64,000 bases of DNA from Cymodocea nodosa (lineage: Eukaryota; Streptophyta; Magnoliopsida; Alismatales; Cymodoceaceae). The position numbers and the translations under genes were made by a program. Location of the stretch: NCBI GenBank assembly GCA_036874045.1, contig CM072336.1:3368001-3432000 (forward strand), in the 5' to 3' direction. Each line of letters starts with the position of its first letter. Within the stretch, counting starts at the first letter, position 1. The notes beneath the pieces were generated by a model that was given only the letters and a program-made list of their open reading frames with translations, did no database searches and was not told the DNA's origin. Below, piece by piece: positions 1-64,000 of this stretch.

Positions 1-255
1 CTAAAGAAATAGCTGATATCTTTACTAAGGAGTTAGGTGTAAGGGTTTCTGATTATTTAGGTAACAAGTTGGATATGATAGACATATTTGCTCCAACTTG
101 AGAGGGAGTGTTAAGTTCAAGGATAGAGATGTCTTTTCTCCTTTATTGTGTTACTACATAGTATCTTTTGTACACTCTCTCACACATCAATGAAAACATA
201 ATCTTAGTTTTTCCGTCTCCACCTTCTCTCTCTCCTTTCCTTTAGCAGCTTAACA
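1..255 (+). mobile_element. 3' end of a Ty1/copia retrotransposon (pol tail, polypurine tract, 3' LTR)
   Basis: Positions 3-101 read in one frame as the end of a copia polyprotein (EIADIFTKELGV, then a TGA stop), matching the usual 'ADIFTK' C-terminal motif after RNase H. A purine tract (about 100-108) precedes an LTR at 109-255 that opens TGTTAAG and closes CTTAACA, a terminal inverted repeat with TG/CA ends. The rest of the element lies left of the window, so its age and the other LTR cannot be judged. It sits inside the intron following exon 20 of the minus-strand arabinokinase gene, in antisense orientation. Confidence 0.85.
109..255 (+). repeat. copia 3' LTR (147 bp)
   Basis: Starts TGTTAAGTTC directly after the polypurine tract and ends in TTAACA. 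It is pyrimidine-rich and short, as in small copia families. The matching 5' LTR is outside the window. Confidence 0.75.
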
Positions 256-443
256 CTAGATGTCTGGCAGTGTTTCTGACACTCAATCTCCACTATTTTC
301 AAAGTTGCATTTGATAAGAAAACATACACGTACATGGATAATACAAGGTAAAGGAGACACAAGATTTAAGATATGAGTTCCAAGAAAAATCATATGGAAC
401 TGAAGGACTAACACTCTATTTTTAGATGAAGATGAAATCATAC

Positions 444-3400
444 CAGTATACTGATACTGTCATTGAAGCGTGCACCAAGCTCATACATTAAAACAAGTAT
501 TGTGCCCGCAACATATGCAGCCCATCTAAAAATGGAACTCAATAAATATGCAATAAAAAGAAATGATTTTGTATACATTAGATAGAAATCTACCCACTTC
601 TGAGATGGATCTTGTGCAAAATATTTGTGTGCCTTGTCATATGACATTGGATGCTCACCATCCATCAAATCAGATAAATCCATATCAAAGGTTGGTGCAC
701 GATTACTCAGCTCAGATCCATATGATACCTGGTGAGGCGAGAGTCAAAACAAAGTATCCAGATTTACAGAACTGATGACTAAAAGATCTAGAAGAAATAA
801 CAATATCAGGTGACCATGAATAAATAAAGAAATACTCAGAAAAATTAGCTTAGTTTTAGCTTCATAGAAAATAGCATATTTCTCAATCAATATTTTTTAT
901 TTTGCACGTTATAAACAACAACTGTAGTTATCTTTTATTGTTCATATAACATATTGATATAGTAAAAGTAAGCATTGGCAATAATTAAGGTTACTTTCAC
1001 TGTAACCTAAAGGTCAAGTCTGAATCCTGGAAACAATACTTTCTCCATTATTGAAGTAAGACTAAGTACAAATCAATTCTCTCCAAGCCTTACACTATTA
1101 GAGTCTCAAGAAATAAATTAATCGCCACATATATCAAAATGCATAGAGTTGGAAAAATCACTTCAATAAACAATATTTTCGTTATTGTGCAGATGAAGCA
1201 TTAATATTATAGAAAATGTGAAATTTTATCGTAATTTAGCTGACACATCTGCAAGTCATAACCACCTGCAATGCAGGGGAAGTTTTGCATTCTTTTAATA
1301 CGAAATTTGTAGGAATACAATGAGATTATATTGAAGGGCACTAAAAACCAACCAAATCTAATCAGGCATTCCCTGTAAAAATAAACCATACAATGTTTAA
1401 AATAGCTTAAAGAAAATTACATTGAAAATAATGTCACCATTCTGAATTAGGATGATCAGAATAGAACATCGAAGGAAACAATTACATTGAAATTGTAGGA
1501 TAGAAGTAAAACTTGTCAACTACTTTCCCAATGAGTAAAATTTCAAAGATCAGGAACTGAAGGCTATTTTTTCTATTAATAAATGAAGGAAAACAAGAAG
1601 ATCTAGATTTAATCTCAACTAAATGGAATGATTTCTTGCATATCAGTTACAATTAAATAAGTTGAAATTACTGATAGAATAAACACAGGTATGGCACACC
1701 AAACTAAAGTATAGAACCCTTGAAAAATTTGGCAATTGACTTTTTAGGTTAATGTCAAGAAATGTTTATGGTTCCAGGAAAATTTTAAGCCCACGTAAAT
1801 TCACCACTAGAACATTCCATGTAAATTTGGCAAAGGATAATTGTTTGATTTAATAAAACCATGGTCAAATCTCACGTAATGTATCCACCATTAGAACATA
1901 GAGCATACAATCTGTAGAACTGGAATTTGTCCTTGCCCTTTGGCTTTCTGCCGTGCCTGAGCATGTTTCCACAACTTTTGTTTGCTTGGGTGATTCCTCT
2001 GAACAGCAACATGGCAAGCCTCTTTAATAGGCATCTACAAAAGAGAGAAAAATGTAATGGCAATATCAGAATTTTAAAATGATCCAAATATGCTTCATTA
2101 AGTCTGAAGGCTCTTATAACTCATAGCTACCAAGAACTGAATATAAACCAACAATAAGTGGCTGAGTTGGCTAGAGCTATGTGGATTCATACTTCCTACC
2201 AAAGTTCAAATTCTGGTGCTTACATTTTTTACTAGTATCAAAAAAAAAAAGGAACTCAATATAACCTCCAGACGAGAGAATTGCAAAAATCAAAACTGCG
2301 ACATTTTTTTCCAATAAAAAATGATGCCAAACAACTAATAGATGTGTCCTAACCTTTATGATTGCTTGCATTTGACTAATCTGTATTATGTGGTAAGAAT
2401 CTTCATTCTTTTAGTAGAGTGAAATTAGCTGTTAAGGAAATGGAAAATGCAATAAAAAATGTAGAAATAGATGCAAGCATTAACCTGCAAGACCAAGCTT
2501 CCAGAATAATCTGCGATTCCCCCCATAACATCCAACCTTCCAGGTGCTCGTGCAACAAAAATTTCCTCCTGAAAGGAAGATGCATGGATTGGAAAGACAT
2601 GTTTTCAGCTGGTAAATAGTCAGCAAGATGATTCTAAGAACCTTCTGGAGGGACTAACAGAAATCTTTAGAATGTTGTATACATGAATTAACATATTCTT
2701 AAAGGTTGTTGATATAAGATATCAACAAGCACATTATGCATCTGTAATGATTGTAGCAAAAAAAAGTTTTAATCCCGCTATTTACAACAGAAAAATGTAA
2801 TATGCCACAGAGCATCAAGACAGTTAAGCAATCCTAATATCAAGTTCAGAGGAAATGCACTATGATTTTAATTACCAAAGCCAACTAAGGGTGCGTTTGT
2901 TTTATCTAACTCCTAACTTCAACTTGTGCTAGGAGTTGGGAACGGTCAGGTTGAAAAAAAACACATCCATTTTTATGCCTAGAGCTGGAGCAGTCTGAAA
3001 ACTCCTAACTCTTGGATAAGTCAAATTTAAAGATCGGATAGAGTATGTTTTTTCCCGTGACTCATTTGAAGATCAGCACTTTCTCATTTATTTATTATAA
3101 TTATTATTTACCATATCATTATTAACAATATTATCTATTTTAATATTTATATCTATTATCTATTTTAATAATAATATTTATTTTGATATTATTATACAAT
3201 ATTATCTATTTATTATTTCATATAATTTATAATATTATAATATCAATAAAAATAGTTTATAACATACAAAATATTTATACTTATTTACATTAAAAAATGA
3301 CTAAATGACATATTTAAAAGTTTACATATATTACTACTTTAACAAACAAAGATCACTTCTAAATTTCTACTTTTCTCTGCTAGAGTTGTCAAAAGTCAGA

Positions 3401-6400
3401 TACAACTATAATATCACTTCTTACTAGAATTGTCACATTTTAGAGTTAAAACAAACATAGCTTAAGTATTTTAGAAGTGCTCTAACCAATAATTTAGGTG
3501 TTTTCTTAGGCTGATCAATGGACCATGATATTTAATTTTGTCACGGTGGTCACTGATCAGGGAGAATGATTGATTTCTTTAGTATTTATTAACACGAGTT
3601 TGTCAAGATATCATTTTCTTGGTTTGTATAAAGTCTTTACAACTAAAACACATCCATCTAGAATTCTAGATATTCTCCAAAGTTTAACATTAGTGTGTAG
3701 AATAGTCAATAAAGTAATTGGTGCCAAGGACTGTTATTTTATGAACATTTTTCAGACATTTAAAGGGTACCAAGGGCAATCTCCCATGTTTAGAGTGTAT
3801 CTTACCAACCTGATTAAAAATAAATTTATGTTTGAATGAAAAATTTATGTGAAATCTATAAATCCATATTTGACTACTTGTTCTGATATATTGGACTGTC
3901 CCTTTCAAAGGCTTTCTTTGAGACCATTATTTATGATAAGCTACTTCAAATTCTAATGGTTATCACTATCCAGTTTAGCAACTTCACCTTATCTAAATCC
4001 ATCAATTTCTTATCTTGCCTAAAGCCATCAATGCATTGTTTGAGCTCCTTTATCATCTTGCTACATTACATTGATATTCATGTTCTTCGGTAATGATCAT
4101 CTTGCAAATGTTATTATTAAAAAAAATTTGTACTTTCTTTTGCTTAAACTCTTCTAAGTTATAAATTGTGAAAATAAAAGAGATGGGTGAAAGTGGAATA
4201 ATTCTATTAGCAAAGATAAGATCTTTATATATAGAGGTTATATAAAGAGGACAAACCAAATTTAACTAATGTCGAACTAAACTCACAATATTTATATAAA
4301 CCTTAATACATCATTTATTCTCACACTTCCCTTCAATATAAAATATCTAACTTGCAATAGACTCAATAACACAGTAACCTCAATAAACATAGCAGAAGAT
4401 AACAAATACATAAAAGAATATAAAAAAAAATTGTTAAAGTAGAAGTAGCAGCAACATGTAGAAATTTGAGAACTATATTTTAAATAGTAGTAAATTAATC
4501 ATCAAATACAAGTCAAGGTAGGAAACTAATTGTTGTAATAGTGGTAGCAGTAAAAGGCAACAATTTCAAAACTATATCTCAAACAATAGTAAATCAACCA
4601 TCAGATATGATTCAAGGCAGTAAAACACATAAATATGATCTATTTGCAAAAAGTCGCTAAATGTAATCTACCCCTAGGATTTTTTTTGTATTTTTTTGAC
4701 TTTTACCTTCTTCTTTTTTTACACAATTTTATTTTCTTTGCTTCTTTTTTGCAACCCTTATCTTCTTCTTTTCCCTTTTTTTCTCTCTTTTTTTCTTTCC
4801 ATTTTTTCTCTTGCACTCTCTTTTTTTATTTTTCTCTCTCTCTTTCCTTCTTTCCCCTTTTTTCTTTTTTCTTTTTCCTTTCCTTTTCTTCTTCCTCTCT
4901 CTTTCTCTCTCCCTCTTTTTTTCCCTTTTTCTTTGCTTTTCTTTTCTTTCCCTTTTCTTCTCCTTCTTTACCCTTGTCTACAACACATCCATTTGCAATG
5001 ACCATTGCTTCCTTGACACAAAACCTTGCTTGTAAGAACTTGGATCTTTGAACTTGGCCTTCCTGTTCATCCTGAAGCATCGCCAAAGACTTGCATGAAC
5101 ATACTCCCTAAACATGCAATTGACTCACATATGCATGGACAACAAAATCCCTCATTGTCCCCTCTATGTTTGGACATACAATTGATGAATGGTGGTAATG
5201 GAAAACTTGGGTGGTCAACATAAGAGAAGGGCAGCGATGAGATTTTTGACAGTGAAAGGAGCAGCAACTAGATTTTCCAGTGGTGGAGGGTATAAATGGG
5301 TGGATGACGGGTTTTGAAGAGGTTCACTAGAGAGGCTAGTGGCAATGACAATGATGGGTTGGTTTAGCCAAAAAACCTGTGGAGGAAGGGCTAGAGGGGT
5401 TGGTAGTAGTGATGGTGTGGCGATTGTTTGGGGTTGCTAGATTTGAAGTATTATCCCTGTGTAGGCAGTGAAAAAAAAAGAAAAAGGAGAGTGGGTGATG
5501 ACAGTCAATGGTGGTTGGGTGACAGCTAGCATTTCCCTACCTAGGTCATGCACACTTTTGGACTTTGAAAATTTAAATATCATGTGAAAATACAAGAGAT
5601 GGAAGAGAGTGAGATGATTCTATTACTAAAGATAAGGTCTCTATATATAGAGGCCACATAAAGAAGAAAAAAAAAGTTTAACCAATGTGGTACTAAACCC
5701 ACATTACACATATAACCCTAATAAATCATTTATTCTTGCATAAATATATTTTTCTTTCACATAAAATGATAATTGCTCTGAACTTTTAATCAGATTAATT
5801 TTTCTAATGCCCAATGTCTCTTCTTTGTTGATTTTTATTTTAATTATTAATTAACATCCATTGATCATTCAAACAATTTCATCCTTTAACCATGTTATTT
5901 TTTGAATAAAGACACTTCAAAAATCTTGCTTAGATTTGAAGATAACTGAAAAGATAAGATGAACTATTGAAGATTGTTCTAAACAAATTGACTTCTATTG
6001 CATTCATATGGAGTTGTAAAATGTAGATTCATCTAAGAGATATCCAACTAAAACATACAACTAACCAACCAAACAATTAATACTTTTAACATCACTATGT
6101 GAGTCACCAATATGAATGTTTCCACTCACTTTATTTTTATGTAATATATTCTCTTATAGATCATGTAATTTCAAATCTTGTTAATTATTTCTAACCAATT
6201 GAAATTTGATCTTTCCATATCCTTCTAATTTTAACATAAATTTATCATTTTCCATTCATTTTAATTATAGGTGAGCAAGCCTTTATGTAGCCATAAGGTT
6301 TCCCTATTGTGATATTGAGGTCATGAGACTGAATCTTAGAAAACAATCTCTCCATTTATAGAAGGTTATGTACAATTAGATTCTCTTTAGACGTCACATT

Positions 6401-9400
6401 GGTGAGAGTCTCTTGAATTGATTTTTTCCCTTATAGTTAGGGGTGTACATATTAATCATTACCCAACAGTTAACCATTAATCAACCCAAATTGGGTTGGA
6501 TAATGACCAATCCAACTTATATAGGATTGTATAACCGAACTACAGAAGTACTTGATGAATGTTTCAGTTAATTGACCTAACCTGATTAATTGAGTCAAAT
6601 AAAAATAGATAAATTTTATTCTTTTATTTATTTTTTATCTATTTCCTTGACAATAATATCATATGTTTAAATATGTCTTAAGTAGATAGGTGAAAATAAC
6701 AAAGATACAAGTTAGATTGCTTAAATGATCTATGTAATTTGTAATCATATTTCACTATGAGTGGTTAAACATGTAACCATTAATCGAACCAACTTTTGTC
6801 AAGTTAGTTAATGGTTAACTATTTATTTATCAGGTCAATTAATGGTAGAGATTTTCCTCTTCCAAAAGATCAGGTTGGGTTGAGTAAGATCTGTTCTAAC
6901 CTTACCCACCTGAATATGTAGCCCTATTTAAAGTCTGTATGTGTACTTATAGGCAGGTTTTCTTTGGAAGTTTACATCATCTTAAAGATGAATTTTCTCT
7001 CATTTTATCCACAATTAGTGCTTAGTGCTACTTATGCTTTATTTTGAATGAATTTATTTCTTATTTCATCACTTAATGAATTATCATATATCCATTCTAA
7101 CATGCCCATCACCACTATACCAATCCCATTTATTTTTAAGAACTTATGCTTAGCAGCCCAATACTCGGTGTTATAAAGCATGGCTAACTCTATATTGTAA
7201 AATGTAACTGTGAATAGATGTCACATTAAAAATATGAAGCATAAACTATATCAAATATAACCTCCCAATTGAAGAGTAAAGTAGCAGCAATACGCTCCCG
7301 CAACTGGCGCCTTTCAAGAGACTGTCCAGAATCAAATCCATGGTAAAGTTCTGACAAACTCTTTAAGAAAGAAACAGTATCTGACAAGCCATGAAGCTCC
7401 CCATGGAGGATCTCAAAGTCCTCAATGCACCTAGCACCAGAAAACAAAATTCACATGGTTCATCAGCATATCTGTAAAACATTAAATCATGATTCAGATA
7501 GTTATCAGTGGCTAACCCACAATTCTGAAACAGTGATATTATCCTTCATTTCTGCAATAGGCAGTGCAGATCGTTGACCTACTTCATCTTCAGCACGTGA
7601 ATACCACTCAGGGATGCTCATATCTCTACCAGGAACCCTTTGTAACTGATAACCAAGAACTATTGCATCACGCAATCTCCTTGCACCACTCATCTGTATT
7701 CAAAGAATTAGCAACAATTAGCTTAAATGTGAACATTAAATTAGCTATATAAGGTTGGAGGAACACATTACAAATCCCTATTAGGAAAGAATTAGTAGTT
7801 CTCATTTTAACAATACTGCTGTTGAGAAATTGGATGGGCGAAGGGTTGATGTCAGGTGGATCTCATGGGTTTAGTGGCTAGATTCTGGGACATGTTGATA
7901 ATGCCCTCATCTATTCGCTTAAGGTATGAGGAAGAATATCTAGGGTATGTTGCCTATTGCAATGTGGTGGTCTTGATGGTTAGAAAATGAATAGAAGAAT
8001 TTTTCTTATTGTAGCATGTACACAATCAACTAAAATGGAGTAAATTATGAGAGAATCATTAACTTCATTAAAGGGGGAGTGAATAGTGAAGTCTAATTTT
8101 AAGCCTATCAATTCAAAATTTTCAAATAGTAGAACTGCTTATTGATTTTTGCAAATAATGGTTCTGTTTAAAACATTAAATCAGAAAAACAGTAAAAAAT
8201 AAAAATCAATATATAGAACTATACTAACAACTACTTCACTCCCTAAGACCTCAACCTTAAGATTTTTCACTAATTTGATATTTTTAAGTTTGAAAATACC
8301 AATCCTTTAGTAGCACGGGTGTTTTAAGGTTAAACACCTAACTTTTTAACATAAAGCATCGACTTTGTGTATTCACAAGGCATCAACCTTATGATTTGGA
8401 AAGACAACAATTTTTCTTCCAATACCCTAACCTTAGATGCAATTTTTACCACAGTCCAGTAAGATAGGTTTAATTTAAATTTTAGAACAAATTTCACTTA
8501 AGCACAAAGAGCACTTAATATAAAAGTATAAACAAAGTTCAAAATAAATCTTAAAATGTTCTTCAAATCTTCAATCTTGAAGGAGAGCTTCAAGTTAGAG
8601 CAAGCTAGAGCTCCAGACTTCCTTCAATATGGTTTTAACAGTAATTCACACACTAACAGTTCTTTAGACTTTTTCTCCTTTGAATGTTCTCTCTCTCTCT
8701 ATATTTATGTCTCTGCAATTCTTTGTTAATATCAATTTCGAGCTTTTGAAATGTTTTCAAACATTACAGATTTAGGTTTTGGATATTACAAAATATGTTT
8801 CCATCTAAAGCAAACTGTAGATCAGTTGTTTCTATTAAGTTGCAGTCAGTTGATATTCTTCAATTCAATCTTCTACAAATAGAAATAGTAACTGTAGATG
8901 ATTTCTGCATGAACAAGTCCTATTCTACAAGTTTTTGAATTAAAAAATTCAACAAAATTATCATATTAATAGGTAAGTAATATATATAAGTTGTATTAAT
9001 AAAAACCTATCATTGAAAAAAAAATCTGTGATATATTCTAGATGTGGTTTTGCTAAAAATACTGAAATTCCTATATATTATAAAGAGTCAGAAAGTTTAT
9101 CTTATCTAACCAAAACTTGTTCAAAGTTACTACTAGTTTTAGGAGGATTTGCATGAATTATTCGACCAATGATGAATACTTCACCTAATTGTCCGACCAA
9201 TGATGGATAATTCACCTAATTGTCTGGTCAACAACGGATACTTCATTTAACTATCCAGTCAATGATGGATACTTCACTTACTGTTCGATCATTTTTAATT
9301 ACTTTATATGATTGTTTAGCTATACTTAAGAAATTTAATTTTAACTAATTAACTAAGTGTATTGACATTAACTTATGATTTTTCATCATCAAAATTAAAC

Positions 9401-12400
9401 TTCAATATTTGTAATAGATTATTACTATGATCATTGAATGATTAGCAGTTTTAGAGAATGGAATTGAATCTCATGTGATGTGGGATTGCGGGGGGTAGCA
9501 GTTATTGTTGGTGTCGAGCTTGCTAAGGTGCTGCCTAGGCACCACCTAAGCACCTGAACAGAATTTCATTCTTGGTTGTGGGTGGTAGGTATTGTGTTGT
9601 TAAATGGATCTAAGTGGATCCATTTAAGGATCCAATAAAGATTCATCTATGAATCAACTTATATAAAATGTTTTTAGTGGTTTTAAACCGTAAAATGATA
9701 AAAAAAATCTAGCCATCTCTTTTAGAAAATGTTGTTGTTCTTAATTAAATGTTTCATTTCTGAACATATATTTAAATGTATTATTTTTGGATGTATACAT
9801 ATAAATTATAGAAATATAATATATGGAAAATAATAATGTAATATATATAATCAAAAAAACAAATAAGGGCACCTAGGCACCTGGGTGACCTAACCTTGAG
9901 GTTCACCTGGTCACCTTAACAACCTTGGCTGATGCCTTGCTGTGTCCTTCAGGGGAAGATCACTCTCCTCACTTGTGGGAATGCTTTTAGGTCTTCACTG
10001 TCCTCACCTTGTAACCAAGGAGTGACTTTTCCCATTGGTTATCTTTCTTATTCCCTTTTCTGTAGCTTATCCCAGGATAATCTTTTTGCACTTCATTTCC
10101 TTTCACTGAATTTGCTTTTTTTTACAGCTCAAGTAACTGGCAGTAACATTACCAGTAAGATTTTCTTTTTCTCTTTGGTACAATTTTGTTGATGAGCTCC
10201 ATATAACATTTTTTCCACTATGTAGCTAATTCTAGCGACTATTAGTGCTTTAATTTGATTATTTTCCTTCTCTTTTCCTTTCTTCTTTTCTCACTTTCTC
10301 CATTTCCTTTTCTTCTTTCCGTACCTTTCCTTGGCTCAATCTCAAGACCTTAAAAATATTTCAGCATTTTTCATTGCCTTGCTACTACTTAGGTGGTACC
10401 ACTCAACTTTAGAAAAATGGTTTTTCAATGGAGCCATGGTTATCATGGCACCAAGATATCAAGCTTGGGCATCTGGGTGCCTAGCCAATAAAAAAATTTA
10501 AAATAATATATTTTCAACATTGTTATAATTAATGTTGTATACTATTAAATACAAGTATGCATAGATATAACTGTTTTTTTGAAAAGGATATGATGATTCT
10601 CATTCAAAATAAGAAATGTCCAAATAAGATTAGATGTGTTCTTCACACAACTAATCCCTAAAATAACATTGGAATGTATTTCAAATAGCAAACAACAATA
10701 CTATAATGAATAAAATTAGTACATTAACAGAAAACTATATATATGCACATTAACATCTATATATTTTAAAATAATTATATTTTGAACTTCTAAAAATTTT
10801 AATACTTAAAAATGCATGGGTCATTGGAAGATCTGAATCAGCAAGGATCCAGTTAAAACAAGACAAAGTGTGTAAACTGAGGCACTTCTCATGCCTAGGT
10901 GCCCACCTCAATGTGCCCACCTCAATGACATTGAATGGAATTATTATCATCCTATAGAAAGCAACAACGTTCTTTGCCTAAAGATGTTTATCTGGTAAGG
11001 CCTCCCACTTTTTGACTTCAGGGGAAAAGAAATCTGACATTATACATTTTTTAAATGCCTGTAAAGATTATAAATGGTTCCAAGAGAAACAACTGGTCTC
11101 TTAGGGACAGACCTACCTAGGAATTAAGGTAAAATGGTTCTTAAAATGAGAGAGCATAGATGGACCATGAAGAAAGATGGATAAATGCACTTTATATTGG
11201 TTGTTTTCAGTTTTTTTTTTATATTTTGGACAGATTGTATGAAATTATACTTTTTTGGACATTTTCATAGGAAACCATTCAAAACTTAAGAAGCAAAAAA
11301 CAAAATGAGTTATGAAAAGGCCTCATCATATCATTCTTCTTTTACAGCGATAAGTTTCTCACTCTCTTTCTTCTTTTCTTTGTTAATTGAGGACAGTGAT
11401 TGTGTATGAGGTGCTTGTTTCTTTGCATTCTGATTTTTCTATTAAAAAAATCTATACAAGAATATGCTTTCAAGTAAGATGCAATAAGAACACAAGATAT
11501 ACAGATTCACTGGAAGTTGTTAATTGGAAATGAATGTATGGAAAATTACCTTATCTGAAACATAATGTTTGCCAATTGCTGTTTCTTGCAAGATGTGGGC
11601 AGCAACCTAAATATAATATTATGGAGTGTCAATTCTTTACATGAGAAATTTGAAATAATAGAACAGACTAGAAAATAGTCATAGCAATAAAGTGACTTTC
11701 TACATGATGCTTGAGATAATGAGGTAGTATAATTGCTCAAAAGAACTTCAATAGATTTTACAAAATATAAACATAAGTGCACCAATGTAGTAGCTTAACC
11801 CATTAATATAATCATTTGATGGTTGCTAATTGCAAATAACACCTCTTGCAGTGCATAACAAAAGTCCTCTGAAATTACACATGGAAAACACAAAAGAATC
11901 TAAATACCTTGCAAACAGCATATCTACATTGTTCCACATTAATTGAAGAACCAAAGAAACAACAGGCCAATTGTAGTACATCAACACAGATGGAAAGGGA
12001 AAGCAATCAAAAAGTGCACTAGGAATTCAAAAATAAACTTATAAATAATGCTCACTAATGTTCAAATTTGGAAGGCATCCTACCAAAACACAATTGAACT
12101 CTAGAAACAAAAATTCTTAGACTAGCTCCATCCATAAAGCAAATGTTAGGATTTGCTTGTATTATTGTAGGATCCATCTAAGGATCCATTTATCTCACTT
12201 CTTATATGTATTAGTGTATTCCTATAATGAGGTGGAGTTTTTCATTCTTCTACTTCTTCTTCTTCAGATTCATCTTAGTATTAGAGCTGAGGTTGCACTG
12301 TCCCCTCAAATGCACGCCGTAGCTCGCGTCGTCCACTCCAACGTTGTCTACGGTGCCATTCCGCACTGACCGCACTGTCCTGCGGCGTCCAGCAACTCGT

Positions 12401-15400
12401 GTCATCCGTGCCATCTGTGCCGTCCACACCGTCTACGCTGTCCACACCGTTTGCACCGTCCACGTCATCCACGCTGTCTGCATCGTCAGTGCCATTCATG
12501 CCGTACACGCCATTCTGCGTCGTCCATGAGCGGACTCGTTTGGCGCGTTACCAGTCTTCCCCATCTGCACGTCACTAGTCTACTGCTCTTCTCTGGTGAT
12601 GTAGACGTGTGTCTGCCTTCACTCTAGATTCATCTAGGGCAGATGCCGTAGGCATCTTCCCTCCTTCATTTCTCTTGTTCCAAGTCTGCTTGGTCCACTA
12701 CAGATCTCTATTATGGCTAGTTCCTCAGCCCCAAGGGGTGATCTCTTGGTCAAGAGTTTTTTGAGAATTTCTCAGAAGCTTAATGGCACCAACTATATAT
12801 TATGGGCGCAAAACTTTGAGAACGTTGTGATTGCCTTCTGTCAGGAGCACCATCTATACTAGCCTCCTCCTGATGTGAAGGACTCGTAGTACAGAGATTG
12901 GTTGGCCGATGATGCTGCTATTATCACCTGGATGGTATCTAGTATGGATGACTCTATGGCTAATGGAGTATCTATGCTCAGACCTGTCAAGATACTTTGG
13001 GACATAGTCAGACATATATATGGTCACGACAAGAATATTTCCAAGACCTTTTCGGTATATGAGAGTCTCCTCTAGCTGAGGCAGGGAGATAGCTCCATTC
13101 AGCATCTATTTAGCACCCTTCGTGGGTTGATGAATGAGTTAAATGTATATGAACCACCCACCTCTGACATCTACACCTTCCATCGCTATAGGGAGGAACT
13201 TACAGTGGTTATCTTTCTTGCTGCTCTTGATCAGCCATTGCTTCTCAGATTCGTGGTGTCATTCTTAGTGCTAAGCACATGCCCAGCTTAGATGAGGCCT
13301 TTGGTAAGGCCCTACGTGTGGCTACAGGATTCCATGGAGTTTCCCAGCCAAATCCCTCTGTATTAGTTGCTGCTCGTGGCTGTGGTGGCTAGAGAGATCG
13401 ACAATACCCTAAATGCCAGTGGTGTGGCAAACTAGGCCATCGATCAGAGAAGTGCTGGAAGAAGTTTCCTCACCTGAAGCCACAGTTTGCTCGAGTTGCT
13501 GCTTCTGAGGCGTTGATCTCTTCTGCTTTGACCCCTAAAATTGGTACTATTACTCTATCTTAGGAGGATTATGCTCGCCTTCTTCAAGGTTAGGGACAAC
13601 GTCCTACTACCATGATCGCTCAGGCTCCATCTCGTCCTTCTGGTATACAGCCTTCCACTGCCTTGGTTGCTTCACCTGATGATTCTTGGGTTATAGACTT
13701 TGGAGCCACTACCCACGTCTTAGGTACTTTTACACTTTTTGAGAGGCTTTGTGTCCTTCCTAATCACACTTCCATTACCATAGCCGATGGACGATCATAC
13801 TCTGTATCTAGACAAAGGGAGGTTCAAGTCTCCTCTCAGATACGAATAAATGACGTCCTCTATGTCCTCAATTTCACCTTCAACTTGTTATCTATCAGTG
13901 CCATTACTCTTCAGTTGCAATGCTTTGTAACTTTTTTTCCTTTTCATGTTGTCTTTTAGAACCTTCAGACGGAGAAGAGGATTGGTTTAAGGTGTAAGTT
14001 CTCTACGTTAGGAGCTTACGTGCTAGTCCGTGATTGTATTCCCCAAGGATTAGCTATTGGGATTGCTGGTTCTGACTCCTCTTTTTTGTGGTATTGTCGA
14101 CTTGGACATTCTTCCCATTAGAAGCTATGTCAAGCCCTTTCTTGGATTTCCATTCATTCTTTTCAGTGTGAGTCCTGTCAGCTGGGCAAGCATCATCATG
14201 CTACCTTTAAGCGACTTCGTCTTGTGTCTCCTATTAGTATGCTTGATATTGTCCATTGTGATGTTTGGGGCCCAAGTCATGTCACATCTTCTGGAAGACA
14301 CAGATACTATGTTGTTTTTGTAGATGATTTCTCGCGTGTTTCATGGGTTTACTTGTTAAAGTCCAGAAAAGATGTTTTTCATGTACTCCAAAAATTTCTA
14401 GCTAAAATCAAAAATCAGTTCTCTGTTTTTTCAAAAATTTTGCTCACAGATAATGCTCTTGAGTTTCTTCATTATGATTTTCAAAATGTTTGTGCTTCTT
14501 TTGGTATTATGCATCAGACCACCTGTCCTCATACTTCTCAATAGAACGAGGTGGCAGAGCGTAAACACCGCCACATCCTTGACGTTGCTCATACATTTAT
14601 GGTTCATATGAGCATTCCTCATTATCTTTGGTCTGATGCTGTTCTCACCTCGATTTTCTTAATTAATCGTATGCCCTCCACTCCTTTAGGTGGGGCAATC
14701 CCTCTTAGCCACATTTATCCTGACAAAGATTTGTTCCCTATTCCTCTCAAGATTTTTGGTTGTGTGGCGTTCGTTCACGATCACACTCTTAGCCTTGACA
14801 AATTATCTTCCCGTGCTATTAAGTGTGTCTTTGTCGGATACTCCACTCAAAAAGGGTATCGTCTATATCACCCATCCACTAAGCGCTACTATGCCTCCAT
14901 GGACGTCACCTTCTTTGAAGATCAGTCTTTCTTTAGCGAGCGTTCTTCCTCCTCTCCTTCGATTGTCACCCCCGATTCTGCCATTCTTGATATTCCCTTA
15001 TCAAGTGATGTACCCCATGTTTGTGAGGATTTTACTTCTGTGCAATCACGGCAGCTCATTCCTTTGTAAGTTTATCATCGACGGCAGCACGCTTCATAGG
15101 CTCCTACCACCTCCACTCCGGATGAGGATCCCTGCTCTTCCAAGGTATCACCCTCTTCATTACCCTCGGATGCCACCGACCTACCTATTGCCTTATGCAA
15201 AGGGACTCAGTTGTGCACCTAACACCCTCTTTCTAATGTTATCTCATATGCTAGCCTTCCTCTTACTTTTCAAGCTTTTGCTCTTGCTTTGTCTGATGAG
15301 TCTATACCCAAGGATTATCAAGTAGCTCTATAGGTACCTCATTGGAAGGCTGCCATGGATGAGGAGATGGGTGCCCTTCTCTCTCGTGGTACGTGGGATT

Positions 15401-18400
15401 TGGTTCCTCGCCTTACAGGGGCGAATGTAGTTTCCTGCAGATGGGTCTTCACCATCAAACGCAAGCCTGATGGGTCGGTGGATCGATACAAGGCTCGCCT
15501 CATTGCTCAGGACTTTACTCAGGAGTATGAAGTTGACTACACCGAGACTTTTTCCTCGGTGGCACGATTAGACTCCATTCGTGTTCTTCTCTCACTGGCC
15601 GTCAACTCCACTTGGCCTCTTGTGTAGCTAGATGTTAAAAATGTCTTCTTATATGGAGACTTGGATGAGCAGGTCTATATGGAGCAACCTCTAGGTTATA
15701 TTGCTCAGGGAGAGATGCATGTCTGTGATCTACACAAGGCTATCTATGGTCTCAAGCAAAGCCCTAAGGCGTGGTTTGAGACATTCTATAGAGTTATGTG
15801 GAGTGATGGTTTTCATTCCTGCAGGGTGAATCATTCTATCTTTGTCAAGCACACTCCACGCAGGGTGGTTATTCTTGTCATGTATGTAGATGATATGCTG
15901 CTAACAGGTAGTGATGTTTAGGAGATCGAGAATACTAAATTATTCCTACGTAGACATTTCGCCACTAAAGATATAGGAACCCCTCAATTCTTTTTTGGTA
16001 TTGAGCTTATCCACTCTGAGGAGACATTGTGTTTGTCCCAAAGAAAGTATGTTGTAGATTTACTTAAAGAAACTGGACGTGAAGGGTGTCGGCCAGAACA
16101 AACACCTATTGAGCAATCTCACTCATTGTGGGACACTAAGTCCCCCTTTATTTGATGATCCAAGTAAGTATCATAGGTTAGTTGGCAAGCTAATATACTT
16201 GACAGTGATTAGGCCTGATATATCTGATACTGTGAATTTATTAAGTCAATTTATGCACTCACCCAAAGAGGTTCATTGGCATGGTGTTCTTCGTCTGTTG
16301 GCATATATCAAATGCACCCCAGGAAAGGGACTTCTCTACAAGAAACATGGTTATACGAACGTTGAGGGATATTCAGATGCTAGCTATGCTAAGGACAAGA
16401 ACAGTAGAAAATCTACTTCTAACTTTTTGACCTTTGTTGGAAGTAACCTGTTTACATGGAGAAGCAAAAAGTAGAATGTAGTTGCCAAATCGAGTGCTGA
16501 AGCGGAATATAGGAGTATGTCTACCGCGACAGTAGAGTTAATATGATTGAAGGCTTTGCTGTTTGAGCTTGGCTTTGAACACACTAGTTTAATGCCTATG
16601 CACTGTGACAATCAGGCGGCTATACATATTGCTTCAAATCCTATGTTTCACGAGAGAATCAAACATGTGGAGATAGATTGTCATTTTATTCGGGATAATA
16701 TCCAGAAGCAAGTTATAACCACTCCTTTTATTCAATCTGAAGATTAAGTGGCTGACATTCTTACTAAGGGCTTGAATGTTCTTCCTTTCAAGAGATTATG
16801 TTGTAAGTTAGGCATGAGTGATATATATGCTCTAGCTTAAGGGGAAGTGTTAGGATTTGTTTGTATTATTGTAGGATCCATCTAAGGATCCATTTATCTC
16901 ACTTCTTATATGTATTAGTGTATTCCTATAATGAGGTGGAGTTTTTCCTTCTTCTTCTTCTTCTTCTTCTTCTTCGGATTCATCTGCAAAGATAAGTAGA
17001 AATGATATTTATTTCATGATCTAGTTCATTGTAAGACCACAATCTTTCATGGATTTTTCCTTGCAGTATAATTTTTAATACTGGATAAATTAGAATCCAT
17101 TTAGATATGGATTTGAAATTAGACATTATTGAAATAATGAAATTTCAAATTTGGTTAGTGTAACATTTTCTCCATACTTATTTAACTCCCTAATACATCC
17201 CCAAGCATTATGATTCTTTTGGCAGTCATCATATAATTAATAGTATGTGATCCTATGTATGTCGTGCAAAGCAAAAAAAAACTATTTATATATTTTACAT
17301 ATAAATAAAGACAAAATATTTCAAACCTCTCCACCATTTATTCCACCGTCATAACATGGAGTGAGACTCATAGCTCGATTAAGATAAGGTGCCCAGTGTC
17401 CAGTAAGTAAATCCCTCCTGATCATCTCAACACCACCCTGGTAATGCTGCTCCAGACAAAAATGATGGAAAATGAAAGAGCAATTCCAACATTCATACAT
17501 TGAAGTGTGAAGAAAACAGTTTATGAAACCTCCAGCATATTCCTCAAAAATGGTTCTTCATTAAAATAATCTCTGCGCACAAAGACAAAAGGCAGCTTGA
17601 ATGCAAGTGCTTCGCTAACCGTACCATAGCCAATTTTTCCTGAAATAAAAAAAAAGGAACAGACACTAGGCCGGTAAGATGACAAATGAATCTCTACATA
17701 TGCATATATAGAAGGGTTCCACTAATTAGAAATATTATTTATTGCAATACCAAGCATGCAATCAGAAGCTGCAATGACATCAGGTGTGTAGATATCTTTT
17801 GCTAGTTTTATAAAATTTGGTGGAAGCTCTTGTGTGTCTGATGCACCACAGACCTTGAAGCCAATAGACAAATGCATTGTCATATACACATGAAATCAGA
17901 AAAATAGTAATATAATCTACCAAAGAGATAGACCACTTGCAAAAGCATTCAGTAAAGCATAGAGAACATACTAGACATAACCATCCAGATGGTAGCCACT
18001 CTTGCTTCAGTTTCCAGCCTGCAGGCTACAGGAGAAAAACAACGAGCAATCGCATAAATTTTGTACTACAAAATTCAGATTATTTATTTTAAAAACAGGA
18101 AAGGGCAAGTTAAAGGAAATTTTCTAAGCGTGACAAACTAGAAAACAGAGGCTAAAATTTGTTTAAAAAAAGGGCAAAACCATGCATAAGATTTCTAACA
18201 ATGTCAAGCCTAAAAGTTTCCAACAGTTTTAACTCCATAAATGGAGAAACTATTCCCTAGGATTTGAATTCATGACTTTTAGATCACAACAGAGCAACAT
18301 TACCATTGAACCAAAGCTCACCATTTAGCTGAAACTCTTTAAAAAGAATAAATCAATAACAGGATTCACTCTTCTACCTGTCCTCCAAAATTAAAGATGA

Positions 18401-21400
18401 GCAACTTCACATCATATCCAACACCTAGTCCCTTTCTCACCTGGACATAAAATACAAAATCAGAAGAAAAAAAAAACTTGAGAAACATCAAATAATCTTA
18501 TCCTGATTTTTACCTCCATTCGAGATCTATGTGGTTTTCTCACAACCAAAGGCACATCAAACACATCACGAAAGGCAGGCACTGGAAAGTTAATGCCAAT
18601 ATCAAGAATTAAATAAAGTAATCCTTTGACAACAGCATATGAAACAATTCTTGATTAGAAACTTGAAGTTATTGACATTATGACATACTTGGGCAATATC
18701 CAGGAAGTCGGAGAAGAAACTCACAATGAGAATAATCTTCAGCTATCTGTTAATATTAATGTATAAAAAAGATCAAAGATTCTAGAAATTATTTGATTGA
18801 AAGGTAAGATTCAAGTAAATAAAATTGTAGAAGAATAAGCTAAGGCAAACAATTTGGATAGGTGATTGCAAAATCATAACATAATAAAATTAAATACAAT
18901 CTTGTTTCCATATTTTGTAATACATTTACTCAAAATTTATGGTCTCTTTGTTTGATGTGGAAGAAAACATCCCACATTTGTGATGGTAGAGCAGCCTAAG
19001 TTCGAAGAAAATGGAAATTATGGATGGGTGGAAAAGTGCATAGGTTCCTTCCTTGTAATTTTTTCTTTTAATTTTTGCATTCTTCATGTCTCTTGGACTC
19101 TTCACCATTTTTGTTAATTTTAGGATGTATTTGTTAAAATGTGAACCTCCAACTCAAAACCAATTAGTTGAATGGAGGATTCCTTTTATTTATTAGCTTA
19201 TATCCTATTTTTAATTTTTTCCATGTAAAATTATTTATTCCAACACTTTCCCTCACTTATGGTCTTCTTTAAGTCCTGTAAGTATTCTTTTATTAAGTAG
19301 AAGTGGGTTGACTAAGATCTCTTTGTTTTGATATCATGAAATGTGAACATCCAACTTAAAATCAATTGATTATAAGTAAAAGCCCTAGACGACTACTTTT
19401 CTATATCAGCTCATATTTTATTTTAAAGTTTTTTGATACAAAACTATTTATTCCCACATTACTCAATAGTTAAGTGAGATATTTGCCTTTTAGAATTTGT
19501 CGTGGAATAAGTGGATCCCTTGGGAAGCATGGATTGCTCTAAACATGCCTTGTACTTACATCTGACACTGTTAGAATTTAGAATTCTTTTTGAACACACC
19601 ACATGACATGTTTAGTGTATTTTTAGCTAGAAAGTAATTGAAATTCTCTTCAGATATAATGCAAACTTGTTAAGAACACAACGTGGATTTGATAAGAATT
19701 TTTTTAATTACATGTTATTAAAATAATATAAGGTAATTCTTTTGATAATTTTATGCAGATTTTATTATTATATTACCATGTCATGAATGATTTATATGTG
19801 TATTTTATAACATTTGAATGTGTTATTTTAAATAATTAAATATAAATGTATTATCTATTTAATGTCATAGCTAAGCCAATTCACGTCCTAAATCTTAGAA
19901 AATCATCAAATCCCTAAATCTAAATTGCATCATATCTAAATCTCCAAATTGTAAAGGTACTTCCTAGGTGGATCCCTATATAAAACATTTTATCCATCTA
20001 ATATCTTTTTGTAAAAATAGAATTAAAAAATCCATGCTCTTTCTCTTGTAAGATTTTTTTAAAATTTTTGCATTCTTCATGAAATAGAATCTTGGGTTCT
20101 TCGCTGTTTTCATTAATTGCAGGATGTATTAATCTGCTTCAGTGAGATATTGGCCTCTTAGGATTTGTTGCAGGATAAGTGAATCCATATATAAACCATT
20201 TTATCCATCACTACATGTATATAAACATTCCAAGTAAGAAAAGTGACCACATGCATAAAAAAATTTGTTCATTGGATTCAATATCATGAGGATGAAAGTT
20301 GAAACTATTTATTGTGATTTAGCCTACTTAATTGCCAAATAGTCAATGGTGTATATATGCAAAAACACACACAAAATTCAATCAGAGCTAAGTATGGGAA
20401 TATAATCAATAAATAGCGGAAACCAACCTGCCATACGATAGAACGATGGTGATTCCCTGTAGCCATCACATATTCAGCATATATGAAATCCCAACTGTGA
20501 AAGGAATCAAAATAGTGAGAAAAATATCCATGCAGAATTTTTGACAAATGCACCCTTCTTGAATCCCTGACTAGAAGAGAGCTTAGTCCAATAGGTTAGT
20601 CATTTTTGTAGAGACTTGACAAGTTACACATAAAACCATGTTGACATTTGGGAGTAAAGATTCTCTTTTCAAATTAAGAAAGCAAGAAACAAAAGCAAAA
20701 AGCTGATGAAAGTACCACCTGAAGTTTGTAACACAAACAGAACGAATTCCAGCTTCTGCAGCAGCTCTGCAAGCAACAGGAACAACATCTGAAATCTGTC
20801 AAATATAAGGATAAATCAGATGGTAATGGTACTAAGTAGAACAAGAATACCTGTAAAATTAAAAAGATTGATTGAGCTATCTATGTGCTATAGTGATTAT
20901 GGCATGGTCATTTCAAAATTAAGTATCAACAGTGCATAAATACAAAAGGCCATGGGATGGTACCACTAGATCAGCCTTGATGGAATTCAGCCACTCAACT
21001 TCAAAGGCCAAAATGGATGACCGAGGAACTACTGCTGTTTGGTGATACTGCATCAAGAGACATGAAACGAGCATAAAAGTTTTGGTTATGAAACAAATTG
21101 AACAATAACACACCTAAGTACATAAGATCATAACCAAAAGTCTCAGTAACCACCTTCAGCTTGGGTGTAGAATGAGAAAAAAGGGGAGAATAACAGCAAA
21201 GATTTATCTCATCTAACAGGTACTCAAGCAGATGTACTGCATTACACTAAAGAAATATACAAATATCAATACAACACAAGGATTTGGTTTGAAAAGAAAA
21301 GGGATACATCCTATGATACCTAGCCTACACCAACACAAATACAATATGCTACAGATATGGGATACATACCCATATGTATTCCTGAGTGTTCTTTTTTTTT

Positions 21401-24400
21401 TTTTATTGTGAGTTTTAAATTAATAATCTATAATGTGTTTGTAATATCTCTACGAGGAAACGTTATATTTGTATCTCCCTTTAAAGAAACGTTGAACAAA
21501 AAATAACTACAATCAATTCCTTCCTCTCTTTAACTATGACTGAGATAAAATATAAGTCTTGCTATTAAATGTAATACATTTGTTAAGCAGGTTGTTAAAT
21601 CTGTTGTAACCTGGCTAAGTCAGCAAACATTTTTTGTAAATTTTCTTTTAAAATAAATATAGGAGGGTGAAGGTTTCCTTACATTTTTCTCACAATAATT
21701 CACCTCATCACCTCTTTATTTTTCTCTACTTTCTTCTTTCAGTGATGAATCCATTACCATTTGAGTCATTGAATCGTCTTTTGATCCCAATAGGTTCACT
21801 TCCTCATGGTATCAAAGCTACAATTGTATAGGAGGAAAATGATGAAATAAGATTTACAACAATGACAAGTGATGAATAGTCAAGGAACAGCAACACCAAA
21901 TATCCCTACCTTGTAGGTTTTAACATTTCAAATTTCATTTCCTTAAATCTCAACTTGGGAAACTATCTTTTAGTGGAAACACACGTCATATGCCTGGTAG
22001 AATCACAAGGATTTGGGAGTTTTCTTGATGAATCAACCTTAAGACCACTTGAGTATGTTGAAGATAAAGGAAAAAATGAATTTTTAGGAACCATTTACAA
22101 CCCTAGCTTCCTGGACTGGAAGAGGTTAGATAGTTGCTGAAGGCCTAGTTGATGAGGACCTTGAGTGAGGATGTCCTTAGTATACTCATGAGGCTTGAAA
22201 GCTCTGCCAAGGTTTGGAAGGCACTTCAAACAGCCTTTGCCCAACCATCAAATGAGAGAGGGTTTTTTGATGCATCAAATAGAAAGTCTTTAGCGAAACT
22301 CATTTTTTTCTTTGAATGATTAACTAAGAAATTTCAAGAATTTATATGACAAGCTAAAGGCCATCAAAACTGGTAGACTATTAGAATTATGCTTTTTGGC
22401 TATAGAATGGGCTTTAGGAAAGGTATGATGCATTTATTATCTTCACTTTAAAGTCTCTAATTCCTTCCTAGAACAACACTATTCAAATGCTCCATAACTA
22501 TGAAAATTGAGCTTATTTGGATGAGCATCAACCTACGAGTGAAGTACCATTTTACTCTAGAAGAGGAAAGGGAAGGGAGCATGACTCCTATCAGGTATGT
22601 AGTTCAAGAAGAAATGGAAACTTCAACTTTGACAAATCTAAGGAAGAGAAAGGTTTTAGTTCTCAGGGTAGAAGAGTTAGTAAACACTTTTGTAACTTTT
22701 CTTTTAATATAAATATAGTATGTGGGTGAGGGTTTCGTTACTTTTTTTTCTGACAACTCCTCACCTTATCACCTCTCTGTTTCTATCCACCTTCCTTCTT
22801 CCAGCAATGAATCTATCACTATTTGAGTCAATGGAGCTTCTCTTAGTACCAATGGGTTAATTTCCTCAATCTCTATATAATTAGTCACAATGCTTTTAAA
22901 ACTGAATTGATAAATGAACTGTTTTCGATCTGATCAGTATAACAGATGATGTCATTTACAATTAATTAAAATAGAAAACACAGAATATAGAAAAAAATAC
23001 AGAAGAATCAGCAAAATTCCAGGAAGTTATCGACATATTTTTCTAGGCCATTCACCATAATGATGTCGAAAAATAATTAAAAATCCCATACATATAACAT
23101 ATGAAACTTTAAAATTTAAAAAGTAAACCACTTCACTTGCAACTTTATTATAAAACTAGTCTAATACTCCAAAACACTAATGGAAATTAACGAGTTCAAA
23201 TAACACCACACACTTGTGGTTTACAAATTACAACATCATAAATTTATCATGCCATCATGAATCTTTTGTAAATTTATAAAAGACAATCATTATTAGTAAT
23301 CATGGTAAAAACGAAAAAAATGATAATGATAAAAAACCACGGAATATACAAAAAATAATTATTCAAATAATACAGTTTATTCAAAAAGAATGATTATTGA
23401 AGAAAAATACTCATTATTCAAAAAAAATAAAAGAAAACAACCAATCTTTTTAACTGCTTCTTGTAGACTGGTCAGACCAGTCAATTTTACCAGTGGCACT
23501 ACTCAGTCCAACCAGACACCCCGATTAGACCATAAAAACAGTCCAACGTGGGGTGGTTGCACTGACAAGGCTGCCAGTTCACAGTTGGACAAGTCCAATC
23601 CAGTTCTCAAAACACTAAATTTTGTCATACTTATATCTGTATCAGGTGTTTGTATCATTTGAAGTGATACTTGCATACATATCCATGCCACTGTATATAA
23701 ATTTTTATGTATCCATACTTATACCTGTATCAATACTTGTACCCTGACTGGGGGATCATAGTGTACATCAAAGGTTGTGAAGTGGTTAAGTAGGCATATC
23801 AAAGATATATTATATATTTATTATATACAAGAAAGAGGAGATAATATATGCTTTTAAATGAACAAAAATAGTACCTTCTCTAGTGAGGCAAGCCGATCTA
23901 CTGTCAATGCATCAGCTTGCACAGCTCCACAGTCCAGCACATCCTATGTATTTCCATGAAAAAATGAAATTTTTTTTGAGAATAATGCAACCAAGGACTC
24001 ACTATGATCAAATTTACTGTCATTGGTTACTAGGAAACCACAGATAATGAATAAGCAGTAGGGACCTTGCACCAAAGTCCCGTTCACCACAAAATGCATA
24101 CCCATTGTTGAAACACGGTACAATTAGAAACTTATGAAACAGAGATTTTTTGTTTTGTCTTGTACTTACCCTGCGGATATGTAGATTAGGTGATTGTATC
24201 TCACTTGTGAAGACAAAATCAGGAGCACCGGTAACTACATGAACATCATGCCCAGCAGCAATTAGATGGCGTACCACCTGCAAAGAAATTGAAATGCAAG
24301 AAAAATATATGATATTGAAATATGGTAATCATAATGAAGCACACTATAACAAACTTAGATCGTTTGGTTGCTTATTAGAAAGAGCTGTTTGCATGATGGT

Positions 24401-25230
24401 ATGCTGAACTTAATTATCACTTTGTTATCCTAAATTTTAAAGTTTATTAATATGATCCATTATGCTTTCATTTTATATTACTTGTGGTCATTTGTAATCT
24501 TAATGCGATTACCTGTGAACTTAATGTGGTCACTTTAAGTTTGAGGTTACAAATAACCACACAAGATCTAAAATAGAAGTATAAGATATCAAAGTGATAT
24601 TTGAGCAAACATCAGGATGTCAAAGTGATACAGTTTGAAGTTAAGCATATCAAAATGACAATTAAATAAAATTGAAGGTATCATCATTTAAATAACTTTA
24701 TTGTAAAATATAGAGGTTAATGGCAATTTTCATGAGAAAAGTATCTTTATTTCCAAAACACCAAGTGATTTTAACGAAAAACAGGTGCTCTTCAGTGTGA
24801 ATTAGCCGAAGCCACAGATAAGTCTAATTCCGCATACATTGCGAATTTCTGCAAGTTTTCCATCGTGAAGAAATGAAAAACACCTCAATTACAAAAGAAA
24901 CAGAAAAAAGGATAAAACTCCAGAACACCAGAATCTACAAATGCATCTAAATCTGCATACATTGAGAATTTTTGCAACTCTTCCGTCGCGAAGAAATGGA
25001 AAACACCTTAATTACAAAAGAAACAGACAAAAGGATAAAACTCCAGAACACCTATGGAAGACAATTGTAAAAAGGACAAAGGAGAAGGGGAAAAGAGTGC
25101 TGATATTGCCCCGATCTTATACCTCGAGTACGCGAGTAGCGTGGCCGAAACCATGGCCAGTGACGTAGTAAGCGAATGTGATGTGGCTGTGAGGAACCAC
25201 GGGGATCTGATCGCTCTCTCCAATTCTCAT
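444..25230 (-). CDS. ARA1: L-arabinokinase, N-terminal two thirds (20 exons, runs off left edge)
   Basis: L-arabinokinase (EC 2.7.1.46) phosphorylates free L-arabinose to L-arabinose 1-phosphate for cell-wall sugar salvage. Exons (minus): 25230-25123, 24277-24170, 23943-23875, 21047-20964, 20795-20719, 20494-20428, 18746-18689, 18581-18514, 18440-18378, 18025-17972, 17853-17751, 17639-17530, 17446-17327, 11606-11550, 7693-7521, 7430-7262, 2568-2485, 2034-1909, 728-598, 525-444. Phases join without a stop to about 637 residues of a family near 1,000. Residues 17-380 are the glycosyltransferase-like half ([10 protein letters not shown] at 24-33). The GHMP/galactokinase half starts near 497 with [19 protein letters not shown]. 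The ATP-binding loop and C-terminus are outside the window. Exons 15 and 19 need GTGGGT donors to keep frame. Exon 13 begins at HYQGG after a GCAG acceptor. An in-frame ATG at 25338 could add 36 residues; I chose 25230 because MRIGESD matches the usual short N-terminus. The largest intron (17326-11607) contains a whole copia element. Confidence 0.93.
729..1908 (-). other. ARA1 intron 18
   Basis: AT-rich intron of 1,180 bp between exons 18 and 19. I see no coding motif or terminal repeat in it; the short open frames here show no family features. Confidence 0.7.
2035..2484 (-). other. ARA1 intron 17
   Basis: AT-rich 450-bp intron with a poly-A run near 2240. Nothing else is recognised. Confidence 0.7.
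2889..3462. mobile_element. Tourist-like (PIF/Harbinger) MITE
   Basis: A 574-bp, extremely AT-rich non-coding segment. The left end GGGTGCGTTTGTTTTA and the reverse complement of the right end AGCTATGTTTGTTTTA form an imperfect terminal inverted repeat (12 of 16 match). TAA flanks both sides (2886-2888 and 3463-3465), the expected 3-bp target duplication for this superfamily. The left end also resembles the inverted repeats of the Harbinger element at 39,165-45,032. It lies in ARA1 intron 16. Confidence 0.6.
3463..4155. other. Unassigned intronic sequence
   Basis: Part of ARA1 intron 16. It holds one open frame of 89 codons (3570-3839, +) without recognisable motifs. I see no confident feature. 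Confidence 0.5.
4160..5755 (-). mobile_element. TRIM-like non-autonomous LTR element (tentative)
   Basis: Two direct copies of about 165 bp (4160-4330 and 5580-5750) share a TATATATAGAGG box, a segment reading as 'AAT GTGG..ACTAAACCCACA' and the tail AATCATTTATTCT. They enclose about 1.25 kb with no retroelement protein. On the minus strand the shared block looks like a promoter with a TATA box after a 'CCACATTGG'-type motif, so I set the orientation to minus. The interior contains a 290-bp polypyrimidine tract. Terminal dinucleotides and target duplication were not resolved. Confidence 0.45.
4680..4975 (+). repeat. Long polypyrimidine tract
   Basis: About 300 bases almost entirely C and T on the plus strand (runs of TTTTTC, CTCTCTC). 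Any long open frame across it is a compositional artefact rich in Phe, Ser and Leu (plus) or Lys, Glu and Arg (minus). It lies inside the TRIM-like element. Confidence 0.85.
5756..6437. other. AT-rich intronic sequence
   Basis: Part of ARA1 intron 16. I see no gene, terminal repeat or tandem array. Confidence 0.5.
6438..6926. mobile_element. hAT-like MITE (tentative)
   Basis: Left end TAGGGGTGTACATATT and the reverse complement of the right end TAGGGCTACATATTC form an imperfect inverted repeat around 460 bp of non-coding sequence with many 'GGTTAA/TTAACC' and 'GGGTTGG' words. An 8-bp target duplication is not evident. It lies in ARA1 intron 16. Confidence 0.4.
7694..9475. other. Transposon-derived intronic sequence with a short tandem repeat
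   Basis: Part of ARA1 intron 14. From about 8,080 ('AAAGGGGGAGTGAATAGTG', then 'CACTCCCTAAGACCTCAACC') the sequence resembles long LTR or leader sequence of a plant retrotransposon, but no coding motif remains. A degenerate array lies at 9150-9305. Confidence 0.4.
9150..9305. repeat. Degenerate 35-bp tandem repeat, about 4 units
   Basis: The words GACCAATGATGGATA, CTTCACCTAATTGTC and close variants recur at about 35-bp spacing from 9150 to 9305. Confidence 0.7.
9505..9930. mobile_element. Non-autonomous DNA element with GGTGCCTAGGCACC ends (tentative)
   Basis: The left end carries CTAAGGTGCTGCCTAGGCAC and the right end CACCTAGGCACCTGGGTGAC, partly inverted relative to each other, around AT-rich filler. 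A related element lies at 10,430-10,930. No transposase is visible. It lies in ARA1 intron 14. Confidence 0.35.
10430..10930. mobile_element. Second element with GGTGCCTAGG-type ends (tentative)
   Basis: The left part has CATCTGGGTGCCTAGCC and the right part GCCTAGGTGCCCACCTCAA, with a short duplicated word (GTGCCCACCTCAATG at about 10,899-10,925). Its composition and ends resemble the 9,505-9,930 element. Confidence 0.3.
10931..11549 (-). other. ARA1 intron 14, exon-proximal part
   Basis: AT-rich intron sequence next to exon 14. No feature recognised. Confidence 0.6.
12144..12275 (+). repeat. copia 5' LTR (132 bp)
   Basis: Begins TGTTAGGATTTG and ends GATTCATCT just before the primer-binding site. 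It matches 16848-16985 almost base for base except for a shorter CTT run. Confidence 0.9.
12290..12535 (+). repeat. GC-rich degenerate short repeat in copia leader
   Basis: Words such as GCCGTCCACACC, GCTGTCCAC and GCCATTC recur every 9-12 bases across the untranslated leader between the primer-binding site and gag. It is far richer in G and C than its surroundings. Open frames here only mirror the repeat. Confidence 0.65.
12713..13570 (+). pseudogene. copia gag (broken)
   Basis: Starts ATG GCT AGT and reads [15 protein letters not shown], the UBN2-type gag motif, before a TAG at 12860-12862. A one-base frame change near 13,230 is needed to reach the zinc knuckle (C-x2-C-x4-H-x4-[15 protein letters not shown]) at about 13,414-13,457. 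At least five internal TAG codons sit where Gln is expected. It cannot make an intact capsid protein. Confidence 0.85.
13612..16840 (+). pseudogene. copia pol: protease, integrase, reverse transcriptase, RNase H (broken)
   Basis: Protease: [10 protein letters not shown] at about 13,690-13,720, with the catalytic Asp kept but the usual Ser of D-S-G changed to Phe. The integrase zinc region and core follow (DVWGP at about 14,260, VDDFSR, the AERKHR helix at 14,551). Reverse transcriptase has [20 protein letters not shown] and the YVDDM active site (about 15,880). RNase H has [12 protein letters not shown]. The end reads VADILTKGL and stops TAA at 16,838-16,840. In-frame stops at 14,542, 15,625, 15,919 and 16,472 are TAG at Gln positions; TGA near 16,543 replaces a Trp. 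Frame changes occur near 13,960 and 15,080. Confidence 0.9.
16848..16985 (+). repeat. copia 3' LTR (138 bp)
   Basis: Matches the 5' LTR. The CTT run is longer (about 16,948-16,976), which accounts for the length difference. Confidence 0.9.
18747..20427 (-). other. ARA1 intron 6 with duplicated repeat blocks
   Basis: Two copies of 'TTTTTGCATTCTTCATG...CTTGG..TCTTC' (about 19,065-19,135 and 20,055-20,125) and two of 'GTGAGATAT..GCCT..TAGAATTTGT' (about 19,472-19,520 and 20,143-20,190) indicate a duplicated or LTR-bounded insertion of roughly 1 kb. Between them a 'AATGTGAAC.TCCAACT.AAAA.CAATTG' block, common in plant repeats, occurs twice (about 19,137 and 19,337). No protein motif is seen. Confidence 0.5.
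21590..22862 (+). mobile_element. Internally deleted, gag-only copia derivative
   Basis: A TGGTATCAAAGC primer-binding site (about 21,807-21,818) follows a likely 5' LTR (about 21,590-21,806). Sequence resembling that LTR's second half reappears at about 22,690-22,860. The interior holds only broken gag: [29 protein letters not shown] (in two frames), [17 protein letters not shown] and [17 protein letters not shown]. No integrase or reverse transcriptase is present, so it is non-autonomous and dead. It lies in ARA1 intron 3, antisense to the gene. Confidence 0.7.
22863..23874 (-). other. ARA1 intron 3, 5' part
   Basis: AT-rich. A short block at about 23,465-23,620 with 'GACTGGTCAGACCAGTC' and related words looks like the end of a DNA transposon, but no partner end is seen. 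Confidence 0.4.
24278..25122 (-). other. ARA1 intron 1
   Basis: 845-bp intron. A roughly 90-base segment is duplicated at about 24,830-24,935 and 24,950-25,055 (shared words GAGAATTT/GCGAATTT, CGAAGAAATG, AACACCT.AATTACAAAAGAAACAGA.AAAAGGATAAAACTCCAGAACACC in pieces). No gene is seen. Confidence 0.6.
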
Positions 25231-25445
25231 CCTTCCTCCTCCAGTTCCCAAAAATCTTCCCCGCTTTCCTCCCTTTTTCCACCTTAGTTTGGAAGGAAAA
25301 CAGGCCGATGACCGTCCACTCCGCTTTGACCCTTCCAAATCGTTAGCGCGGGAAGATCAAACACCGACGATAGGTATATCGAAAGCGTGAATTTGTTCAG
25401 CAAAGAGAGCATCCAACAATGGCCGCCGTGATCTTGGTAAAGAAG
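25231..25445 (-). promoter_or_regulatory. ARA1 5' untranslated and proximal promoter region
   Basis: GC-richer DNA directly upstream of the chosen ATG. The frame is open upstream to another ATG at 25338, so either a longer N-terminus or a leader is possible. I see no clear TATA box, as is common for housekeeping plant genes. Confidence 0.4.
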
Positions 25446-26795
25446 CTCCGGAAGAGGAGGAGACGAAGAATTTTTGAGGTTTACTTTATACTCCGGAATT
25501 GGGGTAGTGATGGCAAGTGGACGGGTGCGAGCGGGAAAGGTGTGGGAACGCTTGAATGCTTCACGCAGGAAAAAAGGTATTTTGGGCGAAACTCTGAATG
25601 CGTGCAGTATGTATAAGAGTTTAATGGAATTTTCATTCGGTATTTCGCTAATTATTGTGATTTAATTATTTGATGGAGATCTGTTGTTGTGAATTGATGG
25701 GATTCGGACGTTCGTCACGTTTCATCGGCTCGGACAAGGATTAACGGCCACTATCGTTATCCATGTGTAATTTTAGAGACGTGTTGACCCCAAGGAAAAG
25801 CTTCACCATATTCTGGTCGTTGTGGTGCAGTTGCAATCGTAAAATTTGTCATATGAAAAATCAAAAACGATGGAGATTTCAGAGAAATAACTTCTCTCAA
25901 CGATAAGTTTTTAAATTCCACGTACATATTTTTTTTTTTATGAAATGGGAAATGGCCCCGTACGATATACACTGACGAAGAAATTTAGAAGAAAATGGTT
26001 TTCTACGATTCGCTCTCATACATTCGTTATCCTCGCTTGAATATCCCTTCATATGCCCCAACTGCGATATGATAGAAAAGTCCAGTGCCAAACATTAATC
26101 GTCAAAACGTATATGGGATTCTACGTGCACACGTTTCTTAATTATATTTTAAAATAATAAGACCATATACATTTGTGTTCAAAATCGAAATCGAACAATT
26201 TTCTGGTTTAATGTTTATTCTCTTGATGTAAGATTGATGTCTTCTTCTTACCATGAATAATTATATTTTTATCGTTTTAATTTCTGCTTCTATTTTGCGA
26301 AGTTCTTCCTTCCCTTTTATTGATTCTAAATGAGCACGTATATGAGTTCGAAATTGAATTAGTATTTTCCTTCCTTCTAATCTATTCAATTGTAAAATCA
26401 ACCAATCTCCATGTTTTCTTTCACAGGTTATGGTTCGTAACGAAGGGCGGATTTGTTGTTGTTACTTGTTAAAAAGCCATGAGAAATGTAATACTCTGAT
26501 ACCAAAATGTAGCATCTGCATGTACCACACTATAATTCCAAAATATAATCATAAATTGGAAGGAGTAACATATTCCATACGAGTGGTTGCAGAACTTTCC
26601 GTTCTGCTTACAGAAAAACACACATTTCCGTACATGAAGACTAGCAATCAAGCTTACATAAAACTTATGTAACATGCAACGTGAAAGAGTTTTCTGCCTC
26701 GCAGAAACAGAAAGAGAACAACACGATCACATCAACGATGTAGGACGGTACTAAACACCATCTACATACCAACCCATCACTGGAAAAGATCGACA
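25446..26795. other. Intergenic region between ARA1 and the MBD gene
   Basis: Contains the ARA1 upstream region and, toward 26,795, the MBD gene's 3' untranslated region. A plus-strand open frame of 65 codons at 25,419-25,616 begins with a basic run (KKLRKRRRRR) but has no partner exon or family signature, so I do not call it. Confidence 0.5.
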
Positions 26796-29700
26796 TTAGC
26801 CATCAAAAGACCCTGGGTTATCTTCCATTTTGATGGCTTTGCCTGCATCACAAGATGTCGATCTGTTGCAAGTTTGTTTCAATGAAGACTTTTCTTTGAC
26901 TGCCTTCTTCTTCTTCTTCTTCTTCTTCTTCTTCTTCTTCTTCCTCCTCTTTGACGGTAGCAGCAGTACAGAAGGAGATTGCCCCACCACATTCACGGCA
27001 GATGCATCATGCAGCTGCCCCTCCGGCAATGGTGGTTCAGAGCAAGGCGACATAGTTTCCGAAGAATTGGTCGACCTTGGTGAGTCATCGATATTTATCA
27101 CGACAGGTGCATAACACGCTGAGCCATGATGCTCTTGTCCTGGTAAAATGACTAGTTTCTTCTTCATGAATGCTGCCCTTGAGCATGAAACAGGTGGTGT
27201 ATATTGTCAGGAAAATTTTTCCTACAAGGATCCCTCGTCTCCAGATTTGGGTCCAATCCCGGACGCACCCATAACATAGGATTCACTGCACAATTACAAA
27301 AAAGTGCTTTCACTACGAATCATATAGTTATAATAGCATCAAAATCAAATGCAGGGAAACCAACACGTACCACACTACACCAGCCCTTACAGAACCGCAT
27401 GCAAAACAAAGTCCAAGAACCAGATTTCCTTCACTTTTTGTATCACATATCAACGAATCATATAGTTTTAACGAAGACAAAATTTATAAGAATTAGAGTT
27501 GGAGGGATGCAGTAGTACTAAAAAAATGGGTCTATAAAGGAATGCTTGCTTGGAATATGGTGAAACCATAGATAACTTCTGCTGCCATGCATCCTTGTGC
27601 ATTAATGAGAGAAAAAACCTCCATTAGTCTGTGACTCTTTGAACAACAAGATTGCAACTGACGGACGATCAAGACAAAGGAATGGTAAATTGGACAACTA
27701 GCGTTTTGGTATTGTTCATTGTCAAAATAGAGATCCTTATGCTATGCACTTAAAAAAAAATCGACAAGAACAGGTAAAACAAATAATTCCAATAGTAAAA
27801 TGTGAGAAAAAATAGGCAACATTATGATACTGCCTAAGGAAGCTCAAAAGCAAACAAGCAAATAGGCAAAAAATAAAGGGCCACATATTATAGATAATGT
27901 GTTTCAATTAAAATAGAATTCAGTTGAAAGAGAAAAATACTGAAGCTTTGTCACATGTTCAACTTCTTTTAGGTGAGATAGATAAGACCACGTGTCACAT
28001 AAAATAAAGGAGGGCAGAGTTAGAAGTAATTCGACAATGGGCTGCACAAGGATCTTATGGCAATCAAAAACTATACATTATGTGCTTACCTACAGTAGGA
28101 TCCACGGGCCTCTGCGCTCCCGTGCCACCATGATCATTGGCACCAACATGTCTAAAGGATCTCTTTCTAACATAATTTTCTTGTAGAGGCCTCGGTATCT
28201 GGAATGAGAATTGGGACATGCTTATAACTGGGCTTGCGTATTCAGGATGCTCAGACAAGTACCTATGTAGAATAAGAGTATATTACAAGGGTATTCTACC
28301 ATTTATATGTAGATCTCTCTAACAACAAAGATTACTGCTGGCAATCTTTTACTGAGAGCAAAATGAAACTATCTAAAAAAGCTAGCCAAATAATTTTCTT
28401 TCATTGACAAATCGACAAAACTCCAAGGAGTGAAAAATAAAGAGATTCATTTTAAAGGCAGCAAACCAACGGTTTCTAAAAGGAATCAAGTCATGAAGTT
28501 CTTTCCTTTGATTTAACAACGATTTTTTTGTCAGCAGCAGAAATATTTTTAGGTGAAAAGAGGATATAAATCACTTGTACTTAAATGTGTTTAAATCCCA
28601 AAAAAGAAGTAATTTTAGCACGAATTTAATTGAATCTAAAACATACTTCTGAATTTCAACTGTTGATCGTAGCATTTTACCAGAAGGTGAAACATAATAC
28701 CTGAAAATAACAAATGTGAGCATATTAAAAGAAAACATCAAAGATTAATCATTGCACAAGCACTTATTTCATTAGAGGGAACTAAATAAAGCCTCTATCA
28801 ATTTCTTGTTAGGGCTACCCCACGGTCTAATTCATCTGCAAGATTGGTTGATATGATACCTTCAATGCCAAGTAGTAGCTCATATTCAACATGCACACCA
28901 ATAAGATAACATAAAGTACAAACCTAGTGCATGAAGCTCCTACCATTGTGGATTCTAGGAAGGATCCAATTTATGCAGTCTTACCCCCATAAAAGGAGAA
29001 GATATTTCTTAATATTCCAACACGTGGCATGCAGGTCACTTGGAATATCCTTAACGTTTTGCCATAGCTTGCCCTCATCCAGAAAGATAACATAATTAGT
29101 TAATTATATTTCACATTTACCTCATTCATTGCTTGACAATTACTCTTACGTAGTTTGTGCTACTTTACTGATTGTTTCACATATGAACAAAAAATGGTTA
29201 GTCATGCGTTGGCCTAAAGGAGAAATACACAGAGAACGAATAAAAATATCTATGGCAAGCATTGCCCCTTCAAAAAAATTTCATTGCAGGAGAAGAGGTA
29301 GGAAAACATGACAACAGGGAGGACAAGATTTAAGAAGTACAAGAAGGCATATTTGAACTAAGAATCTTGTGGATTTTACCAAACATGAATATATAAATTA
29401 TAAAAGCATCTGAAATATATATTAACAACCACAAATTATTAATAGAAAATGGATGATAGTAAAAAGGTGCGCTTACACATCTGCAAATCTTGTACTTCCT
29501 TCACCTCGGATTCTTAGTATTCTTTCCCAGCCGGGAGGGGGCAGAGCAATATTGGGTTTACCCATAGCCCAGAGCTTGCTGCCATCTGGTGAAATGTCAG
29601 TTGGATCAGCACAAGATACACCAAATTTCCATTCTTGAGACATTTCACAATAGAAAGGTTTCTCTAAGATGTTTTCACGTATTTCTTCATATTTCGTTTT

Positions 29701-30024
29701 AGTTGGAACAAGCCTCCATTTCATACATCTAGCACATTGGACTGTAAATGCTCCTACAGATGGCAAAACTATGGTGGAATGTTCTCGTGCTGACAAAATT
29801 GGAACCGGTGAAGTTCCATCCAGAGTAGTATCAATGGCTGGTTCGGTTGCTAGGGGCATAGCATTAGTGTCATGAACGTATAGCACCAAAGGGTTAGATG
29901 AACATTCAGTATGAGTCTTGTCAATAGTCAGTTCAGTTGCTACGGCCATAGAATTAGTACCATGCTCGTATAGTACCAACTGGTTAGGCGAACATTCAAT
30001 GTCCATTATCAACAGTGAAATCAT
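26796..30024 (-). CDS. CW-type zinc finger and methyl-CpG-binding domain protein (MBD2/MBD4-like)
   Basis: Nuclear chromatin reader. In plants, CW fingers bind methylated histone H3K4 and the MBD fold binds or is related to binding of methylated CpG. Exons (minus): 30024-29477, 28700-28647, 28262-28090, 27172-26796. They join as a 383-residue protein; a second ATG at 30006 is an equally plausible start. CW finger at about 95-140: Cys97, Cys100, Cys126, Cys138, with the KW and EW tryptophans. MBD at about 152-210 spans three exons: LPPPGWERILRIRG, then DVYYVSPSGKMLRS and the EIQKYL helix. Oddities: residues 10-39 and 40-69 are a tandem duplication (ECSPNQLVLYEHGTNSM and ECSSNPLVLYVHDTNAM). The last exon has a run of 13 Lys after KRR, encoded by a CTT microsatellite. 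The acceptor of the last exon (GGCAG before 27172) is inferred from phase. The Arabidopsis CW-MBD proteins MBD2 and MBD4 are shorter, so I give no symbol. Confidence 0.88.
26904..26943. repeat. (CTT)n microsatellite coding for poly-Lys
   Basis: About 13 uninterrupted CTT/TTC units on the plus strand, read as AAG codons by the MBD gene. Likely length-variable. Confidence 0.9.
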
Positions 30025-31190
30025 TCATGAATATTTGATTACTGCTTCACAAAATATTCAGATTCTGAAACTGTTATTTTGATATAACATGCACATCTTT
30101 GGAATGAGACTGCATTTGAAATCACTCTGCAACTGGACAAAAAATTTGAAAACTGAGAAAGCTGCAAATATAACATCTTCCATGCCAGATTGTAATGTAA
30201 AACTGCAAAATCTAAACTCAAGATATTATTCTTAAAAACAGTTCATTCTTTGATACTGCAAATCAACAAGGAAAACCTCGCAGTAAAATGTTTCTATCGC
30301 ATAGAAACCAAAAGGTATAGAACGGATCTTAGCTTTCCATCACATTGATTGGATTAAGTATTTCTCTGCAAATAAACTCATGAAATAATGAAAGAATACA
30401 TGCGAGCAATGACAATTTTACAATATTTTCCAAAACAAAAATATGAACGTCCATGGCTCAACAAGACAACTTTCCATTAAAGACACATTTTTAGGCTCCA
30501 ATTCATACCCTCTGATAAAATAGCCTGCTAGAAGTCCAGTACAACCTTAAAGGGATCAATATGTCTGATCCAAGTCTAATACTATTACGACAAATCTACC
30601 ATACAAGTAAATGAGGAACCATATTTCTAATTTCTGAAAAGGTTGATACGACAAGAAAGAACTGAATATCAGCTATTCTTTCCTCTAACTATAGGATTTG
30701 AAATTTTCCATATTTTTTTAACAGTTCTCCGTTTGTTTTTCGGCTTCAACACTTGCATTGGTAACCACATATGTTAAAGCAGAAAAAAAACCCAAAAAAT
30801 AGAAAGCACTGATCTATGTATCAATATCGAGCAGTAATAGACCAAAGAATGGGACGACTAGAGAGACCCGACCACTCTGTAGCTATGCTAGTTATTTCTA
30901 CTGGAATCGCAACTTATTTAATGTGATATTCTATACTACCAAAGATACGAACAACTACAATCTAAAAGCAGAAAAACCCACAAAATTGTGTTCAATGCCT
31001 TAGATATTTGGCGACTCATTGCTTTGATTTGACAGAATTACTTGTGGGAACATTCACAAGGTATGTTCTCCGTGGTCTCTGGCCTAGAATTCACATCAAA
31101 CCCAAAGCTCCTCCATCACGACTTCGCCACACTTAAATGGATGAATCAAAAGGCAACGAAAAAGGAGGGAGTGGGACTTAGCAAAGTAAA
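30025..31190. other. Upstream region of the MBD gene
   Basis: AT-rich. A 5' untranslated exon and promoter are expected here, perhaps near 31,000-31,150 where the composition becomes less AT-rich, but I cannot fix a transcription start or splice sites. Confidence 0.4.
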
Positions 31191-31199
31191 TTAAAAAAA

Positions 31200-31390
31200 A
31201 AAAGTATCATTTAAATTTAGGTATTTGTAAGTTTTATGATGTATAAAAAATAAAAATCTTTGATGATGTTATTTACTTTTTAGATATTACATACTTATCT
31301 TATATATCTTAGTAATATGTTGTTTACTTGATTATGATAAATTAGGACAAGTCTTAGAAGCTTATGTCACATAATGTTTATATTGTATAT
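31200..31390 (+). mobile_element. copia 3'-end fragment
   Basis: 'AAATTTAGGTATTTGTA...GATGTATAAAAAATAAAAATC..TGATGATGTTATTTA' matches 37,575-37,700, where the same words directly follow a copia pol tail. This is therefore an LTR-end fragment of that family without its coding part. Confidence 0.55.
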
Positions 31391-33057
31391 CTTAAAGGCA
31401 GATATAGCAGGGGAGAAAGAGGACATTGGGATGAAAGGCAGATCTTCTTCTCTACCTTCCGTCGAACATTAGGAACAAAGTGCCCTTGAAGAAAATGAAC
31501 CGACTTTATCCTGGTATTTTGACCGTGGGAATGTGGTCAAAATTCGTCGACACTCCTGCGGTCGCGGCTAACGAGCACACGCAATCTGTCGACCAACCCA
31601 AGCTTGCCGAAGCGAGTGTGTGTGCGTAAAAAATAAAAAATAACAAGCCTGTTTGGAAGGCCTTCTATGGCGTTAACCTCCGCTCGAAAAGTCTTCCGCT
31701 AGCTACGAAGTCAAATACGTTCTCTGTGACATGAATTGATGAATATGAAGTGTAGAATTGTAATACTATTAATGTTAAGTATTATAATATAATAGTTTCT
31801 ATATATACAATATACATTAATTTTAAATTACATATAAATAAGTTTGTACAAACTACACACCGAGTTAATACCACAATACCGCACAACAATGCCGCCCTCA
31901 CACTACCCACTCATCTCACACGCTTGTACTATTCCTCACTTAATCGTTCGCATTGGCGTTCCCACAGGTGTGGCCTTCACCCTTGTCTATATATATAGTA
32001 GTAGATGGAACCTTTTGTAAGCAAGTGTGTTAAGTTTTGATCAGCAACTTAGAAATGTGAGAATTTTCTTCTAGAAAAGGTTCATCCTGCACCTCATAAA
32101 ATCACTTCTGATATCTCTTTTTCTTGTAGTCAAGGTTCATGTAACATCATAAAAGAATTCTTATAGAAAAGGTTTTGTCTTAGGGCATCTATTATTATTC
32201 TAAAAGAAGTAGAAGAAGGCATAATTAAATTACTTGATCGTTATGAATTATATAATTTAATCAAAGATTAGTCTATAGATGGAAATACATGGAAGAAAAA
32301 AATTCATGTCACTAACTCCACATAATGAGATTAGATTATAGCATAGGTTGCGGTTGATGTTGTATCTATTATTTTTGAAAACAAAAGTTAATTATATGAT
32401 ATTTGATCTATAATATAAATAATTATGTTGCACTTTCATTATATTTGAAGTTTATTCATCGCTAATTTCTTATAAAACTTAAATTTTAAATCATTAATTA
32501 TGTCAATCATTTAGGTCATAGCTGCAGCATTGTCGAAGTTTTCCCTTACTTGGAAAGAATAAGAGGATTATCATTATCTTTGTACCATCGATGATAAAGA
32601 AAACATGACCTACTTTTTATTTATCTTATACGTATGTAAGTGGTAATAGGTAGAAGCGATGCTAACCCAATGACACACTAATATATTGTATAATACAATT
32701 TCATATTTTCTTTTACAAATAATGAAATTATATCATTATTTATAAAAGGAAGTATAAAATTATGTTATACAATACAAATTTATAAAGAAATTGACGAAGA
32801 ATATAAAAAATCTATAATTGGAGGTTCACAAAACCATGTGAAGATGGTTTATACTTACATCTAAGTGGATTAGATAATTAGACTTTTACTCAAGAGCATT
32901 TGGTGTGTTGGATATGTGTAAACTTATTTTGATAATTTAGTTATGCACATATATATTTTAATAATTTGGGTATATGCGTACTATCTTTTAATATTTTAAT
33001 ATTTATATGACTTTTGAATTTTATTAATCGCTAATTTTCGTGTAAAACTTAATGATT
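31391..33057. other. 3' flank of peptide gene copy 1, duplicated at 50.9-51.7 kb
   Basis: 'GAAGTCAAATACGTT', 'TAATATAATAGTTT', 'CACAATACCGCACAACAAT' and 'AAAATCACTTCTGATATC' recur in the same order at about 50,980-51,470, so the duplicated unit reaches more than 2 kb beyond the gene. The stretch 32,760-33,000 is a second repeat also found at 34,395-34,640 and 36,195-36,430. No gene seen. Confidence 0.6.
32760..33000. repeat. Dispersed repeat R, copy a
   Basis: 'ACAAATTTATAAAGAAATTGA', 'GGTTCACAAAACCATGTGAAGAT' and 'CTTTTACTCAAGAGCATTTG' in order. The same block recurs at 34,395-34,560 and 36,195-36,430. Confidence 0.75.
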
Positions 33058-33403
33058 TCAATCATTAAGTTTGTCAATCAGTTCGGTCATCGCGCTAAGA
33101 AGATTAAGAAGAAGATTATCGTTATCTTCGTAGCATCGACGACAAAGTTCGATTGAAGTGGGCACGTAAAGGTTCAAGTTTGCGCTTGTGATACATACAC
33201 ACACACGCACATATAAGTTTAAATTTGATGACACAAGTATTTTGAAGAAAGCTTGCATGGATAATGCTTATTCGGTGCAGCGCTTAGACATGATCCACCA
33301 TGTGCTAGCTGCTTATTTATCTTATACATATATATGTAGGTGCTAGTACGTTGGAGCGATGCTCATCAATATTCAACCAACGGCGCCGTAGGTAGATTGA
33401 TGA

Positions 33404-33769
33404 TCAGCACCACCTCCTGCAAAAACATCTGTAGCGGCAGCAGTAGCGAATGCCCCAGCAGTTGCACCGACGCATGCAACGAACGTATGGTACACAGCAC
33501 CTCCTTTTCGATTGGTTTTCTCCAACTTTGGCTTCACCAACATCATTCGCGTCCAAGTCAAGTTCTGCAATGCATAATATAAGTTACTTTTGGTAGTACA
33601 TACAAACAATATAAAAGTAGTTAGTCAACAAGAAGAGTACTGGACGAAATATTTGGCGACCTGTGGCTTCTCTTTCAGCATTTTCCTCCGCTTTCACCAC
33701 CATGTCGGAGGTGACGAGTATGAGGGCCAGCAAAAAGGCGGTAAGCACGAAAATAGGCTTAGGAGCCAT
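33404..33769 (-). CDS. Secreted cysteine-rich peptide precursor, copy 1
   Basis: Exons 33769-33661 and 33564-33404 (phase-1 intron of 96 bp, donor CACAG|GTCGCC, acceptor TTGCAG) give an 89-residue precursor. Residues 1-27 are a signal peptide (MAPKPIFVLTAFLLALILVT, cleavage probably after VKA). An acidic propiece follows (AEENAEREAT, then ELDLDANDVGEAKVGE). The basic core has 10 Cys: CC-x5-C-x3-C-x-C-x5-CC-x3-C-x-C-x3-C, ending RRWC. The TATA box TATAAAT is at 33,854-33,860. It is the leftmost member of a four-copy array and the only one with 10 Cys. A secreted defence or signalling peptide is inferred; the core matches no named family I know, and resembles at most the Cys-rich tail of class II glycine-rich proteins. 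Confidence 0.78.
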
Positions 33770-33853
33770 CGAGATCCTCCTCCTCTTCTCTTCTGCTTCT
33801 GCACCGAAGGAAATATGTGGAGATCGATGCTGATGAGCAGATGGCCTAGGACC

Positions 33854-34265
33854 ATTTATAGCCAGCGTGGATGAGAACCAGTCAGATGTGGTGACATAAG
33901 GGCACGACTTTTTTGTGTTACAGACAAATAAATAAAATGATAGATAAATGGTGTGCATCGTTTTAATTTCCGTAGGTGCATGCATGGCACTGTGGGGCCG
34001 TCTATTTCGACGACCAAATCATATCCCACCCGAGATAAGCAAATGCTTCGTGACACTGAAGCAAGAAATACTGGACTTCTTGCCATAGACAAACAAAAAC
34101 AGATAAGCTTGTGATCGAGTTATTCTAATATTATTTTCGGGTGTTTTACCCATTCATTCATACAATCCGTTGTTATTTTATTATAATAAAATTCTAGTTC
34201 GTTGAACGTTATCTCTTGTACTTGCTGTAAATGTCAAACAAAGACTACGTACACTCACTTCCATT
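33854..34265 (-). promoter_or_regulatory. Promoter block of peptide copy 1
   Basis: TATAAAT at 33,854-33,860 lies about 91 bp upstream of the ATG. An 8-bp palindrome TGCATGCA (33,977-33,984), containing the RY/Sph core CATGCA, lies upstream. The block from the TATA box to about 34,265 is near-identical to the regions upstream of copies 2 and 3, so it was duplicated with the gene. Confidence 0.6.
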
Positions 34266-34330
34266 TGCCACGACCACTTACTTTCACGTCAAAGTAAATC
34301 CGAGATTACGTCAAAAATAACCATTCTAAT

Positions 34331-34640
34331 TCGTTGTTGTCGAAAAAATATTTGTAAAAGAAAAACATAAAAACCATTATTACGTGATACACATATATAG
34401 AATACAAATTTATAAAGAAACCGATGAAAAATATAAAAAGTCTATTATTAAAGGTTCACAAAACGTGTGAAGATAGTTTATACTCGCATCTAAGTGGATT
34501 AGATAATTTAGACTTTTACTCAAGAGCATTTGATGTATTGGATATGTCAACCTTTGAGACTTTGGTGATCCTTTCTTCTGTTTGAGCATACTTGCATTTA
34601 GTTTTATACATCGGGTTTGGCTCAATGTAGTCATACTTAT
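34331..34640. repeat. Dispersed repeat R, copy b
   Basis: Matches 36,139-36,430 over about 300 bp (words AAAATATTTGTAAAAGA, CTATTATTAAAGGTTCACAAAACGTGTGAAG) and part of 32,760-33,000. Confidence 0.75.
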
Positions 34641-34861
34641 ATTTTATGAACCATCCCGTGTAATCACTTTCTAAACCATTCACATTTATGTGGCCACATT
34701 AATCACTTGAAATTTACTGACATTCTTTTGGAACTAATATACTGCAGACGGTCAAGACGACAATGTTACACAGGGTTGTAGCTTCGCATGAAAGTGGCAT
34801 TGATCATTCACATCGTAAACATATCATCTATCTTGGACTGCATCTAAAGACTGCTTTCTTT

Positions 34862-35275
34862 TGGACTAAATGGAGGGTGGTAAAATATCAGCCTATACTT
34901 CATCTGATTTCTGTCATTTCGTTGGGGGATTTCTTTCATTTCAACACGGCGAGAAGCTCGTCATTCCGACGATATTTAGGCGAGAAATATGTGAAGATCG
35001 ATGCTGACGTACAGATGGGCCACGACCATGCTCTATTTATAGCAAGCGTGGATGAGAACGAGTCAGATGTGGTGACAAAAGGACACGACTTTTTTGTGTT
35101 AAAGACAAATAAATAAATTGACAGATAAATAGTGTGCATTATTTTAATTTCTATAGGTGCATGCATGGTACCGTGGAGCCGTCTAGATCGACGACCGAAT
35201 CATATCCCACTCGAAATGCTCTATTTTAATTTCTTCGTGACACTGATGCGAGATATACTGAGCTTCTTGCCACCA
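34862..35275 (-). pseudogene. Orphan promoter fragment of a peptide gene (coding part lost)
   Basis: From about 34,980 ('AAATATGTGAAGATCGATGCTGA') through a TATA-like CTATTTATAG (35,032-35,041) and TGCATGCA (35,158-35,165) to about 35,270 the sequence matches the leader and promoter of copies 1 to 3. Where the signal-peptide ATG should follow, the sequence instead continues into unrelated DNA (34,862-34,975) shared with 36,476-36,575. This is the remains of a fifth gene or a promoter-only duplication. Confidence 0.65.
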
Positions 35276-36138
35276 ACAAACAAAACAGATAAGCTTGGGA
35301 TCGAGATCATGTCACGATCATCGATCCTCCTCCTCTTCTCTTCTACTTCATCATACTTTCACCTCAAAGCAAACCCGGCCGCTCACTCGCTTCACCACGA
35401 GATCATGTCAAAAACAACCCTTCTCGTTCGATACTTGTGATAATTTTTGTGTAATTGGAATTATGATAAAAATTGGAAATACCATTACTTTTGAACGATT
35501 GGCATAATTATTACAATAAATTGTCCAAAGCAGTGAGAAGGAAAATTGTATGGTATTCCTTGTTTCTTTAATACCGATCTTTTAATGGTCAATTGTTTAT
35601 CTGTAGAAAGAGATCTTATGGTATAAGCATTTGAAAAGACAAGTGAAGGCATGTCACAAGCCTCATGCATCAATCCGTTTACTGGTCAACAACTTCAAAT
35701 TTTATATGAAATAGTATGACTTAATAGATCTAAGGTGGTTGTATATATGCTTATATCAGAATACTTTATCACATCTTTTATTTTACCTTTTTATTTCCAA
35801 AATATCTAGTTCACTATTGTAGATGTGCTGGATTGAATTGCATGTTCTGATTGCTTAATTTACAACACTGGTGTTATAACTACTAGTCCTAAAATGTCTT
35901 AACAAAGGACCAATTTATAGCTTACTAATATTTCTTTTTGACTTTTATCACTGAATGTACAAGTAGAGTTAAATTTTAACGTGGCCCAACGTTGACCCAT
36001 CTTATTGCAAGTCAGCCCAGTCCGTTTCTATGGTTGGGCGACGTCCTAATTAATTACGTTGTTCGTCGAGGCCGCTCTAGCCCAATTTACAATTTTAGGT
36101 ATATACGAAGTGCGTGAAGTCAACCTTGTGTGTTAGAT
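35276..36138. other. Intergenic, no gene recognised
   Basis: A short block at about 35,315-35,345 repeats the GATCGATCCTCCTCCTC leader words of the peptide genes. The rest is AT-rich without recognisable features. Confidence 0.45.
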
Positions 36139-36580
36139 TCGTTGTTGTTGATAAAATATTTGTAAAAGAGAAACATGAAAAATCACTATTACGTAATGCA
36201 CGTACAAATTTATAAAGAAATTAATGAAAAATATAAAAAGTCTATTATTAAAGGTTCACAAAACGTGTGAAGATAGTTTATACTTGCATGTAAGTAGATT
36301 AGATAATTTACACTTTTACTCAAGAGCATTTGATGTCTTGGATATGTGTAAAGATATTTTGATAATTTTGTTTTGCATATAGATATTTTAATAATTTGGG
36401 TATATGTATACTCTCTTTTCATATTTTAACCTTTACGAAAGGTGGTAAAATAATAACAAACAATTCAATATACTGGACTAAATGGAGCGTGGTAGAATAT
36501 CGGCCTATACTTCATCTGATTTCTATCATTTCAACACGGCGGGAAGCTCGTCATTCCAACGCTATTTAGGCAGGTGTCTG
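36139..36580. repeat. Dispersed repeat R, copy c, with fragment of the 34.9-kb block
   Basis: 36,139-36,430 matches 34,331-34,640. 36,476-36,575 matches 34,862-34,975 ('GGACTAAATGGAG.GTGGTA', 'AACACGGCG.GAAGCTCGTCATTCC'). The same two blocks in the same order show that the whole stretch was duplicated. Confidence 0.7.
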
Positions 36581-37240
36581 TGCAGGTGCTTAGTTGTGGT
36601 TGCCTATGGATTCGAGGGTGGTCATGGTCGCCGTCGTGCTGGTGCTCTCTTCTGTGCTTCCATTGTGCATGTGGTTTGTCTTTTCCATGCGATTTAACAG
36701 AGGGTGAAGCAGCCTACGTCGTCATGGGTAGTTAGCGGAGATTTTTTTGGTAATGCAATAGAAAGAAAAACTTAGATAATAAGCCTTAATTATTAAACCA
36801 TAATGAGGTAAAGTATAAAGTTCACCAATTACAACAAAAAATAGAGATAGCCACGAAAGGCTAATTGTTGCATCACCCTAGCGGCGGAAGTTAAAGTTGA
36901 CTTAGATATTATTAGCATTAGTGTTACGAGCATCTCAATTGAATTGGACATTTTTAATTAATTTTTTTAACAATCAATAGACTTTATATTATGTTTGTTG
37001 TGTATATTTATATTAGATTTTAATCTAATTTTAAATAATCACTCTTAACTGTTGTTAAAAGAATTTTTAAATATATACAAAAAATTAAGAATTTCATATT
37101 GTATTATTTTAAAAATAGTTCAATAAATCTTATAAGTTATACTGATACTAATTATATAAGATCTAAATTAGATAGAAATAGTACCAGTAAGTAGCACATG
37201 TTAATTGTTAGAAAATAATTTGGTATCATAGTTTAATAAA
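36581..37240. other. Intergenic, no gene recognised
   Basis: AT-rich, with a tRNA-primer-like or TE flavour but no motif I can name. Confidence 0.4.
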
Positions 37241-37244
37241 AAGT

Positions 37245-37760
37245 AAAATTATGTAGTGTTTACAAACACTAAGATTGAATATATTGTTGTTGTATTATGT
37301 TGTGCTCAAATTCTATAGATGCAATAAACTTTAGAAAATTTTAGATTATCTTATAATACTACTAAAATTTATTTTGATAACAGTTTTGTAATAAATTTTT
37401 TCAAAAATCCTATATTACATTCTAGAGCAAAACATATAAAGGTTAGATATTATTTTTTAAAGGATAATGTAATTAAATAAAAAATTAAATTAAGATTCGT
37501 GTCTAATGAACATCAATTAGCTAGTATCTTCTCCAAACCTTTAAATAAAAATACATTTAATAACATAATGTTAAATTTAGGCATTTGTATGCTATGTGAT
37601 GTATAAAAATAAAAATCCACAAATATAAAAATCTCTGATGATGTTATTTATCTTTTAGATATTATATACTTATCATATATATTTTAGTAATATCTAATCT
37701 GTTGCATAAGATATTATGTCTTAATGGTAAAATCATTATATTATCTTATAGACTTTATTT
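37245..37760 (+). mobile_element. Degraded copia RNase H tail and LTR
   Basis: In pieces the plus strand reads NFSKNPILHSRAKHI, RYYFLKDNVI and SNEHQLASIFSKPLNKNT, then NNIMLNLGI: the end of copia pol with the 'HQLADIFTKPL' box altered. LTR-like sequence follows (37,570-37,760), the same as at 31,200-31,390. The 5' part is absent. Confidence 0.75.
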
Positions 37761-39160
37761 GATTTTATGATTTTAACTTGTTATGAAATATTAATTGGAA
37801 ATACTTCATGCTTAAAAGAAACTCAGAATGCTTTTGAAATCTTGAAATTATGAATCAATATTAATGAACTCATACTTTTATTAATATTTTAATATAATTT
37901 ACATATAAATCATTCTACAAGTTCACTCAATCAAGTTAAACTTATTATTGATTATATTTAGAAAAGATTAAAGATTGTAAGGAATATGAGAGAAAGAGAG
38001 AGACATGATAAAAAAGAAAAGGTGAAAAAAAAGAAAAAGAAAAAACCAAGGACGTGCATTTTGCTTATCATGGAATATTCCACGAAATTTTCACATATAT
38101 TTGCACAAAAAAGAAAAGAAACGAAGTGTCAAGTAGAAATTTATAAATCAATCAAGCGATTGTGTAACAATAGTAAGAGTGGCCTTGATACGTTCCATCT
38201 AAAGAGAAAATACTCACATACAAGTAAACAAATGTTCATACAAGTATGATAGGGATGTGGATTTTTCTGAGAAATGATTGTAGCTACAACAGCATTGCCT
38301 TTTCGATGAAATAGAAAAATTCGTACAAGTAAAAAAAAGAAGAAATTACTTAAATAAATGAAATAAAAAAAAGGAAGAATTAAAACAGAAGGAAAAATAA
38401 AAATAAATAGAGAAATAAATTTGGAGCTTAGCTGGATAGCTCCCCTCTCCAAAGGCATGCTGAAAAGCTAATGCTCCCTCCATCACATTCCATTGCAACC
38501 AATCTGACTCAAGTCCATTACTTGTCAATAAATGCTAGATATGTGTATTTATTGAATGATAAACCTGTCACCAATATTGAACTTTTTTGGCAAAGATTAA
38601 TATTGAATATTGGCTCAACATTTTAGCCAAACCAATACTAAATAATATTTCAATCCATCTTTCCTTTCTTTTCCTTGCAAATTCCATTGTTGATGCTATG
38701 TTACAATAGAAGTGTCTTTTCTATTTACAATATTAATTAAAAATGGCCTATTATCCTTTCATAATTCTCACAAATTTTGTTATCATGAACACAATAAGTG
38801 ACATTCATTGATGATATTGGAAGATGCATATTGTAAATATAAAAAATCCAGAACACCATCTAAATATGGCTTGTCAGATGTTAAACAAAGTATCATTCCT
38901 TGCTAAAGAATACCATAGGTACCTAGAAAGATTATGAAATAAAGAAAACATAAAAAAAGAAAAACCCAAGTCGGAAAAGCTTTACAGAATTATTTTAATT
39001 ATATCCACAACGAGATTCACAACATCAATGATAAAAAATGGAATAAAAAATTAGCAAGGAAATGAGCATGAGAGACAGAATTAGTATATGGTTACAACAT
39101 TAGCAAATCTGCCCACAAAAATTAAATTTGCATGCACCTTCGACGAGCTCCACTAGGGCG
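37761..39160. other. Intergenic, no gene recognised
   Basis: AT-rich with poly-A and GAAAAA runs (about 38,000-38,050 and 38,330-38,410). Open frames are compositional. Confidence 0.5.
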
Positions 39161-39469
39161 ACTAGGGCTGCGTTTGGTAGAGGAGTTGGAGAGCGCTTTT
39201 GCATTGGAACGTGTGTCAAGAGCGCGCTTTAAACAAATAGTCGAGCTCTTCATCGACGCCAGAAGCATTGGAGCTGCAGCGACGACCAACAAAGCATATT
39301 TTTAGGCATTGTATTTTCCCAACTCTAGGAAGGCGTCGTCGATCGAAAGTCTAGAATACCTTCGTCACCATCACAGCGCCTCTGCGACTTTCACCCTAAA
39401 CAGCGCCTCCATCGATCTGCAATGGAGTAAACTCCTCTTTCACCTTCGTCGATTTCCATCAATTTGATT

Positions 39470-39622
39470 TTTTCTTTTGTCGATCTGCGACCATCGTATA
39501 TTTGAAGCTTCTTTTGTCGATCTTCGACCATCGTTTATTTGAAGCTTCTTTTGTCGATTTGCAACCAAACTATATTTTAAAAGCTTCTTTTGTCGATCTA
39601 CGACAAAAGTATATTTTAGCTT
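39470..39622. repeat. Minisatellite, about 4 units of 36-46 bp
   Basis: The unit 'AAGCTTCTTTTGTCGATCT' plus 'GCGACCATCGTATATTTG' recurs four times with small changes, in the left subterminal part of the Harbinger element. Confidence 0.8.
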
Positions 39623-40530
39623 TCTCCTATTAAGTGGGTTCATGCAGTTTTATCATTGTCGTTATTTTTCTATTTTTTCCTGCAATTTTAGTGCATTGTT
39701 TTCATATGTTTTCATATGCATATGTAGGGGTTAGTAGAGAATTTAATCTACAGTTGATCGTGTATGATTGCTGTTAATTTTAGTGATTTCTTCAATGCTT
39801 TCAACATCATATTTATTTGCAAATGTAAAGATTCATTTACTATCATAAAAGTATCTAAAAATGGTACAGAATCGAATTATAATTTTCAATTTATGAACTT
39901 TTCTTGAAAGATCAATCAAATATCTATTAGTAGATGTTGGTTTTGTTGGATTTCACTTAATATTGAGGGAGTTACGAAGATTTCAAGTTAGAGGTGTTTT
40001 AATGTTTTTATTGGAACAATCATGTTGACACCCTCTGATATTTGTGCTACCGCTTGTAAATGATTAAGTGATTTACTTAAAAAATATTTTTCCTAGTTAG
40101 ATGAATTTCTCCTAATATGACCTACGACCATCGTATATGATTACTGTTAATTTTAGTGATTTCTTTTGTATTCTGTGTAGCCTTGAGCTTTTTTTTTTTT
40201 AGCTTTTTCTACTTTGCTTGAGAGGAGAAATATTTTAGACAATAAGAAGAAATAGTAGTGGTAGTAATAGTAGAAAAAAAAAGTCTATGGATTGGATAAG
40301 AAATCTCTGCAACTTGTAAAATTTTGAGTTATGTTGTTTCCTTATTTTTATTAAATGAATATGAAAACTATATTTTTATTGATGGGAGTCATATGAATCA
40401 TGCTTATTTTTATTTGAATGTTTTCGATCACTAGTTTATTTGAATAGTTTTTATTTGAAATCATTTTGTGTTTATTTCATGCAATTATATCTAAACTTAC
40501 ACTATCCTATTTTTGCATTTGTTCAGTACA

Positions 40531-41824
40531 ATGGAGAAATTTTTAGAAACTGGTGATTTGATAGAACTTGAACTTTAGGAAATTTTTGAGTTACTTCTAT
40601 TGTTTTATGCATACATAATACAATTGTTGCAAACTTATAATTCAACCAAAAGGCAACGAGTGCATAGCATGCCTTATTCTGGAAAAGATGTTATTGACAA
40701 CATGTTAGGAGGACATTGGAGGGTTTGTTTTGACATGCGTCATATGATCCCATCTACTTTTATCACTTTGTGTCAAATATTGAAGGGGAAAAATCTTTTG
40801 GAGAATGGAAGGTGGGTTACTATTGAGGAGCAAGTGAAGATTTTTTTGCAAACAGTTGGGCATGGACATAAAAATAGAGTACTACAAAACTATCAACAAC
40901 ATTCTGGGGAAACAATTAGTAAATATGTTCATAAAGTTTTAGATACGTTACTATTATGGGCACCTGATGTTATTCAGCCTAAGGAATCTTTTAATGAAAC
41001 ACCACAATTTCTTAAGGACAACCCTAGATTTATGCTGTATTTCGAAGATGCAATAGGAGCGCTTGATGGTACACATGTTCATTGTGTTGTTAGGAAAAAT
41101 AAACAAATCTCATTTAGATGTGGTAGACATGGCAAGTAGACAACTCAAAATGTATCGGGCGTATGTGACTTCAACATGTGATTCATTTTTGCATCAGCCG
41201 GGTGGGAGGGCATTACACATGATTGTCGAGTACTTAAGCATGCAATGTCTGATCCACGTCATAAATTTCCTAATCCACCTGTAGGTACTATATTTTCAAA
41301 TTATTAAGAACATTGTAAGTCTACCTTGAACATATTTTTGAACTAATATTGTTGTCAAATTTATAGGTAAGTACTACTTGGTTGACTTTGGCTATCCAAA
41401 TGCAGTTGGTTTTCTTGCACCATACAGGACCATTAGATATCACTTACCAGAATTCCAATCCTCACAACCACACAGTGTAGAGGAGCATTTCAATTATTTA
41501 CATTCTTCTTTGAGGAATGTTGTTGAGCGTGCATTTGGAGTATTGAAGAGGAGGTGTCACATTTTGAATCATATGCCGCCATTTCCATACACTACTCAAG
41601 TAAAGTTAGTGGTTGCTTGCATGGTCTTACACAACTTCATAATTGATCATAAGTTTATAATGGATCAAGAAGCATTATCGATCAATCAAGATGAAGAACA
41701 TGTTGAAGTTCATGATCAAGAAATGTTAACAAGTACCAACTGTGAAGTTTCTGTTATGTTAGATGAGTTGGACATGGGTACTATGCGTAACAACATTAGA
41801 GATCTAATAATGCAAAATGAATGA
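40531..41824 (+). pseudogene. PIF/Harbinger (HARBI1-like) transposase, broken
   Basis: Starts MEKFLETGDLIELEL and meets a TAG at 40,576, then continues in frame. The N-terminal helical region (MRHMIPSTFITLCQIL, EEQVKIFLQTVGHG) precedes the DDE_Tnp_4 domain. The catalytic acids are visible: Asp in GALDGTH (about 41,061), Asp in THDCRVL (about 41,220) and Glu in NVVERAFGVLKRR (about 41,525). In-frame stops at about 41,137 (TAG) and 41,181 (TGA) break it. A small intron (about 41,287-41,367) joins PPVG to KYYLVDFGYPN. The enzyme would cut and join transposon ends; as it stands it is not translatable in full. Confidence 0.85.
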
Positions 41825-42031
41825 TTTATTTGATAACTCAAATTTCAAACATTTTATTCCATTGTTTTGTTATTTTTATTGTTTAAATGTTATCTTTATT
41901 GTTCAAATATGATTTGTAGTATAAATTGGTCTATATTGTTATTATTCCATTATTGAATGTCATTTCTATTACTTAAATATTTTCAGTGTTTGAATGTTAT
42001 TTGTTATTGTTTGACTTCTCTAATGTTTGCT

Positions 42032-43011
42032 AACAGAATGTTCGTGAATCTCTTAAGGAAAGAGCAAGCATCAAAACGTGTCCCAAAGACAAGCGCTCCT
42101 AGAGTAGCATGGGAAAATGATTTAGTTTCTACATTGCTAGATATTTGCATAGAGCTTACTGACTTGGGACACAAACCTGGCATACACTTGGATGCAAAAG
42201 GATATGACTTATGCGAACAAAAATTATTGGAGAGGACAGGAATGAGGCAAACAAGATCACATTTAAAGAATAAATTGGAAAAATTAAGGAATGACTGACA
42301 ATTGTGGAAAACAATTGGCTCTCAAATAGGTATCGGATGGAATCCTACAACCATGACTTGGGAAGGTGCAGATGACACATGGTGGGAAAATTTTCAAAAG
42401 GTATGTAATTGTTCTGTAATAATTTTGTTTGATATTTTTATTTTATTTCATTATTCACCAACTTATTTGATAATTTTGTTTGATACATGTAGGTCGAACC
42501 AAATTGTGAGAAATTTCGCTATCGAGACATAAAATTTGTTGGCAAGTTGGAGAGACTTTTTGATGTCACTGTTGCAGTAGGTGAGTCTGTTTATATCCCA
42601 AGCTCTGAAGTAAATCCATCCCAAAGTAGTGAGCAGATGTCTGTAGAGGATTTGAATGTGGAAGCGGACATCAACACACCCATTGTTGGAAGTACACCAA
42701 CGTCAACATCCACTGCATCTTCTACAGGTAGAAGACGTCAACATGTTGCAAGCCTAAATGATCGGATTGATTTAATAGAGTCAATCATTTTGAAATTTGA
42801 AGAACGTAGACAGATGTATAATTATCCTCAATGCATCAAGAAGATTAAAGAGATTGGATTTATGAAAGGCACAAAAATATGGGTGTATGCCATGTTAAAG
42901 TTTGAGAAACAAGTCACTCAAGAAAGCTTTCTAAAGGTAGAAACATTTTCAGTGAATGTCCAATGGTTAGAAATGACCTTCATGAATTGGAAGAGAACGG
43001 GGACGATATGA
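42032..43011 (+). pseudogene. Harbinger-associated Myb/SANT-like DNA-binding protein, broken
   Basis: KRVPKTSAPRVAWEND followed by LLDICIEL, GIHLDAKGYDLCEQKL and KLRND is the Myb_DNA-bind_3 fold found in the second protein of plant PIF/Harbinger elements; it helps recruit the transposase to the ends. A TGA at 42,296-42,298 stands where Trp is expected (before QLWK). An intron at about 42,400-42,493 (GTATGT to TGTAG) joins WWENFQK to VEPNCEKFRYRDIKF. The C-terminal part has a Ser/Thr-rich linker and a coiled, Lys-rich tail ending near 43,011. Confidence 0.8.
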
Positions 43012-43289
43012 AGACTTTTAGTTACATGCATAAACATCTAAAAATTAGAAGACTTTAATATTTTCAAGACATTTATACTATTAGAAGACTTTAATGTTTT
43101 AACTTTAATTATTTCAACTTTATTACTTGTGTTTGAATGATTCATGAATGAAGACTTATGTTTGATGTTCATATATTTATAAATTTATTAATGTGTTTGA
43201 ATAATGAATTGATTATTGAATAACATTGTAATTTTTTATTTTAATTTAAAATAGAAAATGTAAAAAATAAAAAATGTCAATCCAACTGA

Positions 43290-43600
43290 ATTTAAGCTTC
43301 ATGAAACCAAAGGAAAAATAATAATAAAATGTTTAAAACAATCAAAAACTTCTGTCAGACATAAGTTAGGTTAGATTGAAGAAAAATAATAATAATATAT
43401 TTAAAAAAATCAAAAACTTCGGTCTAATCGAAGTTGGGTTAGACTGAAGAAAAATAATAATAGAATATTTTAAAAAATCAAAAACTTCGGTCGGACCGAA
43501 GTTGGGCTTCGGTCAGACCGAAGAAAAATAATAATAAAATGTTTAAAAAATCAAAAACTTCGATCGGACCGAAGTTGGGCTTCGATCAGACCAAAGTTGG
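43290..43600. repeat. About 64-bp tandem repeat with CTTCGGTC hairpins, 4 units
   Basis: Each unit has AAAAATAATAATAAAATGTTTA, then CAAAAACTTCGGTCGGACCG or variants. CTTCGGTC and GACCGAAG are inverted within and between units, so each unit can fold into a stem. Confidence 0.85.
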
Positions 43601-43904
43601 GGTAGTGTCTATTGTATTAGTGTGCAAATACAGGTCGAACCCACAGGGAATTGCTTAAGAATTGAGAATTGTTATGCGTTTAACAATCAAATATATATAT
43701 TCAATAAACTCTCCGTTGAATTACAGTTAACTCAACAGACTAAGTTCGTTGAGTTATTGCTAACTCAACAAACTAATCTCGTGGACTTAAGTTAACTTCA
43801 CGAGCCTGATTTTTCAATTTAATACTACTATTTACGAGCCTGATTTTTCAATTGTTTTTTTTCTTCCAACTGTTTGTTCCTGCAACTGCTACAGTAGCAT
43901 ATTA

Positions 43905-44420
43905 GAAAATATACGGTCCGTGGAGTTACAAATAACTCAACGGACTTGCTTTGTTGATTTAACTATAAAACACGTGTATAAATTTAACTATCCGATGCTC
44001 AGGTGCATTTCGGATACTTACAAACTTAACTATCCGATACTCAGGTGCATTTCGGATAGTTACAGATAACTCACTGATATATAACTTAAGTCAATCTTCC
44101 AGATCTCGACACGTGTCATCAGCAGTTTTATAATAAAAGAAACATTTCGGAGAGTTATAGGTATAACTATCCGATGCTCAGATGTATTTCGAATAGTTAG
44201 AGATAACTCACCGAAAATCTACTTAAGTCACTTTCTCAGAACATGACACATGTCCACAGCTATTTTATAAGTAAAAGGAAATTTCAGAGAGTTACACACA
44301 TAACTATCTAATGCCCAGCTGTAATTTCGGATAGTTATGAATAACTCACTAAAAGTTCACTTAAGTCATGCATTATGGTTTCGACACGTGTTCTTCAAGA
44401 AATAATAAAATATTTTTTCA
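43905..44420. repeat. GGATAGTTA/TAACTATCC repeat array inside Harbinger
   Basis: 'AACTATCCGATGCTCAGGTGC' plus 'ATTTCGGATAGTTA' occurs as short units of about 52 bp (43,990-44,060) and then as three units of about 138 bp, each with 'GATAACTCAC', 'CTTAAGTCA' and 'GACACGTGT'. The direct and inverted words make it rich in potential stems. Confidence 0.75.
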
Positions 44421-45032
44421 AAACATAACTGTTCGGCAATTTAAACATAACTGACCGGTACATTAAGTATAACTGTTCGGTATGTTAAACATAACTGTCC
44501 GAAATAACAAAAAATTTAGATACTTAAGAATTTCACACCCTGTAATTTACCAACAATTCAGAAATATACTAAATTAACATTAATTTACCGAAATTAAGCA
44601 GATTCTTCAATTAAAGTATATAACAATGCAATTATAACATAATGGCTTAATTCTCATATGATAAACTAAATATTATGCAATTAACCATCATTTAACCGTT
44701 AATATTATGTACTTTTTCATTCTAAACACCAATTGACACTTTTAGACTGAAGTTAAATTTCAGGCTGGGTTGGGCTACCTTAAAAAAGTTATTTACATAA
44801 TATTTTGATGTTTTGATACATTATATTTATTTAAGTACAAATAGTAAAGGTATAATCGTCAAAAGATATAACATTAGTTAAAAAAAAATAAAAATAAGAG
44901 TTGTGTCATTATTAGTCCTAACCAAACGATTATTAAGAGATCTTCAAGAATTTAAGTTAGAACCAACACGTATTCCAAAGTTAAGCAACTTCAGCTCCTT
45001 ATGAGCTGAAATTGGTGCTACCAAACGCACCC

Positions 45033-45420
45033 TAGGTTCAAGTTTTATTACCTTTCCAACTATGTCACTCCTGTTCAATGCTCTCGAAGCTACTTCGTCT
45101 AGCACAACTGTCAATGAATGACCAGTCATAGTTTGTAGTTTATTAGTAATAACAAACAAGAAAATTACTGGAGGAGTGCGCGAGACGTGCGGTCGCCAGG
45201 GGAGCGAAGACATGTGGTCGTCGAGTGGTCTTCACGGTTGGTTGCCGAAGGAGATGAGATGTGCTGAACCGAGAGGTGTGGTCGCCGGAAGAGTGCGTGC
45301 GCGAGTGATAAAATCGCTGGACGAGTGCGCGAGACGCGAGTGAGGAGGTGGAGGTGAGCCGTACGCGGGCGAGGGTCGATGGTGCGAGCGCTGGGAGGGT
45401 CTTGGTGATCAAAAAAAATC
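45033..45420. other. GC-rich island, function unknown
   Basis: The sequence at about 45,165-45,405 is markedly G+C-rich on the plus strand (repeated GCGCGAG, GTGGTCG, GAGTGCG words) within very AT-rich DNA. Minus-strand open frames of 89 codons exist but show no family signature; they follow the composition. It adjoins the Harbinger right end. Confidence 0.5.
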
Positions 45421-45820
45421 CCTTTTTCTCTATTATAATAATGCCCTTATAGTATAAGTTATATAATTCGCGTAAAGTAGATAAAAATAATTACGATGTA
45501 TCGTTAATTTATACGTGATAATATGCATAAATGTAGTTATATTATGATATTATGATGCTTTTAATTGGATTTGAATTTATCATTTTTTAAAACTATATAT
45601 AAAATCGTAATGTTAGTAATTTACATTCAAATCATTATTAAAAAAATATAAAAATGTATTAATCATCATTAAAAATCGACAATTAATGTTTAGATGACAC
45701 TCTTAAAATATTCATTCACCGTAAACATATATGATAATGTATATTTTTAATTGTAAATGTTAACTATTTGATATAATTTTCATTATCTTATTTAATTTTT
45801 TTTTATGAATGATGTGTTAG
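45421..45820. other. AT-rich intergenic
   Basis: No feature recognised. Confidence 0.5.
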
Positions 45821-45829
45821 GACTTAATG

Positions 45830-47345
45830 ACTTACCAAGGGTGAATGACAAGATTTAATGTTTTATAAATAATTTCAGGATTTTACAAGATAGGACTTGT
45901 TGTCAGTTTAATTCAACAAGCATAAAACGATTTTTCTTAGTACAAACACAAAATAAATGGAGATAATGCACATAGGGATTTTAGGTAGTTCACCACTAAC
46001 GACTAATCTGCCTTCAAGGGATATTTAAGCTTTACTAAACTTTTAGAACTTACAATCAATTGCTTTAATATCAAAGTAAGAACCAATTAATCAATTCTGA
46101 GTTTTCAGGTCGTAGCTTCAATTAATCTATCTTTGATGTTTTTCAGTTAGGAAACTTCAACCACTAGCTTGAGGAGATCAGAGTTTGTTTGCGCAAAGAG
46201 CTCTGAACTTGAGTTTGTATTTTGCTGAAGATTTGATCTTGAATGTATTCTGCTATATGTGTAGAGTTCGGTATGTGGATATATAATTTCAATACTATCT
46301 AACTCTCTTGATTGTTGTTTATATTTATAATAACAAGTATAAAGATCATATTCCTTTCTAACAGATTTATTTTACTATACTTACTGAATTTGCAAGTCTA
46401 AATATGATAAGTTATCATTTAGGAAGGTGTTTCAAGATAACATTCTGATTTCCTTTAACTTTCAAATAGTTAGCAGTGGTAACCTTTTGATATTTATTTA
46501 TAACCTTTTGATGATTAGAAACTATCTTTAAGTCTGTCACGTGTGGACTTTAAGTCATACACGTGAGTTTCCTTCGATTTAGATAGTTGAGTCTATAATC
46601 TTCTGATTTTTCAGATAGTTAGCTTTTCTAACTTATCGAAAAATCATTTTCAAGCTTCTAACTAAGTTTCTGAATTCTACATATGTCTATTTGAATAACT
46701 TAAATTTTAGATAATTAAATCTGCAACCTTTCGAAACTTCTTAGTTTTCAGATAGTTAACTTTCCTGACTTACCAAAAAGTCCTTTTAAGCCTCTATCTA
46801 CTATATGTTCAATTTATACATGTGCATAATTTTTTAACTTAACTATCTAAATAGTTGTTCCAGATAACTTTTCGATTTTCTTGTATTTTCGGATAGTTAC
46901 TTTTCTAACTCTTTGAAAAACTTGAACAATTGTCTTTTACTGCTTCTGACTTTCATCACATGCGTATTAAATGACTTAACTTATCGAATAGTTAGATTTT
47001 CTAACTTACTGATTTTCTTTGAATAGTTAGATTTCCTAACTCACTGATTTTCTTGGATTTTTGGATAGTTAGTTATTCTAACTTTTCGAAGAATTCAAGC
47101 CTTTATGAAGACTTTCTTATTTTCGGATAGTTAACCCTATAACTTTCCGAAGAACTCTCTTACTGTCTTTAAGTAATCTTTCGGATACTTAAGAAGTTAA
47201 CCTTCCTAAAATTTGCTTCTTTTAAATACTTGAGGTATTAACCTTCTAAAAATCTACTTCTTTCAGATACTTAAACTGATAACTGTCTGATCCTTTTAAT
47301 TTCATCTGTCAACTTTGAATGGTCTATTTGTGACTAACTAAACTG
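45830..47345. mobile_element. LTR- or leader-like repeat region with AGTTA(N)nTAACT array (tentative)
   Basis: 46,450-47,290 is a long degenerate array of 'TTCGGATAGTTA', 'TAACTTTTCGAA', 'TTTTCTAACTTACTGA' and similar words, sharing its core with the 43.9-44.4 kb array. 45,960-46,220 ('GTAGTTCACCACTAACGAC', 'AACTTCAACCACTAGCTTGAG') resembles plant retrotransposon non-coding sequence. No protein-coding part is present. Confidence 0.4.
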
Positions 47346-49185
47346 TTTATCTATTGATCTATGAAATACAAAAGATTATTACTTACATTGATTTTTGCAT
47401 TATCAAAATCTAGAGATCCTTTCATGATGTACTTTTTTATGATTCATACAATCAATAAATGTGATTATTATTTCTTATTCAATTTAATGAATGATAATTA
47501 ATATTATTTACCTATATATAGATTAATGGTATTATAATTTGAAGATTTGTAAAAAGTCATAGGTTTGAATGTTATTAAAATCATATTACTTTTTAAATTG
47601 CAAATGTCTTACTTGTTATATAAGTGCATGATTTCTTGATTGTACATTATATTTTACACTACAATTGTTTATCAAAATTAAAATATAAAATTTTGGTTTA
47701 TAAACCATCATTAATTTGTTAAATTAAATGAAAATTGATCATATATAATTACTAGGTACATACATTTGTTTATTTTATAAATCATATATATATCATTAAT
47801 TTATAAAAATCATACTTCATATAAATGAATATATCATTTAGTTGTAAATTAAGGACAAACATAGTTCACCATTTATCTAAGTTTATTGCTATATATGATA
47901 AATGTAGATTTTTAATTGTAAATGTAAATTATTTAATATAATTTTCATTCATCTTATTTAAATTTTTTTATAAATTATGTATTTTTTTTATGAATCATAA
48001 TTATTATTTCTTATTTAATTTAATGATTGATAATTAATATTTTAAATATTATTAATATTGTAGAGTATGAATGTAGATCAATCGTATTATAATATTATTT
48101 AAGATTTGCAAAACGTCATACATTTGAATCTAATTATCAAAACTATATTATTTTTTAATTGCAAAAGTCTTAATACTTGTTATATATAACTACATGATTT
48201 CATAAATCACAAATTATACGTCATATAATTAAATGAATACATCATTTAATTTAATTGTAAAGGACAAATTGTAGTGTTCACATTCATCTGGAATAAATTT
48301 AATGGATTTCAAAATAACCAATATTCATTTATATATATATATATGGATGATTTTAAAGTATTCATTTTAGCAAAACTATCTATTTAATCATGTAAATGTA
48401 AAAAACAGAGATATAGTGACTGACAGTTGCATTATCGTATGTTACCGCCGGTATTTCAACGAACTGCACAATATATCAGCACTGTTTCTTTGCTGGGCAT
48501 TCAATATTTTGATTGATTTTTTGATCTAACCAATCCTTCAAAGCCTTATCGATCATTTTTTGGTTTGCATTGGACATTTTTGGATGTCTGGTTTCTTTAG
48601 ATTGTTTTCCTACACTAGACATTTACGATACACATCGAACATTTTTGGATGTCCAATTTCCCTAGATCAATCTTGTTGGAAGAAGTCGTGATTGGACTGT
48701 GTTTGCCGGTAGTTTCAGAAGTTTGAGTCTCCATTTGTGTCGATTAAGGAGTTTTTCTGATTCGGGTGTCTTTGGTAACTTGGTTGCTCCATGTAATTCC
48801 TTGTTTGCTTAGTTGTTTGAATTTTACATTTTGTTTTAGTTACCCTTTACAAGTTAAAAGAAGAAGAAGAAGAAAAAAAAAAAATCGATTTAACTTAGAA
48901 GGGTTCGGTTTAACAAATATATATAAAATCTGATTTAGCTAAACGTAACGTTTAGTTTAATATAATATAATATAATATATATAGGTAGATAATGATAACT
49001 TAATATAATAGTATACGAGTGGGACATTTGATTAAACTGTCCAATTGTATTGTTAGAATGTTCCATGGTAATTTAAAATATTAAAATATATATAATAAAT
49101 AAATACAATATATAAAAGGAAAATATAGATAAATAAAAAATGAATAAAATATATATAAAATGATTAAACTTTACGACGTTGTGAC
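47346..49185. other. AT-rich intergenic
   Basis: Two diverged copies of an AT-rich block (about 47,455-47,640 and 47,990-48,190, both with 'ATTATTATTTCTTATT.AATTTAATGA' words) and a TA run near 48,330. No gene. Confidence 0.5.
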
Positions 49186-49189
49186 GATC

Positions 49190-49400
49190 ACTCCCCGTCG
49201 GTCCCATAGGAGATCAGGCTCGATGTGCTAGCTCATACTCAAACAGATCAGGCTCAACCGAGATAGAATGGGTTCCGGCCTGTGGGCTAGGCTCGGCCCA
49301 AATTTTTAGTAAGGTGGCCTGATTCGGCCTGGCCAGCAACCCACACAAGCTTGGTCACTCTAGGTTGGGCTAGCCTAGCCTATTCACACGTATATGTGTT
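49190..49400. repeat. GC-rich repeat fragment (GGCTCGGCCC-type)
   Basis: 'GGGCTAGGCTCGGCCC', 'GATTCGGCCTGGCC' and 'TTGGGCTAGCCTAGCC' are words typical of plant DNA-transposon derivatives. No ends resolved. Confidence 0.35.
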
Positions 49401-49799
49401 GCTTTTTATTGAGTTTCTTATAAGGTATTTGTACTTGGGTGAGGACATAGATGAAGGGGTATTTGCGTGATTCCCCTTTACTTTGTTTTTTCTGTTAAGC
49501 ACACTTGCAAGCTTTGCTTTTGGTGATTCTCCAATGGTTGGGCCTTGGGTGGGTACGTGGCTCTACATCTTATTTTTTGTGACTTGTAGGGCCAATTTTG
49601 AAATCTTCATTGTAAAGCCATATATAGGGCTACAAGAAAGAAAAAACGATGACTTTTGGAACCATCATTATATGGCCTATATAGTGACTACTAGTTAAAG
49701 TTATGGTGATATAGTGATGGCTAGAAAAGGTAACATTAACGGTCTAAAATGCTATCATTAAATAGGTTATATAGTAACGACTATAAAAGGATATAGGCA

Positions 49800-50435
49800 G
49801 TTGACACTATAGACCTATTTTCTTGTAGTGTGTAAATTATGTAATATAATTTTTATTAAAATCTAATTTTCATTCAATTTTTTTATAAATTTATGATTTA
49901 TAAATTATGTACTAGAATTTTCATTCAATAAATATATAATTATTATAATTAATAAAAATTATAATTGTTTATTATAATAAGTTACCTATTGTAATAGCTA
50001 CTAGATACCTATTGTGATGGTCACTAATGACTATCATCATGGCTTCTAAATTCGTCACAATAGATATCTTGTTATGATGACTTCTAAATTACTATTGTAA
50101 TGAATGTAAAAATTGTCACAATAGATTATAGGTTATTGTGTTGCATCACAGATGTTTATTGTGATGGAGTTTACACCTATCACAATAGAATATTTATTGT
50201 GATGAATCGTTAATGCTTATTGTGACGAATTGCTAGACACCCATTGTGATGAGTTTCACGTCCATCACAATAGGTAACTTGTTGCGATGTATTTTCGACT
50301 CCTGTTATGATGGGTACAGATCCGTCACAATAGGTATTAATTGTGACAGACTCGTTTAACCATCACAATAGACGTACCAATTATGATGGAACTTTATTCA
50401 GATTGGTCATAATAGATATTGTTTCTCATAGTGTA
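49800..50435. mobile_element. CACTA-like termini with subterminal repeats
   Basis: A CACTACAAGAAAAT terminus (minus strand, 49,819-49,832) is the canonical CACTA end and bounds an element reaching left. A second end, CACTATGAGAAAC on the minus strand (about 50,420-50,433), closes a block (50,000-50,420) with about seven CATCACAATAG-type words and as many inverted TATTGTGATGG-type words. No transposase is visible, so these are non-autonomous or truncated pieces. Confidence 0.6.
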
Positions 50436-51720
50436 GAGATAGAAGGTTGGTATTGAATTGAAGACAGCATTGAGGAGGATAAGTCCCCCTGTCAAAAAAG
50501 ATATTTATTATGCTATTCTTGAAGTTTATCGGTAATCTTATTGATCATAGGCTTCCAGTGATTATACGTGGTCTCTTGAAATGCAGAGGATGACCGAGAC
50601 AGGAAATTGGTAAGGATTGCGCTCTTTTCATCTTTACATAACTTTACATCTTTTGAATCATATATCGTAAGATTTACAGATTCCTAGTAGAACTAGCTAG
50701 TTTGAAGTTGCTTGACATTTTCATAGAAGTCATATAGTGTTTCAGCATGAACAATACCTATTAATGAAAAGAAGAAAATAGGCGCACAATAAGATCTTCG
50801 CATGCATTGATTCCACACACAAATAATTATATATTAAAAAACAAGTGGAATGAAAAGCATATCATGCATAATCCACAATAAATAAAACAAATGTAGAAGT
50901 CTTCCACAAGCAAGAAGGTAAATTCTATTTTACATCAACCACAGTAAACAAATGGAGAAGTCTTGAACGGGCTAGAAAGTCAAATACGTTTTAGCCATAT
51001 GTGAGCAAAAAGGTCGGCATGCATAATCGAATATAGTGTACTTATGTAGAATTGAAATATTATTAATGGGACGCATTATAATATAATAGTTTTAGAATAT
51101 AGTGTAGTTTTCAAAAGTGTAAATTACACAAATATAATTTTATAAAACCTACACCAAATTCCACAACACGATACAACAATAAAGCTTTCGTAAAAATGGA
51201 ATTCACTCAAAATTCACACTCACAAGAATGCACGCCTCACACTTCCCTCTCTCGCATGTAAGTGTAAAGTCGTCATGAGAAACTTAAAAAATGTGAGGGA
51301 TTTCCAGAAAAGAGGGGAGGATTGAAAAACTTTAGAAAAAAAACAAAGAGAAGAATATATATTGGAATTACGTTCATCAACATGCACCTCATATATAAAA
51401 TCACTTATAACATCTTCTTTTATCATAGTTAAGATCCAAGGAAAATCATAAAAGAATATTATACAATAATATTTTCCTGAAAGAAATAGAATAAGTCTAA
51501 AAACTACAAGGATCAAAATTATTAGAAAGATTTTAATTATATAATTTAAATCAAAGACTTAACCATAGATAGAATTACATAGAAGAAAAACAACATAGGT
51601 TGTTTGCATCTATTGTTTTTGTAAAAAAAAAGTTAAGTATATGATATTGATCGATAATATAATTAATTATGTTCTAATTTCATTATATTTTGAATTTTAT
51701 TCATTGCTAATTTTCGTATA
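50436..51720. other. 3' flank of peptide copy 2 and spacer
   Basis: 50,930-51,660 matches 31,675-32,450 in order, part of the duplicated unit. The remainder has no recognised feature. Confidence 0.55.
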
Positions 51721-52095
51721 AAACTTAATGATTTAAATCATTAAGTTTGCTAATCATTTAGGTCATCGCGCTAAAAACGTCATCGTTTTCCCTTAATTGG
51801 AAATAATAAGAAGATTATCTTTACCTTTATAGCATCGACGATGAAGTTCGATTGAAGTGGGCAAGTAAAGGTTTACAAGTTTGCGCTTGTGATACATACA
51901 CACACATATAAGTTTAAATTTGATGACACAAGTATTTTGAAGAAAACTTGCATAGATAATGCTTATTCGGTGCAGCACTTACACATGATCCACCTCGTGC
52001 TAGCTGCTTATTTTTCTTATACATGTATATGTAGGTGGTAGTACGCTGGAGCGATGCTCATCAATTAACCAACGGTGTCGTAGGTAGACTGATGA

Positions 52096-52460
52096 TCAGC
52101 ACCGCCTCACGCAAACACAGACCTTGCGGCGGCAGTAGCGACGACCTCGCGGACGCGGGCACCTGTCCCAAAGGACGCAACGTGGGACCCATCTACAGCA
52201 CCCTCTTTGGTCTTCTCCAACTTTGTCTTCACCAACATCATTCGCATCCAAGTCAAGTTCTGCACAGAATAATATAAGTTACTTTTAGTAGTGAATACAA
52301 TATACAAGTGGTTAGTTAACAAGAAGAGTACTGGACGAAATATTTGGCGACCTGTGGTTTCTTCTTCCGCATTTTCCTCCGCTTTCACCAGCACGTCGGA
52401 GGTGACGAGTATGAGGGCCAACAAAAAGGCGGTAAGCACGAAAATAGGCTTTGGAGCCAT
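52096..52460 (-). CDS. Secreted cysteine-rich peptide precursor, copy 2
   Basis: Exons 52460-52352 and 52259-52096 (92-bp phase-1 intron, same CACAG|GTCGCC donor and TGCAG acceptor as copy 1) give 90 residues. The signal peptide differs from copy 1 only at DVLVKA. An acidic propiece (LDLDANDVGEDKVGEDQ) precedes a very basic core with 8 Cys: CC-x5-C-x5-C-x8-C-x4-C-x-C-x3-C, with RRYC and a CVCVRRC end. TATAAAT at 52,554-52,560. It is closest to copy 3. Likely secreted and processed; target unknown. Confidence 0.8.
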
Positions 52461-52553
52461 CGAGATTCTCCTCCTCTTCTCTTCTGCTTCTGCACCGAAG
52501 GAAATATGTGGAGAACGATGCTGATGAGCAGATGGGATAGGACCATGCTCTCC

Positions 52554-52995
52554 ATTTATAGCCAGCGCGGATGAGAACCAGTCAGATGTGGTGACATAAG
52601 GACACGACTTTTTTGTGTTACAGACAAATAAATAAATTGACAGATAAATAGTGTGCATTGTTTTAATTTCCGTAGGTGCATGCATGGTACCGTGGAGCCG
52701 TCTAGTTCGACGATCGAATCATATCCCACCCGAGATAATCAGATGCTTCGTGACACCGAAGCGAGAAATACTTGGCTTCTTGCCACGGACAAACACAAAC
52801 AGATAAGCTTGGGATCGAGTTATTCTAATATTATTTTCGGGAGTTTTACCCATTCATTCATTCAATCCGTTGTTATTTTATTATAATAAAAGTCTGATTC
52901 GTTGAACGTTACCTCTTGTGTTTGCCGTAAAATGTCCAAGCAAAGACTACGTACACTCACTTCCATTTGCCCACGGCCACTTACTTTCACGTCAA
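52554..52995 (-). promoter_or_regulatory. Promoter block of peptide copy 2
   Basis: TATAAAT about 100 bp upstream of the ATG; TGCATGCA at 52,677-52,684. The match with the copy 1 and copy 3 upstream regions runs to about 52,995, where gypsy-flanking DNA begins. Confidence 0.6.
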
Positions 52996-53949
52996 AGAAA
53001 CCCGACCATACTTACAAGAATATTATTTGTAATTATGCAAGATTATGCGTGAACTGTGATTTATTTCTGTTATGTGTTTTATTGAATTATTTCTTGTTTA
53101 TCAATGAGTAATAATATTATTGATGTGATGTGTTCTCACTTAGTTGTTTTATTGTTGCAAACTTAGTTTATATTTTTCATCACTTGGGGAAATTAAACAG
53201 AATCAATAAAGACTAGTCTGTTGACTCTTCTATTTTACTATTATCCTATTGTTTGTTCTATTATGGATAGTCAATCTCCTAGTGAATTTACATTTCCATT
53301 TGATTTTCATGATATTGATTTAAACAATGCATGTTCAAAATGTTATCTGTACGATCATATTGCTAGTACTTGCCTATTTTATATATTTGAAAATGAAATA
53401 ATTCATGTGGCAGGTAATGAAAATGAGCATGAAAGAAATTATTTGTCTAGTATGTCATATGCATCTCATATGAATTTTGATTAATTTGCTAGTGCATCTA
53501 AAGTAAATGATAGTATTTTTTGTTGTGCATCATATATTGATTTAATTGAAGATAAATTTAACGAAATACTAGGAAATATTCAAAAGGAAAAAGACTTAAG
53601 TGAATCAAATGTTGTAGATTTGTTGAGTGACGGCCAAGCAATAGGAGTGGATGCTTTTGTTACTTTAAGGTTAAGTAAGGAAGTGAGTAATCTTGTAGTT
53701 GAATCTTCATCATTCTTAAATTCTAGAGGAGAACCTAGTGATGAGCCATTAAATTTAAATCCTAATATGCAATCTAGAATACCTATAATTAATTCTAGAG
53801 AACCTAAAGGGAAGCAAGTAATTTATACATCTTTAAAGCCCTTAAATTCATCTAATGCTCTATATCCAAATAGGCTTAGAATGAAACTGAGTATTAATCA
53901 TATGGATAAAATTAGATAGACTTTTGAGCAAGTAATAGTTAATATTCTT

Positions 53950-54417
53950 TTGTTGGAGCTAATTCAACAAAGTCCATCTCATGCTAAGTATCTAAAAGAA
54001 TTATGTACTAAAGAGAGAACTATGAAAATTATGAAGAATGTGAGCTTAGTAGAAGCAAGTAGTTTGTATTTTTGTACCCATATTCTTAGGAAGTATAGTG
54101 ATCCTGTCACCCCAACTATTTCGTATATTATAGGGAATACTTATTTTGAGGGAACTTTATTAGATTTGGGAGATAGAGTAAATGTTATGCCTTCTAGTAT
54201 TTATGAGAACTTAGGTCTTCCTTGCTTGCAACCTACTAGAATAGTGATTCTTTTAGTAGATCATTTTGTTAGAACACCTTTAGGGGTACTTGAAAACTTT
54301 CTTATTGAAATACAAAATTTTGTTTACTTGATAGATTTTGTGGTAACAAAAAAGCAACCTATAACTAACATTAAAAATCCTACACCTTTAATTTTAGAGA
54401 GACCTTTCCTAGCTTAG
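53950..54417 (+). pseudogene. gypsy aspartic-protease fragment
   Basis: A 155-codon open segment holding the retropepsin-like DLGD motif with NVMP and LGL downstream and the ILxRPFLA end. It is the longest intact piece of the element. Stops on both sides show it is not a host protein. Confidence 0.75.
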
Positions 54418-55961
54418 ATGCATATATTGGCTGTAGGGAGGGAATCATGCAAATATCTTATAGTGATCAAAAGATGAAATTAAATATTTTTAAAATAGAT
54501 GATGAGATGAAAGATCCAATGGAGCGAGACCGTGAAGTGAAATTATTGGATATTTTGCACACACCTAATTGAAATATGGAATGGAAGTTAAGAGAAGAAC
54601 AAGATTGTAGATTCCAAGAGGAAGAGTTTGTATCTATTAGTAAAGGTAAGGACAAGTTACTTATAGTAGATGACAAAATTCAAATTGATAATACTAATGA
54701 AATAGAAATTTTGAAAATAAAACAAGCATGAACTGATGAATCTAGTGAAAGAGAAACTATTAAAGAACAAATTGAGCCTAAACTTAAATAGTTGCTCTTA
54801 GATTTAAAATATATGTACTTAGGAGAGAATGAGACGTGACCAATTATTATTTCTACCCATCTTTCATCTAAACAAGAACAAGAATTAATGAAGGTCCTTA
54901 GGGATAATAAGAGAGCTATTAGATGAACAATGGCAAACATTAGCAAGATTAGTACTTCTATCCATACTCATAGAATTCATGTAAATCTTGCCATCCAACC
55001 TTCCTGACAACCTCAAATGCATTTAAATGTGAACATTAAGGAAGTAGTAAGGAAAGACATTGTGGAATGGTTGGACTATAATATTATTTATCCTATATCA
55101 GGTAGATCTTGGGTAAGTCTTGTACAAGTTGTTCTCAAGAAATTAGAAATTATAGTGGTAAAGAATAATAATGAAGAGTTGGTTCCAACCAAGATACAAA
55201 TTAGATGGTGAGTCTATATTGATTATACAAAGTTGAATCAAATCACTTAAAATGATCATTTTCTGTTATCTTTTATAGATCAAATGTTAGAGAAATTAGC
55301 TAGGTAAGAGTTTTATTACTTTCTAGATTGTTATTCAGGCTATAATCAAATTTATGTTACATTTGAGGCTCAAGAGAAAATAACATTTATATGTTCATTT
55401 GAAACCTTTACTTTTCTTTATATGTCATTTGGATTGTGCAACGCTCTAGTAACATTGTATGACAAAAATATTTTCTGATATGACTGACAATTTCTTAGAG
55501 GTATTTATAGATGATCTCTCTATTTTTGGATCCTCTTTCCAATCTCGTTTAAAACACTTAGAGTTGGTATTATAAAGATGTATAGAAAAAGATTTAGTTT
55601 TTAATTAGGAAAAATGTCATTTTATAGTTAATAAGGGGATAGATTTAAGACATTGTTTCTAGTAAAAGCTTAGAAGTTGATAAAGTTAAAGTGGATTTAA
55701 TAACTAACCTACCTTTGCCTAGAACTGTTAAAGATGTAAGAGCAGGGTCATGCTAGTTTTTACCATTAATTTATTAAAAATTTTAGTGAAATTACTCGTC
55801 TACTTGATAGATTATTAGTTAAAGATCATAAATTTGATTTTACATCTGAATGTGAAGTCACTTTCAACCAACTTAAAGTAACACTTTCTTCTACACTAAT
55901 TGTGTATCTACTTAACTAGGATTATTCTTTTGAACTTCTATATGATGCTTCTGATTATGTT

Positions 55962-56201
55962 ATGAGAGTGGTTATAAGAGAAAAGATTGATAAACTACTA
56001 AGAATAATTTATTATGCGAGCAAGACTTTGATAGAAACCCATAAGAATTATACCATAATAGAGAAGAAATTTTTGACAATAATGTTTACTATGAAGAAGT
56101 TTAGATCTTATCTTGTAAGTTCACATATTATTATCTATACAAATCATAGTGCTCTAAAGTATCTCTTCACAAAGAAAGATGCAAAGCTAAGGTTGATTTG
56201 A
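55962..56201 (+). pseudogene. gypsy RNase H fragment
   Basis: The YYASKTL, NYTIIEKKFL and YTNHSALKYL motifs are the gypsy RT-RNase H region. The usual Asp before 'HxALKYL' is Asn (TNHS for TDHA). Confidence 0.8.
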
Positions 56202-56638
56202 TGGATTCTATTATTGTAATAATTTAATCTGAAAATAAAAGATAAAAAAAAATATAAAAATATAGTAGTAGAAGAACACACTGTATAAGTGACAAATGAT
56301 CTCGTTAAGCCCAACCTCACCTAACATGAGCTTCCCACCATTGGACGTTCAAAAGTTCACTCCAATAGATTACATTTTTCAAGAAAAAATACATGTACCA
56401 CTAATGAAGACTAATCATTACACAAAAATAAAATAAAGCATAATAAAATAACAAGTTTAAATTTGATGACACAAGTATTTTGAAGAAAGCTTGCATGGAT
56501 AATGCTTATTCGGTGCGGCGCTTACACATGATCCACCTTGTGCTAGCTGCTTATTTATCTTATACATATATATGTAGTTGCTAGTACGCTGGAGCGATGC
56601 TCATCAATTAACCAACGGCGTCGTAGGTAGACTGACGA

Positions 56639-57001
56639 TCAGCACCGCCTCACGCAAACACAGACCTTGCTGCGGCAGTAGCGACGACTTCGCAGACGCG
56701 GACACCTGCCCCAAAGGACGCAACGCGTGGCCCATCTACAGCACTTTGATTGGTCTTCTCCAACTTTGTCTCCATCATTCGCACCCAAGTCATGTTCTGC
56801 ACAGAATAATTTAAGTTACTTTTAGTAGTGAATACAAACAATATAAAAGTAGTTAGTCGACAAGAAGAATACTGGACGAAATATTTGGCGACCTGTGGTT
56901 TCTTCTTCAGCTTTTTCCTCCGCTTTCACCGGCACGTTAGAGGCGACGAGTATGAGGACCAGCAAAATGGCGGTAAGCACGAAAATAGGCTTTGGAGCCA
57001 T
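56639..57001 (-). CDS. Secreted cysteine-rich peptide precursor, copy 3
   Basis: Exons 57001-56893 and 56796-56639 (96-bp phase-1 intron) give 88 residues: signal peptide (MAPKPIFVLTAILLVLIL...), acidic propiece (HDLGANDGDKVGEDQ, two residues shorter than copy 2), then a basic core with the same 8-Cys spacing as copy 2, ending CVCVRRC. TATAAAT at 57,095-57,101. Differences from copy 2 are mostly substitutions; the single deletion is a multiple of three. Its 3' flank is cut short by the gypsy side at about 56,450. Confidence 0.8.
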
Positions 57002-57094
57002 CGAGATCCTCCTCCTCTTCTCTTCTGCTTCTTCACCGAAGGAAATATGTGGAGATCGATGCTGATGAACAGATGGGTCAGGACCATGCTCTCC

Positions 57095-57535
57095 ATTTAT
57101 AGCCGGCGTGATGCGAACCAGTCTTATGTGGTGACATAAGGACACGACCTTTTTGTGTTACAGACGAATAAATAAATTGACAGATAAATAGTGTGCATTG
57201 TTTTAATTTCCGTAGGTGCATGCATGGTACCATGGAGCCGTCTAGTTCGACGACCGAATCATATCCTACCCGAGATAATCAGATGCTTCGTGACACTGAA
57301 GCGAGAAATACTTGGCTTCTTGCCACAGACAAATACAAATAGATAAGCTTGGGATCGAGTTATTCTAATATTATTTTCGGGAGTTTTACCCATTCATTCA
57401 TTCAATCTGTTGTTATTTTATTATAATAAAAGTCTAATTCGTTGAGCGTTATGTCTTGTACTCGCGGTAAAATGTCCAAGCAAAGACTACCTACACTCAC
57501 TTCCATTTGCCCACGGCCACTTATTTTCTCGTCAA
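57095..57535 (-). promoter_or_regulatory. Promoter block of peptide copy 3
   Basis: TATAAAT about 100 bp upstream of the ATG, TGCATGCA at 57,217-57,224, and about 440 bp shared with copy 2. Confidence 0.6.
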
Positions 57536-58690
57536 AGCATGCAGACATTAGTAGTACTGAAAAACACATCTATTCTCCTCTATTTAGAGGGATTTGCCAT
57601 TTGGTTAGGGGCGTTAACATCTCCTCATTTTTATGTTACAATAAAGTATGTTTTAAATAGGCTTATATTAGACAAAAAAAGAGACTTGGCATAAAATTTA
57701 TTTTGAGTTAAATGTCAACATTTCAATATGTTATCAAAGTCAATAGTCATTTAAGTTCAAGTCCTCTATATCTATCTAATTCAAAAATAAAGATATATGT
57801 TAGATCTAAAAAAGTCGCAATAAAATACAATGATAAAACAGTCTTGTAATAAAAATGAGATGGAATTTGACATAAAATATATAAAAAAATTCTTTAGTTA
57901 TAAACAATTGACTTCAATTAAATTCAAGTTAAACTTCAATTAAAAATTCTTTCAACGAAGTAAAAGGCTTACCATAGATAGGGTAGGGATAGCCTCGTTC
58001 CAATTTACGATGTAGTACGTACGCAGACCTTTGTGTTGTATTTATTTATCTTGTTTTATACACCTTTTCATCATGTTTCTACAACAGTTGGATTTTAATT
58101 TTCATTTTTTCTGAAAGATTTAATTTCTTCGCTATTATAATATTGTACCATTTGGTTCTCTCATCTCCGCTTCCGTGTACTACACTTATTTAACTATTGC
58201 TTTACAATTAGCAGATATTACAGTATCCAATGCTTTTTTAATAATGATATTATTTCCGTCTGAATTCCAATACAAAACTTTATCTCTTCAAATAGTGTGT
58301 ATAACTTTGATCAACATTGCCCAATGATTCATGCATGATTCTTTACAAATAAATAAACTGAGCATGCATTTCCCGTTTACATTCAATCAAATCTGAGACA
58401 AATATAGAATGCAATGCGGATCTGATGATGAGATGCCTGTGGCCCGAGTCATTTCACGGGAGATCGAGAAGATATCATGGAGTGTGACGAACTTAACAAC
58501 GTGATTAATTAAGCATCCTACTACATCTCTTGCTTGAAGACAAGAGAACTTCACCAAATACTGGAAGGATCGAGAGAATGCAATATATAAAGAAAACTTT
58601 AAAAGCATGGTACCAAGAACAAATCAATTGAGAACATGGTCAGATCGGACAACATACATGTTCTTAATTAATTATATTATTACTTGATTA
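57536..58690. other. Intergenic between peptide copy 3 and SAUR
   Basis: AT-rich. The right part would contain the SAUR 3' untranslated region. No other feature recognised. Confidence 0.5.
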
Positions 58691-58696
58691 ATTACT

Positions 58697-59194
58697 CTAG
58701 TCATCGGCATATTGGCTTGTGAGTGTGTTGGGGCTCATCCAGCCGACCTCGGAGGAGCAGTTGCAATGATTCTCCTTCTTCTTCTTCTTCTTTTTCTTCT
58801 CCTCCACCAACTTTAGTATGTTCTCAAACACCGAAACTTCGCATGGAATCCTCAACACGCCTTCCTGCTGGAACCCAAACTCCTCTTCCGCGTCGTTCAG
58901 CAGGGCCACGAAAGCCTGGTGGCTCAGGTACTCGGTCGGGATCACGAACCGCTTCAGCTCCTCGCCGACGCAGACCGCGAGGAATCCCTTGGGCACGGTC
59001 GTCGTCGATGACGTCGTCGCGATGGTTGAGGAGGAGTCGGTGAACGAGAGGGTTCTCTTCAGAAAACCCACTTTCTTGGTAGTGGTGGCGGCGGTGGTTG
59101 TCTTGGGTGTGACCGCCAGCTTCTTCCACTTCTTGAGCATCTGCTGAAGGCGAACGATCTCCGTGATCTTGTTGTTGGGTTTCTTCTGATCCAT
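58697..59194 (-). CDS. SAUR family protein (small auxin up RNA)
   Basis: SAUR proteins are short, auxin-induced regulators, many of which inhibit PP2C-D phosphatases to raise plasma-membrane proton pumping and cell expansion. This intronless frame gives 165 residues, long for the family. A basic N-terminus (EIVRLQQMLKKWKKLA) and a Ser/Thr-rich linker precede the SAUR domain at about 68-130 (VPKGFLAVCVGEELKRFVIP, EYLSHQAF, LLNDAEEEFGF, LRIPCEVSVFENIL). A run of eight Lys at 133-140 comes from a CTT microsatellite (58,774-58,800). Codon third positions are strongly G/C. A TTTAAAT box lies about 85 bp upstream (minus strand). It interrupts the peptide-gene array and is unrelated to it. Confidence 0.93.
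   Translation of the reverse strand: MDQKKPNNKITEIVRLQQMLKKWKKLAVTPKTTTAATTTKKVGFLKRTLSFTDSSSTIATTSSTTTVPKGFLAVCVGEELKRFVIPTEYLSHQAFVALLNDAEEEFGFQQEGVLRIPCEVSVFENILKLVEEKKKKKKKKENHCNCSSEVGWMSPNTLTSQYADD
58774..58800. repeat. (CTT)n microsatellite in SAUR
   Basis: Read as AAG/AAA Lys codons by the SAUR gene, directly after the conserved domain. Confidence 0.85.
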
Positions 59195-59274
59195 CTTCTC
59201 CAGCGTCGCTCGAGTTGGAGGCTGATTGTGGTTGGTGATGGATGGGGAGTAGGAGGTGAGATTTGTGCATGGGA

Positions 59275-62040
59275 ATTTAAAGAGGCTGGCTGATCTTATG
59301 ACTTCTGTTTAATAATTAGTTTTTTTTATAATAATGATTTGGAAGTTTATCAAAATTTAAACCAGATACGATTATATAATCGAATATTATTACTTTTAAT
59401 TAATTAAATTATTACAATCGGTTAATTTTAAATTGATTGATGATGTCTATTTTTATGAGCCTATGATTCGAAAAGCTTCGGTCTTAAGGGAAGGAAATCA
59501 AATTAAAACTCCCAGTCAATGTTCCAGTTACCGTGGCACGCTTTCAACAGTGCATAAATTAAACTATGATCATATTATTAATTATTTAGCGGTTTTCAGT
59601 TATTGCCTTATCAATGGATGTTCTTCAATCTCTATGCTTTTCTACGGTTGATCCAACGGCCAACGCAGTTCCCTACATGGCATCTGTTATATCCAGGGGA
59701 GTCGTGTCACACATAAATTACATAATTAATGACTTCGATCATGTGCTTCATGCAAATTCAATATTCATGTATTTATGTATCCTTCTCTACAGTGTAAAGT
59801 CGGTGGTAAATAAATGTATAACAGGGTAAAAAAAATTTCAAACCATTTCTTATATTAAATGGAGTACCAGTCTTATATATATTAATGATCTTTATTTTTA
59901 TAATGATCGATTTCTACCTATCATGGCATGAGCTCGTGATTGGATACCGTTGAATATACAGGAGAACGTGGAAGGTGGTAGAGAGAAGATCAGTTGCATC
60001 TCGCATGTGAAGGTAAGGTCCACGCACTGCACTTAAAACGTGAACATTATTTATTCCAGTGTCTAAGCTAATTCAACTTGTGGTGGTATATATATATCTA
60101 TATGTATCTCTTTTATCGTATGTGACATGCAGCTGTTAGATATTAGCGTTGGAGTAAGACTTTAATTAATAATTCGAAACATACATCTACTATTTAAAAA
60201 GAGGAGCTCATATTTATAGTATGAGTTCAGGTCCTATTCGTAACTCCAAGACTTGTATTTGCAGAGATCAGAATGGAACTTCTAGGTGAATGTCTAAAGG
60301 AAGCCTTTAGAACTTTAGATCAATGGACATTAATTTAGGTTAGGGCACCTCCGAAGTCCACAGATCAAACTCTACCAAATGTCCAACCGGACATTTAAGT
60401 CAAGGTTTCGGTCACCACATTGAAAGTTTCTTTTAAAACCAATTAATAATAAAAAACGAAACACAATGTTATAAGATAGATTTAAGTTCAAACATATTTT
60501 TATCAATGTAAGACTCTTAACTTTTATACATAGAATCTTTTTTCAGACATTCAGGAAGATGTTCGATACAACATAATGAGAGGCCATTAATCTATAATAG
60601 TCATTCAAGCAGATGTAAAGTGTACAATTTCTATTCTGATTTTGAATGGTTTCCTAGGTAACTAATTCCAATTAATCTCTCCTAAACACAAAGAAAATAA
60701 AATATTAACGTGGTATTTGATGTGACGTATTGGGCAAGGCCATGAGCAACTCTCAAATATTGTAAACAGGGTGTTGGTAACTTGGCAAGATGAACAAGCA
60801 AACTGACATATATATGAGCAAAGTTTAATTTGCATCCTGCTTCCCGTCCTTGATTTTTTGAAGTACGTGTACAAGATTATTAATATCCAGGGGAGACACG
60901 TAGATGTACATTTCATGAGATTGATCAGTTAACTGCCACCATACGTACGTAGTTCTACTCAATATGCATGACAACTTCAATTCACGTCGATTTATGGTCT
61001 ATGTGTGTGTGTGTATATAAAACTGGAGAGTAGGAAGATCTGCAGGATGGAACTACAGAAATAATTATTAATAAACAAAGACAAAAAAAGGAAGCCATCA
61101 GTGCATCATTGCTTCTCTCACTCATGCGTGATCGGGCATTGACATGTTTCCTCTCCAACTTGGGGAAAACCCATGAGAATCAAAGAATCTTGTACCTGCA
61201 AAGGACCGCACCCTCCCCAACCAATTGCCATAATTCAAAAGATCTATCGGAAGATAATATATTAATTATCATGTGCAAGGGATCCAATGCATCTAAGCAA
61301 GCTAATGAGTGGTGTAGCAAAACTAGTACGTACGTCGACCAAGCGAATTAAAGGCGATCGCGCATCAAACATGGATGGATTGTACTGAACGTAATCTGAA
61401 CTCTTGTCTTCTTTATCAATGGTCATTTCTTTTTAAACTTCGTTGGTGTTATATGTATACATGTGTGTCTGTTTGTGTTATCTACAAGGCCATGTGAGTT
61501 ACTGCACTACTGCAGGCGTTGCTCGCTGCGGTTCGATGTGTGCGATCGAGAGGGGGGGGGGGGGGGTTAAATTATTTTCTTCGCCTCAATCAGCTCTGAC
61601 GAGTCTCATGCAAGGGTTGATAGAGGTGTTGAATGAATCTGCCGGTCAGTTCGAGGGTAACAATTAAATTACGTACAACTGCCGAAGATGGCGGTTAAGG
61701 TCGTTGGGGTTGGAACACGAAAGCGGTTTCGTCATGGTGTCCGATGCACGGCACATGGCATTCGGCTTGAATTTGCTTCCGTAGCGCTCCATCGGACACT
61801 GTGTCTGATTATTGCATGTGATCACATGCTTGCCCACCATACACACAAAAAGGATGATTTGCGCGCATGCTATTCTTTTTCTATATATTTATGTTCATAA
61901 CATCTTTATTGTGAGCAATGATCGATGTTAAGACTATCGATAAACTGAAACATTATTTTAACCAATAATTTGCCATTAAGCATTCAAAAAAGTTTAAATA
62001 TTTTCTAGGCCTTCAAGGTGCTACTTCAAAAATAGAATTA
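59275..62040. other. Intergenic between SAUR and peptide copy 4
   Basis: The left end is the SAUR promoter. I see no further gene. Minus-strand open frames at 60,662-60,916 and 61,664-61,846 contain several Cys but have no signal peptide, partner exon or known motif. A 15-G run is at 61,552-61,566. Confidence 0.5.
61552..61566. repeat. Poly-G tract (15 G)
   Basis: Fifteen uninterrupted G after GATCGAGA. Able to form G-quadruplex-like structures; may also be a sequencing-length uncertainty. Confidence 0.85.
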
Positions 62041-62049
62041 ACATATACT

Positions 62050-62420
62050 AGCTAGTGCAGGTATACTCTTGATATTTTTAATGAAACAAGGCTTATAGGA
62101 GTCAAGCCTACAAGAAGCCCCATTGATGGGTATTTATTTTTAGATTATGATAAACAAAATCTTCTAAGAGACTTATTCGAAAGTTATCTTACTATTACCA
62201 AGGTTGAAATTTCTTATGCCGTTAATTATCTTAATAAGCTTGTTGTTAAATCATGTATAGAACATTATGCACTAACAATCATTAAATATTTGGAAAATAA
62301 TCATGGATAAGGGTCGTTACTTTCTTTAGAGATGAAGTATATTTAATCTGATTCTTATCGTGATGCTGATTTGATTTGAAATTTAGCATCTTTTCCTCAA
62401 TAACCAATGCTTATTCAATT
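62050..62420 (+). mobile_element. Degraded copia reverse transcriptase/RNase H remnant
   Basis: The plus strand reads in pieces LDIFNETRLIGVKPTRSPID, SYLTITKVEISYAVNYLNKL, IEHYALTIIKYLENN and SDSYRDADLI. These correspond to the copia stretch between the RT thumb and RNase H (usually 'LTITRPDISYAV', 'YSDADW'). It is strongly diverged and has stops. Confidence 0.75.
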
Positions 62421-62779
62421 AATTCAAATAAAATTTTTACCATATGTTTATAGTTATTTTACTCGTTCAATAATCTGGATTCACTCAAATTTTCATGAAA
62501 CGCTGTCAGATCTTTTGACGATTCAAAATCAAATGAATTTTCCACTGTTTGACCCAAGCATTAATTAATTCCCAGTCAAGATGAATAATATTACACCATT
62601 ATCAACTATGTATGTATAACCTGAAGACTCCTTAATCTTTATATATATCTTGGAATTTGAATCGAGCACATCATCGGATACGTTCTAAGAGTCGTGGCAA
62701 CTCAACAAGGAAGCCATATAATATTTCCATAAATTTAAGTTCTTAATTCGGTGCCATACATATCCAGGAGTACGTGCTC

Positions 62780-63087
62780 AAGCATGGATGATGTATAAGT
62801 TCGATTAAAGTGGGCATGTAAAGGAGCAAGTTTGTACTTGTTACACACACACATATATAAAAGATTAAATTAGATGACACAGCTGGTATATGTATTAAGG
62901 CTTGCATGGATTACGGATGTGGAACTTTAGGCAAATGAAGCTTATTCGAAGAGTGCAGCACTTGCACACGACCTAGTGCCGCTTATTTATCTTATACATA
63001 TGCACGTAGGTGGTAGCACGTACGTGTAAAGGAGATACACTCATCAATCAAGCAGCGGCGTCGTATGTACGACGACACTGTTTAATT
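62780..63087 (-). other. Conserved 3' flank of peptide copy 4
   Basis: 'AAGTTCGATTAAAGTGGGCATGTAAAGG', 'GATTAAATTAGATGACACA', 'GGCTTGCATGGATTACGGATG' in pieces, and 'GCTTATTTATCTTATACATATG' correspond in order to 33,145-33,340, 51,845-52,030 and, in part, 56,455-56,575. This shared block probably includes the 3' untranslated region. Confidence 0.6.
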
Positions 63088-63468
63088 CTAGCACCACCTC
63101 CTGCAGTACCTATGGTAGCGGCAACAGTAGCGGTAATGGCCGCCACGGTAGCACCGACGGGTGCACCTTCTGTACCACCCTCCGCAGCAGTGCCTCCCGC
63201 CTCCATGTCGGTCTTCACCAACTTCTTCTACACCGGCATCGTCTGCATCCAACTTAAACTCTGCACAGAATAATATATGTATATATATGTTACTTTAATT
63301 TAGTGAATATATAATCAGTGAGTCGACAAGAGGAGTAGAAGGAACATTTCGCACGCAACCTGTGGTTTCTCCTTCGGCTTCTTCCTCGGCTTTCACCAGC
63401 ACGTCGGACGTGACGAGCATGACCGCTAGCAAGAGGACGGTAAACGCGAAAATGGGCTTGGGAGCCAT
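63088..63468 (-). CDS. Secreted cysteine-rich peptide precursor, copy 4 (most diverged)
   Basis: Exons 63468-63360 and 63260-63088 (99-bp phase-1 intron, donor CACAG|GTTGCG, acceptor GTGCAG) give 93 residues. Signal peptide MAPKPIFAFTVLLLAVMLVT, acidic propiece (EFKLDADDAGVEEVGED), then a Gly/Arg/Tyr-rich core with 8 Cys: CC-x6-C-x3-C-x8-CC-x5-C-x3-C, ending YCRRWC like copy 1. In this copy the alternative frame that stays open in copies 1 to 3 is closed after ten codons, which supports the frame chosen here. TATAAAC at 63,569-63,575. The RY-type palindrome seen upstream of copies 1 to 3 is absent. Confidence 0.8.
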
Positions 63469-63568
63469 CGATCCTCCTCCTCTTCTCTCCTGCTTCTGCG
63501 CTGGGAATTAAGTGAGGAAGGAAGTATGTGAAGAAGTTGATGAACAAATGAGCCACCACCCCCTCTCC

Positions 63569-63575
63569 GTTTATA
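63569..63575 (-). promoter_or_regulatory. TATA box of peptide copy 4
   Basis: TATAAAC about 107 bp upstream of the ATG, in the same relative place as the TATAAAT boxes of the other copies. Confidence 0.6.
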
Positions 63576-64000
63576 GACAACGTAGATGGCAACCAGACAG
63601 ATGTGGGTTGACGTAACGAAATGGCTTTTTGCCTTAAAGATAAATAAATAAATTGATGGATAAGAAAATAACGTGCATTGTTTTTCCACAAATGATACTT
63701 TTGAGCCGTCGAGCTTGACGAAGTGATGAATATCACACAAAATATTCGTGGTGCCGTCGAATATGGCAAATGAGTCACATCCCACGCAAAGAAGATAAGT
63801 CGGTGCTTTGACGAACGTCAAGTGTATGATGTTACATTCTTCAACTTCTAATGATACACCACCGATAATAGAAGCTGTGCCGACATTGTTAAGTGGAGCA
63901 AAACTAAGAAAATTAGTTTTTCTATCTTCTGTATTTTTGTCTCTGCTTTTCGTTGTGTACTAACTCTTGCTGTTTATTGCAACTTCATGAACTTTCGCTC

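Follow-up and report, generated by a model that had tools for sequence, protein, structure and literature searches.

Four paralogous two-exon genes, g1 to g4, lie on the minus strand of the window, the whole 64-kb stretch of DNA that was analysed. Their sequence suggests a small, lineage-specific tandem family in a seagrass-allied monocot, encoding precursors of secreted, cationic, disulphide-rich peptides whose role would most likely be in defence; we give this reading about even weight. Gene structure, duplication, charge pattern, cysteine framework and core-limited divergence are apparent from the DNA itself.

Gene structure and surroundings

The genes and associated features are as follows.

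33404-33769, minus: g1, whole gene, read from the sequence
33661..33769, minus: g1 exon 1, encoding the signal-peptide-like start and the beginning of the acidic propiece
33565..33660, minus: g1 intron, 96 bp, phase 1, GT..AG
33404..33564, minus: g1 exon 2, remaining propiece plus 10-Cys core encoded at 33407-33499
33770..34331, minus: g1 upstream region, common to g2 and g3; TATAAA at -91
34984..35305, minus: relic copy, promoter and part of the 5' leader only
52096-52460, minus: g2, whole gene, read from the sequence
52352..52460, minus: g2 exon 1
52260..52351, minus: g2 intron, 92 bp, without an in-frame stop if retained
52096..52259, minus: g2 exon 2, remaining propiece plus 8-Cys core encoded at 52099-52200
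52461..53034, minus: g2 upstream region, common to g1 and g3; TATAAA at -100
56639-57001, minus: g3, whole gene, read from the sequence
56893..57001, minus: g3 exon 1
56797..56892, minus: g3 intron, 96 bp
56639..56796, minus: g3 exon 2, remaining propiece plus 8-Cys core encoded at 56642-56743
57002..57546, minus: g3 upstream region, common to g1 and g2; TATAAA at -100
63088-63468, minus: g4, whole gene, read from the sequence
63360..63468, minus: g4 exon 1
63261..63359, minus: g4 intron, 99 bp
63088..63260, minus: g4 exon 2, remaining propiece plus 8-Cys core with two CC-C-x3-C modules, encoded at 63091-63189
63469..63738, minus: g4 upstream region, only the proximal part shared; TATAAA at -107

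A sequence-only reading had placed four minus-strand, two-exon genes at these positions, and all four were found there. It had also proposed a phase-1 intron at one shared codon. Indeed, every predicted intron is GT..AG, phase 1, 92-99 bp long and at the identical codon position. The splice model is supported by exon 2, which stays in frame despite intron lengths that differ by non-multiples of three. Unspliced, g1, g3 and g4 would meet an in-frame stop within the intron; g2 would not. The splice donors, GTCGCC in three genes and GTTGCG in g4, do not follow the typical consensus of plants. Common to all four genes, again as proposed, is the order of signal-peptide exon, acidic propiece and basic core, the signal peptide being judged by eye and hence termed signal-peptide-like.

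The genes sit in DNA that has been duplicated, the best blocks between pairs running to 824-1667 aligned columns at 66-92% identity, so their shared architecture is not chance. Upstream, g1 matches g2 and g3 at about 90-91% identity in the distal part and 92-95% in the proximal part; g4 shares only the proximal part, at about 79-80%. The conserved promoter of g1-g3 contains the site CATGCATG, which we take to resemble seed-type RY elements; g4 is without it. The relic copy is 83-87% identical to g1-g3, and no coding exons were found in it; it had not been listed before. Rfam and tRNA scans of the whole window gave no matches.

Precursor and core

The propiece, 27-33 residues long, carries a net charge of -5 (g1), -11 (g2), -8 (g3) or -10 (g4); the core carries +8, +11, +11 and +10, respectively. 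Counted from the CC pair, the cores span 31 (g1), 34 (g2), 34 (g3) and 33 (g4) residues, not the 33-36 first reported; the CC start and the count of 8 or 10 cysteines stand (10 in g1; 8 in each of g2, g3 and g4). Before any disulphides form, the cores would weigh about 4.0-4.4 kDa. Seven cysteines are invariant across all four cores, and between g1 and g2 8 of 10 Cys columns are kept versus 6 of 21 other columns (p 0.01). A dibasic site precedes the core in g1 only.

The cores of g1 and g4 each contain two CC-x5/6-C-x3-C modules. This pattern, chosen after inspection of the cores, arose by shuffling (200000 shuffles, ends fixed) at a frequency of 0.0004 for g1 and in 0 of 200000 for g4. The g2 and g3 cores carry a broken version in which the strict module is absent; their ends may resemble protegrin. 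Modules 1 and 2 are unlike each other beyond composition (P 0.97 in g1, 0.48 in g4), so internal duplication is not supported.

Divergence of the core

Divergence concentrates in the core and ends at its edges. Between g1 and g2, core dN is 0.61 versus 0.086 in non-coding DNA. The ratio of core dN to non-coding K is 7.1 for this pair (Fisher p 2.4e-12) and 6.3 for g1-g3 (2.0e-11); in g1-g4 (p 0.37) and g2-g3 (p 0.35), by contrast, the core value does not exceed that of non-coding DNA. The densest 60-column span of g1-g2 differences lies on the core, with 36 differing columns, gaps counted; the maximum in 2000 shuffles was 21. These figures bear out the earlier description of a rapidly diverging family. 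The stop at the core's edges had gone unremarked. CpG decay explains part of the hotspot at most: of the 33 core differences between g1 and g2, 18 are transversions and 10 touch CpG.

Positive selection and gene conversion that spares the core are both possible routes to this pattern. Conversion would homogenise the promoter, exon 1, intron and 3' end of g1-g3, so that older, different cores escape, or the core would have been swapped in from an unseen paralogue; either would replace adaptive point mutation, and we rate this only a little short of an even chance. The informative sites speak for it. In the core, 15 of 16 group g2 with g3 (15:1:0 for the split g2g3|g1g4), while the flanks, at 4:5:3, favour no grouping and are star-like in g1-g3. 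Fifteen shared changes on a branch nearly bare in the flanks would be hard to obtain by point mutation alone, and core dS is likewise high between g1 and g2 (0.447). However, that dS comes largely from codons altered at several positions, and just 1 of 14 same-residue core codons differs between g1 and g2, as fits a recent split (3 of 20 for g1-g4, 4 of 15 for g2-g4, 5 of 14 for g3-g4). Moreover, the divergent stretch stops with the coding core, for which selection is the easier explanation. Conversion concerns the route of divergence, and is compatible with a role in defence.

Comparison with described peptides

The nearest described framework is that of the Impatiens Ib-AMPs. Excerpted accounts describe these as small, Arg-rich peptides of the form CC-x8-C-x3-C, with two disulphides (C1-C3, C2-C4), that inhibit fungi and bacteria; their precursor comprises a signal peptide and six basic peptides, between which stand acidic propieces 16-35 residues long. 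Set beside those accounts, g1 and g4 are likewise small and Arg-rich, with a CC pair followed by C-x3-C, and the acidic propieces of g1-g4 (27-33 residues) are of similar kind. The ending CRRWC is common to Ib-AMP4 and the g1 and g4 cores; among four papers containing this string, two print it for Ib-AMP4, one for a shrimp crustin and one in a formula. The differences from those accounts are a loop of 5-6 residues in g1 and g4, rather than 8; two CC-x5/6-C-x3-C modules per core, without a spacer; one propiece and one core per precursor, rather than six peptides; and a monocot host. CC-x8-C-x3-C occurs in none of the four, and g2 and g3, with no strict module, depart further. Residue similarity to Ib-AMPs, with Cys fixed in the shuffles, is weak: 16 comparisons, uncorrected, gave P 0.004-0.39, and the first modules were not significant (P 0.16-0.39). 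The Ib-AMP framework had not been considered in the sequence-only reading.

Two other classes share some features. Like alpha-hairpinins, g1 and g4 are Arg-rich with C-x3-C ... C-x3-C, but they have further Cys between these pairs and open with CC; in g2 and g3 the first pair is C-x5-C. The hairpinin pattern C-x3-C-xn-C-x3-C (x non-Cys), as given in excerpts of PMC11591084, is thus absent from g1-g4, although it is not an absolute criterion: that paper also describes hairpinins with five or six Cys. Thionins, in excerpted descriptions, share with g1-g4 a CC near the start, cationic charge, conserved precursor ends and a more variable mature part, and three of the four cores have the thionin number of 8 Cys. 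By the same descriptions, their acidic domain is C-terminal and their size is 45-48 residues, whereas g1-g4 have an N-terminal acidic part and a core of 31-34 residues that ends the protein; there was no Pfam thionin match.

An alignment of the four precursors, searched against a protein collection, brought up 363 candidates, of which none reached E<=0.01; with g4 alone there were two, and neither reached E<=10. Because matches must have 5-residue words in common, relatives that change fast may escape this search; the neighbouring SAUR gene retrieved 694 proteins from the same collection, Zostera marina first. Solved structures were searched with the g1, g2 and g4 precursors individually. Eight of nine g1 matches were TRPM4 chains (E 0.0025-0.0085), rejected as chance: the best single stretch of the alignment shown has E 0.16, segments of hydrophobic, acidic and basic character are strung together in it, and the match was not repeated by g2 (no matches) or g4 (one dioxygenase, E 0.3). 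The remaining g1 match was a NET-domain protein (E 0.54). Among core queries of solved structures, g2 and g4 gave no matches and g1 gave elafin at E 0.93 and 1; an exon-2 profile gave none. By tblastn the g1 core also matched 24925-25005 (E 1.5e-4 without composition correction); this match falls inside a 123-bp tandem repeat and was taken as chance. Literature searches on the marine-allied plant lineage listed no such peptide family.

Proposed function and alternatives

Secretion, cleavage, disulphide bonding, activity and expression are what we infer for a family of defence peptides. The signal peptide would direct the precursor into the secretory pathway, and the acidic propiece would neutralise and shield the Arg-rich core until cleaved off. 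The released core might then fold as two small CC...C-x3-C loops and, by analogy with Ib-AMPs, bind negatively charged microbial surfaces. With promoter and shell retained and the core varying, the copies would supply peptides that differ in their surfaces.

Reproductive or other signalling ligands, rather than antimicrobials, are an alternative, albeit an improbable one. Pollen-pistil signals, too, are typically small, secreted and Cys-rich, with cores that change fast. The RY-like CATGCATG in g1-g3 hints at tissue-specific expression, but one 8-bp site, absent from g4, is weak evidence, and cores of 31-34 residues that are rich in Arg, Trp and Cys and carry a charge of +8 to +11 better fit an antimicrobial. 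That the genes are decaying pseudogenes, drifting without function, is very improbable. A promoter-only relic lies next to g1 and the splice donors are weak; against this, all four frames are intact, exon-2 indels are multiples of three, seven Cys are invariant, and both the flanks and the TATA boxes have been kept. Moreover, the g1-g2 core has changed at about 7 times the non-coding rate, where drift predicts about 1.

The main rival to defence has g1-g4 as a glycine-poor branch of the class II glycine-rich proteins. Their secreted products would then carry a Tyr/Cys-rich tail that is cross-linked into the cell wall or binds a wall-associated kinase; we regard this as unlikely. The earlier suggestion of a likeness to that class was a reasonable one: PF07172 is the sole Pfam match of each precursor, with 17.9 (g1), 16.9 (g2), 15.6 (g3) and 27.4 bits (g4), all below the curated cutoff of 30. 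The best-scoring g4 also retains a GGG stretch before the CC. Its score is 21.0 and 19.2 bits with the core shuffled and 14.7-18.7 with the signal region shuffled; much of the 27.4 bits is therefore composition. The exon-2 parts alone matched nothing in Pfam in any of the four genes (E<=10), and no relative appeared in the protein collection, in support of the earlier view that the family could not be placed in a named one. What defines the class is a signal peptide together with a C-terminus rich in Cys (PMC5852109, in excerpt); in coffee it has diversified to proteins with 6-12 Cys (PMC3045888, in excerpt). The signal-peptide-like N-terminus and Cys-rich, Tyr-bearing C-terminus of g1-g4 may correspond to these. 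However, with one Gly in each of the g1-g3 cores (four in g4), g1-g4 lack the glycine repeats that define the class. Their cores are Arg-rich and follow an acidic propiece, a feature outside the excerpted class descriptions (PMC5852109, PMC3045888).

Implications

Tentatively, and with distinctly less than even confidence, g1-g4 may represent a plant peptide family that is new and has a disulphide framework of its own: the CC...C-x3-C unit would be doubled in the core, and one Cys would have shifted. The core would be selectively spared from, or outrun, the concerted evolution of promoter and shell, giving diverse peptides under one expression programme. If expressed, the genes would form a natural series in which all but the active peptide is nearly constant, and would offer a test of gene conversion versus selection as the driver of diversity in plant peptide arrays. 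The way in which disulphide frameworks change could also be tested on them directly. In g1 exon 2 numbering, the Cys that would have shifted is at position 42 in g4 and 46 in g2 and g3; g1 has both, plus 35, and would be an apparent 10-Cys intermediate between two 8-Cys frameworks.

Gene structure and products

Four paralogous genes of Cymodocea nodosa (CM072336.1) stand as the sequence-only reading had described them, each with two exons on the minus strand and a phase-1 (GT..AG) intron:

33404-33769, minus: g1; 109-bp exon 1, 96-bp intron, product of 89 residues
52096-52460, minus: g2; 109-bp exon 1, 92-bp intron, product of 90 residues
56639-57001, minus: g3; 109-bp exon 1, 96-bp intron, product of 88 residues
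63088-63468, minus: g4; 109-bp exon 1, 99-bp intron, product of 93 residues

A stop codon closes exon 2 in each; as sequence, the family is real. Every product begins with MAPKPIF and contains a hydrophobic segment; judged by eye, cleavage after VKA is plausible. An acidic propiece, from residue 28 to a CC pair (31, 29, 27, and 33 residues in g1 to g4; net charge -5, -11, -8, and -10), precedes a basic core that runs from that pair to the end (31, 34, 34, and 33 residues; net +8, +11, +11, and +10; 8, 11, 10, and 10 Arg; 10, 8, 8, and 8 Cys). These values uphold the proposed acidic propiece and basic core with 8 or 10 Cys; the proposed core length of 33-36 residues fits g2 to g4 and is too long for g1. 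In the g2 region (52107-52718, minus), unlike in the other three genes, the intron has no in-frame stop codon, and its retention would yield a longer, frame-shifted product.

Duplication and promoters

The four genes are duplicates of one another. Identity in the best pairwise blocks is 92% for g2-g3, 86% for g1-g3, 80% for g1-g2 (1667 columns, the longest block), and 66-68% in each of the three pairs that include g4. TATAAA lies at -91, -100, -100, and -107 relative to the g1 to g4 start codons. Some 220 bp upstream, g1, g2, and g3 have in common a CATGCATG palindrome that is missing from g4. Nearby are a relic copy and three related repeats (83.6-88.2% identical in pairs):

32737-33005: repeat
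34329-34569: repeat
34984-35305, minus: relic; limited to the promoter and a portion of the 5' leader, 83-87% identical to g1-g3
36137-36435: repeat

The repeats lie on both sides of g1 and beyond the relic. This placement would be expected had the tandem copies arisen by unequal crossing-over, with the repeats as possible substrates. The relic retains the CATGCATG site; near 35350 is a displaced piece resembling the 5' leader, its end a start-codon-like ATG.

Divergence of the core

Between g1 and g2, DNA identity is 0.91 distal upstream, 0.95 proximal upstream, 0.93 for exon 1, 0.90 for the intron, 0.94 for the propiece part of exon 2, and 0.92 downstream; for the core it is 0.65. Core dN is 0.61 versus 0.086 at non-coding sites (61/750 differ), a ratio of 7.1 (Fisher p 2.4e-12). 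The ratio is 6.3 for g1-g3 (p 2.0e-11), 2.3 for g2-g4 (p 5.5e-4), and 2.1 for g3-g4 (p 1.5e-3); no excess was found for g1-g4 (1.1, p 0.37) or g2-g3 (1.3, p 0.35). With gaps counted singly as differing columns, differences between g1 and g2 are densest in a 60-column window that lies in the core region (36 columns differ; maximum of 21 in 2000 shuffles); the densest g1-g3 window holds 35 (shuffle maximum 24), and that of g2-g3 holds 14, reached by 1.5% of shuffles. The family is thus rapidly diverging, as proposed from sequence, and the divergence is core-limited. Base composition accounts for only part of it: core G+C is 56-65%, and of the 33 g1-g2 core differences 18 are transversions and 10 touch CpG.

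With g4 as outgroup, the g1 side has 7 core and 14 non-coding changes and the g2 side 17 and 11, so the g2/g3 side bears more core change. In the flanks, comprising the proximal upstream part, exon 1, the intron, the propiece, and the 3' end, parsimony-informative sites split 4:5:3, favouring no pairing among g1-g3; those in the core split 15:1:0 for g2g3|g1g4. A core branch of this length, with hardly any branch in the flanks, suggests gene conversion that unifies the flanks but spares the core, or a core that was swapped in. An old core, however, sits poorly with a synonymous difference between g1 and g2 in just 1 of 14 same-residue codons. We give conversion or a swapped core slightly less than an even chance. 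(That judgement is about how the core diverged and is separate from the readings of what the peptides are.) Conversion and its alternative, point change, alike require that the core be handled differently from the shell around it.

Cysteine framework and relatives

Seven Cys are invariant: 22, 23, 29, 33, 41, 48, and 52 (g1 exon-2 numbering). An eighth sits at 42 in g4 but at 46 in g2 and g3. In g1 both of these positions are Cys, as is 35; each of the four cores therefore has an even number. The g1 and g4 cores read CC-x5/6-C-x3-C twice over. Among 200000 core shuffles with both end Cys fixed, this double module has a frequency of 0.0004 for g1 and 0 for g4 (0.0023 and 3e-5 with the loop widened to 4-8), the pattern having been picked after the sequences were seen. 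No likeness of the two halves beyond Cys and composition was found (P 0.97 for g1, 0.48 for g4), leaving their common origin unsupported. In g2 and g3 the second CC pair has only its first Cys, and the first half has C-x5-C.

Most likely, at roughly even confidence, the family encodes secreted cationic defence peptides. The main rival reading, a glycine-poor offshoot of class II glycine-rich proteins, we consider less likely. The tail of those proteins had been named the nearest look-alike, and their family (PF07172) is indeed the sole Pfam match of all four precursors, at 17.9, 16.9, 15.6, and 27.4 bits for g1 to g4, all under the cutoff of 30. All nine control sequences matched it too: g4 exon 1 (13.6 bits), g1 exon 1 (17.6), g4 residues 1-57 (16.8), g4 with its core shuffled (21.0 and 19.2), and g4 with its signal region shuffled (18.7, 16.1, 14.7, and 16.1). 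Intact g4 outscores all nine, so some genuine similarity may persist. Pfam searches of the exon-2 parts alone gave no match in any of the four, so the core stays clear of the established-family match that would have told against the sequence-only reading.

Protein database searches with the precursors found no relative; the only solved-structure matches of precursors or cores were judged chance. The Ib-AMPs of Impatiens balsamina offer the nearest described framework (PMC10136942, PMC4695807): 20 residues with 5-6 Arg, CC-x8-C-x3-C, and disulphides C1-C3 and C2-C4. Six such peptides share a precursor, with acidic propieces of 16-35 residues between them, and they act on fungi and bacteria. With Cys positions held, whole cores align to Ib-AMP1/Ib-AMP4 at uncorrected P of 0.0235/0.004 (g1), 0.064/0.0145 (g2), 0.008/0.004 (g3), and 0.092/0.046 (g4); for g1 and g4, second halves give 0.0055-0.05 and first halves 0.16-0.39, also uncorrected. 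In literature text, the string CRRWC occurred in four papers, as part of Ib-AMP4 in two, of a shrimp crustin in one, and of a formula in one; three further sequence strings were not found there. The Ib-AMP loop (x8) differs in length from the x5/6 of the g1 and g4 modules, and the alignments do not demonstrate homology; the likeness is therefore a resemblance in kind, not membership.

Fast-evolving orphan Cys-rich peptides are common among plants, which limits the interest of the family; it gains interest from divergence confined to the core and from its shifting Cys framework.

Other content of the window

13594-15069: copia-like pieces
24020-25356, minus: exon pieces resembling L-arabinokinase (by eye)
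29473-30024: CW zinc-finger exon
41342-41824, plus: PIF/Harbinger-like transposase piece (PF13359, PF04827)
41957-42298, plus: Myb/SANT-like piece
43250-44368: several overlapping tandem arrays, units of 42-137 bp
58697-59308, minus: SAUR gene (PF02519, E 3.8e-29)

One exon piece at 24020-25356 weakly matches a glycosyltransferase (E 0.004, below cutoff); a domain search of the other gave no match. A short Cys-rich stretch at 24925-25005 (minus), within a 123-bp tandem repeat, matches the g1 core (tblastn E 1.5e-4, no composition correction), probably by chance. The Myb/SANT-like piece follows the transposase piece, an arrangement as in PIF/Harbinger elements. An alismatid host allied to seagrasses is probable from the SAUR gene, whose closest relative is from Zostera marina (76% across the full query), followed by another protein at 75% and Colocasia at 69%.
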